Source of the DNA: Nakazawaea peltata
Lineage: Eukaryota; Ascomycota; Pichiomycetes; Alaninales; Pachysolenaceae
Length of the DNA: 64,000 bases
NCBI GenBank assembly: GCA_001599355.1
Contig: BCGQ01000001.1
Coordinates: 561,135 to 625,134 of the forward strand
Direction of reading: 5' to 3'
Position numbers and translations under genes: made by a program. The notes under the pieces are model-generated. The model was given only the letters and a program-made list of their open reading frames with translations. It ran no database searches and was not told where the DNA came from. This document shows positions 1-64,000 of this stretch, in pieces (position 1 is the first letter of the stretch; each line of letters begins with the position of its first letter).

Positions 1-1
1 T

Positions 2-352
2 AAGGGCAAATATGCCAATCAGGTTGGACCAGAAGATGTCAAACAATTGAATGACCATTTAGCCGATTACGAACCGATATGGAGCCAATTCGATCTGTTC
101 GTATATCTATCCACAGACGACTTATCAAACGTGTATAAATGGAGATTGCAACAAGAACATGCGTTGAAACTGTCAAATCTGGGGAAGGGAATGACTGATC
201 TGGAGGTGGAGAAATTCGTAGATAGATATATGCCTAGTTACCTGCTTTATTACTCTGATTTGATTTCCGGACCTGGAGTATCTGCTAAAGGTAACAATTT
301 GAGATTAAAGATTGATCTTGAGAGGAACGTTATTGACACTACAGTACTATAA
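2..352 (+). CDS. TDA10: TDA10-like ATP-binding kinase, C-terminal part (5' end outside window)
   Basis: An open frame runs in from the window edge and ends at the TAA at 350-352, giving about 116 residues of the C-terminus. The segments VYKWRLQQEH and GMTDLEVEKFVDRYMPSY match the conserved C-terminal part of yeast Tda10 (YGR205W), a P-loop kinase of the D-glycerate 3-kinase/uridine-kinase-like family. The P-loop itself lies upstream of the window, so catalytic competence cannot be judged. The internal ATG at 47 is not the true start because the homologous frame is open upstream of it. It is convergent with the cyclin gene, with about 107 bases between stop codons. Confidence 0.72.
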   Translation, partial: KGKYANQVGPEDVKQLNDHLADYEPIWSQFDLFVYLSTDDLSNVYKWRLQQEHALKLSNLGKGMTDLEVEKFVDRYMPSYLLYYSDLISGPGVSAKGNNLRLKIDLERNVIDTTVL

Positions 353-459
353 TAAAAAAACAGCGTATATTTGTTAACTCCTATATATATCCGTAACCCA
401 AAATGAATGTAAAGTGTTTAAAGCGAGTGAAAGCAAGAAAATGTTAGGTGAAAGAGCAT

Positions 460-1404
460 TTAGAATCTCATTTCGTATTGTCTCAAGAGATCGTTTAATT
501 CTCTTTCTTCGTAAAGAGCCATATTTTTGGTGTTTGTTAAAGAAATCTGTTGAGGTTTCATGACACGTTGGACCATGATGTCCTCAGAGTCAGATCCTAA
601 AGTTCTTACAGAGCAAGTTGAACTAGCTCTGGAATGGAGAGAGTCCATTGAGACTGATCTAGATGTAGAGGCCGAAACCGAAGGACGTTGAGGTGAAGAA
701 CCAGAACTTTGAATTGGTGAAGGCAATGGGGAGACAGGATATGCGACTTGTTGTTGTCTGTTGATATAACCCAGTTGCAGTGATGGTACTTGAAGGTAAG
801 AAGCTTGCTTCAATTTCTGTTGTTGTTTCTGTAAAGAACGACGCATCTTCATCAGTTTTCTCAAGTCTTGCTTGATTGGCTCAATGAATCTTCTCAAAGA
901 ATTACATAATTCAGTTTCGTCGATACGTAAATCCCAATCTAATAAATACAACAATTGTCTCTCCATCAAATTAACATCTTTTTTATCGAAAAGAGAGTCG
1001 GTGTAGGTGGCCCAATGCTTATTCTTAGGGGACGAGTCATTGTGATATTTGGATGACAAGATCAAACAAGCAAGGAAAATACGATGTCTGGTACATGGCA
1101 AACCTTGCAGGTCCTTTGGTAACTTTTCTTTTAATCTGTTGAGGTAGACAACGGTAGCCATCAAAGTACCGGTATAAACGTTGGTGTATCTAACCAATTT
1201 GGTGATGAAGGTCATCATGGAAGGCAAATGAGACAGCTGGTTCTTCTGAGATGGAGATCCTGGTGGAGAAGGGTACTTGGACAGCAGCTGTTGCTTATCC
1301 AGGGAGCATGGTAAAACTTGCAAGGCATTGACGACCAAATGATGGATCATCTCTTGAGAGACTGGAGACTTCAAGAGAATGTTTAAAGCTTGTGAATCGG
1401 ACAT
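460..1404 (-). CDS. Pho85-type cyclin, Pcl1/Pcl2 subfamily
   Basis: A 314-residue protein with one cyclin box at about residues 60-175. The blocks TFITKLVRYTNVYTGTL, RIFLACLILSSKYHNDSSP and NLMERQLLYLLDWDLR are typical of yeast Pcl1/Pcl2, G1 cyclins that activate the kinase Pho85 in cell-cycle entry and polarised growth. Residues about 180-290 are rich in Lys/Gln and then Ser/Pro/Thr, a likely PEST-like and phosphorylated tail, consistent with an unstable cyclin. The start is the first ATG of the frame and begins MSDSQALNILLKSP, as in Pcl relatives. I cannot separate Pcl1, Pcl2 and Pcl9 from sequence alone. A promoter region of 1.2 kb lies upstream, longer than usual here. Confidence 0.85.
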   Translation of the reverse strand: MSDSQALNILLKSPVSQEMIHHLVVNALQVLPCSLDKQQLLSKYPSPPGSPSQKNQLSHLPSMMTFITKLVRYTNVYTGTLMATVVYLNRLKEKLPKDLQGLPCTRHRIFLACLILSSKYHNDSSPKNKHWATYTDSLFDKKDVNLMERQLLYLLDWDLRIDETELCNSLRRFIEPIKQDLRKLMKMRRSLQKQQQKLKQASYLQVPSLQLGYINRQQQVAYPVSPLPSPIQSSGSSPQRPSVSASTSRSVSMDSLHSRASSTCSVRTLGSDSEDIMVQRVMKPQQISLTNTKNMALYEERELNDLLRQYEMRF

Positions 1405-2579
1405 TGTAGTAAATTATGAATGTAATGAAGTGAACGCTTATGAACCAATGGGTTGAAAAATAGAGCCAAATCTTGGGATATATATATCTGCAGGAAACCC
1501 TCAGAGTTGTCGGTGAATTGATTGATAAATTTCCCTTTTTGAATAAATGGGCTTGAAAAAAAGGAGAGACCTTCCCCTTCCTGCTGCTTCGTGCACATTA
1601 GAGGTTGTGCTTTCAAACAGAACACCGTTTGGAACTATTAAGACGTGCATCCCCGACGTTCTAGGTCCATTGATCAACCTGCATGAAAAATTGGTGTTTT
1701 TCTTGATCGAAATTTCCTATTTGGGCGATTTGAAACAATAGAAAATTGTGAGTTTACTCCTTTTTGCTGCGCGTCAGGAAAGAAAAGGACGTGTCGTGCG
1801 TCAGAAGGAGAAGTGTGAGAAAAAGGGGGGGAAGAGGTAGCGTGTTTTAGAAAAAGGGGAAGGGAGGGAATAAGCCAACGGAAGGATGGTGATAGCGTTG
1901 GATGGTGAATAGAATAGAGGCTGGTGAATAGAATCGCGATTAGGGGCTGATGAATAGAGGCTGACAAAGAGAGGTTGGTACTACTGTTTGAGGCTTGATC
2001 CATTTGATTGGTGTCTCATATCCCTTCTACTGTTTCACTAAGATCTCAAAAAAGTTTCAGATCCCCTTCCCCCCTTTTCGACTATAGTCAAACGAGCATC
2101 TGAAAAAGGAGCTTATTCGGTTCTAATTTTGGCTCTTCTGCTTTAAGTACGCGAACCCATTTGCTTAAATTATGCGCATACGCGCGTCGCGATGACACTA
2201 CTTTTTTCATCTTAAATTGCCTATTTGGTTAAACTGAAGGGAGTGTAGGGGGTCTATTTTGGGTTAATGGGATGCTTAAAGCGAGATGCTGGTTCATCTT
2301 GCGTGATGGAAGTCTGCTGGTATAGTTGGGATCCTTGTAATTCAACGTTTGTTCGTTTCATAGTACTCTTCTACCCAGCAAAATCCTCCCCTCTCCTACC
2401 CCCGGTAAACTTCCTAAGCCTCTAAAGCCTTCGAAGGCTCTCGTCTCTGATTTTCCTTAGCATTGTACGACGCGAAGCTCCAAAATTACTATGGCGCATA
2501 AGGTTCATGACACTCTTCAAAAGTAGGAGCATTCTTTACTTTGGCGTCGCTTCAGGTTAACTCAAAGGGATTTCGGGAT
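1405..2579. other. Divergent intergenic region between the cyclin gene and the CTO1-like gene
   Basis: No gene is supported here. The tract holds C/T-rich and A/T-rich promoter-like sequence and an imperfect short repeat, GGTGAATAGAATAG-like, recurring between about 1900 and 1960. Short open frames in it show no protein-like conservation. The length suggests two divergent promoters. Confidence 0.6.
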
Positions 2580-3365
2580 ATGTCAAGCTCCAAAAAGGGA
2601 ATTCAATCTTTGTTACTGCAGGCAAGGTTGATCATTGCAGATTTCGATGACACAATAACCGCCGGTGATACCTTACATTTCGTTATTGAGGCACTGCTGA
2701 AATTCAAGGGCGCTAACGATGCTCTCGATCATCTAGTCAATACCTATATGAACACGAGAAAGCAATGGCTTAAAGAGAACTCAGCCTTGTATGACAACAG
2801 ATTATACGATGTGTCTAAACAGCTCGATTATCAGAAGCTGCTGCGATTGGTGGAGATGTCAAGCGTTGATGAGCTGACAAGAATGGGGTTGTTTCATGGA
2901 GTGCCTCGAGATCTCTTCATTGAGGCAAGTTCCGGTATTACACTGAAGCCCGGTTTCTTCAATTTCATGAATTTGTATTATGGAAAGACACCTATTGTGA
3001 TTTTGAGTGTCAATTGGTCTCTGTCAATGTTGTCTCTGTTTTTCGAAAGAAATGGCTATAAAACGGGATCGGATGACCTTGTGATTGTCAGTAATGAGTT
3101 TGAATTTGTGAATGAGAAAGTATCTGGACCACCAGTTGAACCACAATTACGTACTGGAGCTGATAAATTACTTAAAACTCAGAGTTTATTGTCATTATAT
3201 GGGAATAATGCTGTATATATTGGCGATTCAGAGACAGATTTACTATCAATGTTGGAATGTAAGAAAGGTATCTCTATGGGGAAATCACTAACTCAAGCTT
3301 TAGTCACTCTCGAACAATTAAATCAACTGTACTACGAAGCTAATGACTGGAATGATTTATATTAA
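2580..3365 (+). CDS. CTO1: HAD-like hydrolase, Cto1 (YCR015C) family
   Basis: A 261-residue protein. HAD motif I is ADFDDTIT (residues about 22-29), with the two Asp nucleophile/acid positions and a following GDT. Motif II is LSVNWS, and motif IV is YIGDSETDLLSML near residue 216. This order, with the RTGADKLL segment before motif IV, matches my recollection of yeast Cto1 (cold tolerance; also called YCR015C), a HAD phosphatase-like protein whose substrate is not established. The frame is open to a TTG at 2541, but the first ATG is at 2580 (MSSSKKG), chosen as start. It converges with SFA1; the stops are 34 bases apart. Confidence 0.75.
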   Translation: MSSSKKGIQSLLLQARLIIADFDDTITAGDTLHFVIEALLKFKGANDALDHLVNTYMNTRKQWLKENSALYDNRLYDVSKQLDYQKLLRLVEMSSVDELTRMGLFHGVPRDLFIEASSGITLKPGFFNFMNLYYGKTPIVILSVNWSLSMLSLFFERNGYKTGSDDLVIVSNEFEFVNEKVSGPPVEPQLRTGADKLLKTQSLLSLYGNNAVYIGDSETDLLSMLECKKGISMGKSLTQALVTLEQLNQLYYEANDWNDLY

Positions 3366-3399
3366 ATTAAAAATGAGAAATAATGGGGCCATTGCCTAG

Positions 3400-4551
<1,152 letters not shown>

Positions 4552-4596
4552 TTAATTGATATGCTTTTTTAAATTTAATCAACGAATATTCCTTCC

Positions 4597-4603
4597 TTTT
4601 ATA
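4597..4603 (-). promoter_or_regulatory. TATA box of SFA1
   Basis: On the minus strand the sequence reads TATAAAA, about 60 bases upstream of the SFA1 start codon, a usual place for a yeast TATA element. Confidence 0.55.
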
Positions 4604-4840
4604 TTTTCCGTTTGCTTTCCACGGGAAATTTCAAGCTCGGCTCTAGTTAATTTAAGGGTAGGAAAAAGTGATTGTCCTAATTTGGCAAAGATATCCAGGG
4701 AAGTTTTTCGTAATAATAGGGGATTTAGCCGATGGGGTAGAGGGGGAGCAGTATGGGCGTAGTATGGGAGAGGTAGATGGGGCCCGAGGGAGATTCAATA
4801 AGAACTCGGATCGATCTGATGCAACCTCTATTCATGCACA

Positions 4841-4860
4841 TGAATGTTCTTCGAATATTC
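4841..4860. promoter_or_regulatory. Heat-shock-like element upstream of SFA1
   Basis: The sequence TGAATGTTCTTCGAATATTC contains two GAA/TTC inverted pairs, nGAAnnTTCn twice with one extra base between them. This matches the Hsf1 binding pattern apart from the spacing. It lies about 300 bases upstream of the SFA1 start codon. Binding is inferred only. Confidence 0.45.
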
Positions 4861-5753
4861 TTTGGATGTGTTGGTATTCTTTGAGTATTTCTTTTCTATT
4901 GCAGAAATCTTTTATTATGCGGGACACTTTTTCCGCCTTGGTCGGAAATTATTATACCCGAGCTTGAGCCGTACTTTAAGTCTGGGCAATAATCTTAGTA
5001 AATAGTGCATGGGCTGGAACATGTCAAAATGGAGAAAATGATGTCATAATAAGAGGGGAGTTTGAGGGAGTGGAGGGTTCAGAGGTGCTCATCGGCTCGG
5101 AGATACTGAGTATTAAATCCCTCGGATCACATATCAACTGTTGTATAAATCAACTTGACACTATTTGTTTCTATTTCTATCCTGCGATGAGATGTCAAAT
5201 TTCATATGATAATCTTAGAAAATTATTAATGGAAACTCAGGAATGGCAAATTCCTTCTATTTGAATAGTTTTGGTTCCACTAACAATGTAGACGAATTAT
5301 TGCGATGGAAATCCACCTTGCTGGTAATGATCTCTTCTCATAATATCCACTGTCATCTGCTATGTACTCTCATAGTTTGCTCTCCTATTTCGCTCTTATT
5401 GTTCGCTCACCTTATTTTCTCCCTAATTTCCTCTATTTTTCCGACACATTAAGAGGGAGGCAGAAGAACTGAAAGGTTGAAAGGTTCACCATTTTATATT
5501 ATGTGCCATGATTTGTATGATCTAGATCCGACTATATCGATCCGGATCTCTTAAATCTCTCATTTAGAGTGCTTTACTTGCGATTCTAACCTTCTTACTT
5601 CCCCCTCTCCTCTCCTCTCTCAGCTCCATGCTTATTTTCCAGAGCACTTTACAACTATCATTTACTAGAGCCCCGGAAGAGAAAATCGCACCATTCTTAA
5701 TGAACTTAATTGAATTTACCGCCCATTCCATATCTCCCCCCAAAACACCCCAT

Positions 5754-6449
5754 ATGTTCCAAACAACTCGTTTCTTTGCTAGATCATACCATTCAATTAG
5801 CCATCTCAATCCGGAACTTGTATCCAAAAAATCCAACGAGATTTTACAACTCCTGTTGGACAAATACGTTCCTAAATATGGATTCAAGGAGTTGTCATTA
5901 TTGAGTGCCGCCAAAGACTTCAATTATACAAGCTCAAGTATACTATCGCTTTTCGAGAAACCTCCAGTAGACCTGTTGGTACAATATAATCTCTCATCGA
6001 AAAGATTACTGTTACAGAACCATTATGACGAATTATTCGATGAAAATAAAACGACAATGATGAAGAATTTGATCACTAAAAGATTGGAAATGAACAAACC
6101 TTTGGTGCCAGTTTACTCCGAACTGTTAAGTAATATGATTTTACCACATAATGCGGTTTCATCTATCCAAGAATTATTGGATTTAGCCGACGAATTCCAG
6201 TTCTTATGCGAAGATCAATCAAACGACTTCAGTTGGTACAGTAAGAGATTATCAGTTGCTACGATATACGTTCAAAGTGAATTACATATGTTAAAAAGTG
6301 ACGATTTCGACAAAACAATTAAATTCATGACTGCTAGAGTCGATGAAATGGATAAATTAGGTACAGCTTATAACAATTTCGAAGAATGGTCGGTCTTTAA
6401 CTTGATGAGTTTAGTCAACTTGATCAAATCTCAATTAGCAAGAGGGTAA
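5754..6449 (+). CDS. COQ9: Ubiquinone biosynthesis protein COQ9, mitochondrial
   Basis: A 231-residue protein. MFQTTRFFARSYHS is a typical basic, Ser/Tyr-containing mitochondrial presequence, so the ATG at 5754 is preferred over the upstream in-frame ATGs at 5628 and 5700. The body matches Coq9: KYVPKYGFKELSLLSAAKDFNY near residues 35-55, LITKRLEMNKP, WYSKRLSVATIYVQSEL, and the C-terminus EEWSVFNLMSLVNLIKSQLARG shortened here to NLIKSQLARG, as in the yeast protein. Coq9 is a lipid-binding TetR-fold protein of the matrix-side coenzyme Q synthome that supports Coq7 hydroxylase. Its stop codon directly abuts the stop of YKE2. Confidence 0.88.
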   Translation: MFQTTRFFARSYHSISHLNPELVSKKSNEILQLLLDKYVPKYGFKELSLLSAAKDFNYTSSSILSLFEKPPVDLLVQYNLSSKRLLLQNHYDELFDENKTTMMKNLITKRLEMNKPLVPVYSELLSNMILPHNAVSSIQELLDLADEFQFLCEDQSNDFSWYSKRLSVATIYVQSELHMLKSDDFDKTIKFMTARVDEMDKLGTAYNNFEEWSVFNLMSLVNLIKSQLARG

Positions 6450-6845
6450 TTATGCATTGGCAGTTGGTACAGGACCAGATTCAGCAGCTGATGAAATGGC
6501 TGCCGTCCTTATCTTTATAATATTAGCTCTCAAGTCTTCAAGTCTCTTTGTTTTGGACGCTATTTGCTCCTCGACTCTTTTGACTTCTCCTGTAATAAAC
6601 TCGATTCTTTTATCAACATTCATAGTCAGTTCAGTAAAATCTTGTTTTAATAACACTGGACCGACCAATTTGTATACATTTGGTTCCTCTCCATCGATTC
6701 CTTCCAACTTTTCAAACTCTTGTTTGACACTCAAATTCTCCTGGTATTGAGTCTCCAATTTCTGTCTCAGTTGGTAAAGTTCTTGTTGCAGTTGTTGTTC
6801 CAGGGTGAACTCTTTGGATACTCTTTCTAATTCGGCGGCTGACAT
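6450..6845 (-). CDS. YKE2: Prefoldin subunit 6 (Gim1/Yke2)
   Basis: A 131-residue beta-type prefoldin subunit. Two long heptad-rich helices (residues about 10-55 and 80-115) flank the YKLVGPVLLKQDFTE turn, a hallmark of prefoldin subunit 6. It belongs to the heterohexameric prefoldin complex that hands nascent actin and tubulin to the cytosolic chaperonin. The Ala/Ser/Pro tail is not conserved. The TAA stop at 6450-6452 is immediately next to the COQ9 stop at 6447-6449, so the two mRNAs must overlap in antisense at their 3' ends. Confidence 0.9.
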   Translation of the reverse strand: MSAAELERVSKEFTLEQQLQQELYQLRQKLETQYQENLSVKQEFEKLEGIDGEEPNVYKLVGPVLLKQDFTELTMNVDKRIEFITGEVKRVEEQIASKTKRLEDLRANIIKIRTAAISSAAESGPVPTANA

Positions 6846-6930
6846 TTCTGGTGGGTGATACGTGTGGCTGAAGTGTGGTGATCACTTGATTTCTTAACGA
6901 AATGGAAAAAATTAATATGGACGAGTAGGA

Positions 6931-6986
6931 GATTTTGTTAGGGATTTTGTTAGGGATTTTGTTAGGGATTTTGTTAGGGATTTTGG
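6931..6986. repeat. 12-bp tandem repeat, about 4.7 copies
   Basis: The unit GATTTTGTTAGG repeats perfectly at 6931, 6943, 6955 and 6967 and then partially from 6979. It lies in the divergent promoter between YKE2 and PBA1. The register GTTAGGGATTTT contains TTAGGG, but only inside a 12-mer, so telomeric origin is not supported. A related 12-mer array lies near 60643. Confidence 0.9.
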
Positions 6987-7112
6987 AGAGATTTTATTCG
7001 TAAAACAAGAGCAACATAGTTTGATTTGCCTTCGGAGGTGGAGGTTAAAAGTGATTAGGTGATTAGAAAGCGATCAGGTGGTCAGAAAGTGATTGAGTAG
7101 CAGAAGATCAAG

Positions 7113-7951
7113 ATGATTGTAAGTGATTAACTGGACAGAATTCCTATTGTTTAGAGTCAATACTAACTATTTAGATCAAACCATGGAGCGAATTGCCTCC
7201 ACCAAGACATCTCATTGAAGAAGATGAAGAGGACGAAGATATGGAGATTAAGTTTGAATCTACAACGAGTCATTCCGAGATCGAGATTCAATTCAAAGAT
7301 GCATCTTTTGGGTCAAAAGTTTACGATGCTTTAGTAATAGTTCCAGAATCTATGTCTTTCTTAGTTAGTTGTTTAGGAGAGCTGGAACATGTGGGCGAAA
7401 TTTCACTGAGTTATCCTGTGACGTCTTCCTCTGCAGAAATCGATTCAGATTATTATGATGAAGATATTGGATTATACAAATCAAATGATAAACCAAAGAA
7501 TGACCCCGTTAAGGTGCTGTTGACATCGCTCAATAATATTCTCTTTATGGTAATTCCTTACTGTTGGAATATGCGTCTCGTCAACCAATTTTCCTCGGTT
7601 GTTATACCTAAATTGTCATTCAAAAAATTGGTTGCTATAGATACGGACCCTCAGATTGACCGTGTATATTATTTATCGTCTGAGAAGGTCACTAATGCCA
7701 AGATTTCCGAATTGCTGCTTCCATTGACACCTCCTTCATACTTAAAGGGCTCTGTAGCGTCGTTTGTCAGTGTAGCTACTAGTCTTAATAGGAACAGTAT
7801 CTTTATTGCTTGTACTAAAACAGCTGAAGATCTCTACGATGTTGCATTCATTTTGTCCGAATTGTTGAAGACTCCAGACCAATTGAACTATATATTCAGA
7901 TGTGAGAAAGCATTATCTCTTCTGGGGGCTCAAGCAGGACTTTATATATAA
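7113..7951 (+). CDS. PBA1: Proteasome assembly chaperone PBA1 (POC1), two exons
   Basis: Exons 7113-7118 and 7175-7951 join to a 260-residue protein. The first exon encodes only Met-Ile. After splicing the N-terminus reads MIIKPWSELPPPRHLIEE, which matches yeast Pba1 (LFKQWNDLPEPKHLL), and the C-terminus LGAQAGLYI matches GAQSGLYI, the HbYX-type tail that docks on the 20S alpha ring. Pba1 pairs with Pba2 in early assembly of the proteasome core. Without the intron, the long frame has no usable ATG: the out-of-frame ATG at 7183 stops after eleven codons. I recall that yeast PBA1 also has a 5'-proximal intron, which supports the model. Confidence 0.88.
7119..7174 (+). other. PBA1: Spliceosomal intron of PBA1 (56 nt)
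   Basis: The 5' splice site is GTAAGT (7119-7124), the branch point TACTAAC (7161-7167), and the 3' splice site TTTAG ends at 7174. Only seven bases separate the branch motif from the 3' end. Unspliced RNA would stop after five codons (ATG ATT GTA AGT GAT TAA). Confidence 0.9.
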
Positions 7952-8333
7952 AGAACTGATAGTGGTATAGTGATATGGATTTCTGTAATTATATGTTATT
8001 GTAGATTAAGACTAGAAGTACCAACTTTGGAGGTCTCCAAATTTGTCTGAATCCAAGCTCGGAAGATCCTCCCCTGCCCCAGCTTCTCACTCCCCTCTTC
8101 TAAATCACCCCCTTCCCACCTACCCCCTTCCCCTAACCTTATTGACACATAAATTCTACAGCTGCCATCCATCCTCTTCGCAGAGACTGAAAAATTTCTT
8201 TTTTGCCTAACAAAATGGGAAAAAATTTTTTACTAAGAAAAATTTTTTTCAGCTAATTTTTCTTTGGAGTTCTCAGTTAAGAAGAGATTAGCTTGGTTTG
8301 ATCAATCGAAGTAGAAGACATTTATAGCGAACG
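7952..8333. promoter_or_regulatory. NOP56 promoter with RRPE-like elements
   Basis: Between PBA1 and NOP56 the stretch 8190-8265 holds repeated AAAAATTTTT-type blocks: TGAAAAATTTC near 8186, GGGAAAAAATTTTTTAC near 8217 and GAAAAATTTTTTTCAGC near 8238. These match the rRNA-processing element (RRPE) found upstream of ribosome-biogenesis genes, fitting NOP56. The rest is C/T-rich sequence, 8060-8130, without a gene. Confidence 0.6.
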
Positions 8334-9818
8334 ATGGCTGATTACTTGCTTTTCGAAGAGGCCACCGGTTATGCCGTGTTCAAGGTCAAATTGCAACAAG
8401 ATGATATTGGATCAAGATTGAAGGAGGTCCAAGAGGCCGCTTCTGACTTGGGTAAATTCAGTAAGTTGGTCGAGTTGGTTTCTTTTGCTCCATTCAAGGG
8501 TGCTGCTCAAGCTTTGGAGAATGCAAACGAGATCTCTGAAGGTTTGGTTTCTGACTACTTGAAGAGTGTCTTGGAATTGAACTTGCCAAAACTGTCCAAG
8601 AAGTCCAAGATTACCTTGGGTATCTCTGATAAGAACTTGGGTCCATCTATCAAGGAGGCCTTCCCATACGTTGATTCCGTTTCCAACGAAGTTATTCAAG
8701 ATTTGTTGCGTGGTATCAGAAACCATGGTCATAAATTGTTAAAGGACTTACAAGAGGGTGATAATGAGAGAGCTCAATTAGGTTTGGGTCATGCTTACTC
8801 CAGAGCTAAGGTTAAGTTCAGTGTCCAAAAGAACGATAACCACATCATCCAACTGATCGCTTTGTTGGATCAATTAGACAAGGATATCAACACCTTTGCC
8901 ATGAGAGTTAAAGAATGGTACGGTTGGCACTTCCCAGAGTTGGCTAAGATTGTTCCAGATAACTATGCTTTTGCCAGCTTAGTCTTGTTCATCAAGGACA
9001 AGGCTTCTTTGAACGAAGACTCTTTGCATGATTTGGCTGCCTTATTGAACGAGGATGCCGGTGTTGCTCAAAGAGTTATTGATCTGGCCAGAATTTCCAT
9101 GGGTCAAGATATCAGTGAACAAGACATGAACAATGTTTTGACTTTTGCTCAAAGAACCGTCTCTATCTCTGACTACAGAAAGCAATTATACAAATACTTA
9201 ACTGACAAGATGCATACTGTTGCTCCAAACTTATCCGAGTTGATTGGTGAGGTTGTTGGTGCTAGATTGATTTCCCATGCTGGTTCTTTGACCAACTTGT
9301 CTAAGCAAGCTGCTTCTACTGTCCAAATTTTGGGTGCTGAGAAGGCTTTGTTCAGAGCTTTGAAGACTAAGGGTAACACTCCAAAGTACGGTTTGATCTA
9401 CCATTCTTCCTTCATTGGTAAGGCTTCTGCTAAGAACAAGGGTAGAATTTCTAGATATTTGGCCAACAAGTGTTCTATCGCTTCCAGAATTGACAACTAC
9501 AGTGACGAACCATCTAATGTATTCGGTTCTATCTTGAAGAAGCAAGTTGAAGAGAGATTGGAATTCTACGACACTGGTAAGTCTCCAATGAAGAACAGTG
9601 ATGCCATCAAGGAAGCTTTGCTGTTATCTGGAACAAGTGCTAGCGACTTGGTCGAAGAGGCTCCTGTTGAGAAGAAGGAGAAGAAAGAAAAGAAGGAGAA
9701 GAAGGAGAAGAAAGAGAAGAAGGAAAAGAAAGAGAAGAAGGAGAAGAAGGAGAAGAAGAGAAAATCCGATGACGGTGAAGAATCTCCAAAGAAGAAGAAG
9801 AAGAAGTCTAAGGATTAA
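8334..9818 (+). CDS. NOP56: Box C/D snoRNP core protein Nop56
   Basis: A 494-residue protein nearly collinear with yeast Nop56 (Sik1). It begins YLLFEEATGYAVFKVKLQQDDIG without the last bases (N-terminal NOP5 domain), followed by a coiled-coil NOSIC region (GLGHAYSRAKVKFSVQKND) and the Nop RNA/15.5K-binding domain (SELIGEVVGARLISHAGSLT, LGAEKALFRALKTKGNTPKY). SAKNKGRISRYLANKCSIAS distinguishes it from Nop58. The tail is a run of KKE-type repeats, as in other eukaryotes. It guides rRNA 2'-O-methylation in the nucleolus with Nop1, Nop58 and Snu13. CTG at 8853 (codon 174) falls in HIIQ-x-IALLDQ where orthologues have Ala, supporting CUG=Ala. Confidence 0.97.
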   Translation: MADYLLFEEATGYAVFKVKLQQDDIGSRLKEVQEAASDLGKFSKLVELVSFAPFKGAAQALENANEISEGLVSDYLKSVLELNLPKLSKKSKITLGISDKNLGPSIKEAFPYVDSVSNEVIQDLLRGIRNHGHKLLKDLQEGDNERAQLGLGHAYSRAKVKFSVQKNDNHIIQLIALLDQLDKDINTFAMRVKEWYGWHFPELAKIVPDNYAFASLVLFIKDKASLNEDSLHDLAALLNEDAGVAQRVIDLARISMGQDISEQDMNNVLTFAQRTVSISDYRKQLYKYLTDKMHTVAPNLSELIGEVVGARLISHAGSLTNLSKQAASTVQILGAEKALFRALKTKGNTPKYGLIYHSSFIGKASAKNKGRISRYLANKCSIASRIDNYSDEPSNVFGSILKKQVEERLEFYDTGKSPMKNSDAIKEALLLSGTSASDLVEEAPVEKKEKKEKKEKKEKKEKKEKKEKKEKKEKKRKSDDGEESPKKKKKKSKD

Positions 9819-10014
9819 CTCTGCTGATCTTTTGTTTCCCCCATTTTCTGTATTTTATAATATCCAAAGTTACCTCGAGCTAATTTTGAATCCGTTTTTC
9901 AAGCATACATATAGATCAAACATCGATATTGTTTGTCTTTAAACCTTTATTTTTAAGTTTATTCCGTTTCATATTGCCACGTATATACTCTCATAAAATT
10001 AACCTAATGGTCTC

Positions 10015-10917
10015 TTAGAGTTTTGATCTAAATGTAGCAATGTCCTTGATCCTCTGGATAGTGGTATCATCGTAAGTAGGATTGTTAAGGAATAATTCTG
10101 CAGGGTATCGGGTATCACCTTTGAGGAACTTCTGGAGTTTATACCTCTGGAGCCAGATCTGCTTGATTTGTCGCAGTTTATCTCGTTTTTTCTTGTTATT
10201 CCGTAAATAATCTGGAGTGTCATTAGAATACTCACATCGAATATGCTGTTTGGCACAATTTGAACACTGAGGATGCTCTTCTGTGCATTTTTTGTGCTTG
10301 AACCGACAAATCCAACACCCCAGACTGGATCTATTGATTGAAGGCTTACGAGCAATATTTGAGATTTGTCTTCTGCTTCGTGGCTTTGATCTCACATTTG
10401 ATTTTTGAGGTATCCCCTTTTTTGCCTGTTCCTGACCTGAATCAATAAGAAATTTAGGGGGTTTTCGAGATCTTCGAGGATGAAGTCTATTGGTTTGGAG
10501 ATTGGCTGTCCTAGGAGAGATGCCAGACTCTGACAGCGATTTACGATAGCTAGAGCTAAGATCATGGTGTTGAGATTGGAGCTCTTGTTCCTGAAAAAAT
10601 TCATCCTCCCCTTTTATTTTGGTCGTCAACAGGATTTGATGATCATCAAAAGGGGAGCAGCTATTTGGCCAAGACAGAGTCAAATCAGCAGATGACTCGC
10701 GGTCATAGCATGTCGTCTGTGGCTCAGGGGTAGTGACCAGAGAACTAGTACGAGGAGCCTTTCGAAGACTTGTTATATTGAAATTAGGGGCGAATTCGGG
10801 ATCGGATATCTCACAAAACGACGAATCAGAAATAGTGCCATAATAAAGTTCAAGATCGGTATCTTCACACATGTTACTGAACAGCTGAGATAATACGTCA
10901 AATGGGGGCAGATTCAT
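10015..10917 (-). CDS. UME6: Ume6-type Zn2Cys6 transcription factor (C-terminal zinc cluster)
   Basis: About 300 residues from the first ATG (10917); the frame is open a little further to a TTG at 10983. The only recognisable domain is a C-terminal zinc cluster, GCWICRFKHKKCTEEHPQC then SNCAKQHIRC, with six cysteines spaced 2-6-6-2-6, followed by a basic coiled linker. The cluster, its position near the C-terminus and the GCWICR and KKCTEEHPQC wording closely resemble yeast Ume6, which recruits Sin3-Rpd3 and Isw2 to repress meiotic and metabolic genes. The N-terminal two thirds are Ser-rich and not recognisable. It is much shorter than S. cerevisiae Ume6 (about 836 residues), so an upstream exon or a diverged paralogue is possible. 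Confidence 0.65.
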   Translation of the reverse strand: MNLPPFDVLSQLFSNMCEDTDLELYYGTISDSSFCEISDPEFAPNFNITSLRKAPRTSSLVTTPEPQTTCYDRESSADLTLSWPNSCSPFDDHQILLTTKIKGEDEFFQEQELQSQHHDLSSSYRKSLSESGISPRTANLQTNRLHPRRSRKPPKFLIDSGQEQAKKGIPQKSNVRSKPRSRRQISNIARKPSINRSSLGCWICRFKHKKCTEEHPQCSNCAKQHIRCEYSNDTPDYLRNNKKKRDKLRQIKQIWLQRYKLQKFLKGDTRYPAELFLNNPTYDDTTIQRIKDIATFRSKL

Positions 10918-12065
10918 GTCAAGATATCCCGAATCGTCTACCAGAAGCACAACCAAACAAATTGTGGTACCACCGGAGTACAACGAGCTAGATTGCGGAC
11001 CCCCTTTATGAAGAGAATGTCATCAAATTTATATTATCATTTTTGATGTGATTATGTACAAGGTTATGAGACTGACATGTCATTGGCAGCTAGGTGCATA
11101 TTGATTTGATTTTGAACAAGGTCGGTTCCCCACTTAATTGATATGCGAAACAAAGTTTACGAGCAATCGAGTGATGTGAGCAACCATAGTAGGGGATAAT
11201 AAGGGGATAAGAGAGGTTGGGTCATTGATAAATCGATCAGTTGAACTGAACGAAGAAGTCTGATCAAGCATTATATATATTAAAGGGGTGTTTGAATGTA
11301 ATGGTAGTGTAAATAATACTAGGAAATAGTATGCAGATTTAACCGGTGGGTGTTAAGAGCGTGCTGCAAGAATGACTAGGAGTAATGAGCGGATTATTAA
11401 TAAAGGAAAAGAGTAGCAAGAAATATAGTACGGAAATATTAGAGGTAAATGATTGAAAACTATTAGTAGAAATCGAGCTGGAAAGCCGAAAAATACAGAG
11501 AAATCTTAGTACTATAATTAGACGGGAGCTACTAAGAATAGGGAACTAGAGATATCTGTAGTGAGAGTTAGGGCAGGAATAGCAGTGACTGAATGGACTG
11601 TAATGGTCTAGGGTATAAGGTGCAGTGGTGTAGTTGTAGTGTGTAGCGCAGTGGTATCGTGTCCCCCTCAAACATCTCAGCCTCATCCCTTCCCAAGGCT
11701 TCGCCTTCTTCTCCTGGCTTGGCTCACCTCCTAACACCATCCTACAATAAATCCTAAAGAGGCTTATTATTTACTTTTTCCCAAATCAAGGCTTGTAATT
11801 GATTTTTTCATAGTAGTTTAGGGGCGTTGCGTATTTCACTAACATTCGCGCATTAAGACAAAAACCAGCCGCTTTTGGATTTTCTTGGAAAAGTCGCGAC
11901 CCTGCCAAAAAAATAACCCCCTTCTGCACCTTGAAGAGGTGCCAAAAATAGAATAAGGTTGATCTAGTTGAGATGCATGGAGGAAATTTCTTTTTGGGCG
12001 AGTATTATATATAGAAGTGATATCCTTTGGTGTTCGAGTCACGGGTGTTTGGATAATATTAAAGA
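10918..12065. other. Divergent intergenic region between the Ume6-type gene and the Crh gene
   Basis: No gene is supported. It contains A/T-rich sequence with TATATATA near 11273, a C/T-rich stretch at 11660-11740, and TATATATA at about 12007 some 60 bases upstream of the Crh start codon, a likely TATA box. The length is compatible with a heavily regulated promoter for a Ume6-type regulator. Confidence 0.55.
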
Positions 12066-13322
12066 ATGGGATTATTTATCAAGAGTATATTGAGTTCATT
12101 ATTATTGGGGGCAATTGCCCATGGAGCTGAGAATGGGGGTGCCGTTGGTGGAGGTGCTGGTGGAGGAGCAGCTGGAGTCACAACTACCACTGCTGCTACT
12201 GCTACGGCCACTACAACAGGTTCGTCCACTTCATGTAACCCATTATCTTCCACATGTTCAGCTAATCCAGCTTTGGCTACTGCGTACCTGGAAAGTTTCA
12301 CCACCAATTCAACATACTTCGAAACTTATTACTATGGTGAAAGAGTCAGCTATACTGATGAAGGTTTGTTATTGACCTTGGCTGAAAGATACGATAATCC
12401 TTCTATTGTATCGAAAGAATATATCATGTACGGTAAAGTCGAAGCCATTGTCAAAGCAGCTAATGGTACTGGTATTATTTCCACCATATATTTACAAAGT
12501 GAAGTGTTGGATGAGATCGATTGGGAATGGTTTGGCGGTGATGCCAGTCAAGTAGCTACCGATTTCTTCAGAGAAGGTAACACTAGTACTTATGATAGAG
12601 GTACTTATTATGATATGGCTGATCCTAGAACCGATTATCATAATTATACAATTGACTGGACCGAGGATGAGATCAATTGGTATGTCGATGGAACCTCGAT
12701 CAGAACTTTGAAAAATGGTAATAGTCAAGGGTATCCTCAAACTCCATGTAGACTTTTCATTGGACTTTGGGCCGGTGGAGACCCATCGAATGCCGAGGGA
12801 ACTATTGAATGGGCCGGTGGTGAAACCGACTATTCTGATGCTCCATTTTACATGCATGTCAAAGAATTGGTGGTAACGGACTACTCTACAGGATCGTCTT
12901 ATAGTTATTCTGATATGTCGGGAGATGCTGATAGTATTGTAGCTAACGATGGAGAAGTTTTCGGTAGATATGAGAAGGGAGTTAAAGAATGGGATGAATT
13001 AGTTAATGGGGAATCTGATGACGATGATGACGATGAAGATGATACAGAAAGTTCGTCTAGTCATCATTCTACATTGTCTTCTAGTTACGTTTCTGGATCT
13101 TCAACTAAGAAATCGTCTCACTCATCAACCACATCCAACAAACACTCCTCAACCTCATCTTCCGATTCCTCTTCCGATTCCAAGAAAGACAAAAGCTCCT
13201 CTTCTTCTACTTCTGCTTCTGTATCTACAGCCGAGGGTGGTTCCAACTCATCATATGCTCAATCTGGATCCCTCTTGAGCATTTTAGCTATTGTTCCTGC
13301 TATTCTTTTAGCTGTATTATGA
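12066..13322 (+). CDS. CRH1: Crh-family chitin-glucan transglycosylase (GH16), GPI-anchored
   Basis: A 418-residue secreted protein. A signal peptide (MGLFIKSILSSLLLGAIAHG) is followed by a Gly/Ala/Thr-rich linker and the GH16 domain at about residues 70-275. The catalytic signature is DEIDWEW (ExDxE), with GIWAGG-like GLWAGGDPSNAEGTIEWAGG downstream. The C-terminal third is Ser/Thr-rich and ends in a hydrophobic tail (LLSILAIVPAILLAVL), a GPI-anchor signal. Crh enzymes join chitin to beta-glucans in the cell wall. An acidic run of Asp/Glu near residues 318-327 is unusual. Crh1 and Utr2 are close relatives; I chose CRH1 on the similarity of the core but cannot exclude UTR2. The gene converges with GLT1, 132 bases apart. 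Confidence 0.88.
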   Translation: MGLFIKSILSSLLLGAIAHGAENGGAVGGGAGGGAAGVTTTTAATATATTTGSSTSCNPLSSTCSANPALATAYLESFTTNSTYFETYYYGERVSYTDEGLLLTLAERYDNPSIVSKEYIMYGKVEAIVKAANGTGIISTIYLQSEVLDEIDWEWFGGDASQVATDFFREGNTSTYDRGTYYDMADPRTDYHNYTIDWTEDEINWYVDGTSIRTLKNGNSQGYPQTPCRLFIGLWAGGDPSNAEGTIEWAGGETDYSDAPFYMHVKELVVTDYSTGSSYSYSDMSGDADSIVANDGEVFGRYEKGVKEWDELVNGESDDDDDDEDDTESSSSHHSTLSSSYVSGSSTKKSSHSSTTSNKHSSTSSSDSSSDSKKDKSSSSSTSASVSTAEGGSNSSYAQSGSLLSILAIVPAILLAVL

Positions 13323-13454
13323 TTAATGATATATATAGAAATAAAACATATTAAGTATTTATTGAACAAATATAAAAAACGACTCGATATTCGAATGGTA
13401 AAACTCAACTAATACCATCCAATCATCGGTCAAGAACTAGATATTCGAGACAGT

Positions 13455-16400
13455 TTAAGCCTTAGAGGCCAACTCCTCCAATAATTTGAAATTACGCTTC
13501 TCAATAGAACCGTTTCCTGGTAAGACACTGGAACCCATCAAGTAGTTATCAACTTCACGAGCACATTGTCTACCTTCTTGGATACCCCAAACGACCAAAG
13601 ATTGACCACGTCTACAATCACCAGCAGCAAACAAGTTATCGTCAGCAGCCACTCTGTAACCAGTTGGGTTAGCAGTAGTGATAGTACCACGAGGAGTACG
13701 TGGGGCCAAATTCTCAGCTTCTGGACCAACGAATCCCATGGATAATAAGACGACATCGGCAGGGTAGAATTCCTCAGAACCAGCAACCTCGGCCATCTGC
13801 CAAGCTCCACTCTCGGATTTCTTCCACTCGACTCTGACAGTCTTGATACCCTTGACATTACCTTCACCATCGTCGACAAACTCCTTGGACAAGATACAGT
13901 ACTCTCTTGGGTCCTTACCGTAATGTTCCTTGACCTCAGCATGACCATAGTCGACTCTGAAGATTCTTGGCCATTGAGGCCATGGATTGTCTTTAGCACG
14001 AGCAGCTGGTGGGTGAGGTAACAACTCAAAGTTGGTGACAGACTTGGCTCCATGACGAGTAGCAGTACCCAAACAATCGTTACCGGTATCACCACCTCCA
14101 ATGACAACTACATGTTTACCTTCCAATTGCTCTCTGATCTCAGGCAAGTTGTCATCCAACAAAGCCTGAGTGTTAGCCTTCAACAATTGCATAGCGAACA
14201 TGATATTGTTCAAACCACGGCCTGGGATTCTCAAATCTCTGGCAATGGTGGACCCAAGAGCAAAGACAACGGCATCGTTGTTCAGTTTCAACTCGTCAAC
14301 TTGGATATCTTCACCTACAGTAGTATTACATACGAATTCTACACCTTCGGCAGCCAATAAATCGGTACGACGCTTGACGATACGCTTGTCCAACTTCATA
14401 TTTGGAATACCGTACATCAACAATCCACCTGGTCTGTCGGCTCTTTCGTAGACGGTGACTTTATGACCGGCTCTGTTCAATTGGTCGGCACAAGCCAAAC
14501 CAGCTGGACCAGATCCAATCACAGCTACAGTTTTACCGGAACGAACTTGAGGTGGTCTTGGTTTGATCCAACCTTGGGCGAAACCATGGTCAATGATAGC
14601 AGCCTCGACAGACTTGATACCGACTGGATCCTCATTGATACCCAAGACACAAGCACCTTCACAAGGAGCTGGACAAATTCTACCAGTAAATTCTGGGAAG
14701 TTGTTGGTCATCAACAATCTTTGTAAAGCATCGAACCATCTGTCTTTGAAGACCAACTCGTTCCATTTAGGAATGACGTTGGAGATCGGACAACCGTTGT
14801 CAGAGGTACAGAATGGAACACCACAGTCCATACAACGAGCAGTTTGATATTTCAAGTCTTCCTTGGTAAGACGCAGAGACAACTCGTTCCAGTCCTTGGC
14901 TCTTTCTTTACTTGGTCTGTACTTTTCGGCACGACGTTTGTACTTCATGAACCCTCTGACCTTATCCAAGTTTTGGGATCTCTTGGACTCCAGCTTGATA
15001 TCCAAGATGGTGTCTTCAACGTCCAAAACCTTTGGTTCAGAAGAGGCAACCTTGGAAGAGATGACTCTCTTTTGTTTCAAGATCTCTCCGTTGGTGATGT
15101 CGGCTTCTGGATCTTCTTTGATGGCATTCAAGAAGGTGTTAACTTCCTTCTTTTTGGCCAATTCCTTCTGAGCCTTCTCTTCCTCCAAAACTCTCTTGTA
15201 ATCGGTAGGTAAAACCTTGACGAAACGAGGCAAGATACGGTTGAAATCGTTCAAGATACGGCCGGCAATCTCCGAGTTGGTGTAATGACGATGATCTTCG
15301 ATCAAACCTCTCAAGAAAGCAATCTCGACAGGGTCAGTGACTTGTAATAACTCGACAGTACCAGCATTGACCTTGGTCTCGAATTCTTGGCCAATGTCCA
15401 AGACATAAGCGATACCTCCAGACATACCAGCAGCAAAGTTACGTCCAGTGGATCCCAAGACAACTACACGACCACCAGTCATGTACTCACAACCATGGTC
15501 ACCACAACCTTCTACGACGGCAGTAGCACCGGAGTTACGAACGGCGAAACGTTCAGCTGCGATACCACGGATGAAAGCAGTACCGGAGGTGGCTCCGTAC
15601 AAACAAGTGTTACCGATGATGATGTTCTCCTCGGCCTTGAACTTGGAGTCCTTTGGTGGGTAGACAATAAGACGACCTCCCGACAAGGATTTACCAAAGT
15701 AATCGTTGGCATCACCTACCAATTCCAAAGTGATACCTGGAGCCAAGAAGGCACCGAAAGATTGACCAGCTGAACCCTTGACGTTGACATGGACGGTGTC
15801 ATGAGGTAACCCGGCCTCACCGAACTTCTTGGAGATTCTGTACGACAAGGTAGCACCCAAGGCACGGTCTGTGTTGATGATATCACAGTCAATAGTGACA
15901 GGTAAACCTTTCTCCAAAGTGACCTCGGCCTCATCAACTAACTTGTTATCAAGACGAACATGTAAACGATGGTCTTGTTTCTTGATACATCTGGTAGCTA
16001 CACCTGGACGGATAGTATGAGCTGGAGTCAAAATTGGAGACAAGTCGATGTTGGCATTCTTGGTAGTACGTAAATCGTCACGGACTCTCAATTTCTCGGC
16101 ACGACCAACCATCTCATCGATAGTACGGAATCCCAACTTGGCCATGATGGTTCTCAACTCATTGGAGATGTAGTAGAACAAGTTAATGACATGCTCTGGA
16201 GTTCCTTCGAACTTCTTTCTCAACTCTGGGTCTTGAGTAGCAATACCTACTGGACAAGCACCGGTATGACATTTCTTCATCATGATACAACCTAAGGAAA
16301 GTAAAGGCAAGGTAGCCAAACAGTATTCTTCGGCACCAAGTAAACAAGCAATAGCGATATCACGACCGGTTCTTAAGTTACCATCGGTTTGGACAGCGAC

Positions 16401-19400
16401 TCTACCTCTCAAGTCGTTCAAGACCAAAGTTTGATGAGTCTCGGCTAAACCTAACTCCCAAGGTAAACCGGCATACTTGATACTTGACCATCTGGCAGCA
16501 CCAGTTCCACCGTCATGACCAGAGATCAAGATATGGTCGGCCTTGGCCTTGGCTACACCAGAAGCAATGATACCAACACCTACTTCCGAGACCAATTTGA
16601 CCGAGACACGGGCTCTTGGGTTAGCACATTTCAAGTCGTAAATCAACTGCTTCAAGTCCTCGATGGAGTAAATGTCGTGGTGAGGAGGTGGGGAGATCAA
16701 ACCGACATGAGGAGTCGAATGACGGGTCTTAGCAATCTCTCTGGACACTTTATGACCTGGCAATTCACCACCTTCACCAGGTTTAGCACCTTGAGCCATC
16801 TTGATCTGCAACTCATCGGCATCGGCCAAGTAGTACGAGGTGACACCGAATCTACCAGAAGCAACCTGCTTAATAGCAGATCTCATAGTATCTCCGTTGG
16901 CATTAACCGAGGATCTCTCTGGATCTTCTCCTCCCTCTCCAGTATTGGATTTAGCACCTAATCTGTTCATGGCTACAGCCAAGGTAGAATGGGCCTCCAT
17001 GGAGATAGAACCATACGACATGGCTCCTGTAGCAAAACGTCTGACAATCTCGGTCCAAGGTTCAACTTGGTCAATTGGAACCGAGGTGGAGTTCTCAAAA
17101 TCAAAGTCTAATAACCCACGTAAGGTACAGTTCTTAATAGCCTCATATTCCTTCTTGGAGTACAGCTCATACAGCTTCTCGTTCTTGTTACGGACGGCAT
17201 CTTGGATGTTAGCAATGGCAACAGGTTCATTAATATGAGCCTCCCCTCCATCTCTCCAATGATATTCTCCGGTCTCGGGTAACCCGATTTGTTTAACCGA
17301 GTCACGTGACGGGTATCCCCTTTCGTGCAATGAGAACAGGTCTTGAGCAATGTATTCGAAAGTTACACCTTTAATTCTGGAGGCAGTTCCGGCGAAACAT
17401 TTGTCGATGACCGAGTTGTCTACACCCAACAGTTCGAAAATCTGAGCTCCCTTGTATGAGGCCAATGTACTGATACCCATCTTGGACATAGTCTTCAAAA
17501 TACCCCCATCGATCGAGTGCTTGTAGTTTTCGATAATTTGCTCATCGGTTAACTCGTCTCTGATCAAACCTTCCAGGTTCATTCTGAGCAAGGTTTCCAT
17601 GGCCAAGTAAGGGTTGATGGCGTCGGCACCGTAACCGAGTAAGACACAGATGTGGTGGACTTCTCTTGCTTCGGCAGTTTCGACGATCAAGGCTACTTTG
17701 GAACGTAATTTTTGTCTGACCAAATGGTGGTGGACGGCACCGACGGCGATTAAAGCCGAGACCGATACACGGTTTTCACACACGGCACGGTCGGTCAAGT
17801 TGATGATCTGATGGTTCTCGGCAATGGCCTCGGTGGCCTCCTCACAGATACGGTCGATCAGTTCGGTGTATCCATTCAATCCTTCAGCTTTATCAAAAGT
17901 GATATCAATGGTAGCACTAGACCATTTAGGATAAACTTTGGAGATGTGTTTCAAGGCATTGAATTCTGGGATGGTCAAGATTGGAGATGGCATCAATAAT
18001 CTGTTACATTGCTCTGGTTTCATCTCCAAGATATTACCTTGAGGACCAATGTAACATTCCAAAGACATGACGATCTCTTCTCTGATTGGATCAATTGGGG
18101 GGTTAGTGACTTGGGCAAATAATTGTCTGAAATATTCGTACAATAATTTTGGTTGCTCGGATAAACAGGCCAACAGAGAGTCGTTACCCATGGAACCTAA
18201 GGCCTCTTTACCGTCTTGAGCCATTGGAGCTAACAATAATAACAATTGTTCGTGAGAATATCCAAAGGCTTTTAATCTCTCGTCACTTTGGACGGTGACT
18301 TCCGAAGGTAAGACCGGGTTCAATTGGTCGGTGGAGATGGATTTGGTCTCCAATTTGGCAAATAATTCAGGCATGGTGATCATATTAGCCAAGATCCAAG
18401 ACTTGAAGTCGACTCTAGAAGCCACTTTATTCTTCAATTCACGGTCATCTACAATTCTACCTTCTTTAGTGTCTACTAATAACATACGACCAGGTTGTAA
18501 ACGACCCTTCTGGATGATTCTTTCAGGTTCGATTGGAATGACACCAACTTCAGAAGCACAGATGATACGGTCATCGTCGGTTACATAGTATCTACAAGGT
18601 CTTAAACCGTTACGGTCCAAGTTGGCACCACAATATCTTCCATCGGCAAAGGTGAAAAGAGCTGGTCCATCCCAAGGTTCCGACAAACAAGCGGCCCATT
18701 CGTAAAATGCTTTTCTTTTTGGGTCAATGTTCGGGTTATTTTGCCAGGCTTCTGGTACCAAGACCATGATGGCCTCAGGCAAAGACAATACTCCGTTAAT
18801 GACCAACAATTCCAAAACATTATCCAAAGCAGCCGAATCGGATCCTCCCTCCTCAATGATCGGATACAATTTGTCCAACTCGTCCCCGAATAGCTTCGAC
18901 AGCATCACACCTTCTCTGGCTCTCATCCAATTTTTGTTACCCCGCAAAGTGTTGATTTCACCGTTGTGCGCAGCCCATCTCAAAGGTTGGGCTCTGTCCC
19001 AAGATGGGAAAGTATTGGTGGAGAATCTGGAGTGGACAAGGGCAAAGTGGGCCTCGTAGTCGGCATTGACTAAGTCATGGTAGTAGTTGTAGACTTGCAG
19101 TGGGACCAATTGACCTTTGTAAACGATATTCTTGGTGGACAACGAACAAATGTAGAACCAATTGTGTAATCCAATGGTGTGAGTCGATTGCTTACGTAAG
19201 ATGTACAATTGTCTTTCGAATTTTTTCGAGTATTGAGACTCAAAGTCTGCGTCGGAAATTGGTAAAGGTTTGTTATCTGCTCCGTAGGCTTCTTCCAAGA
19301 CAACGGCTGGTTGTAAGATCAAAGGTTCTCTTGATAAGGCGGCTGGACCTAAGATGGTTGAATCATGAGGGACTTTTCTCCAACCTAAGACTCTTAAGCC

Positions 19401-19826
19401 GAGGGATTTGGCGATATTTTCAAAAGTTGATCTCGATTTCTCAAAAACGGTCTCGTCACTTTTGAAGAAGAGATTTCCTACGGCGTATTGACCTAAAGCA
19501 GGTAATTCAACTTTGCAGAAAAATTCAAACTCTCTCTTCATGAATTTATGAGGGATCGAGGTCATGACACCGGCACCATCACCATCTCTGGCATCGGATC
19601 CAACAGCACCTCTATGGGTCATGTTACATAATAAGAATCTTGCGTCGGAGACGATTTTATGTGAGACATCTCCCTTGATGTGACAGGCAAACCCAACACC
19701 ACAAGCATCTTTTTCTAATTCTGGGTTATATAAACCTTTTGCGGTTGGTAAAGCAGAGGCCCAACTCTTGTTGGTAGCACTCTCATCGTACTGGTAAACG
19801 GAGTATTCTTCTCTTTCTTGTTCCAT
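13455..19826 (-). CDS. GLT1: NADH-dependent glutamate synthase (GOGAT), single-chain
   Basis: A 2123-residue protein, the usual length for eukaryotic GOGAT, with no break. It starts at the ATG at 19826; a GTG slightly upstream was rejected. After a propeptide of about 41 residues comes the amidotransferase Cys of DACGVGFACH. Then follow the class II glutaminase domain, the FMN/synthase domain (GHDGGTGAARW), a 3Fe-4S motif (CHTGACPVGIA), the GXGXG alpha-subunit domain, an Fe-S domain (CMDCGVPFC), the FAD site GSGPAGLACADQLNRAGH and the NADH site GGGDTGNDCLGT. It makes two glutamates from glutamine and 2-oxoglutarate with NADH, in the GS-GOGAT route of ammonium assimilation. Codon bias indicates strong expression. 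Other-frame open stretches are shadows. Confidence 0.97.
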   Translation of the reverse strand: MEQEREEYSVYQYDESATNKSWASALPTAKGLYNPELEKDACGVGFACHIKGDVSHKIVSDARFLLCNMTHRGAVGSDARDGDGAGVMTSIPHKFMKREFEFFCKVELPALGQYAVGNLFFKSDETVFEKSRSTFENIAKSLGLRVLGWRKVPHDSTILGPAALSREPLILQPAVVLEEAYGADNKPLPISDADFESQYSKKFERQLYILRKQSTHTIGLHNWFYICSLSTKNIVYKGQLVPLQVYNYYHDLVNADYEAHFALVHSRFSTNTFPSWDRAQPLRWAAHNGEINTLRGNKNWMRAREGVMLSKLFGDELDKLYPIIEEGGSDSAALDNVLELLVINGVLSLPEAIMVLVPEAWQNNPNIDPKRKAFYEWAACLSEPWDGPALFTFADGRYCGANLDRNGLRPCRYYVTDDDRIICASEVGVIPIEPERIIQKGRLQPGRMLLVDTKEGRIVDDRELKNKVASRVDFKSWILANMITMPELFAKLETKSISTDQLNPVLPSEVTVQSDERLKAFGYSHEQLLLLLAPMAQDGKEALGSMGNDSLLACLSEQPKLLYEYFRQLFAQVTNPPIDPIREEIVMSLECYIGPQGNILEMKPEQCNRLLMPSPILTIPEFNALKHISKVYPKWSSATIDITFDKAEGLNGYTELIDRICEEATEAIAENHQIINLTDRAVCENRVSVSALIAVGAVHHHLVRQKLRSKVALIVETAEAREVHHICVLLGYGADAINPYLAMETLLRMNLEGLIRDELTDEQIIENYKHSIDGGILKTMSKMGISTLASYKGAQIFELLGVDNSVIDKCFAGTASRIKGVTFEYIAQDLFSLHERGYPSRDSVKQIGLPETGEYHWRDGGEAHINEPVAIANIQDAVRNKNEKLYELYSKKEYEAIKNCTLRGLLDFDFENSTSVPIDQVEPWTEIVRRFATGAMSYGSISMEAHSTLAVAMNRLGAKSNTGEGGEDPERSSVNANGDTMRSAIKQVASGRFGVTSYYLADADELQIKMAQGAKPGEGGELPGHKVSREIAKTRHSTPHVGLISPPPHHDIYSIEDLKQLIYDLKCANPRARVSVKLVSEVGVGIIASGVAKAKADHILISGHDGGTGAARWSSIKYAGLPWELGLAETHQTLVLNDLRGRVAVQTDGNLRTGRDIAIACLLGAEEYCLATLPLLSLGCIMMKKCHTGACPVGIATQDPELRKKFEGTPEHVINLFYYISNELRTIMAKLGFRTIDEMVGRAEKLRVRDDLRTTKNANIDLSPILTPAHTIRPGVATRCIKKQDHRLHVRLDNKLVDEAEVTLEKGLPVTIDCDIINTDRALGATLSYRISKKFGEAGLPHDTVHVNVKGSAGQSFGAFLAPGITLELVGDANDYFGKSLSGGRLIVYPPKDSKFKAEENIIIGNTCLYGATSGTAFIRGIAAERFAVRNSGATAVVEGCGDHGCEYMTGGRVVVLGSTGRNFAAGMSGGIAYVLDIGQEFETKVNAGTVELLQVTDPVEIAFLRGLIEDHRHYTNSEIAGRILNDFNRILPRFVKVLPTDYKRVLEEEKAQKELAKKKEVNTFLNAIKEDPEADITNGEILKQKRVISSKVASSEPKVLDVEDTILDIKLESKRSQNLDKVRGFMKYKRRAEKYRPSKERAKDWNELSLRLTKEDLKYQTARCMDCGVPFCTSDNGCPISNVIPKWNELVFKDRWFDALQRLLMTNNFPEFTGRICPAPCEGACVLGINEDPVGIKSVEAAIIDHGFAQGWIKPRPPQVRSGKTVAVIGSGPAGLACADQLNRAGHKVTVYERADRPGGLLMYGIPNMKLDKRIVKRRTDLLAAEGVEFVCNTTVGEDIQVDELKLNNDAVVFALGSTIARDLRIPGRGLNNIMFAMQLLKANTQALLDDNLPEIREQLEGKHVVVIGGGDTGNDCLGTATRHGAKSVTNFELLPHPPAARAKDNPWPQWPRIFRVDYGHAEVKEHYGKDPREYCILSKEFVDDGEGNVKGIKTVRVEWKKSESGAWQMAEVAGSEEFYPADVVLLSMGFVGPEAENLAPRTPRGTITTANPTGYRVAADDNLFAAGDCRRGQSLVVWGIQEGRQCAREVDNYLMGSSVLPGNGSIEKRNFKLLEELASKA

Positions 19827-20637
19827 TGCAGTCACTTCCGATATTTAAGAATATATATCCTTTGTTATGTTGAGTTTCAGAGGATTTAATAAATAAGTTT
19901 AAATAAATATATGGGAAGTAACTACTGTAAACCGCTTGGTGCTTTAAACTGCGAGATTCAGGATTTCAAAATAGCTTTATATGAACAAAAAAATTTTCTT
20001 CCAGAGGTTGAGAATTGGGTGCAAAACAAAACACTACAAAGATGCAAGGTTGAGAGAGGGGGGGGGGGAAGAGTTCTTGGGAAGAAAGAGCGAGAAAAGT
20101 ACCAACGCACCGAGTCGGACGAAATTTTCATGCAAGTTACAATCATGAAAACTCATCTTGTTCTTCGTCATCAATGGTTTTATCCGAACTTGTGACATGC
20201 ATTTTTTAACAATTAAAGCGGAGAAAAAAGTTTATCATCTTCCAATCAAAATTCTGGGAATTGTAACCATGTGCGTTATCGTAGAGCAAAATAAGAGGAA
20301 GGGGAAAGAGGGAAGGGTCCTGTCAGTGGGGTGAGGATGATAGAGGGGGGACGATTAGTAAGAGGATATCGATTGTTTGACCCTGCTCCATCTTGTCTCC
20401 TCCCTCTTCTCTTCATCCTTCTCATCTCCTTGAACAAATTTTCCCTTCCTGCTGCTTATCTCCAATTTGGCAACAAATTCGGTGCGCCGGATTCGATCCG
20501 AACTTTAATTGCTGAAAGATAAGAAATTTTTTTTCTCAGTTTAGTGGTTATGTTTGGGTTTACCTTGTTGGGAAAGATTAGTCGGTTTTATTCCGGAAAC
20601 GGAGAAGTACTGAACTTAAGATGGACGGTGGGGGAGT

Positions 20638-20725
20638 TTATTCTCTATGTTTACTCGCTGTTTATTCTCTAAGTTTATTCTCTAAGTTTATTCTCTAAGT
20701 TTATTCTCTATGTTTATTCTCTGTT
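20638..20725. repeat. 13-bp tandem repeat TTTATTCTCTAAG
   Basis: Units TTTATTCTCTAAG or TTTATTCTCTATG recur about five to six times, with one shortened unit. The array sits in the GLT1-PWP1 intergenic space and is not coding. Confidence 0.85.
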
Positions 20726-20902
20726 TATTCTCTATCTATGTGTATGTATTACCTGAGCACCTTCCTGACCAATCATTAATTTACGATTACTACGTCAAAT
20801 ACTGTACAATAAGCACCCTGAGAGTTGATTTCTTATGCATTGAGTTATGGAGTGGATAAGTGGTGTACTTAATCTTCGGATATCCCCGTTGCATGACTAA
20901 CA

Positions 20903-21000
20903 GGGGCTGTCCACAAATAGGGGCTGCGAAGTGCTTAAACAGGGGCTGTCCACAGATAGGGGCTGTCCAGTGCATCTTCTTCTCAAACTGGGGCTGTCCA
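20903..21000 (+). repeat. Cluster of five GGGGCTG motifs (39-bp duplicated unit)
   Basis: GGGGCTG begins at 20903, 20920, 20942, 20959 and 20990. The first four form two copies of a 39-bp unit in which GGGGCTGTCCACA and GGGGCTG are 17 bases apart and followed by GTGC. The same core makes up the array at 22851-23000 on the other side of PWP1. Confidence 0.85.
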
Positions 21001-21099
21001 CATATCTATACTTACTACAAGGCTCATTCGAAGGCTCACTCCGTCTACTATCACGCTCACTCCATCTACTATCACTATCTACTCATCCATTTATTACAT

Positions 21100-22722
21100 C
21101 TACTCATCCTCCCATTCCTCATCAACAACCTCCCCCTCATCATCATCCTCATCTTCATCTTCCAATGCTGTAGAAACTTCCATAATAGTCTCTTTAGTAT
21201 TCTCATCATACTTATTAACAATCCTAGAAGCCAGTGCAACTTCTCTAGCCTTAGCTTTCAAATCTCTCAACTCATTCTTGAACGATGTTCTAACACTTCT
21301 GTTGGTAAATACATCCCACATCTTTAATCCACTAGAAGCTCCACCAATTACAATATTACCCAGGACATCCAAGTCTGGAGCAAACGAAGCTGTCAATGTG
21401 TTACCACATCCAAAGTCTCTGGAAAGCAACATCGAAGGTCTAGAATTGTTCAGGATCTTCCATACTTTAGTTTGTTTCTCTCCCATAGCTCCAGTGACAA
21501 TCATACCTTCGACAAATTGGTTGATTTCTAAGATGGAAATTCCGGCATCATGCAGATGTAAAGTCCATAACGGTTTGTCCTCGACTCTGACATCGAAACA
21601 GTAAATGTTACCCTTGTCGGTACCAGCATAAATGACTGAGGAATCGTTACCGAATTTGACGGTCTCTACATCCTCACCATTGTTGACTTTATAATGCTTA
21701 GACATCTTGGAAACATCGGTGATTCTAACATCCGACAACAGCATACTAGAATCATAACCACCAGTCAATAAAATAGACAGATCTTGTGGACACCATTGAG
21801 ATGAAGAGACATGCTTTTTGGAATGAATCAAATCCATAGATCTAACCAGTTGTTCAGTCTTTAATTCCCATAATTTGACGGTCAGATCAGCAGAAGTAGA
21901 CAGTAATACAGATCTGTGAACTTTGTTATGAGCTAACGATAGTACCGCATCAGTATGGTGTGTGGTAACATGAGCATTCTTACTCTTCTTCTTTCCCTTT
22001 TTACCCTTGCTAATACTGCTTCCACTCATATCACCCAAGATAATATCAGGGAATGATTTGTCTACATAATCCAAATTCCAGATCTCAATAGTTGGGTCGA
22101 ATGAACCCACCAGGGCAAAGTTACCAATGTCATTGCTTGGGTCCTCGGATTTCGAGTTGAAATTGATCCATTCAACACAAAGAGGGAACAGCGGTAACAT
22201 CATATCGTGATGGACATACAAACTTGGCTCTCTGACCTCATCTCCTTCTTGACCATCATCGTAAACGTAGACATCCAAATAAGAGACATCGTCTTCGGTT
22301 CTAGTGGACAAAACTAAGTTGTCAGTTGGATAAACTTGCATTTCTTCCTTCTCTTCTTGTTCTTCTTCCTGTGTAGGTAACGAAATGTATGGGTCAGTAC
22401 CTTCTTCATCGTCTCCATCATGGAATTTGGCGTCAGATTTAGCTAAACTTGGGAACATATGTAAGGCAGATCCTGCGGTATGAACTTCATCATCATCATA
22501 ATGTTCCAAATCGTATTCCTTTAAGTCATCATCGATTTCAATTTGAGAAGAGAGGGTCTGTTTTTGTTCTGGTTCTTCAGCCTCGGCCATCGATGCCCTC
22601 AGATCGGTAATCTGCAAATTGGCCATCTCGGCTAATTTGTCCAATTCGTCTTCAGTAGGTTCATATTTTTCTGGGAATTCTTTTGCAAATCCTCTAGGGA
22701 CCCAGGTGGATGAAGAAATCAT
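21100..22722 (-). CDS. PWP1: Ribosome-biogenesis WD40 protein Pwp1
   Basis: A 540-residue protein starting at MISSSTWVPRGFAKEFPEKY (ATG at 22722); the frame extends only to a TTG beyond that. The acidic N-terminus with DDLKEYDLEHYDDDE, the YISLPTQEEEQEEKEEMQVY block and DNLVLSTRTEDDVSYLDVYV are specific to Pwp1. WD repeats follow from about residue 190 (HHTDAVLSLAHN, STSADLTVKLW, LWDVFTNRSVR-like MWDVFTNRSVR). The protein works in 25S/5.8S pre-rRNA processing in the nucleolus. CTG at 22189-22191 (codon 178, MLP-x-FPLCVEW) and 21901-21903 (codon 274, RSVL-x-STSAD) match Ala in the yeast protein. The C-terminus is acidic, as in orthologues. Confidence 0.95.
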   Translation of the reverse strand: MISSSTWVPRGFAKEFPEKYEPTEDELDKLAEMANLQITDLRASMAEAEEPEQKQTLSSQIEIDDDLKEYDLEHYDDDEVHTAGSALHMFPSLAKSDAKFHDGDDEEGTDPYISLPTQEEEQEEKEEMQVYPTDNLVLSTRTEDDVSYLDVYVYDDGQEGDEVREPSLYVHHDMMLPLFPLCVEWINFNSKSEDPSNDIGNFALVGSFDPTIEIWNLDYVDKSFPDIILGDMSGSSISKGKKGKKKSKNAHVTTHHTDAVLSLAHNKVHRSVLLSTSADLTVKLWELKTEQLVRSMDLIHSKKHVSSSQWCPQDLSILLTGGYDSSMLLSDVRITDVSKMSKHYKVNNGEDVETVKFGNDSSVIYAGTDKGNIYCFDVRVEDKPLWTLHLHDAGISILEINQFVEGMIVTGAMGEKQTKVWKILNNSRPSMLLSRDFGCGNTLTASFAPDLDVLGNIVIGGASSGLKMWDVFTNRSVRTSFKNELRDLKAKAREVALASRIVNKYDENTKETIMEVSTALEDEDEDDDEGEVVDEEWEDE

Positions 22723-22792
22723 GGTTGTTTGAGGGTTAGATGCTCCAGTTTCGGTGTACAATCAACCTCTTCTCACCTTAAAAGTGGTAGCG

Positions 22793-22832
22793 TTAAAAAT
22801 TTTCCCTAGTTGAAAATTTTTTACGATGGGTT
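22793..22832. promoter_or_regulatory. RRPE-like elements upstream of PWP1
   Basis: Two AAAATTTTT-type blocks (TTAAAAATTTTCCC and GAAAATTTTTTACGATGG) lie 70-110 bases upstream of the PWP1 start codon, as in the NOP56 promoter. They fit rRNA-processing elements of ribosome-biogenesis genes. Confidence 0.5.
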
Positions 22833-22850
22833 ACTGTTTTGGGAAATCGA

Positions 22851-23000
22851 GGGGCTGTCAAATGGTTACCCACATGATTTCCTTCTTCAGTAGTATAGGG
22901 GCTGTCAAATGCTTACCCTCAGAATTTCCTTCTTCAGTAGTATAGGGGCTGTGTCATGCTCATTCTCAGAATTACCCCCCTTGGCAGTTCTAGGGCTGTC
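22851..23000 (+). repeat. 47-bp degenerate tandem repeat headed by GGGGCTGTC
   Basis: GGGGCTGT begins at 22851, 22898 and 22945, and a related AGGGCTGTC falls at 22992, a strict 47-bp period. Units share TTACCC, GATTTCCTTCTTCAGTAG-like and TATA parts; the third is more diverged. The array occupies the divergent PWP1-NMT1 promoter. Confidence 0.9.
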
Positions 23001-23105
23001 TCAATCCGACAATCGTCGATGCTTTTCCGACAAGGAATGAAAAGAGTTGATCATAATTGAAGGCTGATTGGATTGGTGATACCAACTGCATATTAACCGC
23101 TCAAA

Positions 23106-24434
23106 ATGTCAGGATCTGATAAGAACCCCTCCGGTAATGAGGGCGCCAACAAAAAAACCATCGAAGATTTACTTAAAATGTTGGCTATGGGTAACGAATT
23201 GACTAAAGAACAAAGAAAGACCATGGAAGATTACAAGTTTTGGAAGACTCAACCTGTTCCTAAATTTGATGAAAGTATCGAGAAGGAAGGTCCAATTGAT
23301 CTGGAGAAGAAACCTGAGGATGTCCGCTCCGAACCTTACGGATTATTACCTGATTTCGAATGGTGTGATTTGGATATCACCGACTCAGCCGAATTGCAAG
23401 AATTGTATCAATTGTTACATGAGCATTACGTTGAGGATAAGGATGCTACTTTCAGATTTAACTATCCTCCAGGGTTCTGTGAATGGGGTTTGAAGCCTCC
23501 TGGATGGTTAAAAGAATGGCATGTTGGGATTAGAGTGAAATCTTCTCGTAAATTGGTTCTGTTCATCAGTGCTATCCCACTGACTTTGAAGGTTCATGGT
23601 AAGCAGATCAAGAGTGTCGAGATCAACTTCCTTGTTGTTCATAAACAGTTACGTTCCAAGAGATTACTGCCTGTATTGATTAAGGAGATCACCAGAAGAG
23701 TTAATAAGAAGGATATTTGGCAACTGTTATATACTGCTGGAGTTGTCTTGCCATCTCCAGTCTCGGTTTGTCGTTATAATCATAGACCTATCAACTGGTC
23801 TAAATTGTATGATGTTGGGTTTTCTCATCTTCCTCATAATGCCACTAAACTGCAAATGATCGCCAAGTATCTGTTGCCTTCAGAGACCAAAGTAGCCAAT
23901 TTGAGAAAATTAGCTAAAGACGATTTATCCCAATGTTACGAATTGTTCATGAAATATCAAGAACGTTTTGAGATTGTCCAAGATTTCACTTTGGAAGAGT
24001 TCTCTCATTGGATGTTGGGTAAAGATTCTGTCATTCAATCGTATGTAGTTGCAACTCCAGAGGGTAAAATTACCGATTTCGTATCTTTCTTCTTATTACC
24101 ATTCACCGTTTTGAACAACCCTGAACATGACCAGTTAAATATCGCATATTTGTTCTATTATCTGACTGACTCTGACGATTCGGCAAAGAGATTGACCGAG
24201 TTGGTCGGCGATGTCTTGGTCCTCGCAAAGAACTTGAAAATCGATGTGTTCAATGCTCTTACTTCTCAAGAGAACAATTTGTTCTTACAAAATTTGAAGT
24301 TCAGTGAAGGTGATGGGCTTCTTAATTTCTACTTATTTAACTACAGATGTAGAAAGATCCATGGAGGTATTGATAAGGAGACCAATCTGGTCACCTCTAA
24401 CAAGACCAGTGGAGTTGGAGTCGTATTGTTATAA
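23106..24434 (+). CDS. NMT1: Glycylpeptide N-tetradecanoyltransferase (N-myristoyltransferase)
   Basis: A 442-residue protein collinear with yeast Nmt1. Recognisable blocks are [24 protein letters not shown], the myristoyl-CoA-binding [18 protein letters not shown] and [33 protein letters not shown] and the C-terminal catalytic end GVGVVLL. It transfers myristate to N-terminal glycines and is essential in yeasts. It is the richest source of code evidence: CTG at 23559 (KLV-x-FISAIP), 23580 (AIP-x-TLKV), 23724 (DIWQ-x-LYTAG), 23871 (x-LPSETK) and 24162 (FYY-x-TDSD) all fall where orthologues carry Ala or small residues. It shares a divergent promoter with PWP1. Confidence 0.96.
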
Positions 24435-24575
24435 TATGTATAGATTAACAATTGCATTATATCTAATTAAGAGTAAAAAAAGTGTGGCTCAAAGGGCCGA
24501 AAAGCGTCAACGAAAAGCAACGTGAAAAACATCTAGCATCATTAAAAGAGAAAACACAAGTCTACTTGAATAAGT

Positions 24576-24968
24576 TCACTTGAACAAGTTCTTGACCTTG
24601 CCCATAATTCCCTTCTTGGTTTTAGAAATGGAACTGTTGTCGGCTGGTTCTTCTTCCTCCAAAATTTTGTTCTGTTTCATATTACCATAACCACCTCTTC
24701 CTGTGGAATAGATTGGTTGGATCTGGGAAGAGTTAGAAATGGTTGGCTGCAACAGTGGGGCTCCTGGAGGGGTGCTGGTGTGGACCAAATTCAGTTGACC
24801 TCCTCTTCCTGTGGAAAGAATATAATTGCCATCCTTGTCGTGGCTATAACTTGGGGTCAACTGTGATTGGGTCGATTTTTGCGGCAGAAGTTCTGGAGAT
24901 CTCTTCTCAGTAATGTTACCTTTACCTCCTCTTCCAGTACTGTAGTATTGAGCGTCTGAATTGGTCAT
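24576..24968 (-). CDS. PAR32: PAR32/AMU1-like protein with STGRGGxGN repeats (DUF3602)
   Basis: A 130-residue hydrophilic protein with three copies of YSTGRGG (YYSTGRGGKGNI near residue 8, ILSTGRGGQLNL near 51, IYSTGRGGYGNM near 87) and a basic C-terminus GIMGKVKNLFK. These repeats define the DUF3602 family that includes yeast Par32/Amu1, a TORC1-downstream phosphoprotein reported to inhibit the ammonium transporters Mep1 and Mep3. It is shorter than the S. cerevisiae protein, which has four repeats, as I recall. The gene converges with NMT1. Assignment beyond the family is inferred. Confidence 0.68.
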   Translation of the reverse strand: MTNSDAQYYSTGRGGKGNITEKRSPELLPQKSTQSQLTPSYSHDKDGNYILSTGRGGQLNLVHTSTPPGAPLLQPTISNSSQIQPIYSTGRGGYGNMKQNKILEEEEPADNSSISKTKKGIMGKVKNLFK

Positions 24969-25118
24969 TTTGGGTGGTGTCTTTAGGGTTCAACTTGTAA
25001 AAAATCGAATCAAAAAAGATTTCAAACTTTATTTATATAGTGACTGAGAGAAAAGAAATTTTCATCGCTGACCTAAGGCATTCTTGGGGTGCGTGAGCGG
25101 GTCCAGGGGGAAAAAGCC

Positions 25119-25126
25119 TGCGATGA
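25119..25126. promoter_or_regulatory. PAC-like element upstream of the PAR32-like gene
   Basis: GCGATGAG occurs here, and a second related GCGATGAA (on the minus strand) lies near 25065. This is the core of the PAC element (Dot6/Tod6 site) common upstream of ribosome-biogenesis genes. A TORC1-linked gene could plausibly share it, but function is inferred. Confidence 0.4.
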
Positions 25127-25237
25127 GAAAGAATGAATGACACTTTTGCGTCGAGGATGGAGAGGAAAAAAGAAACGAGGCTGGAAAAAAAAATATTTTG
25201 AATGACATTTTTTAAGATTTAGCATATTATTTAAGAT

Positions 25238-26875
25238 TTAGCATATGTGACACAGACAACCCCCTGATTGATTTGGGGATGATTTCGACTTGCCTTTAGC
25301 AGAAAGTTCTGATTGATCCTTATTGCGCCAGTATGGTACTTTGAATCCAATAAAGTCCTCGTTGTAGTCAACAAAATCACTGATTTTCTCCTCGTTAACA
25401 AACTCATCAAAGATCTGAAGAAAAGATTTCATGCTTCCTACTTGTGCATGAAGATACATTTCAGTGACTTTACTTGGCATAGAAGAGTCACTCGGCAATA
25501 AAAGCTCCAATTCCTTCAATTTGTACTCGAAGTACAGACGGATCATCTTGGCATATTCAATAAACAGTAGACTAGAATGATTAGTATCCATCTCTACGAG
25601 CAAGATTTGCTTTCCTAAACTGTCACCGTTGTCCTTCAAAGGTTTACCATCAAACTTAATTCTCTTTCCTGCGGGGACATTGAGTAAAACATCCTCCTCA
25701 AGATCGTTCTCCCATTTAAGAAGAACTGGGTCGGTCTGCTCCACCAATGATACCCTTGGATCAAACGAGCAGAACGAAGTCATTCCCATGAAATTGAATT
25801 TGATGAAATTCCACTGCTCATTCTCATATTGAGTGAACAACTGGACATTAGGAAGCTCTTTGCAATACTTTCCATAAAGATAAAACTTTTCGTAGTTCTT
25901 CTTCACAAAATCTCTATCCATACAGATCTCGAGAGACTTCAAGTAAGAGTTCATTGGAAGAAACCCATAGATGAAGGCAAAGGTCTTTATGTCCTCGTTT
26001 GGATTGTAACTAATGAAGACCTGAGTCTCATGTTTGAGACCTCCCAGCTCGAAGATCAACACAACGTCACCGTTAGTCTTGTCAACATCGACATAAGCGT
26101 TCAACTCGTCGTTGTTATGGTTTACAAAGTCTACTATAGGAACCAGAGTTTGATCTGTAATAAAGATTCCTCCTGCTTCTTCCATCAATTCTTTTGTCTC
26201 TTCATCTACTTGAGCCATCTCTTCCTCGGTCAATGCTCTAGGAATTTCCAAGATTCTTGATCTGACAACGAGTCTCAAATGAAGGAATTTATTGAAGAGT
26301 TCTTCCTCGGAGTACTTATCACCAAACTTGGCCTTGAATTTCTCAGCTAAGATCTTGTCTCCGTCCAAAGTAACTCTTTCCAAATAGTCACCAGATTTCT
26401 CCAAGATCTCAAAGATCTTCTCCAGGGCTGGATCACCATTGACTAACTCGGTCAAAGGAGTAGTAAGTTTGGTCTCTTCCAAAGTCTTGAAATAGTCGAC
26501 AAACAAGCCAATATCTTTACTAGTATCGGCCCATTCAATAAAAAAGAACATATATATGGCAATAGCCACGGGAGCTGTGACAGTCACTTTTCCCTCGGTG
26601 ATGACTTCTTGCACAAAATCCTTCACATACTTCTGCTTATCTTCAGGCAAAGTTGCAACTAACAGAACACATCTGGTGACCGAAAATGTCAACTTGGCAG
26701 GAACCCTCATAATTTCAAACGACTCCAGATATTCATCACGAGCTCTGGTGGTCTTCGATTCTCTCAACAGCTCAGGATCAACATACAATCCGTACCCATA
26801 CTCGTCTGTCTTTGTAATTCTAACATTTTCATCCAAATAGATGCCATTGGCGGCAATGAACTCATCCATTACCAT
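25238..26875 (-). CDS. SET-domain protein lysine methyltransferase, Ctm1/Rkm-like, with C-terminal CaaX-like motif
   Basis: A 545-residue protein from the ATG at 26875 (a second ATG follows two codons later). The split SET domain spans about residues 20-320: DEYGYGLYVD near the start, then VPIVDFVNHNNDELNAYVDV and VFISYNPNEDIKTFAFIYGFLP, the NH and GY-type motifs of the Rkm/Ctm1/Efm1 group. The C-terminal half (Rubisco-LSMT-like region) is helical. I think Ctm1, which methylates cytochrome c, is the closest, but Rkm or Efm1 relatives are not excluded. The protein ends GGC-x-CHIC, a possible CaaX box, with x encoded by CTG. A 16-bp sequence that covers the last codons is repeated just downstream (25212-25227 and 25231-25246). 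Confidence 0.7.
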   Translation of the reverse strand: MVMDEFIAANGIYLDENVRITKTDEYGYGLYVDPELLRESKTTRARDEYLESFEIMRVPAKLTFSVTRCVLLVATLPEDKQKYVKDFVQEVITEGKVTVTAPVAIAIYMFFFIEWADTSKDIGLFVDYFKTLEETKLTTPLTELVNGDPALEKIFEILEKSGDYLERVTLDGDKILAEKFKAKFGDKYSEEELFNKFLHLRLVVRSRILEIPRALTEEEMAQVDEETKELMEEAGGIFITDQTLVPIVDFVNHNNDELNAYVDVDKTNGDVVLIFELGGLKHETQVFISYNPNEDIKTFAFIYGFLPMNSYLKSLEICMDRDFVKKNYEKFYLYGKYCKELPNVQLFTQYENEQWNFIKFNFMGMTSFCSFDPRVSLVEQTDPVLLKWENDLEEDVLLNVPAGKRIKFDGKPLKDNGDSLGKQILLVEMDTNHSSLLFIEYAKMIRLYFEYKLKELELLLPSDSSMPSKVTEMYLHAQVGSMKSFLQIFDEFVNEEKISDFVDYNEDFIGFKVPYWRNKDQSELSAKGKSKSSPNQSGGCLCHIC

Positions 26876-27205
26876 TTTCAATTGTTGGTAATTGGACTTG
26901 CCAATCTGTGTAGTTTTTTTCTTCGGCTTTATACTCCAGCCACCGACCCAGTCTCCAACCGCCGATCTCTCTTATTCTGGAATTTTAGTCCCCAATCAGT
27001 GATTGGCCCCGGCTAAACTTCTAAATGAAGATGTTAGTCCGTTAACAAAACTTCTTGGCGTACCTCAATCGGTGACTGATACCCCCGGTGACATTGCCTA
27101 ATTGAGACATTTGTCCGCAATTATTATTTAGCTTTTTCTCCACAAATGCCCGAACATTATTAATAAAGGGGCAGTTCAGTAACGAAGTGACGTCAAAATT
27201 AAAGG
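26876..27205. other. Divergent promoter between the SET-domain gene and NPY1
   Basis: Short promoter region without a gene. A block AATTTTAGTCCCCAATCAGTGATTG near 26981 and a similar CTCAATCGGTGACTGATACCCC near 27064 suggest a repeated CAATCRGTGA core (shown here in parts under 20 bases each in function), and TGACGTCA-like GTGACGTCAAAA lies just before the NPY1 start. Confidence 0.45.
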
Positions 27206-28297
27206 ATGACTGCTGCAATGGAGAGCCAATTCTTCGGAGAAGAAGTCGTTAACAGAGTCTCGTTCTTGAGAGCTGACGCAGAATACATCAAACAAACCGT
27301 GGCCTATGAGAAAACGAGGTTTATTTTTTACGTAAAGGACAAATTTAATACAGTTCCTTTAGGAGTTGGAGCGGGGAGTAAATTCGACGTCGTTCAAAAG
27401 GAGTATTCAGAGTTGCCACCTCATTTCCAGAAATTACTTGTCAAATGGGGGGAAATCAATGGGCAAAAGACGGAGGATTCATTAAGTTTGGGTTTTAAAG
27501 TTGTGTTCTTGGGGATAGATGAGAAACTGTCTGATCCGTTCTCGTATGGAGATGGAAAGTACGTTGGAGTCCCGGTGTTTGCCGTCTATGTCAATGACGA
27601 GATCCTCACTTCGTTACAATTCAAAGATGCCGTCCCTATCCTTGATATGTTGGATATCTTACTGTTGACAAATGGGGATGCGTCTCTCATGTCTTATGGA
27701 AAGATGTACTTGGATTGGTTGAGTAAATACAACTTCTGTCCTGGGTGTGGGGCCCGTATGATCGCTGTTGATGCTGGAACTCGTCTCTTATGTCTTGGGG
27801 ATGAGAACAATGAATGTCCTGTAAGAACTCCAAGGGTAAATAACGTCTGTTTCCCAAGAACTGACCCTGTAGTTATCACTTGTGTCGTCAATACTGCTGG
27901 TGATAAGGTACTCCTCGGATTGAATAAGCGTCACAAGTTCAGAAAGATGTACTCTTGTGTTGCTGGGTTCATGGAACCTTCAGAGACCATCGAACTGTCT
28001 GTAGCAAGAGAGGTCTGGGAAGAAACCGGATGCCAAATCAAAGATTTGAAAATTCAATGCTCTCAACCTTGGCCCTTCCCTGTCAACTTAATGATCGGAT
28101 GTCTTGCCTACGTTGAGTTCAATGGAACCAACGAAAAGATAGATTTAGAACACGACAAAGAAATGACCGATGCCAGATGGTTCGGTGTCGAAGAATTACG
28201 CAAGATTATACTGGGTGAACCTCACCCGGAAGAAATCGTATTACCTATGTCCACGTCGATTGCCTTCAGACTCATCGAAATGGCCTGTAAAGTCTAA
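27206..28297 (+). CDS. NPY1: NADH diphosphatase (Nudix hydrolase, NudC/Npy1 type)
   Basis: A 363-residue protein. The zinc ribbon is FCPGCG followed by two further cysteines (LLCLGDENNEC). The Nudix box runs GFMEPSETIELSVAREVWEETG, with the REVWEE core near residue 270, and SQPWPFPVNLMIG is the NudC-specific SQPWPFPxS-type motif. It splits NADH to NMNH and AMP, and NudC-type enzymes also remove NAD caps from RNA. S. cerevisiae Npy1 is peroxisomal; here the C-terminus ACKV is not a PTS1, so location is open. It converges with PGC1; only five bases separate the stop codons. Confidence 0.93.
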   Translation: MTAAMESQFFGEEVVNRVSFLRADAEYIKQTVAYEKTRFIFYVKDKFNTVPLGVGAGSKFDVVQKEYSELPPHFQKLLVKWGEINGQKTEDSLSLGFKVVFLGIDEKLSDPFSYGDGKYVGVPVFAVYVNDEILTSLQFKDAVPILDMLDILLLTNGDASLMSYGKMYLDWLSKYNFCPGCGARMIAVDAGTRLLCLGDENNECPVRTPRVNNVCFPRTDPVVITCVVNTAGDKVLLGLNKRHKFRKMYSCVAGFMEPSETIELSVAREVWEETGCQIKDLKIQCSQPWPFPVNLMIGCLAYVEFNGTNEKIDLEHDKEMTDARWFGVEELRKIILGEPHPEEIVLPMSTSIAFRLIEMACKV

Positions 28298-28302
28298 ATT
28301 AT

Positions 28303-29364
28303 TTATACCATACCTAAGAATTTCATAACAACCAACAGCTGTTTACCAACTGTAGAACATGTAAATGGAATTTTATACGACATATAACCAGCAGCAAGAG
28401 CCAGTAAAAACGCACGGTAAATTTGATAGATCAGATAGTTCTTTAAACCTTGTCTCGAGGTGAAATTGACTGGGTCTTTATCCTTGTAGAAATCATACAA
28501 ACTCTCATTGTCCGAAATCTGTTTCAAAGATCCAGGATTGTTCACGAAATCAACCAAGACGTCAGGGATATCGGTCAAGTATCCGGAAATATTCAATTGA
28601 TAGTAGAACTTTGACAATTCAAAATCATTACATGTCCAGAGGTACAACTTCCTCTTCAATTGACGAACGGCCAAGTGGTAGAAGTCGACAAACTCCGAAT
28701 TACCATGAGTTACAGCCCAAGTTGCGATGTGTAATAAAGAGACCCCACTAATTGGAACAGCAAATTCCAGATCCTGGGCCTCCATCTCAACAGATTTATT
28801 CAAAAACTTTGTAGCTGTCAGGATATTAGCAGTGATATTAATGACCTCGAAATGATCTAAAATATGAGAAGTGATCGCATACTCATATTGTGGGATAGTC
28901 CATAACCCGAAGATGATCTTATCGTGCCAGTAAAGGATATCATCATTGACCTTCTTCATCTCATCGATGATCAAGTCGAAAATCTTGACAGGATTACTAC
29001 CCTTTACATCCAACATGAACTTAACTGGACCACCTACCTCCTCATTCTTCTTCAGAAGCCATGACAATCCTCTGTACAAAGTAGGCATCGATTCATAAGG
29101 AGGACTCAAATTCTTCAACATCTTCAATTCAGGATCATAATTGGTCTCGGAGATAACATAATCCTTATCGTAGGTTCTTCCAGTTGAAGTGTCATGGTTA
29201 AGTAAGACCACCCCGTCTTTACTCAATTGGGTATCAGTTTCGATGACATATGCCCCGGCATCGGATACGGTCAGATTGAAGGCAAGAAGAGTATTCTCTG
29301 GACATTTGGCCTTGAAACCTCTGTGCCCGCAAATTTCCGGACGCTTAACTTCTTTTTGAGTCAT
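28303..29364 (-). CDS. PGC1: Phosphatidylglycerol phospholipase C (GDPD family)
   Basis: A 353-residue protein from the ATG at 29364; the frame is open upstream only to a GTG. The glycerophosphodiesterase signature is ICGHRGF, PENTLLAF, VIETDTQLSKDGVVLLNHD, with catalytic His/Glu/Asp positions intact. KLYLWTCND and SGYLTDIPDVL are the C-terminal barrel strands. A hydrophobic C-terminus (about residues 310-353) resembles the tail anchor of yeast Pgc1, which degrades phosphatidylglycerol in mitochondria and on lipid droplets. Its stop is five bases from the NPY1 stop, implying overlapping antisense 3' ends. Confidence 0.87.
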   Translation of the reverse strand: MTQKEVKRPEICGHRGFKAKCPENTLLAFNLTVSDAGAYVIETDTQLSKDGVVLLNHDTSTGRTYDKDYVISETNYDPELKMLKNLSPPYESMPTLYRGLSWLLKKNEEVGGPVKFMLDVKGSNPVKIFDLIIDEMKKVNDDILYWHDKIIFGLWTIPQYEYAITSHILDHFEVINITANILTATKFLNKSVEMEAQDLEFAVPISGVSLLHIATWAVTHGNSEFVDFYHLAVRQLKRKLYLWTCNDFELSKFYYQLNISGYLTDIPDVLVDFVNNPGSLKQISDNESLYDFYKDKDPVNFTSRQGLKNYLIYQIYRAFLLALAAGYMSYKIPFTCSTVGKQLLVVMKFLGMV

Positions 29365-29685
29365 ACTGCTTGGCAACCTACTGCAAATGGATAATTTCAC
29401 TATGTAAGTCACAGATCCGGTCCATTCCTCCGGTCACCAGTCACCAGTCACAGGCCCCATGCCCTTATTTATAGATTTTTGGCCGAAAATAAAGGCTGAG
29501 CTGCCCCCCATACTATTTCTACACGTGTATGTACGGGGCAGGGAAAACGAAAACGGCTAAACAAGGGGCAATCTAAATTGACACAGTGACACTGCGGGAG
29601 ATACGGATTTAAGCTCAACAGACAAGTATACGATTAAATTTATACGATATATAAAGTATGGGGGACTTGTGTAAAGATATGACGA
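29365..29685. other. Intergenic region between PGC1 and HRR25
   Basis: Holds the PGC1 promoter with several G/C-rich stress-element-like cores (CCCCC near 29504, GGGGCAGGG near 29534, AGGGGC near 29560) and the HRR25 3' end. No gene is seen. Confidence 0.5.
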
Positions 29686-31071
29686 TTAGAGCCAAGGTTG
29701 GTTGGCTGCTGAGTAATGATATTGAGGCAGCTGTTGCTGTGGTTGCTGCTGTTGTGGAGGTGGGGCCTGGTGTTGTAAAACTTGTGGCACCAGTGGAGAT
29801 GCAGGCTTAGGCAGATAACGAGCCATACGGTTGGCAGTATCCTCTTTGTCCACTTCAGGTACATCTTGCAGTGTCTGCAGCAGCAGTTGTTGGTGTAATA
29901 AAGGTTGAACTTGTCTCGATGCTAAAACTGGCTGGGAGGCTTGGTTCTCCGGTTGAGCTTGTGGTGCCAGTTGCTGTTGGTCAGCAGCAGCAGGGGCTCC
30001 TCCTTCTGCTTCTTGTTCACCGCCTTGGATCTGCTGTTGTTGATCTTGTTGTTGCTGCAGTTGTTGCTGTTGTTGTTGTTGTTTGAACTTAAACACAGTC
30101 CAATCAAAGATATAATCGTATTGATAACCCTCTCTGATAAACAAATCTCTAAACAATCTTCTCAAATAAACGTAATCAGGCTTGTCTTCAAACAGTAACG
30201 ATCTAACATAGTTCAAGTAATGCACAAACTCAACAGGTAAACCTCTAGCCAAGACAGCAGAAGTAGTAGACATCTTTTTCTCTAAGATACGATCGTATTT
30301 TTGTCTCTTTGTAGCAGCCTTCAATCCTTGCCATGGTAAAGAACCACGGCAGAAGTAAATCAACACATAACCTAAACTCTCCAAATCATCTCTTCTAGAT
30401 TGCTCAATACCCAAATGGGTGTTAATCGAGGCATATCTGGCTGTACCTGTCAAATTCTTGTTTTCTTTGTACGGAATATGCAAATGTGTTCTTGGATCTC
30501 TGTACTTCTTCAGTAAACCAAAATCAATGACATTAACTTGAGATCCTCTCTTACCGATTCCCATAAGGAAATTATCCGGTTTGATATCTCTATGGATGAA
30601 ACATCTTGCGTGAATGAATTCGATACGACACAATAATTGATCTGCTAACAACAAAACTGTCTTATAAGAGAACTTTCTGTTACAGTAATTGAACAAATCC
30701 TCCAAAGAAGGACCCAACAAATCAATCACCATGGCATTATAATCACATTCAGTTCCATACCATCTACAAAATGGAATACCTACACCACCACATAACAGCT
30801 TATAAACTCTCAGTTCATATTCTAACTGCGGATGTTTAGCTCTGATATTCTCCAACTTGATGGCAACTTCCTCCCCAGAAATGATATTGGTTCCCAAGTA
30901 AATATCTCCAAAGGAACCGGACCCGATCTTTCTTCCGATACGGTATTTTCTTCCCACTCTTAAATCCCTGAATCACATAGTTAGTAACAAGTCTTAAAAC
31001 TGATAAGCGCCCACCGATCCAGGCGGAACAGCGCCCCCAGAGCAGCGCCACCGATTCAAATCTACTTACAT
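29686..31071 (-). CDS. HRR25: Casein kinase 1 delta/epsilon homologue Hrr25, start codon split by an intron
   Basis: Exons 31070-31071 (AT) and 29686-30967 (G onward) join to a 427-residue protein beginning [18 protein letters not shown], the canonical Hrr25/CK1-delta N-terminus. The kinase domain covers residues 9-275: glycine loop GSGSFGDIY, catalytic [13 protein letters not shown] as [11 protein letters not shown], and CK1 motif LPWQGLKA. The tail is Gln-rich with Pro/Gln blocks. Hrr25 acts in DNA repair, 40S maturation, meiosis and vesicle transport. Read without splicing, the frame lacks the conserved MDLRV start and has only a GTG (30957). Splicing is therefore required to make the start codon. 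Confidence 0.88.
30968..31069 (-). other. HRR25: Spliceosomal intron of HRR25 (102 nt)
   Basis: On the minus strand the intron starts GTAAGT (31069-31064), has TACTAAC at 30986-30980 and ends TTCAG at 30968. It interrupts the start codon as AT|G. In unspliced RNA the same ATG is followed at once by TAA. Confidence 0.87.
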
Positions 31072-32394
31072 CTCGAGTGTTAATCAAATGCTCTCTCTAA
31101 TTCTCTTGATTGATAAATGATTGATGGCCTTTAATTAACTATATCAATACCGCCAATGTATCTTATCCTTGTTTCCCTCTAATATATCCAGGTGAAACAA
31201 ATTAATCACACCAAATGAAGATCTATGGACTCAATAACTGGTCGATTACTTTCTATTCCAATCCACCGCTGTATTCCTACTATGATCCAGCCACTATTCT
31301 TAGACCTCCTCTCTAATTTGAAATGAATTTATAACTTGTTTCTTTTTTTGTGTGTTTTTTTCTTGAATTCGTTGATGTTTTCTTGATCCTGTTAGTAATT
31401 TTTGGGCAGGGAGGGTGAGGGCTGTTAATTTTCTTTTCTTTTTGTGGATGTTTCAGACGCCAAGTGGGGGGAGGGGTGGAGGATACGAGTAAAGGGGGAG
31501 AAGATGGGAGGAGAATGATGGGGAAGAAGGACGGTAGACGATGGATAGGGGCGATGTTTTCGAAAATTGAATACTTCCAAACACAGTCTATCGTAGATTC
31601 TAGATCATTGCTCCGAAAGTATCCACGTTATCTGAGCATTTTAAAAATCGTGTCCAATGGCGCAATCTGGAGATTTAGAGACTGAGTCCGGGATTATGAT
31701 TTTGTGCACGACTTTTTTGGTGACTAAGTGGGGGGTTGACTAGGCAATGGGGGTGATGGGGGTGACGAAAGGGTGGATTTGAGATGAACTCTTTGGGATG
31801 GCTATTAGGGGATTGTTATTGGATTATGGACTTTGAAGTACAGATATTGAGGTATGGAAATGATAGAATGGGTGTTATGAAACTTACTTGAATATTCTCT
31901 TCTTTCCACCCCTAATTTTCATCTATATAATTTATATACCATCTACTGGGTAAATCTGTAATTAAATCTGCATTAAAATCTTAAGTTAAATCTGAACTGA
32001 TTTTTTGATTGATTTATTCGGTAACATGGACTGACCTTCCAATGTTGTCTCAAACTTTGTGCGATTCCTCCACTCTCTGACCATCTACATCATCATATCA
32101 GTATGATCTCACTAGATACCAACTCCTGTATTGACCTCCATACGAAATCCCATACGAAACCTAGACCAACCCCAAACCAATTTCTTTCCATTTCTTTCCA
32201 TTTCTTTCCAATCACACCCTTCTTACTATCTCTACATCAAATTATTAGCTAATTAATTTATTAATAACTCAGAAGAAAAAGGCAATATAAAACACATTAA
32301 ACTAGTTGACAACCAGTCAACAGAGTCGAATAAAGAATATATAAGTAAATTAGGCTCTTCTCAAAAACAACGACAAAAATAAAAATTAAAAGAA
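31072..32394. other. Intergenic region upstream of HRR25
   Basis: No gene is supported in these 1.3 kb. A short tandem repeat TTTCTTTCCA (three copies, 32181-32210) is present, and GTGCACGAC at 31704-31712 belongs to a motif also seen at other gene ends in the window. The remainder is A/T-rich with C/T tracts. Confidence 0.55.
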
Positions 32395-32888
32395 TTAAGC
32401 TTCGGTCTTAGCAGCTTCGGTCTTGGTGACTTCAGCAACTGGCTCTTCAACAGCTTCCTTGGCAGCCTCAGCAGACTCGGTAACCTCAGCTTCAGTCTTA
32501 GCCTCAGACTTGGTGACAGTCTCCTCAGCCTTCTTGATAGCATCGGTAGACTCCTTCTTAGCGGTAGTAGCAGTAGAAGCACCAGAAGAAGAAACCTTAG
32601 ACAGAACAGATCTAAGCTTGGCCAAGTACTTCTTAATGTAACCTTGAACCTTTGGGTCCTTCTTCAAAGTTTCAACCTTCTTGGTAACAGTCTCCTTAAT
32701 ACCACCTTCACCTTCGGTCTTGGTAGAAGTCTCACCTTCAGCAGATGGGGCAACAGCAGCTTCAATCTTGTCAGCCACAGTGTTGACAACCTTCTCAACG
32801 GTGGATTGTTGGGTTTGCTATTTACCGTTAGTACCCACAGTTACACCTAAAATTAAAAACTTCCTCAACTTACCTCAGTAGTAGACAT
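32395..32888 (-). CDS. Unknown small Lys/Thr/Glu/Ala-rich protein, two exons
   Basis: Exons 32874-32888 and 32395-32817 join to 145 residues beginning MSTTEQTQQSTVEKVV. The middle (KVQGYIKKYLAKLRSVLSKV, about residues 63-82) is a predicted amphipathic basic helix; the C-terminal half is a low-complexity run of KTEAE/EAAKEAVEE type, likely disordered or helical like stress or LEA-like proteins. Codon use is strongly biased (GCT/GCC/GTC/AAG), pointing to an abundant protein. The intron is well formed. I recognise no homologue and assign no function. The 5' flank is very long (1.5 kb). Confidence 0.75.
32818..32873 (-). other. Spliceosomal intron of the unknown small gene (56 nt)
   Basis: Minus-strand GTAAGT (32873-32868), TACTAAC (32832-32826) and ATAG ending at 32818. 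The exon junction falls after codon 5 (MSTTE). Unspliced RNA stops two codons into the intron (GTA AGT TGA). The length equals that of the PBA1 intron. Confidence 0.9.
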
Positions 32889-34391
32889 TTCTAAATAAAT
32901 TGATAATTAAATTAATTAAAAGATTAATTAGAGTATTCAAATAAATTTATTAGGAAATACCACTGGTATATATACTCAAAAATGTCACACTCCTTTTAGT
33001 TTCATGTCCTTTTTGAATTACCGTTCTTGCCTCTTTGAGGGAAAGCAGATGTGACTTAAGCTAGAGGCAAGTGCTGGTTTTTTTCTTTGTCGTTCTATGA
33101 GTTTGTTTGCGAGTTATGTCATGTCTCCTTATTTTTCTATTGTTTGTTAAGACTCACATGCCCTTCTGCCCTTTAGGTAGCTTGAATGAATACCAAGTTT
33201 TATTGTTTCAAGCCGAACTTTAAATTATTTAACACAGGGTATCTGGAATTTTTGCCCGCATGTACAGGAGATGAGATGGGGCAAGAAAGCAAAAAACTTT
33301 GCTAAAAAAAAACACAGATCGCATCGTGTCATATTTTTGGCTGGTTTTCTTATTATTGTTGCTGTCTCAGTTTATTATCTAAAGTGATGTGGGATTTCAT
33401 AAACTAAGCGAGCCACACATCACCGGAGAATATTTAGTGTACATCTACAGTACGAAGGAGGTGTACAAATAAATATTTTGTCCTCCTGGATTTAACACGA
33501 TGAGCCTATTTGACAAGCGTTTCAGGAGGCAAATTTTCAAGATGGGAGCAAGGTTTGTGCCCCTAGCCCTTTTTTGACTTGACTTGTCATGCATAACATG
33601 GGATTATCATAAGAAAAAAAAAAATACTCAGTAGTAAACACAATTTCCTAAAATGGAAGAAATGTTTGAGAACGGTCTTAACAAGACTAAAAATAACTCG
33701 AAGTTTTCAAACCGAACGGAAGTTAAATTGAAGAACCAATGAAATAATTTCTTTCCGATGATCGCCATTCCTTGAATATTCGAGGCATTCCTCAACTGAA
33801 CCATAATTGAGTTCTCCACTGAGCCCTCCACTGAGCCCTCCACCCAACCATCCTCCCGGGATTTATCATGCCCTCTAAATATTTTCTCTTTTTCTTAACA
33901 GTCCGAGTGACTTGTTCTGTGGATGGTCCGAGCCATTTAGGGCGGTGTCGGCTCAAAAGTAAGGCGCATCTACAACGCATCGACCCTACGCATCGACCTC
34001 GCATCGACCTCGTATGCACTACGCATCCACGACGCATCCACCAAACTTACCTAACCATATTCTCTGCCCCAAGCCTACTCGCATCGCCGTACACCCTGTT
34101 CAACAAGCCCCCAAAATTCTTCTCTTTCTCACGACCTTCCCGGCGGCTCGTATTGCTCTTTCCATAAATTATCCGCCTCTATTTCTACCCAGTGAGATGC
34201 GCATTGTTTTCCTTCTTTATTTTTTGGCAACGGCAGAGAAAATCTGAGGGAAATCTCGAAACAAAGGAAGTTCAACAGATTGGTGTTGAAGGCGCTACTG
34301 GATTGAAGTAGTCAGAGAGGGCACTGAGTAGTAGAATAGAAAAGAGGAGCAGAGAATGATGCTCAACTAGGGGTTTTTTTTTCGCATAACC
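32889..34391. other. Divergent intergenic region between the small unknown gene and the LST4-like gene
   Basis: At 1.5 kb this is one of the longer promoters. It contains GTATATATAC-like TATA sequence near 32967, a GCATCGACCT repeat at 33980-34045 and A/T-rich blocks. Open frames at 33868-34247 follow the repeat and look spurious. Confidence 0.5.
33979..34030. repeat. Short degenerate repeat, CGCATCGACCT-like
   Basis: Variants of CGCATCGACC recur about four times (CGCATCGACCCTA, CGCATCGACCT, CGCATCGACCT, then CGTATGCACTA and CGCATCCACGA). Non-coding; origin unclear. Confidence 0.6.
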
Positions 34392-37049
34392 ATGTTAGGA
34401 CGCCTTTTTAATAATAACCAAAAAGGTCAGTCCAATTTATCGGATCTGAATTTCCACAATCATCCGTATTCTCATCACCTTGCTGTGCCGAGCCCTGGAT
34501 CTTCTTCGCAGTCATTGAACGCGTTACTATCAAGATATGATCCGTCCAGACTTGACGCTGTATGCGACTCGATAACCAGAACCCTTTTATATGGTTCTAC
34601 ACGTCCTTATAATGAGGGACCGCCATTGGACCACTCATCATTTAGGATCATCATTTTACAAGACGCATCTATACGGTCGAAGATTCTGTTATATGATTCT
34701 GCTGTATCTATGGTTCAACAGCCACAGCCTCAGCCACCATCTACTGGATCTTCATCTCTGCCACTGTATGGGGCTTCTAATATCAAACACAATGCATTCA
34801 ATAATAAAATGGACCAAAATAAACACCACAGAGCCATGGAATTGGCTGATTATATGTTTGGCTGCGGTGTGCCCGTAAATGATCTGTCGATATCGACCAA
34901 ATTGCATGCTTTACCATCACTTCCCAATAATCCATCGTCAGTTCTCATTACCAGATTATTCTCTGTGAATTCAAAGTTCATTTTTGGACCTAATGTCACT
35001 CAAAATTCAGAATGGAGCCCCCAGTCAACACTCCCATTATCTCAGCCACCTTCCACAACTAAAGATCTTGCAAGAATAGGTATTGGGTTTGTCATCCCAT
35101 TGGCCCCATCAGAAATAGAGGCTCTGATCACCAGTAATTGGGAAGAATATATGAACTTCATCGCAGCTTTCCAACATCTTATCATATCCAAATTGAAATT
35201 ACAAGTGTCTATGAACCCAGCCGGTTGTTTACAGATCCAAAAATTATCTATATCTTCTCCAAGGTTCAAACCTTCTGGTGATAATAAGAAATTGTATTTC
35301 TCGAATTATTCATTACAAGCTGATCCAGAATTGAAAGGATATTTCACTCAGTTTGTATGTTTTGTACATGGGATTTACCAAGTTCCAAGATTACTCGTTG
35401 GATTAAAGCGGTCAGACTCGGTATTATACAACTGGTGCCATCATGTTGCTGCATGGTTGGAGTTCAAAGATGGAAAGAACCTGCATTTGCAATCCAAGTT
35501 GGATTTCTTGGCTTCCTTATTCCTGGTCTTCATACCATTGAGACGTGAATTACTTACTAAACCAAGTGATAAGACAAAACCGATAACAAGAGTAGTGATT
35601 ATGACCGGTAATCCGGTGGTAGTTCAAAAATTGATTTTCATAATATCTGGTATATTATCTGACGATGTGTTATCCAAAAGTGTTAAGACATCTACGAGTT
35701 TCAATCTGCTTACTCTGACAACATCAACTGAAATGCATAACTCACAAGAAGGGACTGAATCTCCTTCGACTCCGATGTTGGGAAGTTCTTTCTCCAAAGG
35801 ATGGGAAATTCCTAAGAATTCCGTGCCTATCCCATCTCAAAGTGTGACGACAACGACTCCAGTGAATTTTTCACCTCAAAAAATATCTGAATCACCAGCA
35901 AATTCATTACAATATCTTTCGTCTTCACTTTCCAGTTCATATAATTCGTCATGGAAACAGATGTCATTCTTTGATAAATGGAAATCATCTAATCAACAAC
36001 AATCCCAATCCCAATCTCAGCATTTCCCACCAACTTCACTTGCTATGCCACCACTGAATGAATCGGGTCGTAGACAATCAACTTACAAAACTCCATCGCC
36101 AGCCGTGGAGCATGACGATTTCCAATGGTTCTCACCTGCCAACAGCACAAATGGACATTCTCCACATCTGAATGGTTCTCCTGAGCTGACTATGAGACCA
36201 CCTCAGTTCCCTTCAAAGGCATTACAACGTACTCAATCTCTGTTTGATTTGACCTTACTGACTACTACTCGAAATACAAAGTTTAATATATCAAATACAC
36301 CCCTGATAGAGAGAACGGCTACAAAATTGAAGGGCGCACAAAGTGACTCAAAAAGATTAGAAGAAGAATGTGAGCGGATATTTAATACTGAGCCTCGGAT
36401 CAAATCTTCAAGTAAAAATAGTATAGAAATTGAAGCTCAGGATCTCGGTAAAAATTCAGGAGGACAAGACCAATTTTTAAGTCCATTGATTGGATATTTA
36501 GAAGAATTTAGACCCGAATTTTCATTCCAAGCATGTCCTATTACTCCAGGACTTGATCAAGAAATTATCAATGCTATGAAAAATGATCTTGTGGATCACG
36601 AATTCTTGAAATCTCCTACTCCCAAAACAGTATCAAAGACGATTTTCATTTCTTTGGCAGCCAGAGAAATCAAGAAATTTGAATTGAAAACATTGGGAAC
36701 AGGCACCGTAGTTTCGACATCCCCACCGACATCGAACATCTTTGGCTCCAATACGCCTTCTCAGAACGTATCAGGATCAACTCTGGGCATCTCAAGCTCA
36801 GTAGTCACCGATCTCGTGTCAGTGGAAAAGATCTTTTCCCCAAGAGGTAAAACCGATCTTGACGTCACTACGGTACAAAAAATTGACAGATTACTAGACA
36901 AAATTATAGACGTGCTGAAATCCATAGGAAATCTTACAGACGAGACTATCCAAGAAGAAGAACTGGGGCTGTCAGATTTGGCCCAGGACGAGCTGCTCAA
37001 ATTCTCCAAAATCAGATCTCTTTTAGATGAGATATGTCTCTTGTATTAA
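34392..37049 (+). CDS. LST4: Lst4-like protein (yeast folliculin-interacting protein, FNIP/DENN family)
   Basis: An 885-residue protein. The N-terminal region SFRIIILQDASIRSKILLYDS (read in parts) resembles the FNIP N-terminal domain, and TRVVIMTGNPVVVQKLIFII near residues 400-420 resembles the DENN-type core of Lst4. A Ser/Pro/Gln-rich loop (about 450-640) and a C-terminal part (SPLIGYLEEFRPEFSFQACP) follow. Lst4 with Lst7 is a GTPase-activating complex for Gtr2 at the vacuole, feeding amino-acid signals to TORC1. The assignment rests on remembered motifs and could be wrong in detail, but the layout and length fit (S. cerevisiae Lst4 about 828 residues). Followed by SET2 in tandem 245 bases on. 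Confidence 0.65.
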   Translation: MLGRLFNNNQKGQSNLSDLNFHNHPYSHHLAVPSPGSSSQSLNALLSRYDPSRLDAVCDSITRTLLYGSTRPYNEGPPLDHSSFRIIILQDASIRSKILLYDSAVSMVQQPQPQPPSTGSSSLPLYGASNIKHNAFNNKMDQNKHHRAMELADYMFGCGVPVNDLSISTKLHALPSLPNNPSSVLITRLFSVNSKFIFGPNVTQNSEWSPQSTLPLSQPPSTTKDLARIGIGFVIPLAPSEIEALITSNWEEYMNFIAAFQHLIISKLKLQVSMNPAGCLQIQKLSISSPRFKPSGDNKKLYFSNYSLQADPELKGYFTQFVCFVHGIYQVPRLLVGLKRSDSVLYNWCHHVAAWLEFKDGKNLHLQSKLDFLASLFLVFIPLRRELLTKPSDKTKPITRVVIMTGNPVVVQKLIFIISGILSDDVLSKSVKTSTSFNLLTLTTSTEMHNSQEGTESPSTPMLGSSFSKGWEIPKNSVPIPSQSVTTTTPVNFSPQKISESPANSLQYLSSSLSSSYNSSWKQMSFFDKWKSSNQQQSQSQSQHFPPTSLAMPPLNESGRRQSTYKTPSPAVEHDDFQWFSPANSTNGHSPHLNGSPELTMRPPQFPSKALQRTQSLFDLTLLTTTRNTKFNISNTPLIERTATKLKGAQSDSKRLEEECERIFNTEPRIKSSSKNSIEIEAQDLGKNSGGQDQFLSPLIGYLEEFRPEFSFQACPITPGLDQEIINAMKNDLVDHEFLKSPTPKTVSKTIFISLAAREIKKFELKTLGTGTVVSTSPPTSNIFGSNTPSQNVSGSTLGISSSVVTDLVSVEKIFSPRGKTDLDVTTVQKIDRLLDKIIDVLKSIGNLTDETIQEEELGLSDLAQDELLKFSKIRSLLDEICLLY

Positions 37050-37163
37050 TGACCGGATAAAATAGCCTACTAATGACGTATAAATAATGGCAGATTTTTC
37101 ACTAATAACCCGTATAAAAATAATTGACAGCTTATGCTAGTGACCCGTACAAAATAATGGCAG
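37046..37163 (+). repeat. Degenerate TAATGACCCGTATAAAATAATGGCAG-type repeat, four copies (see evidence)
   Basis: Copies near 37047, 37071, 37104 and 37139 share the cores TGACCCGTA and AATAATGGCAG. They lie between the LST4-like stop and SET2. The copies are diverged and spaced 24-35 bases apart. Confidence 0.65.
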
Positions 37164-37230
37164 TCTCTCCCCCAAGTTACCCGCCTTCCCTCTTGGTGTT
37201 TTGATTTTTTCAGTGCTAAGAAGGACCGGC

Positions 37231-37280
37231 GGTAACGAGATCAAGAGGGTAACGAGATCAAGAGGGTAACGAGATCAAGG
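37231..37280 (+). repeat. 17-bp tandem repeat, three copies
   Basis: GGTAACGAGATCAAGAG repeats at 37231, 37248 and 37265 (the last truncated by one base), ending only 14 bases before the SET2 start codon, so it is probably in the 5' UTR. Confidence 0.88.
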
Positions 37281-37294
37281 CTGACCAATTGATA

Positions 37295-39493
37295 ATGAGA
37301 TCTCTGTCAGTGACCTCAGAGGACGAGAGAACTCAGTACCGTTTGTTCCTCGATAACGAGGATAAAACTCTGGAACTGACTCTGTCCTTTGTCACCTTAA
37401 AGAAATGCCAATACTCAAATAAGAAACTTGGGAACTCGTCTCAAGATGAACAAATGACGTGTGATTGTGAGGAATCTCTTGACTCAGAAGGTAAGAATAC
37501 CCTGTGTGGACCTGATTCTGATTGTATAAACAGATTGACTTCTGTTGAGTGTATAAATGGGGACTGTACTTGTGGTGACGAGTGTCAAAATCAACGGTTC
37601 CAAAGAGGGGAATACGCCACAGTGTCGGTTATTCAGACCGAAAAGAAAGGTTACGGATTAAGAGCCGACGCCGATATTGATGCTGATACTTTCATTTATG
37701 AATATATCGGAGATGTTATCAATGAACAAACTTTCAGAGAGCGAATGACTCTGTACGATCAAAAAGGTTACAAACATTTTTACTTCATGATGTTACAAAA
37801 GAATGAGTTCATTGATGCCACCGAGAAGGGATGTCTTGCTAGATTCTGTAACCATTCATGTAAACCTAACGCATATGTCGACAAATGGGTAGTTGGAAAT
37901 AAGTTGAAGATGGGTATCTTTGCCAAGCGTAGAATCATCAAAGGTGAAGAAATCACTTTTGATTATAATGTTGACAGATACGGAGCTCAACTGCAACCAT
38001 GTTACTGTGGTGAATCTAATTGTATTGGATTTATGGGAGGAAAGACCCAAACTGATAGTGCTTCATTATTGCCTCAAATGGTTGCCGAGCTGCTTGGTGT
38101 CACTCCAGCACAAGAGAAAGAATGGTTACGTAATATGAAACTGGAAGGTCGTAAAATCAAGAAGGATGAGGATAGTAATATCAACGAAGAATTTATCAGT
38201 TCTTTGGTCATGGAACCTTTAGAAACCGATAGTGTTTCGAAGGTGATGAGTGCATTGATGAGATCTCAAGAGCTCATCATTTGTCGTAAATTAGTGGAGA
38301 GATTATTGTTATCTGAAGATCCTAAAATCCACACAAGAGCTATTCGGATGCATGGATATGAAATTTTCAGTAAATTATTAAGAACTCATTGGAATGACCT
38401 GCTGGAACAAGAAATGGTATTGAATATTTTACATATCTTGACAAAATGGCCATCTGTTACAAAGAATAAGATTTCAAGTTCCAAGATTGAGAGTGTGCTC
38501 AAGGAAATAATTGATGCAGACGATGTCTCGGACCCTGAAATTAAGACGTTATCTTCGTCTTTATTAGAGGCTTGGTCAAGATTAGAGATGGCCTATAGAA
38601 TTCCTAAAAGAGAGCAAACTACACCCGAAGCTTCTGCTACCCCTCAAGATATTGGCAGCTTACCTGCTAATAGAGTGCATGAGGGGATTCCTTTACCGGA
38701 AGGATGGGAATGGGCTGTTCTGCCGGATTCAAATAAAGTTTATTTCTATAATAGAACCTTGAATGTGACTCAATGGGATAGACCTGAAGGAGCACCACCT
38801 TCTCCTCAAAAAACTAGTGGATTTACTTTGAAAAGAGGAAGGGATGAAGATGAAGATTATGCAGCTGAAAAAATCAATGTAAGATCAACGATTAAAGTTC
38901 CAAAGAAACCTTCCGCATTTGAAGAAACCGATAAGCTGCAGCGTGAAAAAATAAGATTACAAAGGCAGTTGCAGGCTAGTGAGGCTGATAAACTGCTGCG
39001 TGCATTGGAACATTCTAAAAGAGAAGAAGAGATGAGGAGGAAACAAACAGAGGTGAACTTTATCATTCAAAAAGCCCAAAGAGAAGCAGAGGAACGTAGA
39101 ATTGCCGAACAAAAACTGAAAGAGCAACAAGAAGAATTAAAACTGGCTAAATTACAACGTCAACAGAAGAAAAAACATAAATCTTCCTCATCTTCAAGCA
39201 GTTCGGTAGTGGAGAAAAAATACAAGATTTTATTCGCATCGGTGGTGCCTAATATGGTTAAAAAGTACGAGGTAGAGATTGGACATGATAACCTAAAACT
39301 GTCAGCTCGAGACATTGTTAATATTTTGACTGAGAAGGAGATGAAAAGACATGGAGATTCTACCGAAGTTCCTACGGAATTGCGTACAGAGAAGAAGGCA
39401 AAGATCAAGGTGTTTGCCAAACTGTATATGGAGAAGATCTTGGTCAAGTACAAAGAAAAGGAGGCACGTAAGAAGGCCGCCTCTAATCATTAA
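37295..39493 (+). CDS. SET2: Histone H3 lysine-36 methyltransferase Set2
   Basis: A 732-residue protein from the ATG at 37295. Domains in order: AWS (cysteines in CDCEESLDSE, CGPDSDCINRLTS, CTCGDECQNQRF), SET (KGYGLRADADI, RFCNHSCKPNAYVDKW, GEEITFDYNVDRYG), post-SET (CYCGESNCIGFMGGKTQTDS), a WW domain near residues 468-500 (LPEGWEWAVLPDSNKVYFYN, WDRP), a coiled coil and the C-terminal SRI domain that binds phosphorylated RNA polymerase II. It methylates H3K36 during elongation. CTG at 37991 (RYGAQ-x-QPCYC) and 38090 (VAE-x-LGVT) align with Ala in the yeast enzyme. Confidence 0.97.
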   Translation: MRSLSVTSEDERTQYRLFLDNEDKTLELTLSFVTLKKCQYSNKKLGNSSQDEQMTCDCEESLDSEGKNTLCGPDSDCINRLTSVECINGDCTCGDECQNQRFQRGEYATVSVIQTEKKGYGLRADADIDADTFIYEYIGDVINEQTFRERMTLYDQKGYKHFYFMMLQKNEFIDATEKGCLARFCNHSCKPNAYVDKWVVGNKLKMGIFAKRRIIKGEEITFDYNVDRYGAQLQPCYCGESNCIGFMGGKTQTDSASLLPQMVAELLGVTPAQEKEWLRNMKLEGRKIKKDEDSNINEEFISSLVMEPLETDSVSKVMSALMRSQELIICRKLVERLLLSEDPKIHTRAIRMHGYEIFSKLLRTHWNDLLEQEMVLNILHILTKWPSVTKNKISSSKIESVLKEIIDADDVSDPEIKTLSSSLLEAWSRLEMAYRIPKREQTTPEASATPQDIGSLPANRVHEGIPLPEGWEWAVLPDSNKVYFYNRTLNVTQWDRPEGAPPSPQKTSGFTLKRGRDEDEDYAAEKINVRSTIKVPKKPSAFEETDKLQREKIRLQRQLQASEADKLLRALEHSKREEEMRRKQTEVNFIIQKAQREAEERRIAEQKLKEQQEELKLAKLQRQQKKKHKSSSSSSSSVVEKKYKILFASVVPNMVKKYEVEIGHDNLKLSARDIVNILTEKEMKRHGDSTEVPTELRTEKKAKIKVFAKLYMEKILVKYKEKEARKKAASNH

Positions 39494-40337
39494 ACAAAAC
39501 ATGTATAATTATAATGCAATATTAGTGCAGATTGTTAGTAGAGCCCTAGATCAAACCTGATGAAATTGGTTGGTGCGATTAAATGCGCGAGGGCTGATTT
39601 TTTCTATGCATGCATAATTTCAACTAAAGTGAGTCAAACCCTAATTGTATGGAGGCGTGAGGGAATAGATGGAGAGAAGGGATATACGACAGTAGTGGGA
39701 TAGTGATGAGTAAGAGAGAGTTGTTAGTTAGTGGTGGTGAGTGAGAATGAGTCATTAGTTTGTGGTGAGTAAGAGAAATTAGTAGTGAATCCTGAGATGT
39801 GAACCTCTGTTCACAATAAGTAGGCTGTATGCGGTGCGATTCGGCTCAAACAAATGCCACAAAAAGCCAAGTTTCCTTACAAAAAAAAAGAAGAATTTAA
39901 TGACACACATGAAATACACTGCGACAAGCGGAAGCACAATTACTTAAATTGATGGTAATATTTTTTAATGATCCACCAAGCGCCAATCGAGGGCTGCTTG
40001 TTATGGTATCAAGATTGGTAAACAAGCAGCAATCATAATGAGTGGAGTTGAATGGCGTTGCATGTGAAATGAAGATGCATATATATATAATGGAATCCTG
40101 ATTATTGTAGTTGATAAACCTATACCCTAGTTCTGGTGACCCGAGTCTTGATCTGCTAGTGCCCCACCGGTCAACCCGCTAAATTACCACCCACCAAATC
40201 TCGCTTCGCCCCTCAGCACTCAATCCCCATATTATAATTTAAGTCAGCGCAGACCATTTTTACCAAATGGCGAGTCAGCCGAAAAGCTCCCTACAGACAT
40301 CTTAAAGAAAAAGAAAATCTTGACTAAATTATAAAAA
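39494..40337. other. Intergenic region between SET2 and the methyltransferase-like gene
   Basis: Tandem arrangement; 0.84 kb without a gene. G/T-rich GAGTGAGAATGAGT-type repeats lie at 39690-39780, and ATATATATATAA near 40080 could be a TATA element. Confidence 0.5.
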
Positions 40338-42779
40338 ATGGTTAGGCATGGACTAGGACATAAAGTCAAAGTTGAACCAGAAGTAATACGAAAGGAAGGG
40401 GAAGATATGTCAGATTCTGTGAGAAGTTCGGATGTGGGTATCGATGAAGACGATTTGGACTCCATGTTTGGAGGACAAAGATCTTCAATGGAATCTCGCC
40501 TGGTTCATCCCGTTAGTATGCGAAATTCTGTGTCACAGGCCTCGCAAAGATCGGATCCTTCTATAACTTCGAACAAATCCACATTTTCATCAACTGCTGC
40601 AAATTTCTTTCATTCTCACAGACCTCATATCCACCACCACCATCATCATCTGCCCAAATCTCATCCAGATCCTCACAAGTCTTCGGTCGATCCTCACGAT
40701 AAATCGCACAGTGACCCAATCTCAAAAAACTTACATACTAATTCCCTGCATAGCGCAGAAAGTTTGGCCGCCTTGAAAACTCAAGAGGCTGTGGGGGGAG
40801 GGGGGTTCCACAGAAATTTGTCCCAATCCAACTTATTCAGTCTCCCCTCTCACGACAAATCTCATCCCCGCCATCGTATAGGTCATCACCATACCCCGTT
40901 CTCCAAACTTGGTAAAGCAGCAACCATGTTGCTGACCCCTTCGGTGGATCTGGAGCAAAGAGCGCGCGAGCGCAAATCAATTTTTTCGAAGAAATCCTTT
41001 AATCGCTCCAGTACTTGGGAGCTGGCTGGTACTGATCTTAGTAGTGTGGAGCTGTCTCCTGCGCCAAGTGTCAGAAGATCGGTGGAGATTTCCCCTCAGG
41101 CAAGGGCAAACGCTCAAAAACTTGTTAATCAATACGCATTTTTCCTAAAGTTTGTGAATAATTGTCATAAATCCGATGCCATCGATTATGCCCCGATAAG
41201 ATTACAAAGTATGCATGAGTTTTTGGTGGAGGTTCTTGAGGAGTATCTTTTGAGTGAAGAGCCTGTGGAGAAGCTTTCAACTGTTAGTGAGAGGTCATCG
41301 ATCCAAGGATCGCAAAGTTCGATTTCTAAATTCCCAAGTCATTCAAGTACTATAAGACCACTGTCTCAATTGTCCCAGGTGGTTGTGGAGATGGAAACTT
41401 TAAGACCTCAAACTTCAAGAGACACAAATTACACTCTGGATTCTCGTAATAGTGACTCCACTATACATTTGTCTCCTTCTAAGACTAAACTGTGTCTTAT
41501 GGATTTATGGTATCATCAACTGCGTAAGCAATTGATACGATCTCATTCGCTACTCTCCACCGAAGTGAAAGCATTGTCTTTGAGGAACATGTGTTATTTG
41601 CCCCACAGATTTACCAATGAAGGACACCAGATTTGTTTCTTGCAGAATCAGATCTGTAAGGCTACATTGAGTGTAGAAACAGCAGACCAAGAAGATTACA
41701 ATTGGATTGATAGTTGGAATTTGCTGCATGAAGAGAAGAGTAGTCAAATTAATACTGTCTTTTTGATTAATGATAATCGCATACCTGAGGTTGTGATTGA
41801 TAAATGTCAAATGAAGGATCCAAATTTAAGAACTCTTTCTGAAGAAGAGCAAGACCATTTACACACTTTACCAATTGTTCAATTACTGAGTAATTCTAAG
41901 ACAGATTTCTTAAAGAATTACTCACTTTTCACCACTCAAACGTACAAGCATATTCCTTTGCTGACGCAGAGTCAGAATGTAATACTATGTGACGATTTGA
42001 ACTTCTCGATTCTGAAACATGAATGGGTATCTACTTTGGAGGAGATGAAGAGAGTTTTAGTTCCTGGTGGATTTGTTCAGTTACTGATTCACGATTTCCA
42101 ATTATATCATCATGCAGATGAAGAATCCCTGAAATTGATATTGCCTGAACCATCCAGAAAGCTCTGGAAACTTATATCACAAAATGCATCCTCACTTAAT
42201 TATGATATCCAACCTTCAAGAAGAGTTATGGGATGTTTCCAAGAAGCTGGCTTCAAAAACATCAAGTACACTCTACTTACTGTTCCCAAGACAATAGTTC
42301 CATTGAAACCTCAAGAAGAACAACCAATTTTCAAAGAAGAACAGCTGCATCAACATCGGAATTCCTCTGTTATCACTTCCTCCACTATGTCTAACTCTAC
42401 TTTCTCATTGGGAGATCTGTCTACGGCAACTTCATCGTCACTGTTATCTGAGATGGGAAATGATACTCATAAAAATAGTGAGGTCCAATCAGAGTCGCCT
42501 CCAATCCAAAACCAAACCACTCATCGTACTTCCTACTACAAAGATGAAAGATTAAACAACTTTAACTCTTTCGTCACCGGATTATCAGAATATACCTTCT
42601 TATCCAGATATACTTCATTGGGTAAGGAGAAATTCGCAGGGGGTGAGGATGAAGATTCGGCTTTACGGAACTACGTATCTTACAGACTTTATGGAGATGG
42701 CTCAAAGAAGGTGTTTTATGATGAGGGATACCAAATGCTTATGGTGGTAACTGCCCAAGCACCTGAGGAGATTGAATAA
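40338..42779 (+). CDS. Large protein with C-terminal methyltransferase-like region, function unknown
   Basis: An 813-residue protein. The first 250 residues are Ser/His/Pro-rich with a run HIHHHHHHLPKSHPD; disordered. From about residue 260 the sequence becomes structured. Residues about 545-660 resemble the end of a class I SAM-dependent methyltransferase: VILCDDLNFSIL, then WVSTLEEMKRVLVPGGFVQL (the usual LRPGG-type turn), SRRVMGCFQEAGF and a final strand. I cannot find a clear GxGxG SAM motif upstream, so activity is doubtful. I do not recognise a named orthologue. The ATG at 40338 is the first in frame. Confidence 0.6.
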   Translation: MVRHGLGHKVKVEPEVIRKEGEDMSDSVRSSDVGIDEDDLDSMFGGQRSSMESRLVHPVSMRNSVSQASQRSDPSITSNKSTFSSTAANFFHSHRPHIHHHHHHLPKSHPDPHKSSVDPHDKSHSDPISKNLHTNSLHSAESLAALKTQEAVGGGGFHRNLSQSNLFSLPSHDKSHPRHRIGHHHTPFSKLGKAATMLLTPSVDLEQRARERKSIFSKKSFNRSSTWELAGTDLSSVELSPAPSVRRSVEISPQARANAQKLVNQYAFFLKFVNNCHKSDAIDYAPIRLQSMHEFLVEVLEEYLLSEEPVEKLSTVSERSSIQGSQSSISKFPSHSSTIRPLSQLSQVVVEMETLRPQTSRDTNYTLDSRNSDSTIHLSPSKTKLCLMDLWYHQLRKQLIRSHSLLSTEVKALSLRNMCYLPHRFTNEGHQICFLQNQICKATLSVETADQEDYNWIDSWNLLHEEKSSQINTVFLINDNRIPEVVIDKCQMKDPNLRTLSEEEQDHLHTLPIVQLLSNSKTDFLKNYSLFTTQTYKHIPLLTQSQNVILCDDLNFSILKHEWVSTLEEMKRVLVPGGFVQLLIHDFQLYHHADEESLKLILPEPSRKLWKLISQNASSLNYDIQPSRRVMGCFQEAGFKNIKYTLLTVPKTIVPLKPQEEQPIFKEEQLHQHRNSSVITSSTMSNSTFSLGDLSTATSSSLLSEMGNDTHKNSEVQSESPPIQNQTTHRTSYYKDERLNNFNSFVTGLSEYTFLSRYTSLGKEKFAGGEDEDSALRNYVSYRLYGDGSKKVFYDEGYQMLMVVTAQAPEEIE

Positions 42780-43613
42780 TTAATAAACTGCTCATGTATA
42801 TCAGATGTAGATAAGTAGTGCATGTAATTCTAATATTTATTTGAAACTCGGGATTTTTCATTGGAGGAGAAAAGTTTTTTTTGTATGTGCCCTTGATGGG
42901 GCAAACGGCAGGGCAAGGGTAGGATGAGGATGGAAAGAATAGGGTGGAGGAGGAGGGGGTGTCAAGAGGAGTGCAAGGAGCAGACGAAAGGAGGTGCTAG
43001 CTGGAGGTGTTGGTGTTACGATGTCTCTGAGGTTGAATTAAGAAAATATGTCCGTACGGAGATTTCCATTCATTGAATTTTCAATTTAATTCAAATGGCG
43101 TTTGATGAGGGATCTATTCCTGTTTGAGTGAGCAGATTTAAGTACATTGCATGACAAAATACTCGTTTAAATAACAGTCACTGAATAATTCTTGAAGGAG
43201 GGAAAGAAAGAAGTAAGAAGATAATTGTAGTCAGGTCTATGAAAGTGTCACCACTGAGTCTCATCTTAAGTCTCATCTTACCTCTCATCCCACCTCTCCT
43301 CTATGTCACATGCCACCTCTATGTAACCCCTAAATCATCTCCCTTCTCTTAGTGTGACACTATTCGAAAAAGAAATCCTGCCCTCGGTCCTTCTGAATTT
43401 GCCCAGATTTCACCTTATTTTCCCTTTATTTCCCTCGGCTTTCCTCGATTTCCCTCGATTTTGCCCTTTGATCATACTTTTCCTGCAAATCACTAACAAA
43501 ATAAGGCAAAAAACACACACACACAAAAAAACCAAAGATGAAAATTTTTGAGCCTTGAAAAGAGTCCTCTTCATAGTGAATACACTAGTGAAAACCAACC
43601 AATACGAAAGAAA
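42780..43613. other. Intergenic region upstream of HEM1
   Basis: No gene. Contains repeated TCTCATCTTA and CCTCTCATCC blocks (43258-43300), pyrimidine-rich sequence to 43490 and CA-rich sequence (ACACACACACAC) near 43515. AACCAACCAATACG directly precedes the HEM1 start codon. Confidence 0.5.
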
Positions 43614-45398
43614 ATGGAATCCTTAGCTCGTCAATCTATGAGCGCTTGCCCATTTGTCAGTTCCACTTCTGCTAAAGCCATGAAAGCTTTAGCCAGAGGT
43701 TCAGGATTGGCCCAACAAGCCGTTCATTGCCCAGTCATGGGACCAGCCTTGATTCAAAAGCAACAGCAGAGATATCATTCTACTCCATCGAAGCCAGCTC
43801 AAGCTGCAGTTTCTTCGCCTTCTGGATCTTCAGCTGCTGCTGCTGCCGCCGCCGCTCCTATGGCTTCAACCGCCACTGCTTCGACCGCCACGGCCGCTCA
43901 GTTCCTGTCCAAAGCCCACGCCGTCAACCAAAGCTACGACAGAGCCACCAACGAGTCCACTTTTGACTTCTCAGGTATGTTCGAACACGACATTTTGAAA
44001 AAACGTCAAGAAAGCTCCTACCGTTACTTCAACAACATCAATCGTCTTGCCAAAGAGTACCCAAGAGCTCATCGTGCCAGTGAAGATGACAAAGTCATGG
44101 TTTGGTGCTCCAATGATTACTTAGGTATGGGTAAAGACGAACGTATTTTGGATCTGATGAAACAAACTTTAGACAAGTATGGTGCTGGAGCTGGTGGAAC
44201 CAGAAATATTGCCGGTCATAACCGTCATGCCATCAATTTGGAGAGTGAAATCGCCCTGTTACACAAACAGGAGCTGGCTTTGGTATTCTCCTCTTGTTTT
44301 GTCGCTAATGACGCTGTGATTTCGTTGTTGGGTCAAAAGATCAAGGATTTGGTCATCTTCAGTGATGAGTTGAACCATGCTTCGATGATCGTTGGTATCA
44401 AGAACTCAAGATCCAAGAAAGAGATCTGGAAACACAACGATTTGGAAGATTTGGAGAGAAGATTAGCCAGTTATCCAAAATCCACTCCTAAATTGATTGC
44501 CTTTGAGTCTGTCTACTCTATGTGTGGATCTGTCGCTCCTATCAATGAGATTTGTGACTTGGCTGAGAAGTACGGTGCTTTGACTTTCCTTGATGAGGTC
44601 CATGCCGTTGGTCTTTATGGTCCACACGGAGCTGGTGTCGCTGAACACTTGGATTTCGAAGCTCATTTGAAGGCAGGTATCGCGTCTCCAAAGGGTATCA
44701 CTACCGCTTTGGATAGAATCGATATGATCACCGGTACTTTGGGTAAGTCGTTCGGTACTATTGGTGGATATGTTGCTGGATCTCTGAACTTGATCGATTG
44801 GTTCAGATCTTTTGCTCCAGGTTTCATTTTCACCACTTCTTTACCACCAGCTGTCATGCAAGGTTCTTCTACCTCGATCAGACTCGTTAGAGCCAACATT
44901 GAGAACAGAACTTTGCTGCTGGAAAACACCAACTATGTCAAGAAATCTTTGAAACAATTGGGTATTCCAGTTCTTCCAAATCCTTCTCATGTTGTTCCAG
45001 TTCTTGTTGGTGATGCTGCTCTGGCTAAGAAGGCTTCCGATTTGTTGATGGACAAACATCGTATTTATGTTCAAGCCATTAATTTCCCAACTGTTGCCAG
45101 AGGTTCCGAGAGATTAAGAATCACTCCAACTCCAGGCCACACCAAGGAAATTGCTGACAAGTTGTTGGAGGCTGTCGATGATGTCTTCAATGAATTAAAC
45201 TTGAGAAGAGAGGATTCTTGGGCTGCTACTGGTGGTCATTGTGGTGTTGGTGAAGAAGGTTTTGTTCCTACTGCTAACTTATGGACTCCTGAACAATTAA
45301 CTTTAACTAATAAGGATTTGAACCCTAACGTTTTGGATCCTGTCATTAGACAATTGGAGACTAGTTCTGGTGTTCATGTCCCAGGATTTTCTGTCTAA
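43614..45398 (+). CDS. HEM1: 5-aminolevulinate synthase, mitochondrial
   Basis: A 594-residue PLP enzyme starting at [17 protein letters not shown] (the frame is open to a TTG upstream). The N-terminus holds presequence features and two Cys-Pro heme-regulatory motifs (ACPFV, HCPVM), followed by an Ala/Ser/Thr-rich linker. The catalytic core contains [49 protein letters not shown] and the PLP lysine in TGTLGKSFG. It condenses glycine and succinyl-CoA, the first step of heme synthesis, in the matrix. CTG at 44274 (KQE-x-ALVFSSC) matches Ala; CTG at 45021 (AA-x-AKKAS) falls where yeast has Leu. Confidence 0.96.
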
Positions 45399-46058
45399 TT
45401 TTCTATGGACAAAGATTAATATTCTGGATGATTTCAAGAACTACAACTCCGTCACATTGTTCCTCAATTGTTACTACACCGCATATTTATATCTTGAATA
45501 TACCAATCATCCAAGCTTCTGTAGATAACGTAACTTTAACTGTAACTTTTGGGGATACTTCTGATATGATTACGTAAGCAGTTCAGAATTGGGGATACAC
45601 GACTTTTGTATGATACATCGTTACACCAAGATGACTTCAAGACATACCAAAGTATTGACACCTGTTCGATTGGGATAGATAAAAATATATGCTCATTGAT
45701 TTATGTGTGGCCCTGATACTTGTGTTGTGCTTGAGCATCACTGTTTTATTGGTAGACTTACCAATATTATATTTAATTTATGGTGATTAGATATATCTAA
45801 GTCGTGCACGACCAATAATTCCCAATTTGGCTCGCTTACGTAATCCATCTTACCAGTTCTATCTCTCACCTAACAGTTTACCTATCTAAAGTCCAATTGG
45901 ATCTACAACTCCTCATATTAAGTATCTGATATATTATACAAAGTCAAATTAAACAACAGTAGTTGTAACATAAACAACATCATCTATAATAATACAATTT
46001 CATCAAGTGTTAAGCAGTGCTTAACCCCGAGTCTCACCAGAGCCGAATGCTAACCACA
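45399..46058. other. Convergent intergenic region between HEM1 and the GATA factor
   Basis: No gene. It carries repeated GGGGATAC near 45551 and 45591, TACACGAC at 45597-45604 and a perfect palindrome GTCGTGCACGAC at 45801-45812. These CACGAC motifs recur in other 3' flanks (see findings) and may be terminator-linked. Confidence 0.5.
45801..45812. promoter_or_regulatory. Palindrome GTCGTGCACGAC
   Basis: A perfect 12-base palindrome between two convergent genes. Its half-site GCACGAC recurs at 31706 and 58085, and related ACACGAC at 45598, 58134 and 58207. A protein-binding site is inferred. Confidence 0.4.
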
Positions 46059-47744
46059 CTAGCTACTCTTCACCTTCTTTCTATCAGGCTCTTCGTCTTG
46101 CTGTGTTTGCATACTTGGTAACATCTTCAATTCTTCCAATCGTTTCTTCAACAATGTCTCTCTTTGTCTTGCGGCACTTTCCATCAGTTCCAATTCCATA
46201 ATTCTGGTTCTATATAAATCATTGACTAATTCCAACTCTGAGATACGAGTTTTTAATACATTTACATCGTCAGTATTTGAGCTTGAACGTTCGTCTGATG
46301 AAGACTGCGTTAATTTTTGCAGAATAGGCGGTAAACTACTTCCTTGCAGAGGTTGAACCAAAGGTGTTGAGTAAGAAGATCCATTATTGCCGTAATGGGT
46401 GATTGGATTCAACAATGAAGGATGTTGTTCACGAGGTTGTGTCTGTTGTGATGTGTTGGCAGGACTGTTATTGGCTGATAACAATGGAGAATCGTTCAAT
46501 AACGGTTTTAATGGTGGCAAAGACGATGGGGAACCGTTGGCCAAATTACTGTGAGGGTGCAGATGAGAAAGGGAGAATTGAGGACCAAAGCTTGGTGAAG
46601 CAGCTCCAGAACGATATGAACCTTCTGGTGTAGAAGCTTGCAGTCCATTAGCAGCAGCGACCAAAGCTGGCAATTTGGTCTGAGATTGAATTAATGGAGA
46701 ATTGGCAGAATTCAAAGCTGATGATGGGGAAAATGGAATTTGTCTGTTATTCCCATTCGATTTCAACAGAGCCACTCTATTGTGTTCATGATCCTGACTG
46801 TTACTGGTGTTGGAGAGATTTTCCAACAGAACAGCAGCTAATTCTTTCTCCTTCTGCTTTGGATTCAAAGAACCTCTCTCTGAAGATTGAGAAGGATTGA
46901 AGCCTGGAGTGACAGAAGACGTAGCCAATAACAATGGAGATGTGATTTTAGCCAAATTCGGAGCAAAATGAGTTGGAGCCGACGATGGATAATGTAATGG
47001 TTGTGCAAAATGATGTGTTTGGTGGTGTTTGATATAAGGTGTATGAGCTTGTTGAGATGGAGGCAGCCATTTACTTGCAGGGCCAGAGCTAGGTCCGTTG
47101 TATTGATACTGCAGGTATTGCTGTGGCTGTTGTTCGTTTCTTGGTAATAATGGAACCAACGAAGGTGAACCATTCTCATTGTGCAGCGATAACAGTGGTG
47201 AATTCTTATTACTTTTAGAAGGTTTGTATTGTTTTGGAGAGAATTTTTGTTTCAGCGAACCTTCATTTGCCTTTAATTCTGGAGTATTTGGATTCGATGA
47301 ATTCTTCAATCCACCTGGAGTATGTCTGATTCTATTTCTTGACTTAATAACATCTGTCTTCAATGAGATGGGTCTTGGTCTCCCATGTAACTTCAAGAAT
47401 AATCCACAAGCATTACACAAGACTTGACCGCTGTCATCTCTTCTCCAAAGAGGGGTAGTTTGTGTCTTACAATTACGACACACCGGAGAAGAGATATTTG
47501 TCTTGGATGTGGTCGACCCATTAGCGGCATTTGTAGTGCTTGTTGTCTTAGCATTTGGATGGACAGGATTAGTATCATCTTCCAGAGGAGATCCTTCAGA
47601 GTGGGAATGTCTTAAAGGTTCCGATGGAATATCTGGAGTTCTTTCCATTTTCATTTGACTGTCTGTCTCCATGTTATCGGGGCCCTGAGGTTGTGAATGC
47701 AGGAGTGTTGTTATTGGCGGTAAATTCCTGGCTTGATGTGACAT
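46059..47744 (-). CDS. GZF3: GATA zinc-finger transcription factor with C-terminal coiled coil (Dal80/Gzf3 type)
   Basis: A 561-residue protein. One GATA finger at about residues 89-115, CRNC with 17 residues to CNAC ([20 protein letters not shown]), followed by a basic tail [14 protein letters not shown]. The middle is Ser/Asn/Gln/Pro-rich. The last 65 residues form a leucine-zipper-like helix ([20 protein letters not shown]). A single finger plus a C-terminal zipper is the layout of Dal80 and Gzf3, repressors in nitrogen catabolite regulation that bind GATAAG. The promoter carries overlapping GATAAG sites. Dal80 versus Gzf3 is not resolved; Gzf3 fits the length better. Confidence 0.75.
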
Positions 47745-50378
47745 ATTGTTCTTTCAACGTGTAACCATATAAGAAGGTGGGAGCAGTAGATATCGTATTC
47801 AATTTGACAGCTCCAAACTATTCATATATCTGTCCTACACGTATCGTTAAGTCTATCGTTAGATGTATTGGTCGTGTAATCCCGGTGTATCTCCCCTTAT
47901 CTTATCGGCGTCTATTTCAAATAAACAGATCCCGTACTGATTAAAGATAGATAAACACTTTTCCCTAGCAAAAAAATTTTTTTTCAACGATAAAATTTTT
48001 TTTGTTCCTAATCTTTTCTATGCGTACGTCTGTGCGCTTAGGAGGATTGTAAATGGATGGAATTGTTATGCAGCAGTGGCGAGGTGGGGGGTTAGATGAG
48101 AGATATGAGAGGGGGAATGAGAGGGGGAGATATGGGGGATATGGGGGAATTTATGGGGTGGGACATGAGGTATGAGACGGTTATGTGGTTATGAGGTGGG
48201 CTATAAGGATCTAGAGATTAACAGGTATTCCTTCGTCAGCTGAACTCTGGCTAGATTTATCGCTCTAGATTTTGCTCACTATCTCAATAGTCTCTTCAAA
48301 TCATGCGAGTCATCACCCTTCAATCGTACGTTAAGCAGGAGACATAATTCGTGCATGAAAACTCAAAATTGTACGGTATTATCTTTTAGTACACTACCTA
48401 ATTTAGAACACCTATTTTAGAAAGGAAAAAATCCTATGTTCTTGGTTTTTAGGGACGGCATTGAAAAGGCTGCGATAAATAATCATAAGATTTCAAAATG
48501 CACTCAAGATATCCTAATACTAATAATTATTAAACTATGGCCTAGACCTAATATTATCATAAATATTGCCACTCTATTTGGAAAGGGTCCAGTGTAAAGT
48601 GGTGGCAACCTAATTGTGGCCATCTTGCTTAAGAAATCTCTTATCTTTGAAGATTGTCTGCAAAAAATTATAGTACACATGTTGAAATATTACAACGAAC
48701 ACTTGAAATGGGGCTGCTGTTATCTGTACCATATTGTTCGGCTAGGTATAGATACTTCTGGATTTGAGTATTGCACTATCACCGCACTCTATATTCAGCA
48801 AAAGTCGCTTTCTTAAGCTAGTTTTTGCGGGGCGACTACTGCCTGAAAACTAACTTCACTCTTCATATTATTTATACGTGAAGTTTAAAGTTAAAACACT
48901 CTCAAGATAATTAATACTTGTGCGCAGAACAATTCTTCTCTAATTTATTAACCATTCAATAAAATTACTCTTTGGTAACTGGTTCAAGATGTGATGTCCC
49001 TTCTGAACAATATCAGACTTCTCCCGGGGCCAATTTAAAAGTAATATTTGATTTTCCCACATAGCTTAAAATGTAGAATTCTTGGGCATAAATTATAGTC
49101 ACCGAAATTAGTTATCTACTAATGCTTAATGACCGTTATTAAACCGTCCACTATATCGGATTTCATCTGAGCTCATCTCTAGTAGTGATAGCGGAATACA
49201 TCGTAATAGTATGCTCTATTTGGGAATAAATAGTGTCATCCATACTATAATCAAAGTGCGATATTCACGATGCATGACGTCAAACCCTGCGCGCATAGGT
49301 GCATAGTTCTCTGCACCATCGGCAAATTCAAAAACTGCGCGGACTCTCTGTGACACTAACTCGATGAGCACAAAAAGGAAGGAAAAAAAGACCAAATTCG
49401 ATACAAAATCCCACGGGTAAAAATCTCTAACAATAAGACCAGTAATAAAGAAAAATACGTTATTGTAGCCCCTGAAACATGGATTTCGCTACAGCATCGA
49501 GTCCGTCCGTAGACTTGAACTCCGTCGACACACTTTACTTCGTTGATTGAGGAATTTCAAAACTCGTTCCAACCCTGCTACTTGACTACCAGTCACTCAC
49601 TCCCCGCTTTTTATCTTCACTGTTAATTTCTAAAAGATTTCATGTGGGGAGGATTAAAAAAATAGTGTGTGCCTTAAAATGATTCATCATAGATTACAGG
49701 ATTCTGTGGTGTGTGATCGACGGCATTTTCAGCTCAGTATTTATGACATTCTGCACTTGTAATTAAGGTTCAAGACTAGTAGACTCTAGCTAAGTTGTAG
49801 TAAACAAAAGATGTAAATACGGAATTCTAACAGCACCTAGTTAAGGTTAACCAACCGACATAGTTCACGTCCTAAAAAGAAAAGATTGTCTTGAAAAAGA
49901 TGAATGAACAAACTTGAAAAGCATTTCATGTTAAGGGAAAGCACGGGGTCATCTCTTTTAGCCTCAGCAGCTACTACTCAGCTAAATGGTTACTAGTATC
50001 AGTTTCGGAAATCCACTGTATTTGATTCCACACTTCTTTTCGATTTTAACAGGACGTCCCCCAAAACTCCCGTAGTGACTATGCATGAGGGGCTATATGT
50101 GACTGCAGTGACTTTGACATCTCGTAGTCTAGGAGGGCCACTCCCGCAATTTCCTCTGCGCTACCGACGGGCGGAGATATTTTTGAAGGGTTTCTTCTGT
50201 GGGCCTGAGGATGACAGTGACACTGTCATAATTTTTAAAATGCAATTCTATGCACCAAAAATTAAGCCGTGCATCAACGCCCCGTTTCAAAAATCAACTA
50301 TTTTTTGTAGCCACTTCTTGTTTGTGGTATATCACTTGCAGTTATAGAGTGATCCACACTAAAATTCTCAGCGCCCAA
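47745..50378. other. Gene-poor tract, 2.6 kb
   Basis: Apart from GATA sites, RRPE-like A/T blocks at 47970-48005 and a G-rich tract (AGAGGGGGA and ATGGGGGAT repeats, 48100-48170), nothing is recognisable. Open frames up to 90 codons look random. Between about 48200 and 50370 base order lacks the poly-purine tracts typical of promoters elsewhere in the window. Confidence 0.55.
47896..47906 (-). promoter_or_regulatory. Overlapping GATAAG sites upstream of the GATA factor gene
   Basis: On the plus strand CTTATCTTATC gives two GATAAG sites on the minus strand, about 155 bases upstream of the start codon. Further GATA cores lie at 47948-47952. This suggests auto- or cross-regulation by GATA factors, as known for DAL80. 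Confidence 0.5.
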
Positions 50379-51068
50379 ATGATTAGATCATTGTTATCGC
50401 CTCGTTGGTTGATTTTATTCTCAGCGCTCATATTCCAAAGCCCAGTAGTATTAGGAACCCCTCCCGCCTGTCTTTTGGCCTGTGTAAACCAATATGCCAG
50501 ATGGTGCAATAGAGGTCATCAGGATATGAATTGTTTCCGGATCAATGGTGAAATGATGGTGGAATGTTTCCTGGAACAGTGTTTATCTACCGATTTCTTT
50601 GCAGCGAGGGATCATTTTTGGGGTGTTTTAGAAGAATTCCCATATTTGGGACATAAACCCCCAAAATATGGATATCGTAAACCAAAGGAGACAACTGAAT
50701 CTGGCATGGAATCTACAATTATAATGGATCCACAAGAAACTCCACAAGAATATCCCCCAGAAACCCACCAAAAATCTTCTCAAGAGCCTTCTCAATCTGA
50801 TCCTCTCTATCCCTCCAGTAAGAATAAAAACGTGCAAGATCCTGAAACACCCCTCTTGAAAGTAAATCAGTCATTGAATATCACCCCTCAAGATGAAGAA
50901 TTAGAAGAAGAAGATCTGTCACAACTCAAGTATTCCTTAGAATTGCCCAATGAAATCATAACTCCTCACTCCTACAGAGACGAACTCAAGAAATTGAAAA
51001 CCAATCATTATTTCACCAGGTTCACCAAGAAACTACCTCATCAAGGGCCAACTCAACTCACTACATAG
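50379..51068 (+). CDS. Secreted Cys-rich protein of unknown function (CFEM-like spacing)
   Basis: A 229-residue protein from MIRSLLSPRWLILFSALIFQ; the frame is open upstream, but this ATG gives a good signal peptide cleaved near VVLGTPPA. The mature N-terminus has six cysteines: CLLAC, WC, NC, EC and QC, with the C-x3-C-x7-C opening and C-x4-C closing of CFEM-like domains, but it lacks the central C-x-C pair, so it is not a standard CFEM. The rest (about residues 95-229) is Pro/Glu/Ser/Gln-rich and hydrophilic with no GPI signal. I know no orthologue. It lies alone in the gene-poor tract and converges with the Ada-type gene. Confidence 0.6.
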   Translation: MIRSLLSPRWLILFSALIFQSPVVLGTPPACLLACVNQYARWCNRGHQDMNCFRINGEMMVECFLEQCLSTDFFAARDHFWGVLEEFPYLGHKPPKYGYRKPKETTESGMESTIIMDPQETPQEYPPETHQKSSQEPSQSDPLYPSSKNKNVQDPETPLLKVNQSLNITPQDEELEEEDLSQLKYSLELPNEIITPHSYRDELKKLKTNHYFTRFTKKLPHQGPTQLTT

Positions 51069-51272
51069 CTACCCCAAATCGTATGACATCCTACATAACT
51101 AGTATATGATAATATTATCTTTATTATATATAAACCCTCCCAGAAAACACATTAGAATTAAAGTATAGACTCACAAAAGTAAAGCCATCTTGAGAAATAA
51201 AATCGAAATTAAAAGTAGATAAAGCAAAATTGGTCATTAGTTGTGATACATGGTCATTAAAAAACAAACATC

Positions 51273-52934
51273 TCAATGCAAGGCCTCTAACGGATCAATG
51301 TTAGTTAAATCAAAATATCCGTACGAGTTCAAGTCAAAGTTGAGTGGAGTCTGGATGTATTCACCAGTATCACTGTTAGCTCTGCCTGTGTTAACGTTAC
51401 CAAAGAATTTGTTGTTCGTGGAGTTGGCGTTAAGGTTCATAGGCGATTGGCTATTGAAGGTATTGTTGAAGTTGTTGGTCTGAGCAATTTGAATATCGGT
51501 CAAGTCCAATGAAAAGTTCTCAGGCAAAAATAATTCGCTGGAGAGATCTTTGGTATTTGAAAGATCCAAAGTTGAAGTCAATGGATATGTGCTCAGAGTT
51601 CCAGTCAAAGGAACAGTTGGCATCATTGGAATGTTCGATAAGTTGTCTTCAAGCAAAGGCTGCAGCAATGGAACAGTGTTAGTCAAGTTCATGTTAGCCA
51701 CATCAGCATTGAATGTGCTGTCAAAGGCTGAAAGATCAAATTGCATCTCATCTCTGAGAGGTAAATTCACCTGAGACAGAGATGGGATCATCGAATATTG
51801 TCCAAAATTCACTTCTGGTTTTTGAGTAATAGCAGGAGAAGTATAGCTCTTTCCTGATACGTAGTTCATCGATTGAGGAGTGGTGACGAAATCGTCAGCG
51901 GTCGAAGAGAATGGAGAGCCACGGTTTGGATCAGAATCTTCTGGAGAGAAAATATCACCATCCTCAGTCTTGAAAGCTGATTTGGAAGACAGTTTAGAAA
52001 TCAGAGAATGGTTACGAGAAGAAGCAGATTTGGAGTTTCTTCTCAGAGCATTCAATTGTTCCTCAGCTGGTGAAGAAGTAGGGTTACTGATATTGGTACT
52101 AATGGTGATAGCTTTTTGGGAAGAAAAGCTTCCATGTTGATCGATATGCTTCTTTACGATATCAAAACATTTGTCACCATATACTTTTGGAGTCAATCCA
52201 GTGACACTCTTGAAAACTCTGTGGAAATGCCATGGGGACAACTTGGACTTAGAGGCCAATTCTTTGAATCCCAAGACACCTCCTCTTCTCCGTCTCTTCT
52301 TACCACCAGTGATTCTCTCTTCCAACAGTTGTTGTTCTTGTTCCATCAGTTGTCTTTGTTGCTTCTTTACGATATCAGTTTGATCTTCATGAACTTGAAC
52401 TGCTGTGGAAGCAGCAGCCAAAGCAATATGACGACAAGCCAAATCGACAAGCTTAACATGGTCAGTTTCATTCTTAGAAACAGAAGACGATGTGTTCTTC
52501 GACAAGGAATCATGTCCATTCAAATGGATGGCAGGAACAGAGCCTCTTCTCAGTTTACTCTTCTTCAAAATGGATTGTCTGATAGTCTCAGAGAGAGGAT
52601 CCTCATCGTCCAATGGAGGTGTGAATCCAATTTGTTCGTTAACGGTGGCCACAGTGTTAATTAATAAACTAACATCAATCGAAATAGCATTCAAGTCATT
52701 GTTATCATTAGGAATTAAACAGTGAGGACACTTGGTGTAACCACTGTTGACAGCCTCTTCAATGGTGTCAGCGAACTTGATCTCTGACTTCAAGCTTGTT
52801 TGGATGCTCAAGTCACAGTTAGGACGACAACATGTCTTGGTGGTCTTATTGCATACAATAAACTTGTCGGAGGCAAATGGATCGTTGAACTGATAAGCGT
52901 TCCACTTTGAGTTATCAGATGAATAGCACAGCAT
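51273..52934 (-). CDS. Ada-type regulator: methyl-phosphotriester zinc domain plus AraC helix-turn-helix
   Basis: A 553-residue protein. Residues 1-72 match the bacterial Ada N-terminal domain: FIVCNKTTKTCCRPNC and, about 30 residues on, KCPHC, giving the four zinc-binding cysteines, one of which in E. coli Ada accepts methyl groups. A basic stretch KKRRRRGG precedes one AraC-type HTH, GFKELASKSKLSPWHFHRVF with GLTPKVYGD, near residues 228-265. The C-terminal 290 residues are Ser/Asn/Thr-rich with acidic and hydrophobic patches, resembling a yeast activation domain. There is no alkyltransferase domain. Such Ada-derived factors occur in filamentous fungi and some yeasts but not S. cerevisiae. 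Its long upstream region is notable. Confidence 0.85.
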   Translation of the reverse strand: MLCYSSDNSKWNAYQFNDPFASDKFIVCNKTTKTCCRPNCDLSIQTSLKSEIKFADTIEEAVNSGYTKCPHCLIPNDNNDLNAISIDVSLLINTVATVNEQIGFTPPLDDEDPLSETIRQSILKKSKLRRGSVPAIHLNGHDSLSKNTSSSVSKNETDHVKLVDLACRHIALAAASTAVQVHEDQTDIVKKQQRQLMEQEQQLLEERITGGKKRRRRGGVLGFKELASKSKLSPWHFHRVFKSVTGLTPKVYGDKCFDIVKKHIDQHGSFSSQKAITISTNISNPTSSPAEEQLNALRRNSKSASSRNHSLISKLSSKSAFKTEDGDIFSPEDSDPNRGSPFSSTADDFVTTPQSMNYVSGKSYTSPAITQKPEVNFGQYSMIPSLSQVNLPLRDEMQFDLSAFDSTFNADVANMNLTNTVPLLQPLLEDNLSNIPMMPTVPLTGTLSTYPLTSTLDLSNTKDLSSELFLPENFSLDLTDIQIAQTNNFNNTFNSQSPMNLNANSTNNKFFGNVNTGRANSDTGEYIQTPLNFDLNSYGYFDLTNIDPLEALH

Positions 52935-53408
52935 TTTTGAAATTTTCAGTACTAGGAATCCAGACTCTCAAAAGGATCCTGGTATAAACTTATTTGTGAT
53001 TCTTTTGGCAGGAACTATTAGAAAGATCCAAGAGCTCCGCGGTTAATTGTGAAAGTGAGTATAAAGTGGGGGTCTTTAAGAATCTTCTCAGTGTGAATGC
53101 TTCTAACTAATATCAAGTCAGGCTGGCAAGACTGTTAAGCTTTGATCAGTATTGAAAAGTGTTTGATGAATTTGAATTAATTGACAAGAAACTGAAACTT
53201 GAATTCTCAAAGTCAGGGTTGTGGAGATATATTTATAGCATCACGTTTCTGAAGAGAGGAGACGGACCTTCAGTTACGTAAAAAAAAGTTAAAAAAATAG
53301 TGGTGCGCAATATTCCGTCATAAGAAATGCGTCACTGCCTATGACTTACTTTTTTTTTAGTGATTACAGTTTACAGTTTATAGTTTGAAGTATGATATTA
53401 AGCATGCG

Positions 53409-53439
53409 CATGCATATGATATGCAAACAATATGCATGT
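53409..53439. promoter_or_regulatory. Inverted repeat CATGCATAT ... ATATGCATG upstream of the Ada-type gene
   Basis: Nine-base arms CATGCATAT and ATATGCATG flank GATATGCAAACA, about 480 bases upstream of the Ada-type start codon. It could be a dimeric regulator site. Confidence 0.4.
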
Positions 53440-54566
53440 GTATTATATGATATCATTTTGCGCCTACCGTTTAGAGCAGCTTACATACTAATACAACTGT
53501 AACCGACAAAGCAAAGGCGATGTTACCTACTTTATGCTAGACCCTATCTGTGGCGAGACATACCTGAAGCTATGGTTAGCAATGATTGTTTTGAAAAACT
53601 TTACAAAAGTTGAAGGCGAGGGGAATGTAATCATCATCACCATCTGCATTGATTACAAATTATCCCAACCATTACATCACCATGTTATGATTAACTGTAT
53701 AATGCTATTGTTGGGAACAAGAAACAACTGTTAACTGATCCTAGGTTCAGCCTAATAATCTGCGTTTGAACTGTTCTTACCGTGATACTATTCTCCCCTC
53801 ATCACATCTTCTTCCTCATTCATGATGATGAGGCGATACCACTATAAACTAGGTTTTTTTCAACCGCGCATAGCATTAGATAGAAAAAAAGACGTAGATC
53901 CCCCGTTAATTCTTTCCCATGAAAATTGGATCTCAGAAAAACTCATCGGGTCTTCCAGATGAACTACATTTCCTTGGGTCTCAAGGCAGAACAAAAAAGA
54001 AGGGCTGCAACTTGCAACTCAAGCTTATATTTCTTCTTGCATACACAGACGGAGTTTGGAGTAGTGTCGGCTCTTATTTTACATGTTGCATATTCTCCGC
54101 AGAAAAAAATACTATTTTTGTTTTTCGAAACCCGAAACTTATTCCAGCACAAGTTCCAGATCTGTTGCCCGGTAGTATTGATTTATTCCGTCACTAGTGC
54201 CGCACGTCTGGTAAAATCAGAGAAACAAGAACACCTTGATTGAAGTTATTAAATGGAGAATTCCCTTGGTCTCCGTCTTATTATTAGTAGCCTACATAAT
54301 AGATTCCTGTCAAATTCTATACAAAATATACTCCTGATTGCTGACATAATTCGATACCGTATGCTCAGTCTTAACGGAATGAATGTTTCTCAGGCGAACT
54401 TAAAACCCAACTCCGCCCTATGGAATACCATGCATACTGTTACCAGGTACACCTCATGAAACAAGCGTCCTCGTCAAAAATTCCCCTTTACTAAACATCA
54501 CAATATGCAGAGTTAAACGCACTCCTTAGCAAAAAAAGAAACAAGCCATAGCCACAGAATTTTTTT

Positions 54567-54590
54567 GTGAAATGCTCTTCCACATTTCAC
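54567..54590. repeat. Short perfect inverted repeat GTGAAATG ... CATTTCAC
   Basis: Eight-base arms separated by eight bases (CTCTTCCA), able to form a small hairpin. It lies in the gene-poor tract; no function can be assigned. Confidence 0.5.
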
Positions 54591-56395
54591 ATGCCTGGCC
54601 AACAAACTGATGTAAGCGCAGAACTGATATAACGGTAACTCTTAACGACAGATATTACCTAGGTGAAAACGCCTTGGACTCAATTCCAAAGATCGGGAAC
54701 GAATTTAATGCCCGTGCAATTATCAGCTGATTAATTAATTGTTAATACTCATTACCTTAGAAGTGCACTCATTATTTTTTCGACCCGACCTTAATCCCTT
54801 ACGTTCAATAGATATAGAATAACAATAGCAGAGATAAGTACGAGGGGAGCCTCAGTTTACGTTCAACTGAATACCACAAGCACCTAAGGTGATCCGCTCC
54901 GAATCTATGATGTCATCGTCGGAGATTTAGTTCAAGCATTTAAGTCGAAACTGTCCCTTCAGTTCACCGCGCTAATAGTTGACCCAAATTCGGTTCGCAG
55001 ATCGCTACTTGTTTATTAAAAAAATTAAAAAAATATTATTCGAGGTGGTTGACGTCAATTTTGTGCATAACAGCATATGAGATCTTTTGGGCTCCTTCTT
55101 TTCAATAATATTAATTTTATCTTATTCGATATGCCACATATATTGTATAAAAGAGGTATACCGGTGATCAACAGACCTGGAGACTATTGACAAGCGTGGA
55201 TGTTAGCAAAATCCATGCAACCTCCACCTGCCCCCACCTTAAGTTGTGCTTTAGTTTCGCCTAACGCAAGTTAAAGCGCAGGGTATTACCTCATGTCTAA
55301 AAAATACTTAAAGCAAATCCTTAACCTCACATCTATTGACGTAATTAGAGTTATGACTAGCGATAACTAAATTAACTGAAGAAAAGTTTTTGAAAACACC
55401 AAGTGAAGTCAAGATTAAATTACAACATAGAAAAACTGCAGGTTCGCCAGAATCTCATCAAACGTCAACGATAGTGAGGTCATTATACCAGCCTTAATTG
55501 ACACTATTTCTTACCAAGAATTTATATTCGACCGCTCGTAAATGTTAGACAACATAGCTGTTTAAGGGTAGTTTATCAAGAACAGGTGGTCAAGAGCACC
55601 TAGCCAACTTGTAAAATCCCTCATCTCGTTCATTTTGTCGGGCTCCTGTAAGAATATTTTTCAACATAGCACCTATGTTCTGCAATCCAACTTGGTGATT
55701 TAAGGCACAAAGCTGACTAGTCAATGATTACTCATTCCAATGAAGTCCAGATTCCAGAAGTAGTCCCATGTTTGTATAAACTTAGACTCGGGGAGTATTT
55801 TTAAAAAACCAAGTATGTAATAAAGGGTAAACTCACCCGAACGTTAGAAGAAAACAGAGTATTAATTGTTCGCACTACGATTGGTTTGCAGCTACTCTAA
55901 CTGGAAAGTGGCCAATGTAATAATACTTATGCAATAGGCTACAATTCTATAAATATCAACACGGGGAGAGCACCATGTAACATAGCTTACAACTTCTAGG
56001 AGATATGACCTCCGCGTTTTGAGAACTCAATCAGGCATTGGCGCCAAACTCAATTCGATGACTTGGCTGTTCTTACGTCACCTCTCGTGTTTGGCCGTAT
56101 TTTTTTTAAGCGGAAGCCGACTTAACCGCCAAGGAACACTGACTCCGTTTGTTGCCCAACACACGACTTTTTAAAGTTATTTTTCCTGTTTTACGTTTTA
56201 GGCGCCGAACGGAATAAAAGGTAGTGCGTGATAACACAAACCCAAGAAGCGAGCAATTTATTTCACCTTTAAGGAATAATAGCGAAGAGATAGTGTCAGG
56301 GGGAAGTACTTTATAAACTGTAGAGCTCCTAGCTGCCTATTTGGACCTGTTGAGCAGAAGTTATAGATTCATCGGCTAACTTTATCTTCCAAGAA

Positions 56396-58021
56396 ATGTA
56401 CATTCCTTCATTATTTGTGAGGCACGAAGGACACGAGGAAGGAGGCAGTTCCCTGGAGCATGGCCATGAGCATGGAGGTCATAGCCGCCATTACCTGAAC
56501 CTCAAATATGGATATCTGATATTTTTCTTCGTCGACATTTTGTACCCTTTGTATCTCTGGTTGATCCAGAGACTGTATCAAAAGAGATGGACTCAAACAG
56601 GAAGATCAACTTCTTGGATCCGACTTGTCTCGGTACCTTTGCCGATGAAGCTGGTCATTTGGGTGGGCATTACCATTCTATTGGGATTTTGGGACTTCAA
56701 TGCCGAGTTCTTCACTACTCATATTAAGAGATTTGGCAGAATTAGTTATGTATTATTACCATTAGACATATTTCTCAGTTTCAAGCCCTCGCCAATCCCA
56801 TTGAATCATTATTTGGATGTCTTAGTCCTTCATAAATGGTTGTCCAGACTCATAATTGCATGTGCCACTTTCCATTCCATTGCATATTTCGTTAGATGGG
56901 GTCAACTGGGTGAGTTGTCTAAGTCTTTCAGGTTATTAAATCTCTTGGGTGTGGTTGTTTTCGCCTTATTTTTCACACTTTTAATCATTTCAATTAAACC
57001 TATCAGAAGAACGTTTTATAGATTCTTCTATGTGTTCCATATGGTTACTGTCTGGCTGACAGTTTTCGCAATTGGCTTCCATGCCAGACCAGGAGTCACA
57101 TTCTATACTGTTGTATGTTTTGCTTTATTGGTGTTCCAAATTTATTGGAGAATTAAGCATACATTTAAAGTAGATAAAGTGACAGTCAAAAGACCTGAAG
57201 GTGCAAGTTTGACAACGATTATCTTCCCGAAATCAAGTTTTGTCAAATTATTCTCACCAGCATCACATTGCAGATTCTCTTTACCAATTTCTAACCCAAA
57301 GAGTTGGATGTTTGCTACTCATCCTTACACAATTGCATCTTTACCCAAGGAAAATGATATAAAATTGATTGTAAAGGAATCCACTTTCAGATTTGACCAA
57401 TATCAAGATTATTCAGTGATGGGACCTTACGAACTGCTCCCATTGAATTTCTTCCAAACAGCCGAGAATGTCTGCATCATCTGTGGAGGATCTGGAATCG
57501 CTTATGGATTACCAATCTATAACCATTTCAAGACCAATTCTAATTTCTTAGACGTTAAGTTAGTGTGGGTCACTAGAAACTCCAAAGATTTATACTTATT
57601 AAAAGAATTCAATGTCAAGGGTATCGAAATTTATGTCACCAACAACAGAGAAGAACCAGTTATCTCCCCTAAAGAAGACGAAGATGGAGCTATTCCAGAT
57701 GAGAATGAATATGAACAATTTTTAATCAATGATTCAGACTCCGATCTGGACCCAAGAAACTCATTGGATTCATTCGATTTAGAACTGAATCCTTTCAATG
57801 ATCCACAAAATCTGAACTCAACTCAATTCAATGAGAAAAATATTATTCACTACGGTAGAAGACCAGACTTAGATACTTGTTTCAAAAGGACTTTATCACG
57901 TACTGCGGACCATGCAAATAAATGGATTGTTGCTTGTGGTAGTGAATCTTTGATCAAAGATTCTAAGAAATACGCCAAGAGAAATGGAGCTAGGTTTGTG
58001 GCTGAGGTTTATGCAATGTGA
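56396..58021 (+). CDS. AIM14: Aim14/Yno1-like ferric-reductase-family oxidoreductase
   Basis: A 541-residue membrane protein. A His/Gly-rich N-terminus (HGHEHGGHSRHY) precedes about seven predicted membrane segments between residues 38 and 255, including HKWLSRLIIACATFHSIAYF with candidate heme histidines and FYRFFYVFHMVTVWL. The FAD-binding motif HPYTIAS is near residue 305, and the NAD(P) site CIICGGSGIAYGLPI near 358. This matches yeast Aim14 (Yno1, YGL160W), an ER NADPH oxidase of the FRE family. An acidic insert (about 420-470) is present. The start ATG is the first after a 3.5 kb gene-poor tract. Confidence 0.82.
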   Translation: MYIPSLFVRHEGHEEGGSSLEHGHEHGGHSRHYLNLKYGYLIFFFVDILYPLYLWLIQRLYQKRWTQTGRSTSWIRLVSVPLPMKLVIWVGITILLGFWDFNAEFFTTHIKRFGRISYVLLPLDIFLSFKPSPIPLNHYLDVLVLHKWLSRLIIACATFHSIAYFVRWGQLGELSKSFRLLNLLGVVVFALFFTLLIISIKPIRRTFYRFFYVFHMVTVWLTVFAIGFHARPGVTFYTVVCFALLVFQIYWRIKHTFKVDKVTVKRPEGASLTTIIFPKSSFVKLFSPASHCRFSLPISNPKSWMFATHPYTIASLPKENDIKLIVKESTFRFDQYQDYSVMGPYELLPLNFFQTAENVCIICGGSGIAYGLPIYNHFKTNSNFLDVKLVWVTRNSKDLYLLKEFNVKGIEIYVTNNREEPVISPKEDEDGAIPDENEYEQFLINDSDSDLDPRNSLDSFDLELNPFNDPQNLNSTQFNEKNIIHYGRRPDLDTCFKRTLSRTADHANKWIVACGSESLIKDSKKYAKRNGARFVAEVYAM

Positions 58022-58343
58022 ATGTATATATTTATTATATAATTTATTTTATACAGTTTGAAGTTAAGGTGTAGAATTGATTATGCACGACTATTTGTAC
58101 TGTTAATTACGTAAATTTCCTCATTAGTATATTGGGTACACACGACCATTGTCTTGTAATACTATTTTTAGTTGATTACATAATCATCCCAATTAGGTAA
58201 TTGAGTATACACGACCATAACCCCCCTAGAAACGTAAGACATAGAAGTTACCCTAATCACCCCCCAAAACATATTACACCCTCATGCTCATCCGCCTAAC
58301 CTGTCTCTACATATTCTTCACCATAAAAGATTTAATTATTCTA
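58022..58343. other. Convergent intergenic region between AIM14-like and GH5 genes
   Basis: 322 bases with three CACGAC-type motifs (58085-58091, 58130-58137, 58204-58211). The last two lie in similar contexts, ATTGGGTACACACGACCAT and ATTGAGTATACACGACCAT, an approximate 75-bp spaced duplication. Probably terminator sequences of both genes. Confidence 0.5.
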
Positions 58344-59777
58344 TTAATACTCAGCAAGGTACTTATTCAAAGTATCTCTCTTAATAGTGTTCTCAAATTT
58401 GAAAGAAGCAGCTAACTCTTCCAAGTCTTCAAAGGACAAATCTTTGAAGTAGTCAGCAAATTCATGGGTCAAGTATTGAGAAAGCATGATCTCTCTTAAG
58501 ACTCTGTTAACATAATGATCAATGGACCAAGTCTTAGGGTACAATCTCTTTTGGAATTCTTCTGGGATGACCTCTCTGAAATGATCTTTGACAGCGTCAT
58601 AGACCAGTTCATATTTAGGGTCGGCATCTCTACCCCATTGGTCAATTCCGAGCTTTCTCTTCTTCAAGAGGAAATCACCCAAAAGTTGGAACCACTTCGA
58701 TTTAGGGGATACATAGGTAAGACCTTGGTATCCGATATCTTTGTAGACCCAAATGGAGAAACCAACAGCAGCACCATCTCCAGAAGGATCACCACTCTTG
58801 TAAATTTGCAATTGATCTTTCAAGACCTGGTATCTTCTTTCGTTGGTGGCTTCAATGTCGGTATCACCTCTTACTTCAGAAGCATAGACAGGACCGAATT
58901 CTCCATTCCAAACAGGAACTCCAGTCTTCTTCAGGTACTCGATCTTTCTCTCGTATTGTCTCTTCAACTTCAGCAATTCTTCATCGGAAGAAGTATAGAT
59001 GTAACCATCCTTGGAAGGGAATCCATACTTGGAGTAATCATGAATAGCAATGACAGAGTTAGGGAATGGAGTATCTGGGAAATGAGTGAAATCAGCAGAA
59101 TAAGTGTTACCATCCAAGAACAAAATATGGTCTGGGTCAACTTCTCTGATGGCCTTCTCCACTCTGTTATAGAAAGATAACAAACGATGATGTTTGGAGT
59201 CGGCTGGCTCATTCAATGGGTTGTAACCAGCAATCCATTCATTTCCCAGGTAATGTTTGGCCAATTCGACCCACAAGTTGACAACGGCATCTTGGAACAC
59301 CTTAAATTCCCAGAATAACAGCTTATGAATACCAGAGTCGGCATGCCAGTCCTGGTTCTGTCCACCTGGAGTAGCATGTAAATCCAAGACAACATAAATC
59401 TTATGTTTAGCACAGATATCAACCATACGGTCCAACAATTTGAAACCTTCCTCTTTGATCTTGAAAAGATCACCATCGTCATCGATGAAATGTCTGTAAT
59501 TGAAAGGAATTCTCAAACAGTTCAAGTTGATACTGGTGAAGAATTCAGCATCAGCATCGGTCCAGAAGTATTCATAGAATTTGTCAAAGAAGTAATTGAA
59601 CTTCTCCTCACCCAAGACAGACTTCAACTCCCTCTTATGCTCGGTCTCATGACCTGGATAACCAGTGATAAAGTTTTCCATGTTCATGTGACCACCAGTG
59701 GCGGTACCTTTCAATACTACTGGCTTGCCAGTAGCAGAATCGACGATTTTAGTTCCCTCAACTTTAAGAATACCCAT
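58344..59777 (-). CDS. Cytoplasmic exo-beta-1,3-glucanase-like protein, GH5 family (YBR056W type)
   Basis: A 477-residue protein without a signal peptide. The N-terminus GGHMNMENFITGYPGHE matches the yeast YBR056W group rather than the secreted Exg1. GH5 features are LNCLRIPFNYRHF, VVLDLHATPGGQN, the acid/base Glu in GYNPLNEPAD and the nucleophile Glu in WNGEFGP. A helical extension follows the barrel. The substrate is not established; steryl-glucoside or beta-glucan hydrolysis is possible by family resemblance. Codon bias suggests fair expression. The ATG at 59777 is the only suitable start. Confidence 0.88.
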   Translation of the reverse strand: MGILKVEGTKIVDSATGKPVVLKGTATGGHMNMENFITGYPGHETEHKRELKSVLGEEKFNYFFDKFYEYFWTDADAEFFTSINLNCLRIPFNYRHFIDDDGDLFKIKEEGFKLLDRMVDICAKHKIYVVLDLHATPGGQNQDWHADSGIHKLLFWEFKVFQDAVVNLWVELAKHYLGNEWIAGYNPLNEPADSKHHRLLSFYNRVEKAIREVDPDHILFLDGNTYSADFTHFPDTPFPNSVIAIHDYSKYGFPSKDGYIYTSSDEELLKLKRQYERKIEYLKKTGVPVWNGEFGPVYASEVRGDTDIEATNERRYQVLKDQLQIYKSGDPSGDGAAVGFSIWVYKDIGYQGLTYVSPKSKWFQLLGDFLLKKRKLGIDQWGRDADPKYELVYDAVKDHFREVIPEEFQKRLYPKTWSIDHYVNRVLREIMLSQYLTHEFADYFKDLSFEDLEELAASFKFENTIKRDTLNKYLAEY

Positions 59778-60811
59778 TATGAATGATTAAGTTGTTAATT
59801 GAAAATCAGGGGATAAGAATTGGTGGAAAAGTGATGCAGACCCATATTTATATAATAGCTACCGTATAGACCGGACAGCTGACACTCTGGTTCGGACTTA
59901 ATTTTCTTTTTTGCGTCTACGATATGCAAGGAGCCAAGCCTATTTACATCAATGACAAGAAAATAATAAACAGTGCGAAAAATCCGGGGTAAATCAATTT
60001 ACGAGGCAGATTGAGTACGATGATTGGCCGAAGGGTTCCATATCTCAAGGTGAAGTATTGAGACACCATGAAGCTCTATAGCTGAGATCTCAGATTCATC
60101 TCCTATATCTCCAAACTATTTTGCTCCCCCACCAATACCTGTCATCCACTAAATCCCCGACGATCCTCGTGCTGCTCAGTGAAAAAATTGTGGGGAAATA
60201 CCGCGAAAAATGGGGGAATGATCCTCCTCGCATAAAAAAAGGCCGAGAACTGGAGAGAAGTGAAAGTTTGTCGAGTCAGGCAGGTTGTGAGAGCAGTTAG
60301 TGGCTTGAACAGGACAACGGTTAGATTACGGTGGGGTAATCTGATCTACCCCTGATAACCATCTATTTACAATAGACTATTTATATCTGAATTTTGCTGA
60401 CTTATCCCCTCCATTAACACCGGAGCACTACTAGTCGGATATTTTTAGTCATGCATGAGGCAGGTTATTTTAATAGGACGAAAATGTATGACACTCATTT
60501 GAATAGAGGAGAGTCTGACTGGGGTTGTAAGTGAGCAATGTATTAATTTGTTGAGTTGGAGGGAAGGGTTCAGGAAGATAGTAGAAAAATGTAAGGGAAT
60601 ACCAGGGAGCCCTAGGGAAACGCTCAGGGATTTATTTTGTTATGGAAATTTGGTAGGGAATTTGGTAGGGAATTTGGTAGGGGAAATTGTTAGGGGAATT
60701 TGCTGCGAAATTTGTTAGGGAATTTATATGCAAATTTCCTAGGGAACTTACATAGCTTTCAAGCGAATTTATAGATCTTGATATCTATCTCAATATCCTT
60801 CTCATATTATC
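59778..60811. other. Divergent intergenic region between the GH5 gene and the DUF1992 gene
   Basis: No gene is seen. TATTTATATAAT near 59848 is a likely TATA element for the GH5 gene, about 70 bases upstream of its start. A 12-bp repeat array lies at 60643-60745, just ahead of the DUF1992 gene. GTAAGT at 60527 has no matching branch point, so no intron is called. Confidence 0.5.
60643..60745. repeat. 12-bp tandem repeat GGAATTTGGTAG, decaying downstream
   Basis: Three near-perfect units (from about 60645 to 60681) are followed by diverged units with GGGAAATTGTTAG, GGAATTTGCTGC and GAAATTTGTTAG. The unit resembles the 12-mer array at 6931-6986 (GATTTTGTTAGG), suggesting a common simple repeat in promoters of this genome. 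Confidence 0.82.
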
Positions 60812-62050
60812 ATGCCCAGAGCATTGGTACGACACTTTTCTTCACGATACACAGCACTTTTAAACAAAGAAAGTGGTAAACCCGACCAAAAGTCGGCTAT
60901 TTACACCCGTTTACAACAACTTGCGGAAGATTCGGGGGTCATCTCAGATGCTTTGCCGTCTGAGATGGAGATTGTCAAGCTCCAGAATAAACTCGAGCAA
61001 CAAAAGTTCGATGCCCAATACTCCAAGCAAACCGCAGCAGCCAAGATTCCCTCATACTCTAGCAAACATACCAAAGATATCGCAATGGCAGCCCCATGGA
61101 CCGGAGAAGAATCCATCCATGATCTGAATTTGAGAATGTTAGTCGATAGTAAGAAGCCATTGCGAGGATCCAGCAGTACGAACATGGGCAGCCGGTCTTC
61201 CTCTGTTAGATCTAGAATATATAATGCAAGAGAAGGCTCAATTGACTACTCTCTTTCGAAATTGGCTGCTAAAGAGAAGGAGGAAGGTGTCGGAGATGAC
61301 GATGGGTGGCGTGACCGTTACAGAGAGCGTTTATTAGGGGTGGAATTTTTTGGTCCAACGTCTGTAGCCAGTACTCTGCACTCATTGAAGCTGTTAGTTG
61401 ACCGTAAAATAGAAGATGCTCGTCATCGTGGGGAATTTGATAATCTTCCAAATAGGGGTAAACCTTTACAAGAAGATCTGCATTCGAGATCACTGTATAT
61501 TGATAGAACAGAGTATCATTTGAATAATATATTGAAGAGACAAGATATTGTCCCGCCTTGGATCGAGAAACAAGGATCTGTGCAACATTCTGTCAATGAT
61601 TTCAGGGCAAATCTCGATAAAAAATGGCTCAAACGACTGGTTCTTTTGATTAATGAAAAATATCCTCACCTTACCAAGGAGCAGAAATTGAATCTCATGG
61701 AGCAAAACCCCCCAAATCTTCGAGATCCCGAATGGGAATTAGAACAAAATTCTTATCTCACTTCGAAAATAAACTCTCTCAATGACAATTTAAGAGGATA
61801 TAACCTTCAACTGCCATTACTGTCCCAGAAACTCTACCTCATCAAAGAGAAAGAGCTAGAACTGATGTACAAGAGGTGTACGAAAGAACGAATTCATGAG
61901 CAATTGAAATTATTTTTACTCGGAGACGAGCAACCAAAGATCAAACCGATCCGTCCAGGATCATACTTAGCATATAATGACCTCCCCCAACGTGGTGATC
62001 AGGACTCCATGGGAACCCTCTTCTGGAACATGTTCAAGAGGAAGACATAA
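60812..62050 (+). CDS. DUF1992 (DnaJ homologue subfamily C member 28-type) protein, probably mitochondrial
   Basis: A 412-residue protein. MPRALVRHFSSRYTALL is a good mitochondrial presequence. The DUF1992 core lies at about residues 180-260: LLVDRKIEDARHRGEFDNLP, NRGKPL, then YIDRTEYHLNNILKRQDIVP with PPWIEKQ. It lacks a J-domain, as do most members. In animals DNAJC28 binds Golgi tethering factors, but the role of the fungal mitochondrial-type proteins is not known to me. The N-terminal 170 residues are Lys/Ser/Gln-rich and poorly conserved. Confidence 0.78.
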   Translation: MPRALVRHFSSRYTALLNKESGKPDQKSAIYTRLQQLAEDSGVISDALPSEMEIVKLQNKLEQQKFDAQYSKQTAAAKIPSYSSKHTKDIAMAAPWTGEESIHDLNLRMLVDSKKPLRGSSSTNMGSRSSSVRSRIYNAREGSIDYSLSKLAAKEKEEGVGDDDGWRDRYRERLLGVEFFGPTSVASTLHSLKLLVDRKIEDARHRGEFDNLPNRGKPLQEDLHSRSLYIDRTEYHLNNILKRQDIVPPWIEKQGSVQHSVNDFRANLDKKWLKRLVLLINEKYPHLTKEQKLNLMEQNPPNLRDPEWELEQNSYLTSKINSLNDNLRGYNLQLPLLSQKLYLIKEKELELMYKRCTKERIHEQLKLFLLGDEQPKIKPIRPGSYLAYNDLPQRGDQDSMGTLFWNMFKRKT

Positions 62051-62454
62051 GTTACCTAACACGGTAAGTACCCAATATGGAATTCAAAAATCCCAACCTC
62101 AACCGCTCAAAATCACGAAAAAAACACAAATTTGTAAATAATTAGCATATAAATACATTTAACGTATCGATACCAACGTTATAGTAGACCACATCGCATC
62201 GGCGCTGTTGATTAATCAATTGTAATCAGCTCGTGTTGCCGAATATTGTCAATTGATTGATCTTTCTCCATCGTTTGAACCGTCTTCATTCACACCACGG
62301 CTAGTGATTCGCACAGCCCCTGTTTTACCCAAAACATACACTCCACAAAATATTTGGTGTATTTTCCAACTCGAATTTCGATTGTTTTTCAAAGCTTGAA
62401 AGTTCGGGATAAGGAGCAGTCTGAGGTTCCATCAGCATACACAGTGAGAAGATA
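62051..62454. other. Intergenic region upstream of SGF73
   Basis: 404 bases without a gene. ACAGCCCC at 62313-62320 is the reverse complement of the GGGGCTGT core that forms the arrays around PWP1. Confidence 0.5.
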
Positions 62455-63942
62455 ATGTCCAAGAGGGTACCTGGAGGCCAACAGATAGTATTGAAAGTAT
62501 CTGATGATATAATTCAGAGATCATTGGGAGCCGAATCTAACAAAGTAATCACCGATATTAAGTCAAACGACAGCGAGAGAAGTGAAGATATCGAATCATT
62601 TTATAGTGGGAAACTCAACTGGAAAGATCTTGGTCTGTTTTTAGAGAATTTGAAAGCCGTCGATAACTCTGATCATAAGAGCATCAAATCCAGTTTACCG
62701 GTTGGAGGTTTAAAGAACAACTTATTGACAGCTCCATTGAGCTACAGAATCTGCAAGTCTTGTAAAAAACCCATTTTAGAATCGCATTTATTAGAACATA
62801 TAGATATTTGTGAGGAAGTCATGAGAACTAAACAGGCCACGAAGGATCGGTCTAAGTCACTGAAAGCATCTAAGAATAATGTTGATGGTGTTGGAGCCAC
62901 AACCAATACCAAGAAGAAGAGAAAGAATGCCGCATCTTCTGCGTATGATACGGCAGGGGAATCCACAAAGGAGAGTACTCCAGTGGCCGGACCAACTCCA
63001 AAGAAACAGAAGAAACTGCCTAAGGAGAAGAAAGCAAAGAAAGAAAAGGCCAAGAGTACACCAAAACCAAAGGAACCAGTTGATGTTGAGAAACAGTGTG
63101 GTGTTGCTTTACCTGGAGGTGGTTTCTGTGCGAGATCTTTGACTTGTAAAACACATTCTATGGGTGCTAAAAGACTGGTTCCAGGGAGATCTGCTCCTTA
63201 TGATCAGTTATTACTGCAATATCAACGTAAAAACCAAGCCAAGATCGCCGCGGGTGCTGCTCTGCTGCAGCTGCTGCAAGATGAGTTACTCCATGGTTCT
63301 CTGGGTCCTTTGGATGAAGATGAAGAGACCCAGTTGGTGATTGAAGGTGTATCGAGATCTTATGCATTACCTCTTGAAAGGAAGGTGATCATGCCTACCA
63401 GATTAAGATCCAAATTCTTGAGAATGAGAGAAATGTTTGCTGGTGCATTATTACCAAGAGTTGGAAATTCATCTTCAAATACCAGTATAGAGGGAAGAAC
63501 TCTGGTAGTTGATGTGGATCGTCCTAATGAATATTTCCATCTGGTAAGACCTCCGCAGAGAGTGGCTATAAGTCAATTACAGCAACATTATCTGCAACAG
63601 CAGCAATTACAGCAGCAACAGTTACAGCAACAACAGCAACAACAACAGAAGCTGAACTCTCTCCAACAACAAGGGCAACTGCAACCTCAACAAGTGCAAC
63701 AACAAATACCCCAGCAGCAGCTAACTCAACAAGCTCAACAGCAGCAAAAACAACAGCAGCAACAGCAACAACAAATGCAACAATTACAGGCATCTCAGTT
63801 GACTCCAGAACAACAGCAGATGTTGCTTCAAAGACAGCAACAACAAAGACGTCTGCAATTACTCCAACAGCAAAGATTACAACAAATGCAGCTGCTGCGT
63901 CTGCTGCTGGTTCTGCAACAGCAACAGCTGAAATTTAGGTAG
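62455..63942 (+). CDS. SGF73: SAGA deubiquitination-module subunit Sgf73 (ataxin-7 orthologue)
   Basis: A 495-residue protein. An N-terminal zinc finger (CKSCKKPILESHLLEHIDIC, residues about 97-116) and the SCA7 domain (CGVALPGGGFCARSLTCKTH, SMGAKRLVPGRSAPYD, residues about 213-253) are both present, separated by a Lys-rich linker. Sgf73 anchors Ubp8-Sgf11-Sus1 to SAGA and aids H2B deubiquitination. CTG at 63214 (YDQLL-x-QYQRKNQ) matches Ala in the yeast protein. The C-terminal 120 residues are Gln-rich; the many CTG codons there make it a Gln/Ala tract under the CUG=Ala code instead of Gln/Leu. Stop TAG at 63940-63942. Confidence 0.92.
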   Translation: MSKRVPGGQQIVLKVSDDIIQRSLGAESNKVITDIKSNDSERSEDIESFYSGKLNWKDLGLFLENLKAVDNSDHKSIKSSLPVGGLKNNLLTAPLSYRICKSCKKPILESHLLEHIDICEEVMRTKQATKDRSKSLKASKNNVDGVGATTNTKKKRKNAASSAYDTAGESTKESTPVAGPTPKKQKKLPKEKKAKKEKAKSTPKPKEPVDVEKQCGVALPGGGFCARSLTCKTHSMGAKRLVPGRSAPYDQLLLQYQRKNQAKIAAGAALLQLLQDELLHGSLGPLDEDEETQLVIEGVSRSYALPLERKVIMPTRLRSKFLRMREMFAGALLPRVGNSSSNTSIEGRTLVVDVDRPNEYFHLVRPPQRVAISQLQQHYLQQQQLQQQQLQQQQQQQQKLNSLQQQGQLQPQQVQQQIPQQQLTQQAQQQQKQQQQQQQQMQQLQASQLTPEQQQMLLQRQQQQRRLQLLQQQRLQQMQLLRLLLVLQQQQLKFR

Positions 63943-64000
63943 TATCTAAATGTGTAATAATTCGATAATGTTTGTATTAATATATACAGTTGAGACTAGG

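Follow-up and report, generated by a model that had tools for sequence, protein, structure and literature searches.

A 64-kb stretch of budding-yeast nuclear DNA in which CUG is, almost certainly, translated as alanine

The translation of CUG as alanine in nuclear genes of budding yeasts is already known, and is represented by NCBI translation table 26, which applies to Pachysolen, Nakazawaea and Peterozyma. A 2018 survey describes three nuclear reassignments of CUG in budding yeasts, and gives Nakazawaea, Peterozyma and Pachysolen as the alanine clade (PMC5951914); in NCBI taxonomy, Nakazawaea and Pachysolen belong to the order Alaninales. The same codon has been reassigned in the Candida (Ser1; table 12) and Ascoidea/Saccharomycopsis (Ser2) clades, but there its amino acid is serine. 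Ascoidea rubescens, listed as a CUG-alanine species in a 2017 review (PMC5499181), was corrected to CUG-serine by mass spectrometry in 2018 (PMC5951914). In the mitochondria of Ashbya, leucine-box codons have likewise come to specify alanine, but these are CUU and CUA (PMC3874161), and the reassignment is mitochondrial, unlike that of the nuclear CUG considered here. In a later screen of 462 yeast species, the meaning computed for CUG is reported to match the established clades in 453 (PMC8629427).

The window, i.e., the whole stretch of DNA analysed, is 64 kb long and has a G+C content of 40.6%. Its 29 open reading frames (ORFs) of at least 150 codons were reduced to 26 by excluding three that overlap others; the Pfam domains found among these 26 include NMT, Nop, SET with SRI, SCA7, a Zn2Cys6 regulator, GH16 and a fused GLT1. 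The 26 ORFs contain 248 in-frame CTG codons, or 18.0 per 1000 codons. A first-pass annotation had proposed that CUG means alanine here, naming CTG codons in six genes, and all 13 coordinates it gave are indeed CTG in the frame of the named gene. Its 12 supposed alanine sites are, however, a favourable selection from the 248, and we therefore replaced them with a tally of every scorable CTG. Taken together, the CTG-encoded positions behave as alanine positions across unrelated genes. Thus, we conclude that the window almost certainly comes from the nuclear genome of a budding yeast in which CUG stands for alanine, according to table 26. This code was chosen by three tests, namely the residues facing CTG in ten genes, a bacterial profile of glutamate synthase, and Pfam scores; in the first two CTG fits alanine columns above all other 19 residues (in the second, among the best 80 of 592 matching stretches), while in the third, where only Ala, Ser and Leu were compared, alanine is preferred.

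For the residue-facing test, one top-scoring PDB relative was aligned to each of ten genes, the six named ones among them, and 4498 aligned residues were scored. The relatives were found with a standard-code translation, with low-complexity tails excluded; because the query was in the standard code, the choice of relatives is not biased toward alanine. This alignment scored 77 of the 105 CTG codons in these genes. The 28 dropped are 9 in the tail of the casein kinase 1 (CK1) gene after residue 218, 11 in the SGF73 tail after residue 371, 3 in GLT1 beyond the searched stretch, HEM1 98 and SET2 4 beyond the alignments, SET2 548 (the first domain was cut at 500), and NMT1 428 and GLT1 656, which fall on gaps; cutting NOP56 after residue 432 lost none. 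Substitution frequencies learned from the remaining codons were then used to rank the 20 residues as the meaning of CTG.

Alanine is by far the most frequent partner of CTG, at 30 of the 77 sites, followed by Gln (7), Glu (6), Lys (5), Val, Thr and Leu (4 each), Arg and Pro (3 each), Asn, Gly, Asp, His and Ser (2 each), and Met (1). Alanine also ranks first by score, with a lead of 63 bits over Gln, 85 over Ser and 198 over Leu. In the control, each of the other codons represented by five or more sites was handled as though its meaning had to be inferred, and 52 of 53 return the standard one, the single miss being ACG (5 sites, by 1.2 bits); CTA, with just three aligned sites, is outside these controls. 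With well-conserved surroundings only, alanine is still best at 49 CTG sites, and the controls are right in 47 of 47 cases. Alanine is chosen in 1989 of 2000 bootstraps over sites and 1980 of 2000 over genes, and when each gene is left out in turn (SET2 as two pieces) it always stays first, by a margin of at least 34 bits.

The CTG sites nevertheless differ from those of GCN. Alanine lies opposite CTG less often (30/77) than opposite GCN (158/281; Fisher p = 0.010), and among the non-alanine partners Glu, Lys, Gln and Arg are enriched (21/47 for CTG versus 26/123 for GCN, p = 0.004), whereas Ser, Gly and Cys are depleted (4/47 versus 43/123, p = 0.0004); these p values are optimistic, since the comparisons were picked after the counts were known. 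A plain reading is that many CTG codons occupy tolerant sites, and that the one-mutation neighbours of CTG (CAG, GTG, CCG and CGG) are not those of GCN.

Four of the ten genes lie outside the list of the first-pass annotation. GLT1, encoding glutamate synthase (13455-19826, minus strand), contains 12 CTG codons. In the SFA1-like gene for a class III alcohol dehydrogenase (3400-4536, minus strand), CTG 189 is opposite Ala and CTG 214 opposite Lys. The five CTG codons of a GH5 glucosidase gene (58344-59777, minus strand) face Ala, Ser, Arg, Gln and Lys, one each, in an alignment that is weak (35% identity). In the HRR25-like CK1 gene (29686-30732, minus strand, as listed), CTG 74 (30511-30513) lies opposite the alanine of the sequence DFGLAKKYRD in each of the two alignments shown, and CTG 180 is opposite Arg. 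Scored by single relatives, the 17 sites of these four genes place alanine first, with Gln 1.5, Ser 9.3 and Leu 20.5 bits behind, and one of 44 controls misses; in 2000 bootstraps each over sites and over genes, alanine comes first in 855 and 1076, respectively. Because this subset alone is not decisive, we built a bacterial GLT1 profile as a stronger test. The profile draws on the best 80 of 592 matching stretches, from bacterial glutamate synthase loci; CTG was masked in the query, pseudocounts were set by hand, and all 12 CTG codons were scored column by column. In these best 80 of 592, alanine is first by 10.2 bits over Glu and Thr, 12.6 over Ser and 24.1 over Leu, and 46 of 46 controls are right. 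Two of the sites, CTG 656 (17859-17861) and CTG 799 (17430-17432), fall in bacterial columns that are 70% and 85% alanine, respectively.

To compare Pfam scores, all 26 proteins were scanned with CTG as Ala, and 20 of the 26 also with CTG as Leu and as Ser (tables 26, 11 and 12, respectively). Scores were summed over 28 hand-picked domains, one family per stretch, omitting overlapping lesser families, stretches with an unchanged score, and PWP1; two of the 28, GATA and Med26, have no CTG within the reported stretch. In total, alanine scores 21.4 bits above Ser and 77.4 above Leu; over the 18 domains outside the genes of the first-pass annotation, its leads are 10.3 and 37.7 bits, respectively. 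The NMT domain, for example, scores 253.1 bits as Ala, 246.7 as Ser and 238.4 as Leu. Domain by domain, the best code is Ala in 15 cases, Ser in 10 and Leu in 3, and no Ser or Leu lead over Ala exceeds 1.3 bits. PWP1 was omitted because its WD40 families contradict one another: THOC3 scores 73.8, 67.8 and 63.0 bits as Ala, Ser and Leu, and Prp19 scores 45.1, 42.7 and 66.1.

Site by site, the six named genes bear out most of what had been claimed for them. The annotation had put 12 CTG codons at alanine sites, and yeast reference chains, which we take to be from S. cerevisiae, cover 11. Nine of these face Ala (NMT1 152, 207, 256 and 353; NOP56 174; SET2 233; PWP1 178 and 274; SGF73 254), although in the top-scoring relative SET2 233 is opposite Pro and SGF73 254 opposite Val; the other two are NMT1 159 and HEM1 221. 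In the NMT1 orthologue (23106-24434, plus strand; 9 CTG), the codons at 23559, 23724 and 24162 are opposite Ala in all five alignments shown. NMT1 159 is opposite Val in yeast, as had been said, but the further assertion that other orthologues have Ala there does not agree with the five alignments shown, of 44 matches, which have Val or Thr. In the NOP56 orthologue (8334-9818, plus strand), aligned to PDB relatives, CTG 87 and 174 are opposite Ala in the top relative, and the second relative has Thr and Gly at these positions; Asn lies opposite CTG 251, and Glu opposite CTG 430. The SET2 orthologue (37295-39493, plus strand) has 19 CTG codons, among which CTG 28 and 70 (the latter at 37502-37504) face Ala in every covering alignment shown; so does CTG 266 in both covering relatives, at a position beyond the coverage of the yeast chain. 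Its remaining CTG codons are mostly opposite polar residues.

In the HEM1 orthologue (43614-45398, plus strand), also compared with PDB relatives, CTG 181 (44154-44156) is opposite Ala in the five chains shown, two of which are versions of one enzyme, while CTG 221 (44274), which had been given as an alanine site, is opposite Gly. The clearest exception to alanine is HEM1 470 (45021-45023), which is opposite Leu in most chains, as had been noted before; Leu is kept in two of the three relatives compared, and the third has His. The PWP1 orthologue (21100-22722, minus strand) has 12 CTG codons, of which eight are opposite Ala and none opposite Leu or Ser. In the SGF73 orthologue (62455-63942, plus strand; 23 CTG), CTG 241 (63175-63177) is opposite Ala in the four relatives shown, and CTG 270, 271, 273 and 274 face an alanine run of the top relative.

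Among the alternatives, the one that survives best is ambiguous decoding, in which CUG would mean mainly alanine and a minority of sites would carry another amino acid, for example Leu or Gln. Allowing Gln beside Ala improves the fit by 15 bits over pure Ala; the improvement is 9 bits with either Glu or Lys as the second residue, and 2.4 bits with 5% Leu. However, 11 bits are gained without any second meaning when Ala is combined with a general background of mismatched residues, and once this background is allowed for, Gln adds 5 bits and Leu nothing. CTG at weakly constrained sites, a placement published for code-changing clades (PMC5951914), would explain the gain, and one substitution suffices to turn CAG into CTG. 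We consequently set Ala/Gln ambiguity aside as very improbable: a second amino acid is not needed, as most of the gain goes to the background, even if 5 bits are left over for Gln.

Somewhat less probable again is that CUG means serine, as in the Ser1 or Ser2 clades. Ala and Ser are readily interchangeable, and the 10 Pfam domains that score best as Ser include SRI, AWS, WW and DJC28_CD; yet Ser is opposite only 2 of 77 CTG codons, compared with 53% for true Ser codons, and serine loses to alanine by 85 bits in the ten genes, 12.6 in the GLT1 profile and 21.4 in Pfam. The standard reading as leucine, with the alanine-facing sites as chance substitutions, can practically be discounted: Leu does face HEM1 470 and SGF73 188 in reasonably aligned stretches, and SET2 617 and GLT1 885 in poorly aligned ones, but it is opposite CTG in just 4 of 77 cases versus 67% for other Leu codons, it trails alanine by 198 bits (ten genes), 24 (GLT1 profile) and 77 (Pfam), and the ten-gene test recovers TTA, TTG, CTT and CTC as Leu, but not CTG. 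That neither Leu nor Ser explains the set, as the first-pass annotation argued, thus holds for the totals of all three tests. With CUG translated as alanine, the Leu opposite HEM1 470 and SGF73 188 may be a relic or chance.

If CUG is alanine, CTG accounts for 248 of 1038 putative Ala codons (24%), the other 790 being GCN; GCG occurs only 20 times in the 26 ORFs, so that CTG is twelve times commoner. CTG thus seems common here, whereas clades with a changed code are said to use CUG relatively rarely (PMC5951914); we regard this high share as a mild oddity. Across the 26 genes, stronger codon bias goes with a lower CTG share (Spearman -0.52, p = 0.006, with a hand-set list of preferred codons). 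Among the 26 ORFs, SFA1, GLT1, NOP56 and the GH16 gene have few CTG codons (2.4 to 8.1 per 1000) and several regulatory genes have many, so that CTG acts as a non-preferred codon. The SGF73 orthologue has the highest density of all 26 (23 of 495 codons, 46.5 per 1000); about half of its CTG codons lie in a polyQ-rich tail, in which a CAG codon becomes CTG by one substitution. One possibility, which we hold tentatively and consider rather doubtful, is that CUG has re-expanded into an everyday alanine codon, conserved alanine sites included, yet has been kept low in codon-biased genes. If so, this would be a reassigned codon returning to ordinary use. The large CTG fraction could aid the study of how such a codon comes back into use.

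Alanine identity in a tRNA is marked by G3:U70. In the 64-kb window, no tRNA genes were found by ARAGORN or by Rfam at gathering thresholds. In the alanine clade, CUG is reported to be decoded by a novel CAG-anticodon tRNA derived from a tRNA-Ala gene, and Ala and Ser are argued to be easy targets of reassignment, as their synthetases do not require particular anticodon bases (PMC5951914). By analogy with that work, a tRNA-Ala with its anticodon mutated to CAG would read CUG here, the anticodon being dispensable for alanyl-tRNA synthetase, and the ancestral tRNA-Leu(CAG) would have been lost.

The first-pass annotation held that this code is not new, in agreement with table 26, and that it identifies the lineage; the latter claim draws on the literature, where Nakazawaea, Peterozyma and Pachysolen are placed in the alanine clade (PMC5951914). 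We infer that the organism belongs to the Alaninales, the order of these genera. The SGF73 orthologue scores 326 bits against 6tb4, which we take to be from Komagataella, of the sister Leu2 clade, and 138 bits against 6t9i, presumably from S. cerevisiae; these scores fit the Alaninales and do not place the genus. The G+C content appears higher than that of Pachysolen, and this would speak for Nakazawaea or Peterozyma. The window adds one supported stretch to a known nuclear sense-codon reassignment, and the choice of table governs every protein in it: the standard code would give Leu for Ala at about 2% of residues.

Several further features of the window were observed. Translated with table 26, four of the 26 ORFs match no Pfam family at E 0.001, namely those at 7241-7951 (plus strand), 25238-26875 (minus), 40338-42779 (plus) and 50250-51068 (plus). 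At a threshold of 0.01, the ORF at 40338-42779 has no Pfam match with CTG as Leu, and a weak methyltransferase match (E 0.0072) with CTG as Ser. The HRR25-like ORF is open in frame upstream to 30967 (29686-30967, minus strand), directly behind the end of an intron (TACTAAC...CAG); a short first exon that carries the first two bases of the start codon is therefore expected farther upstream. This extension contains two more CTG codons, of which, by comparison with kinase sequences, one would be opposite Ser and the other opposite Tyr or Met, not Ala. Finally, the ORF at 51273-52934 (minus strand) encodes an Ada-type zinc-binding domain and, after it, a weak AraC helix-turn-helix that falls short of the Pfam cut-off, the layout of a bacterial-looking regulator in a yeast.
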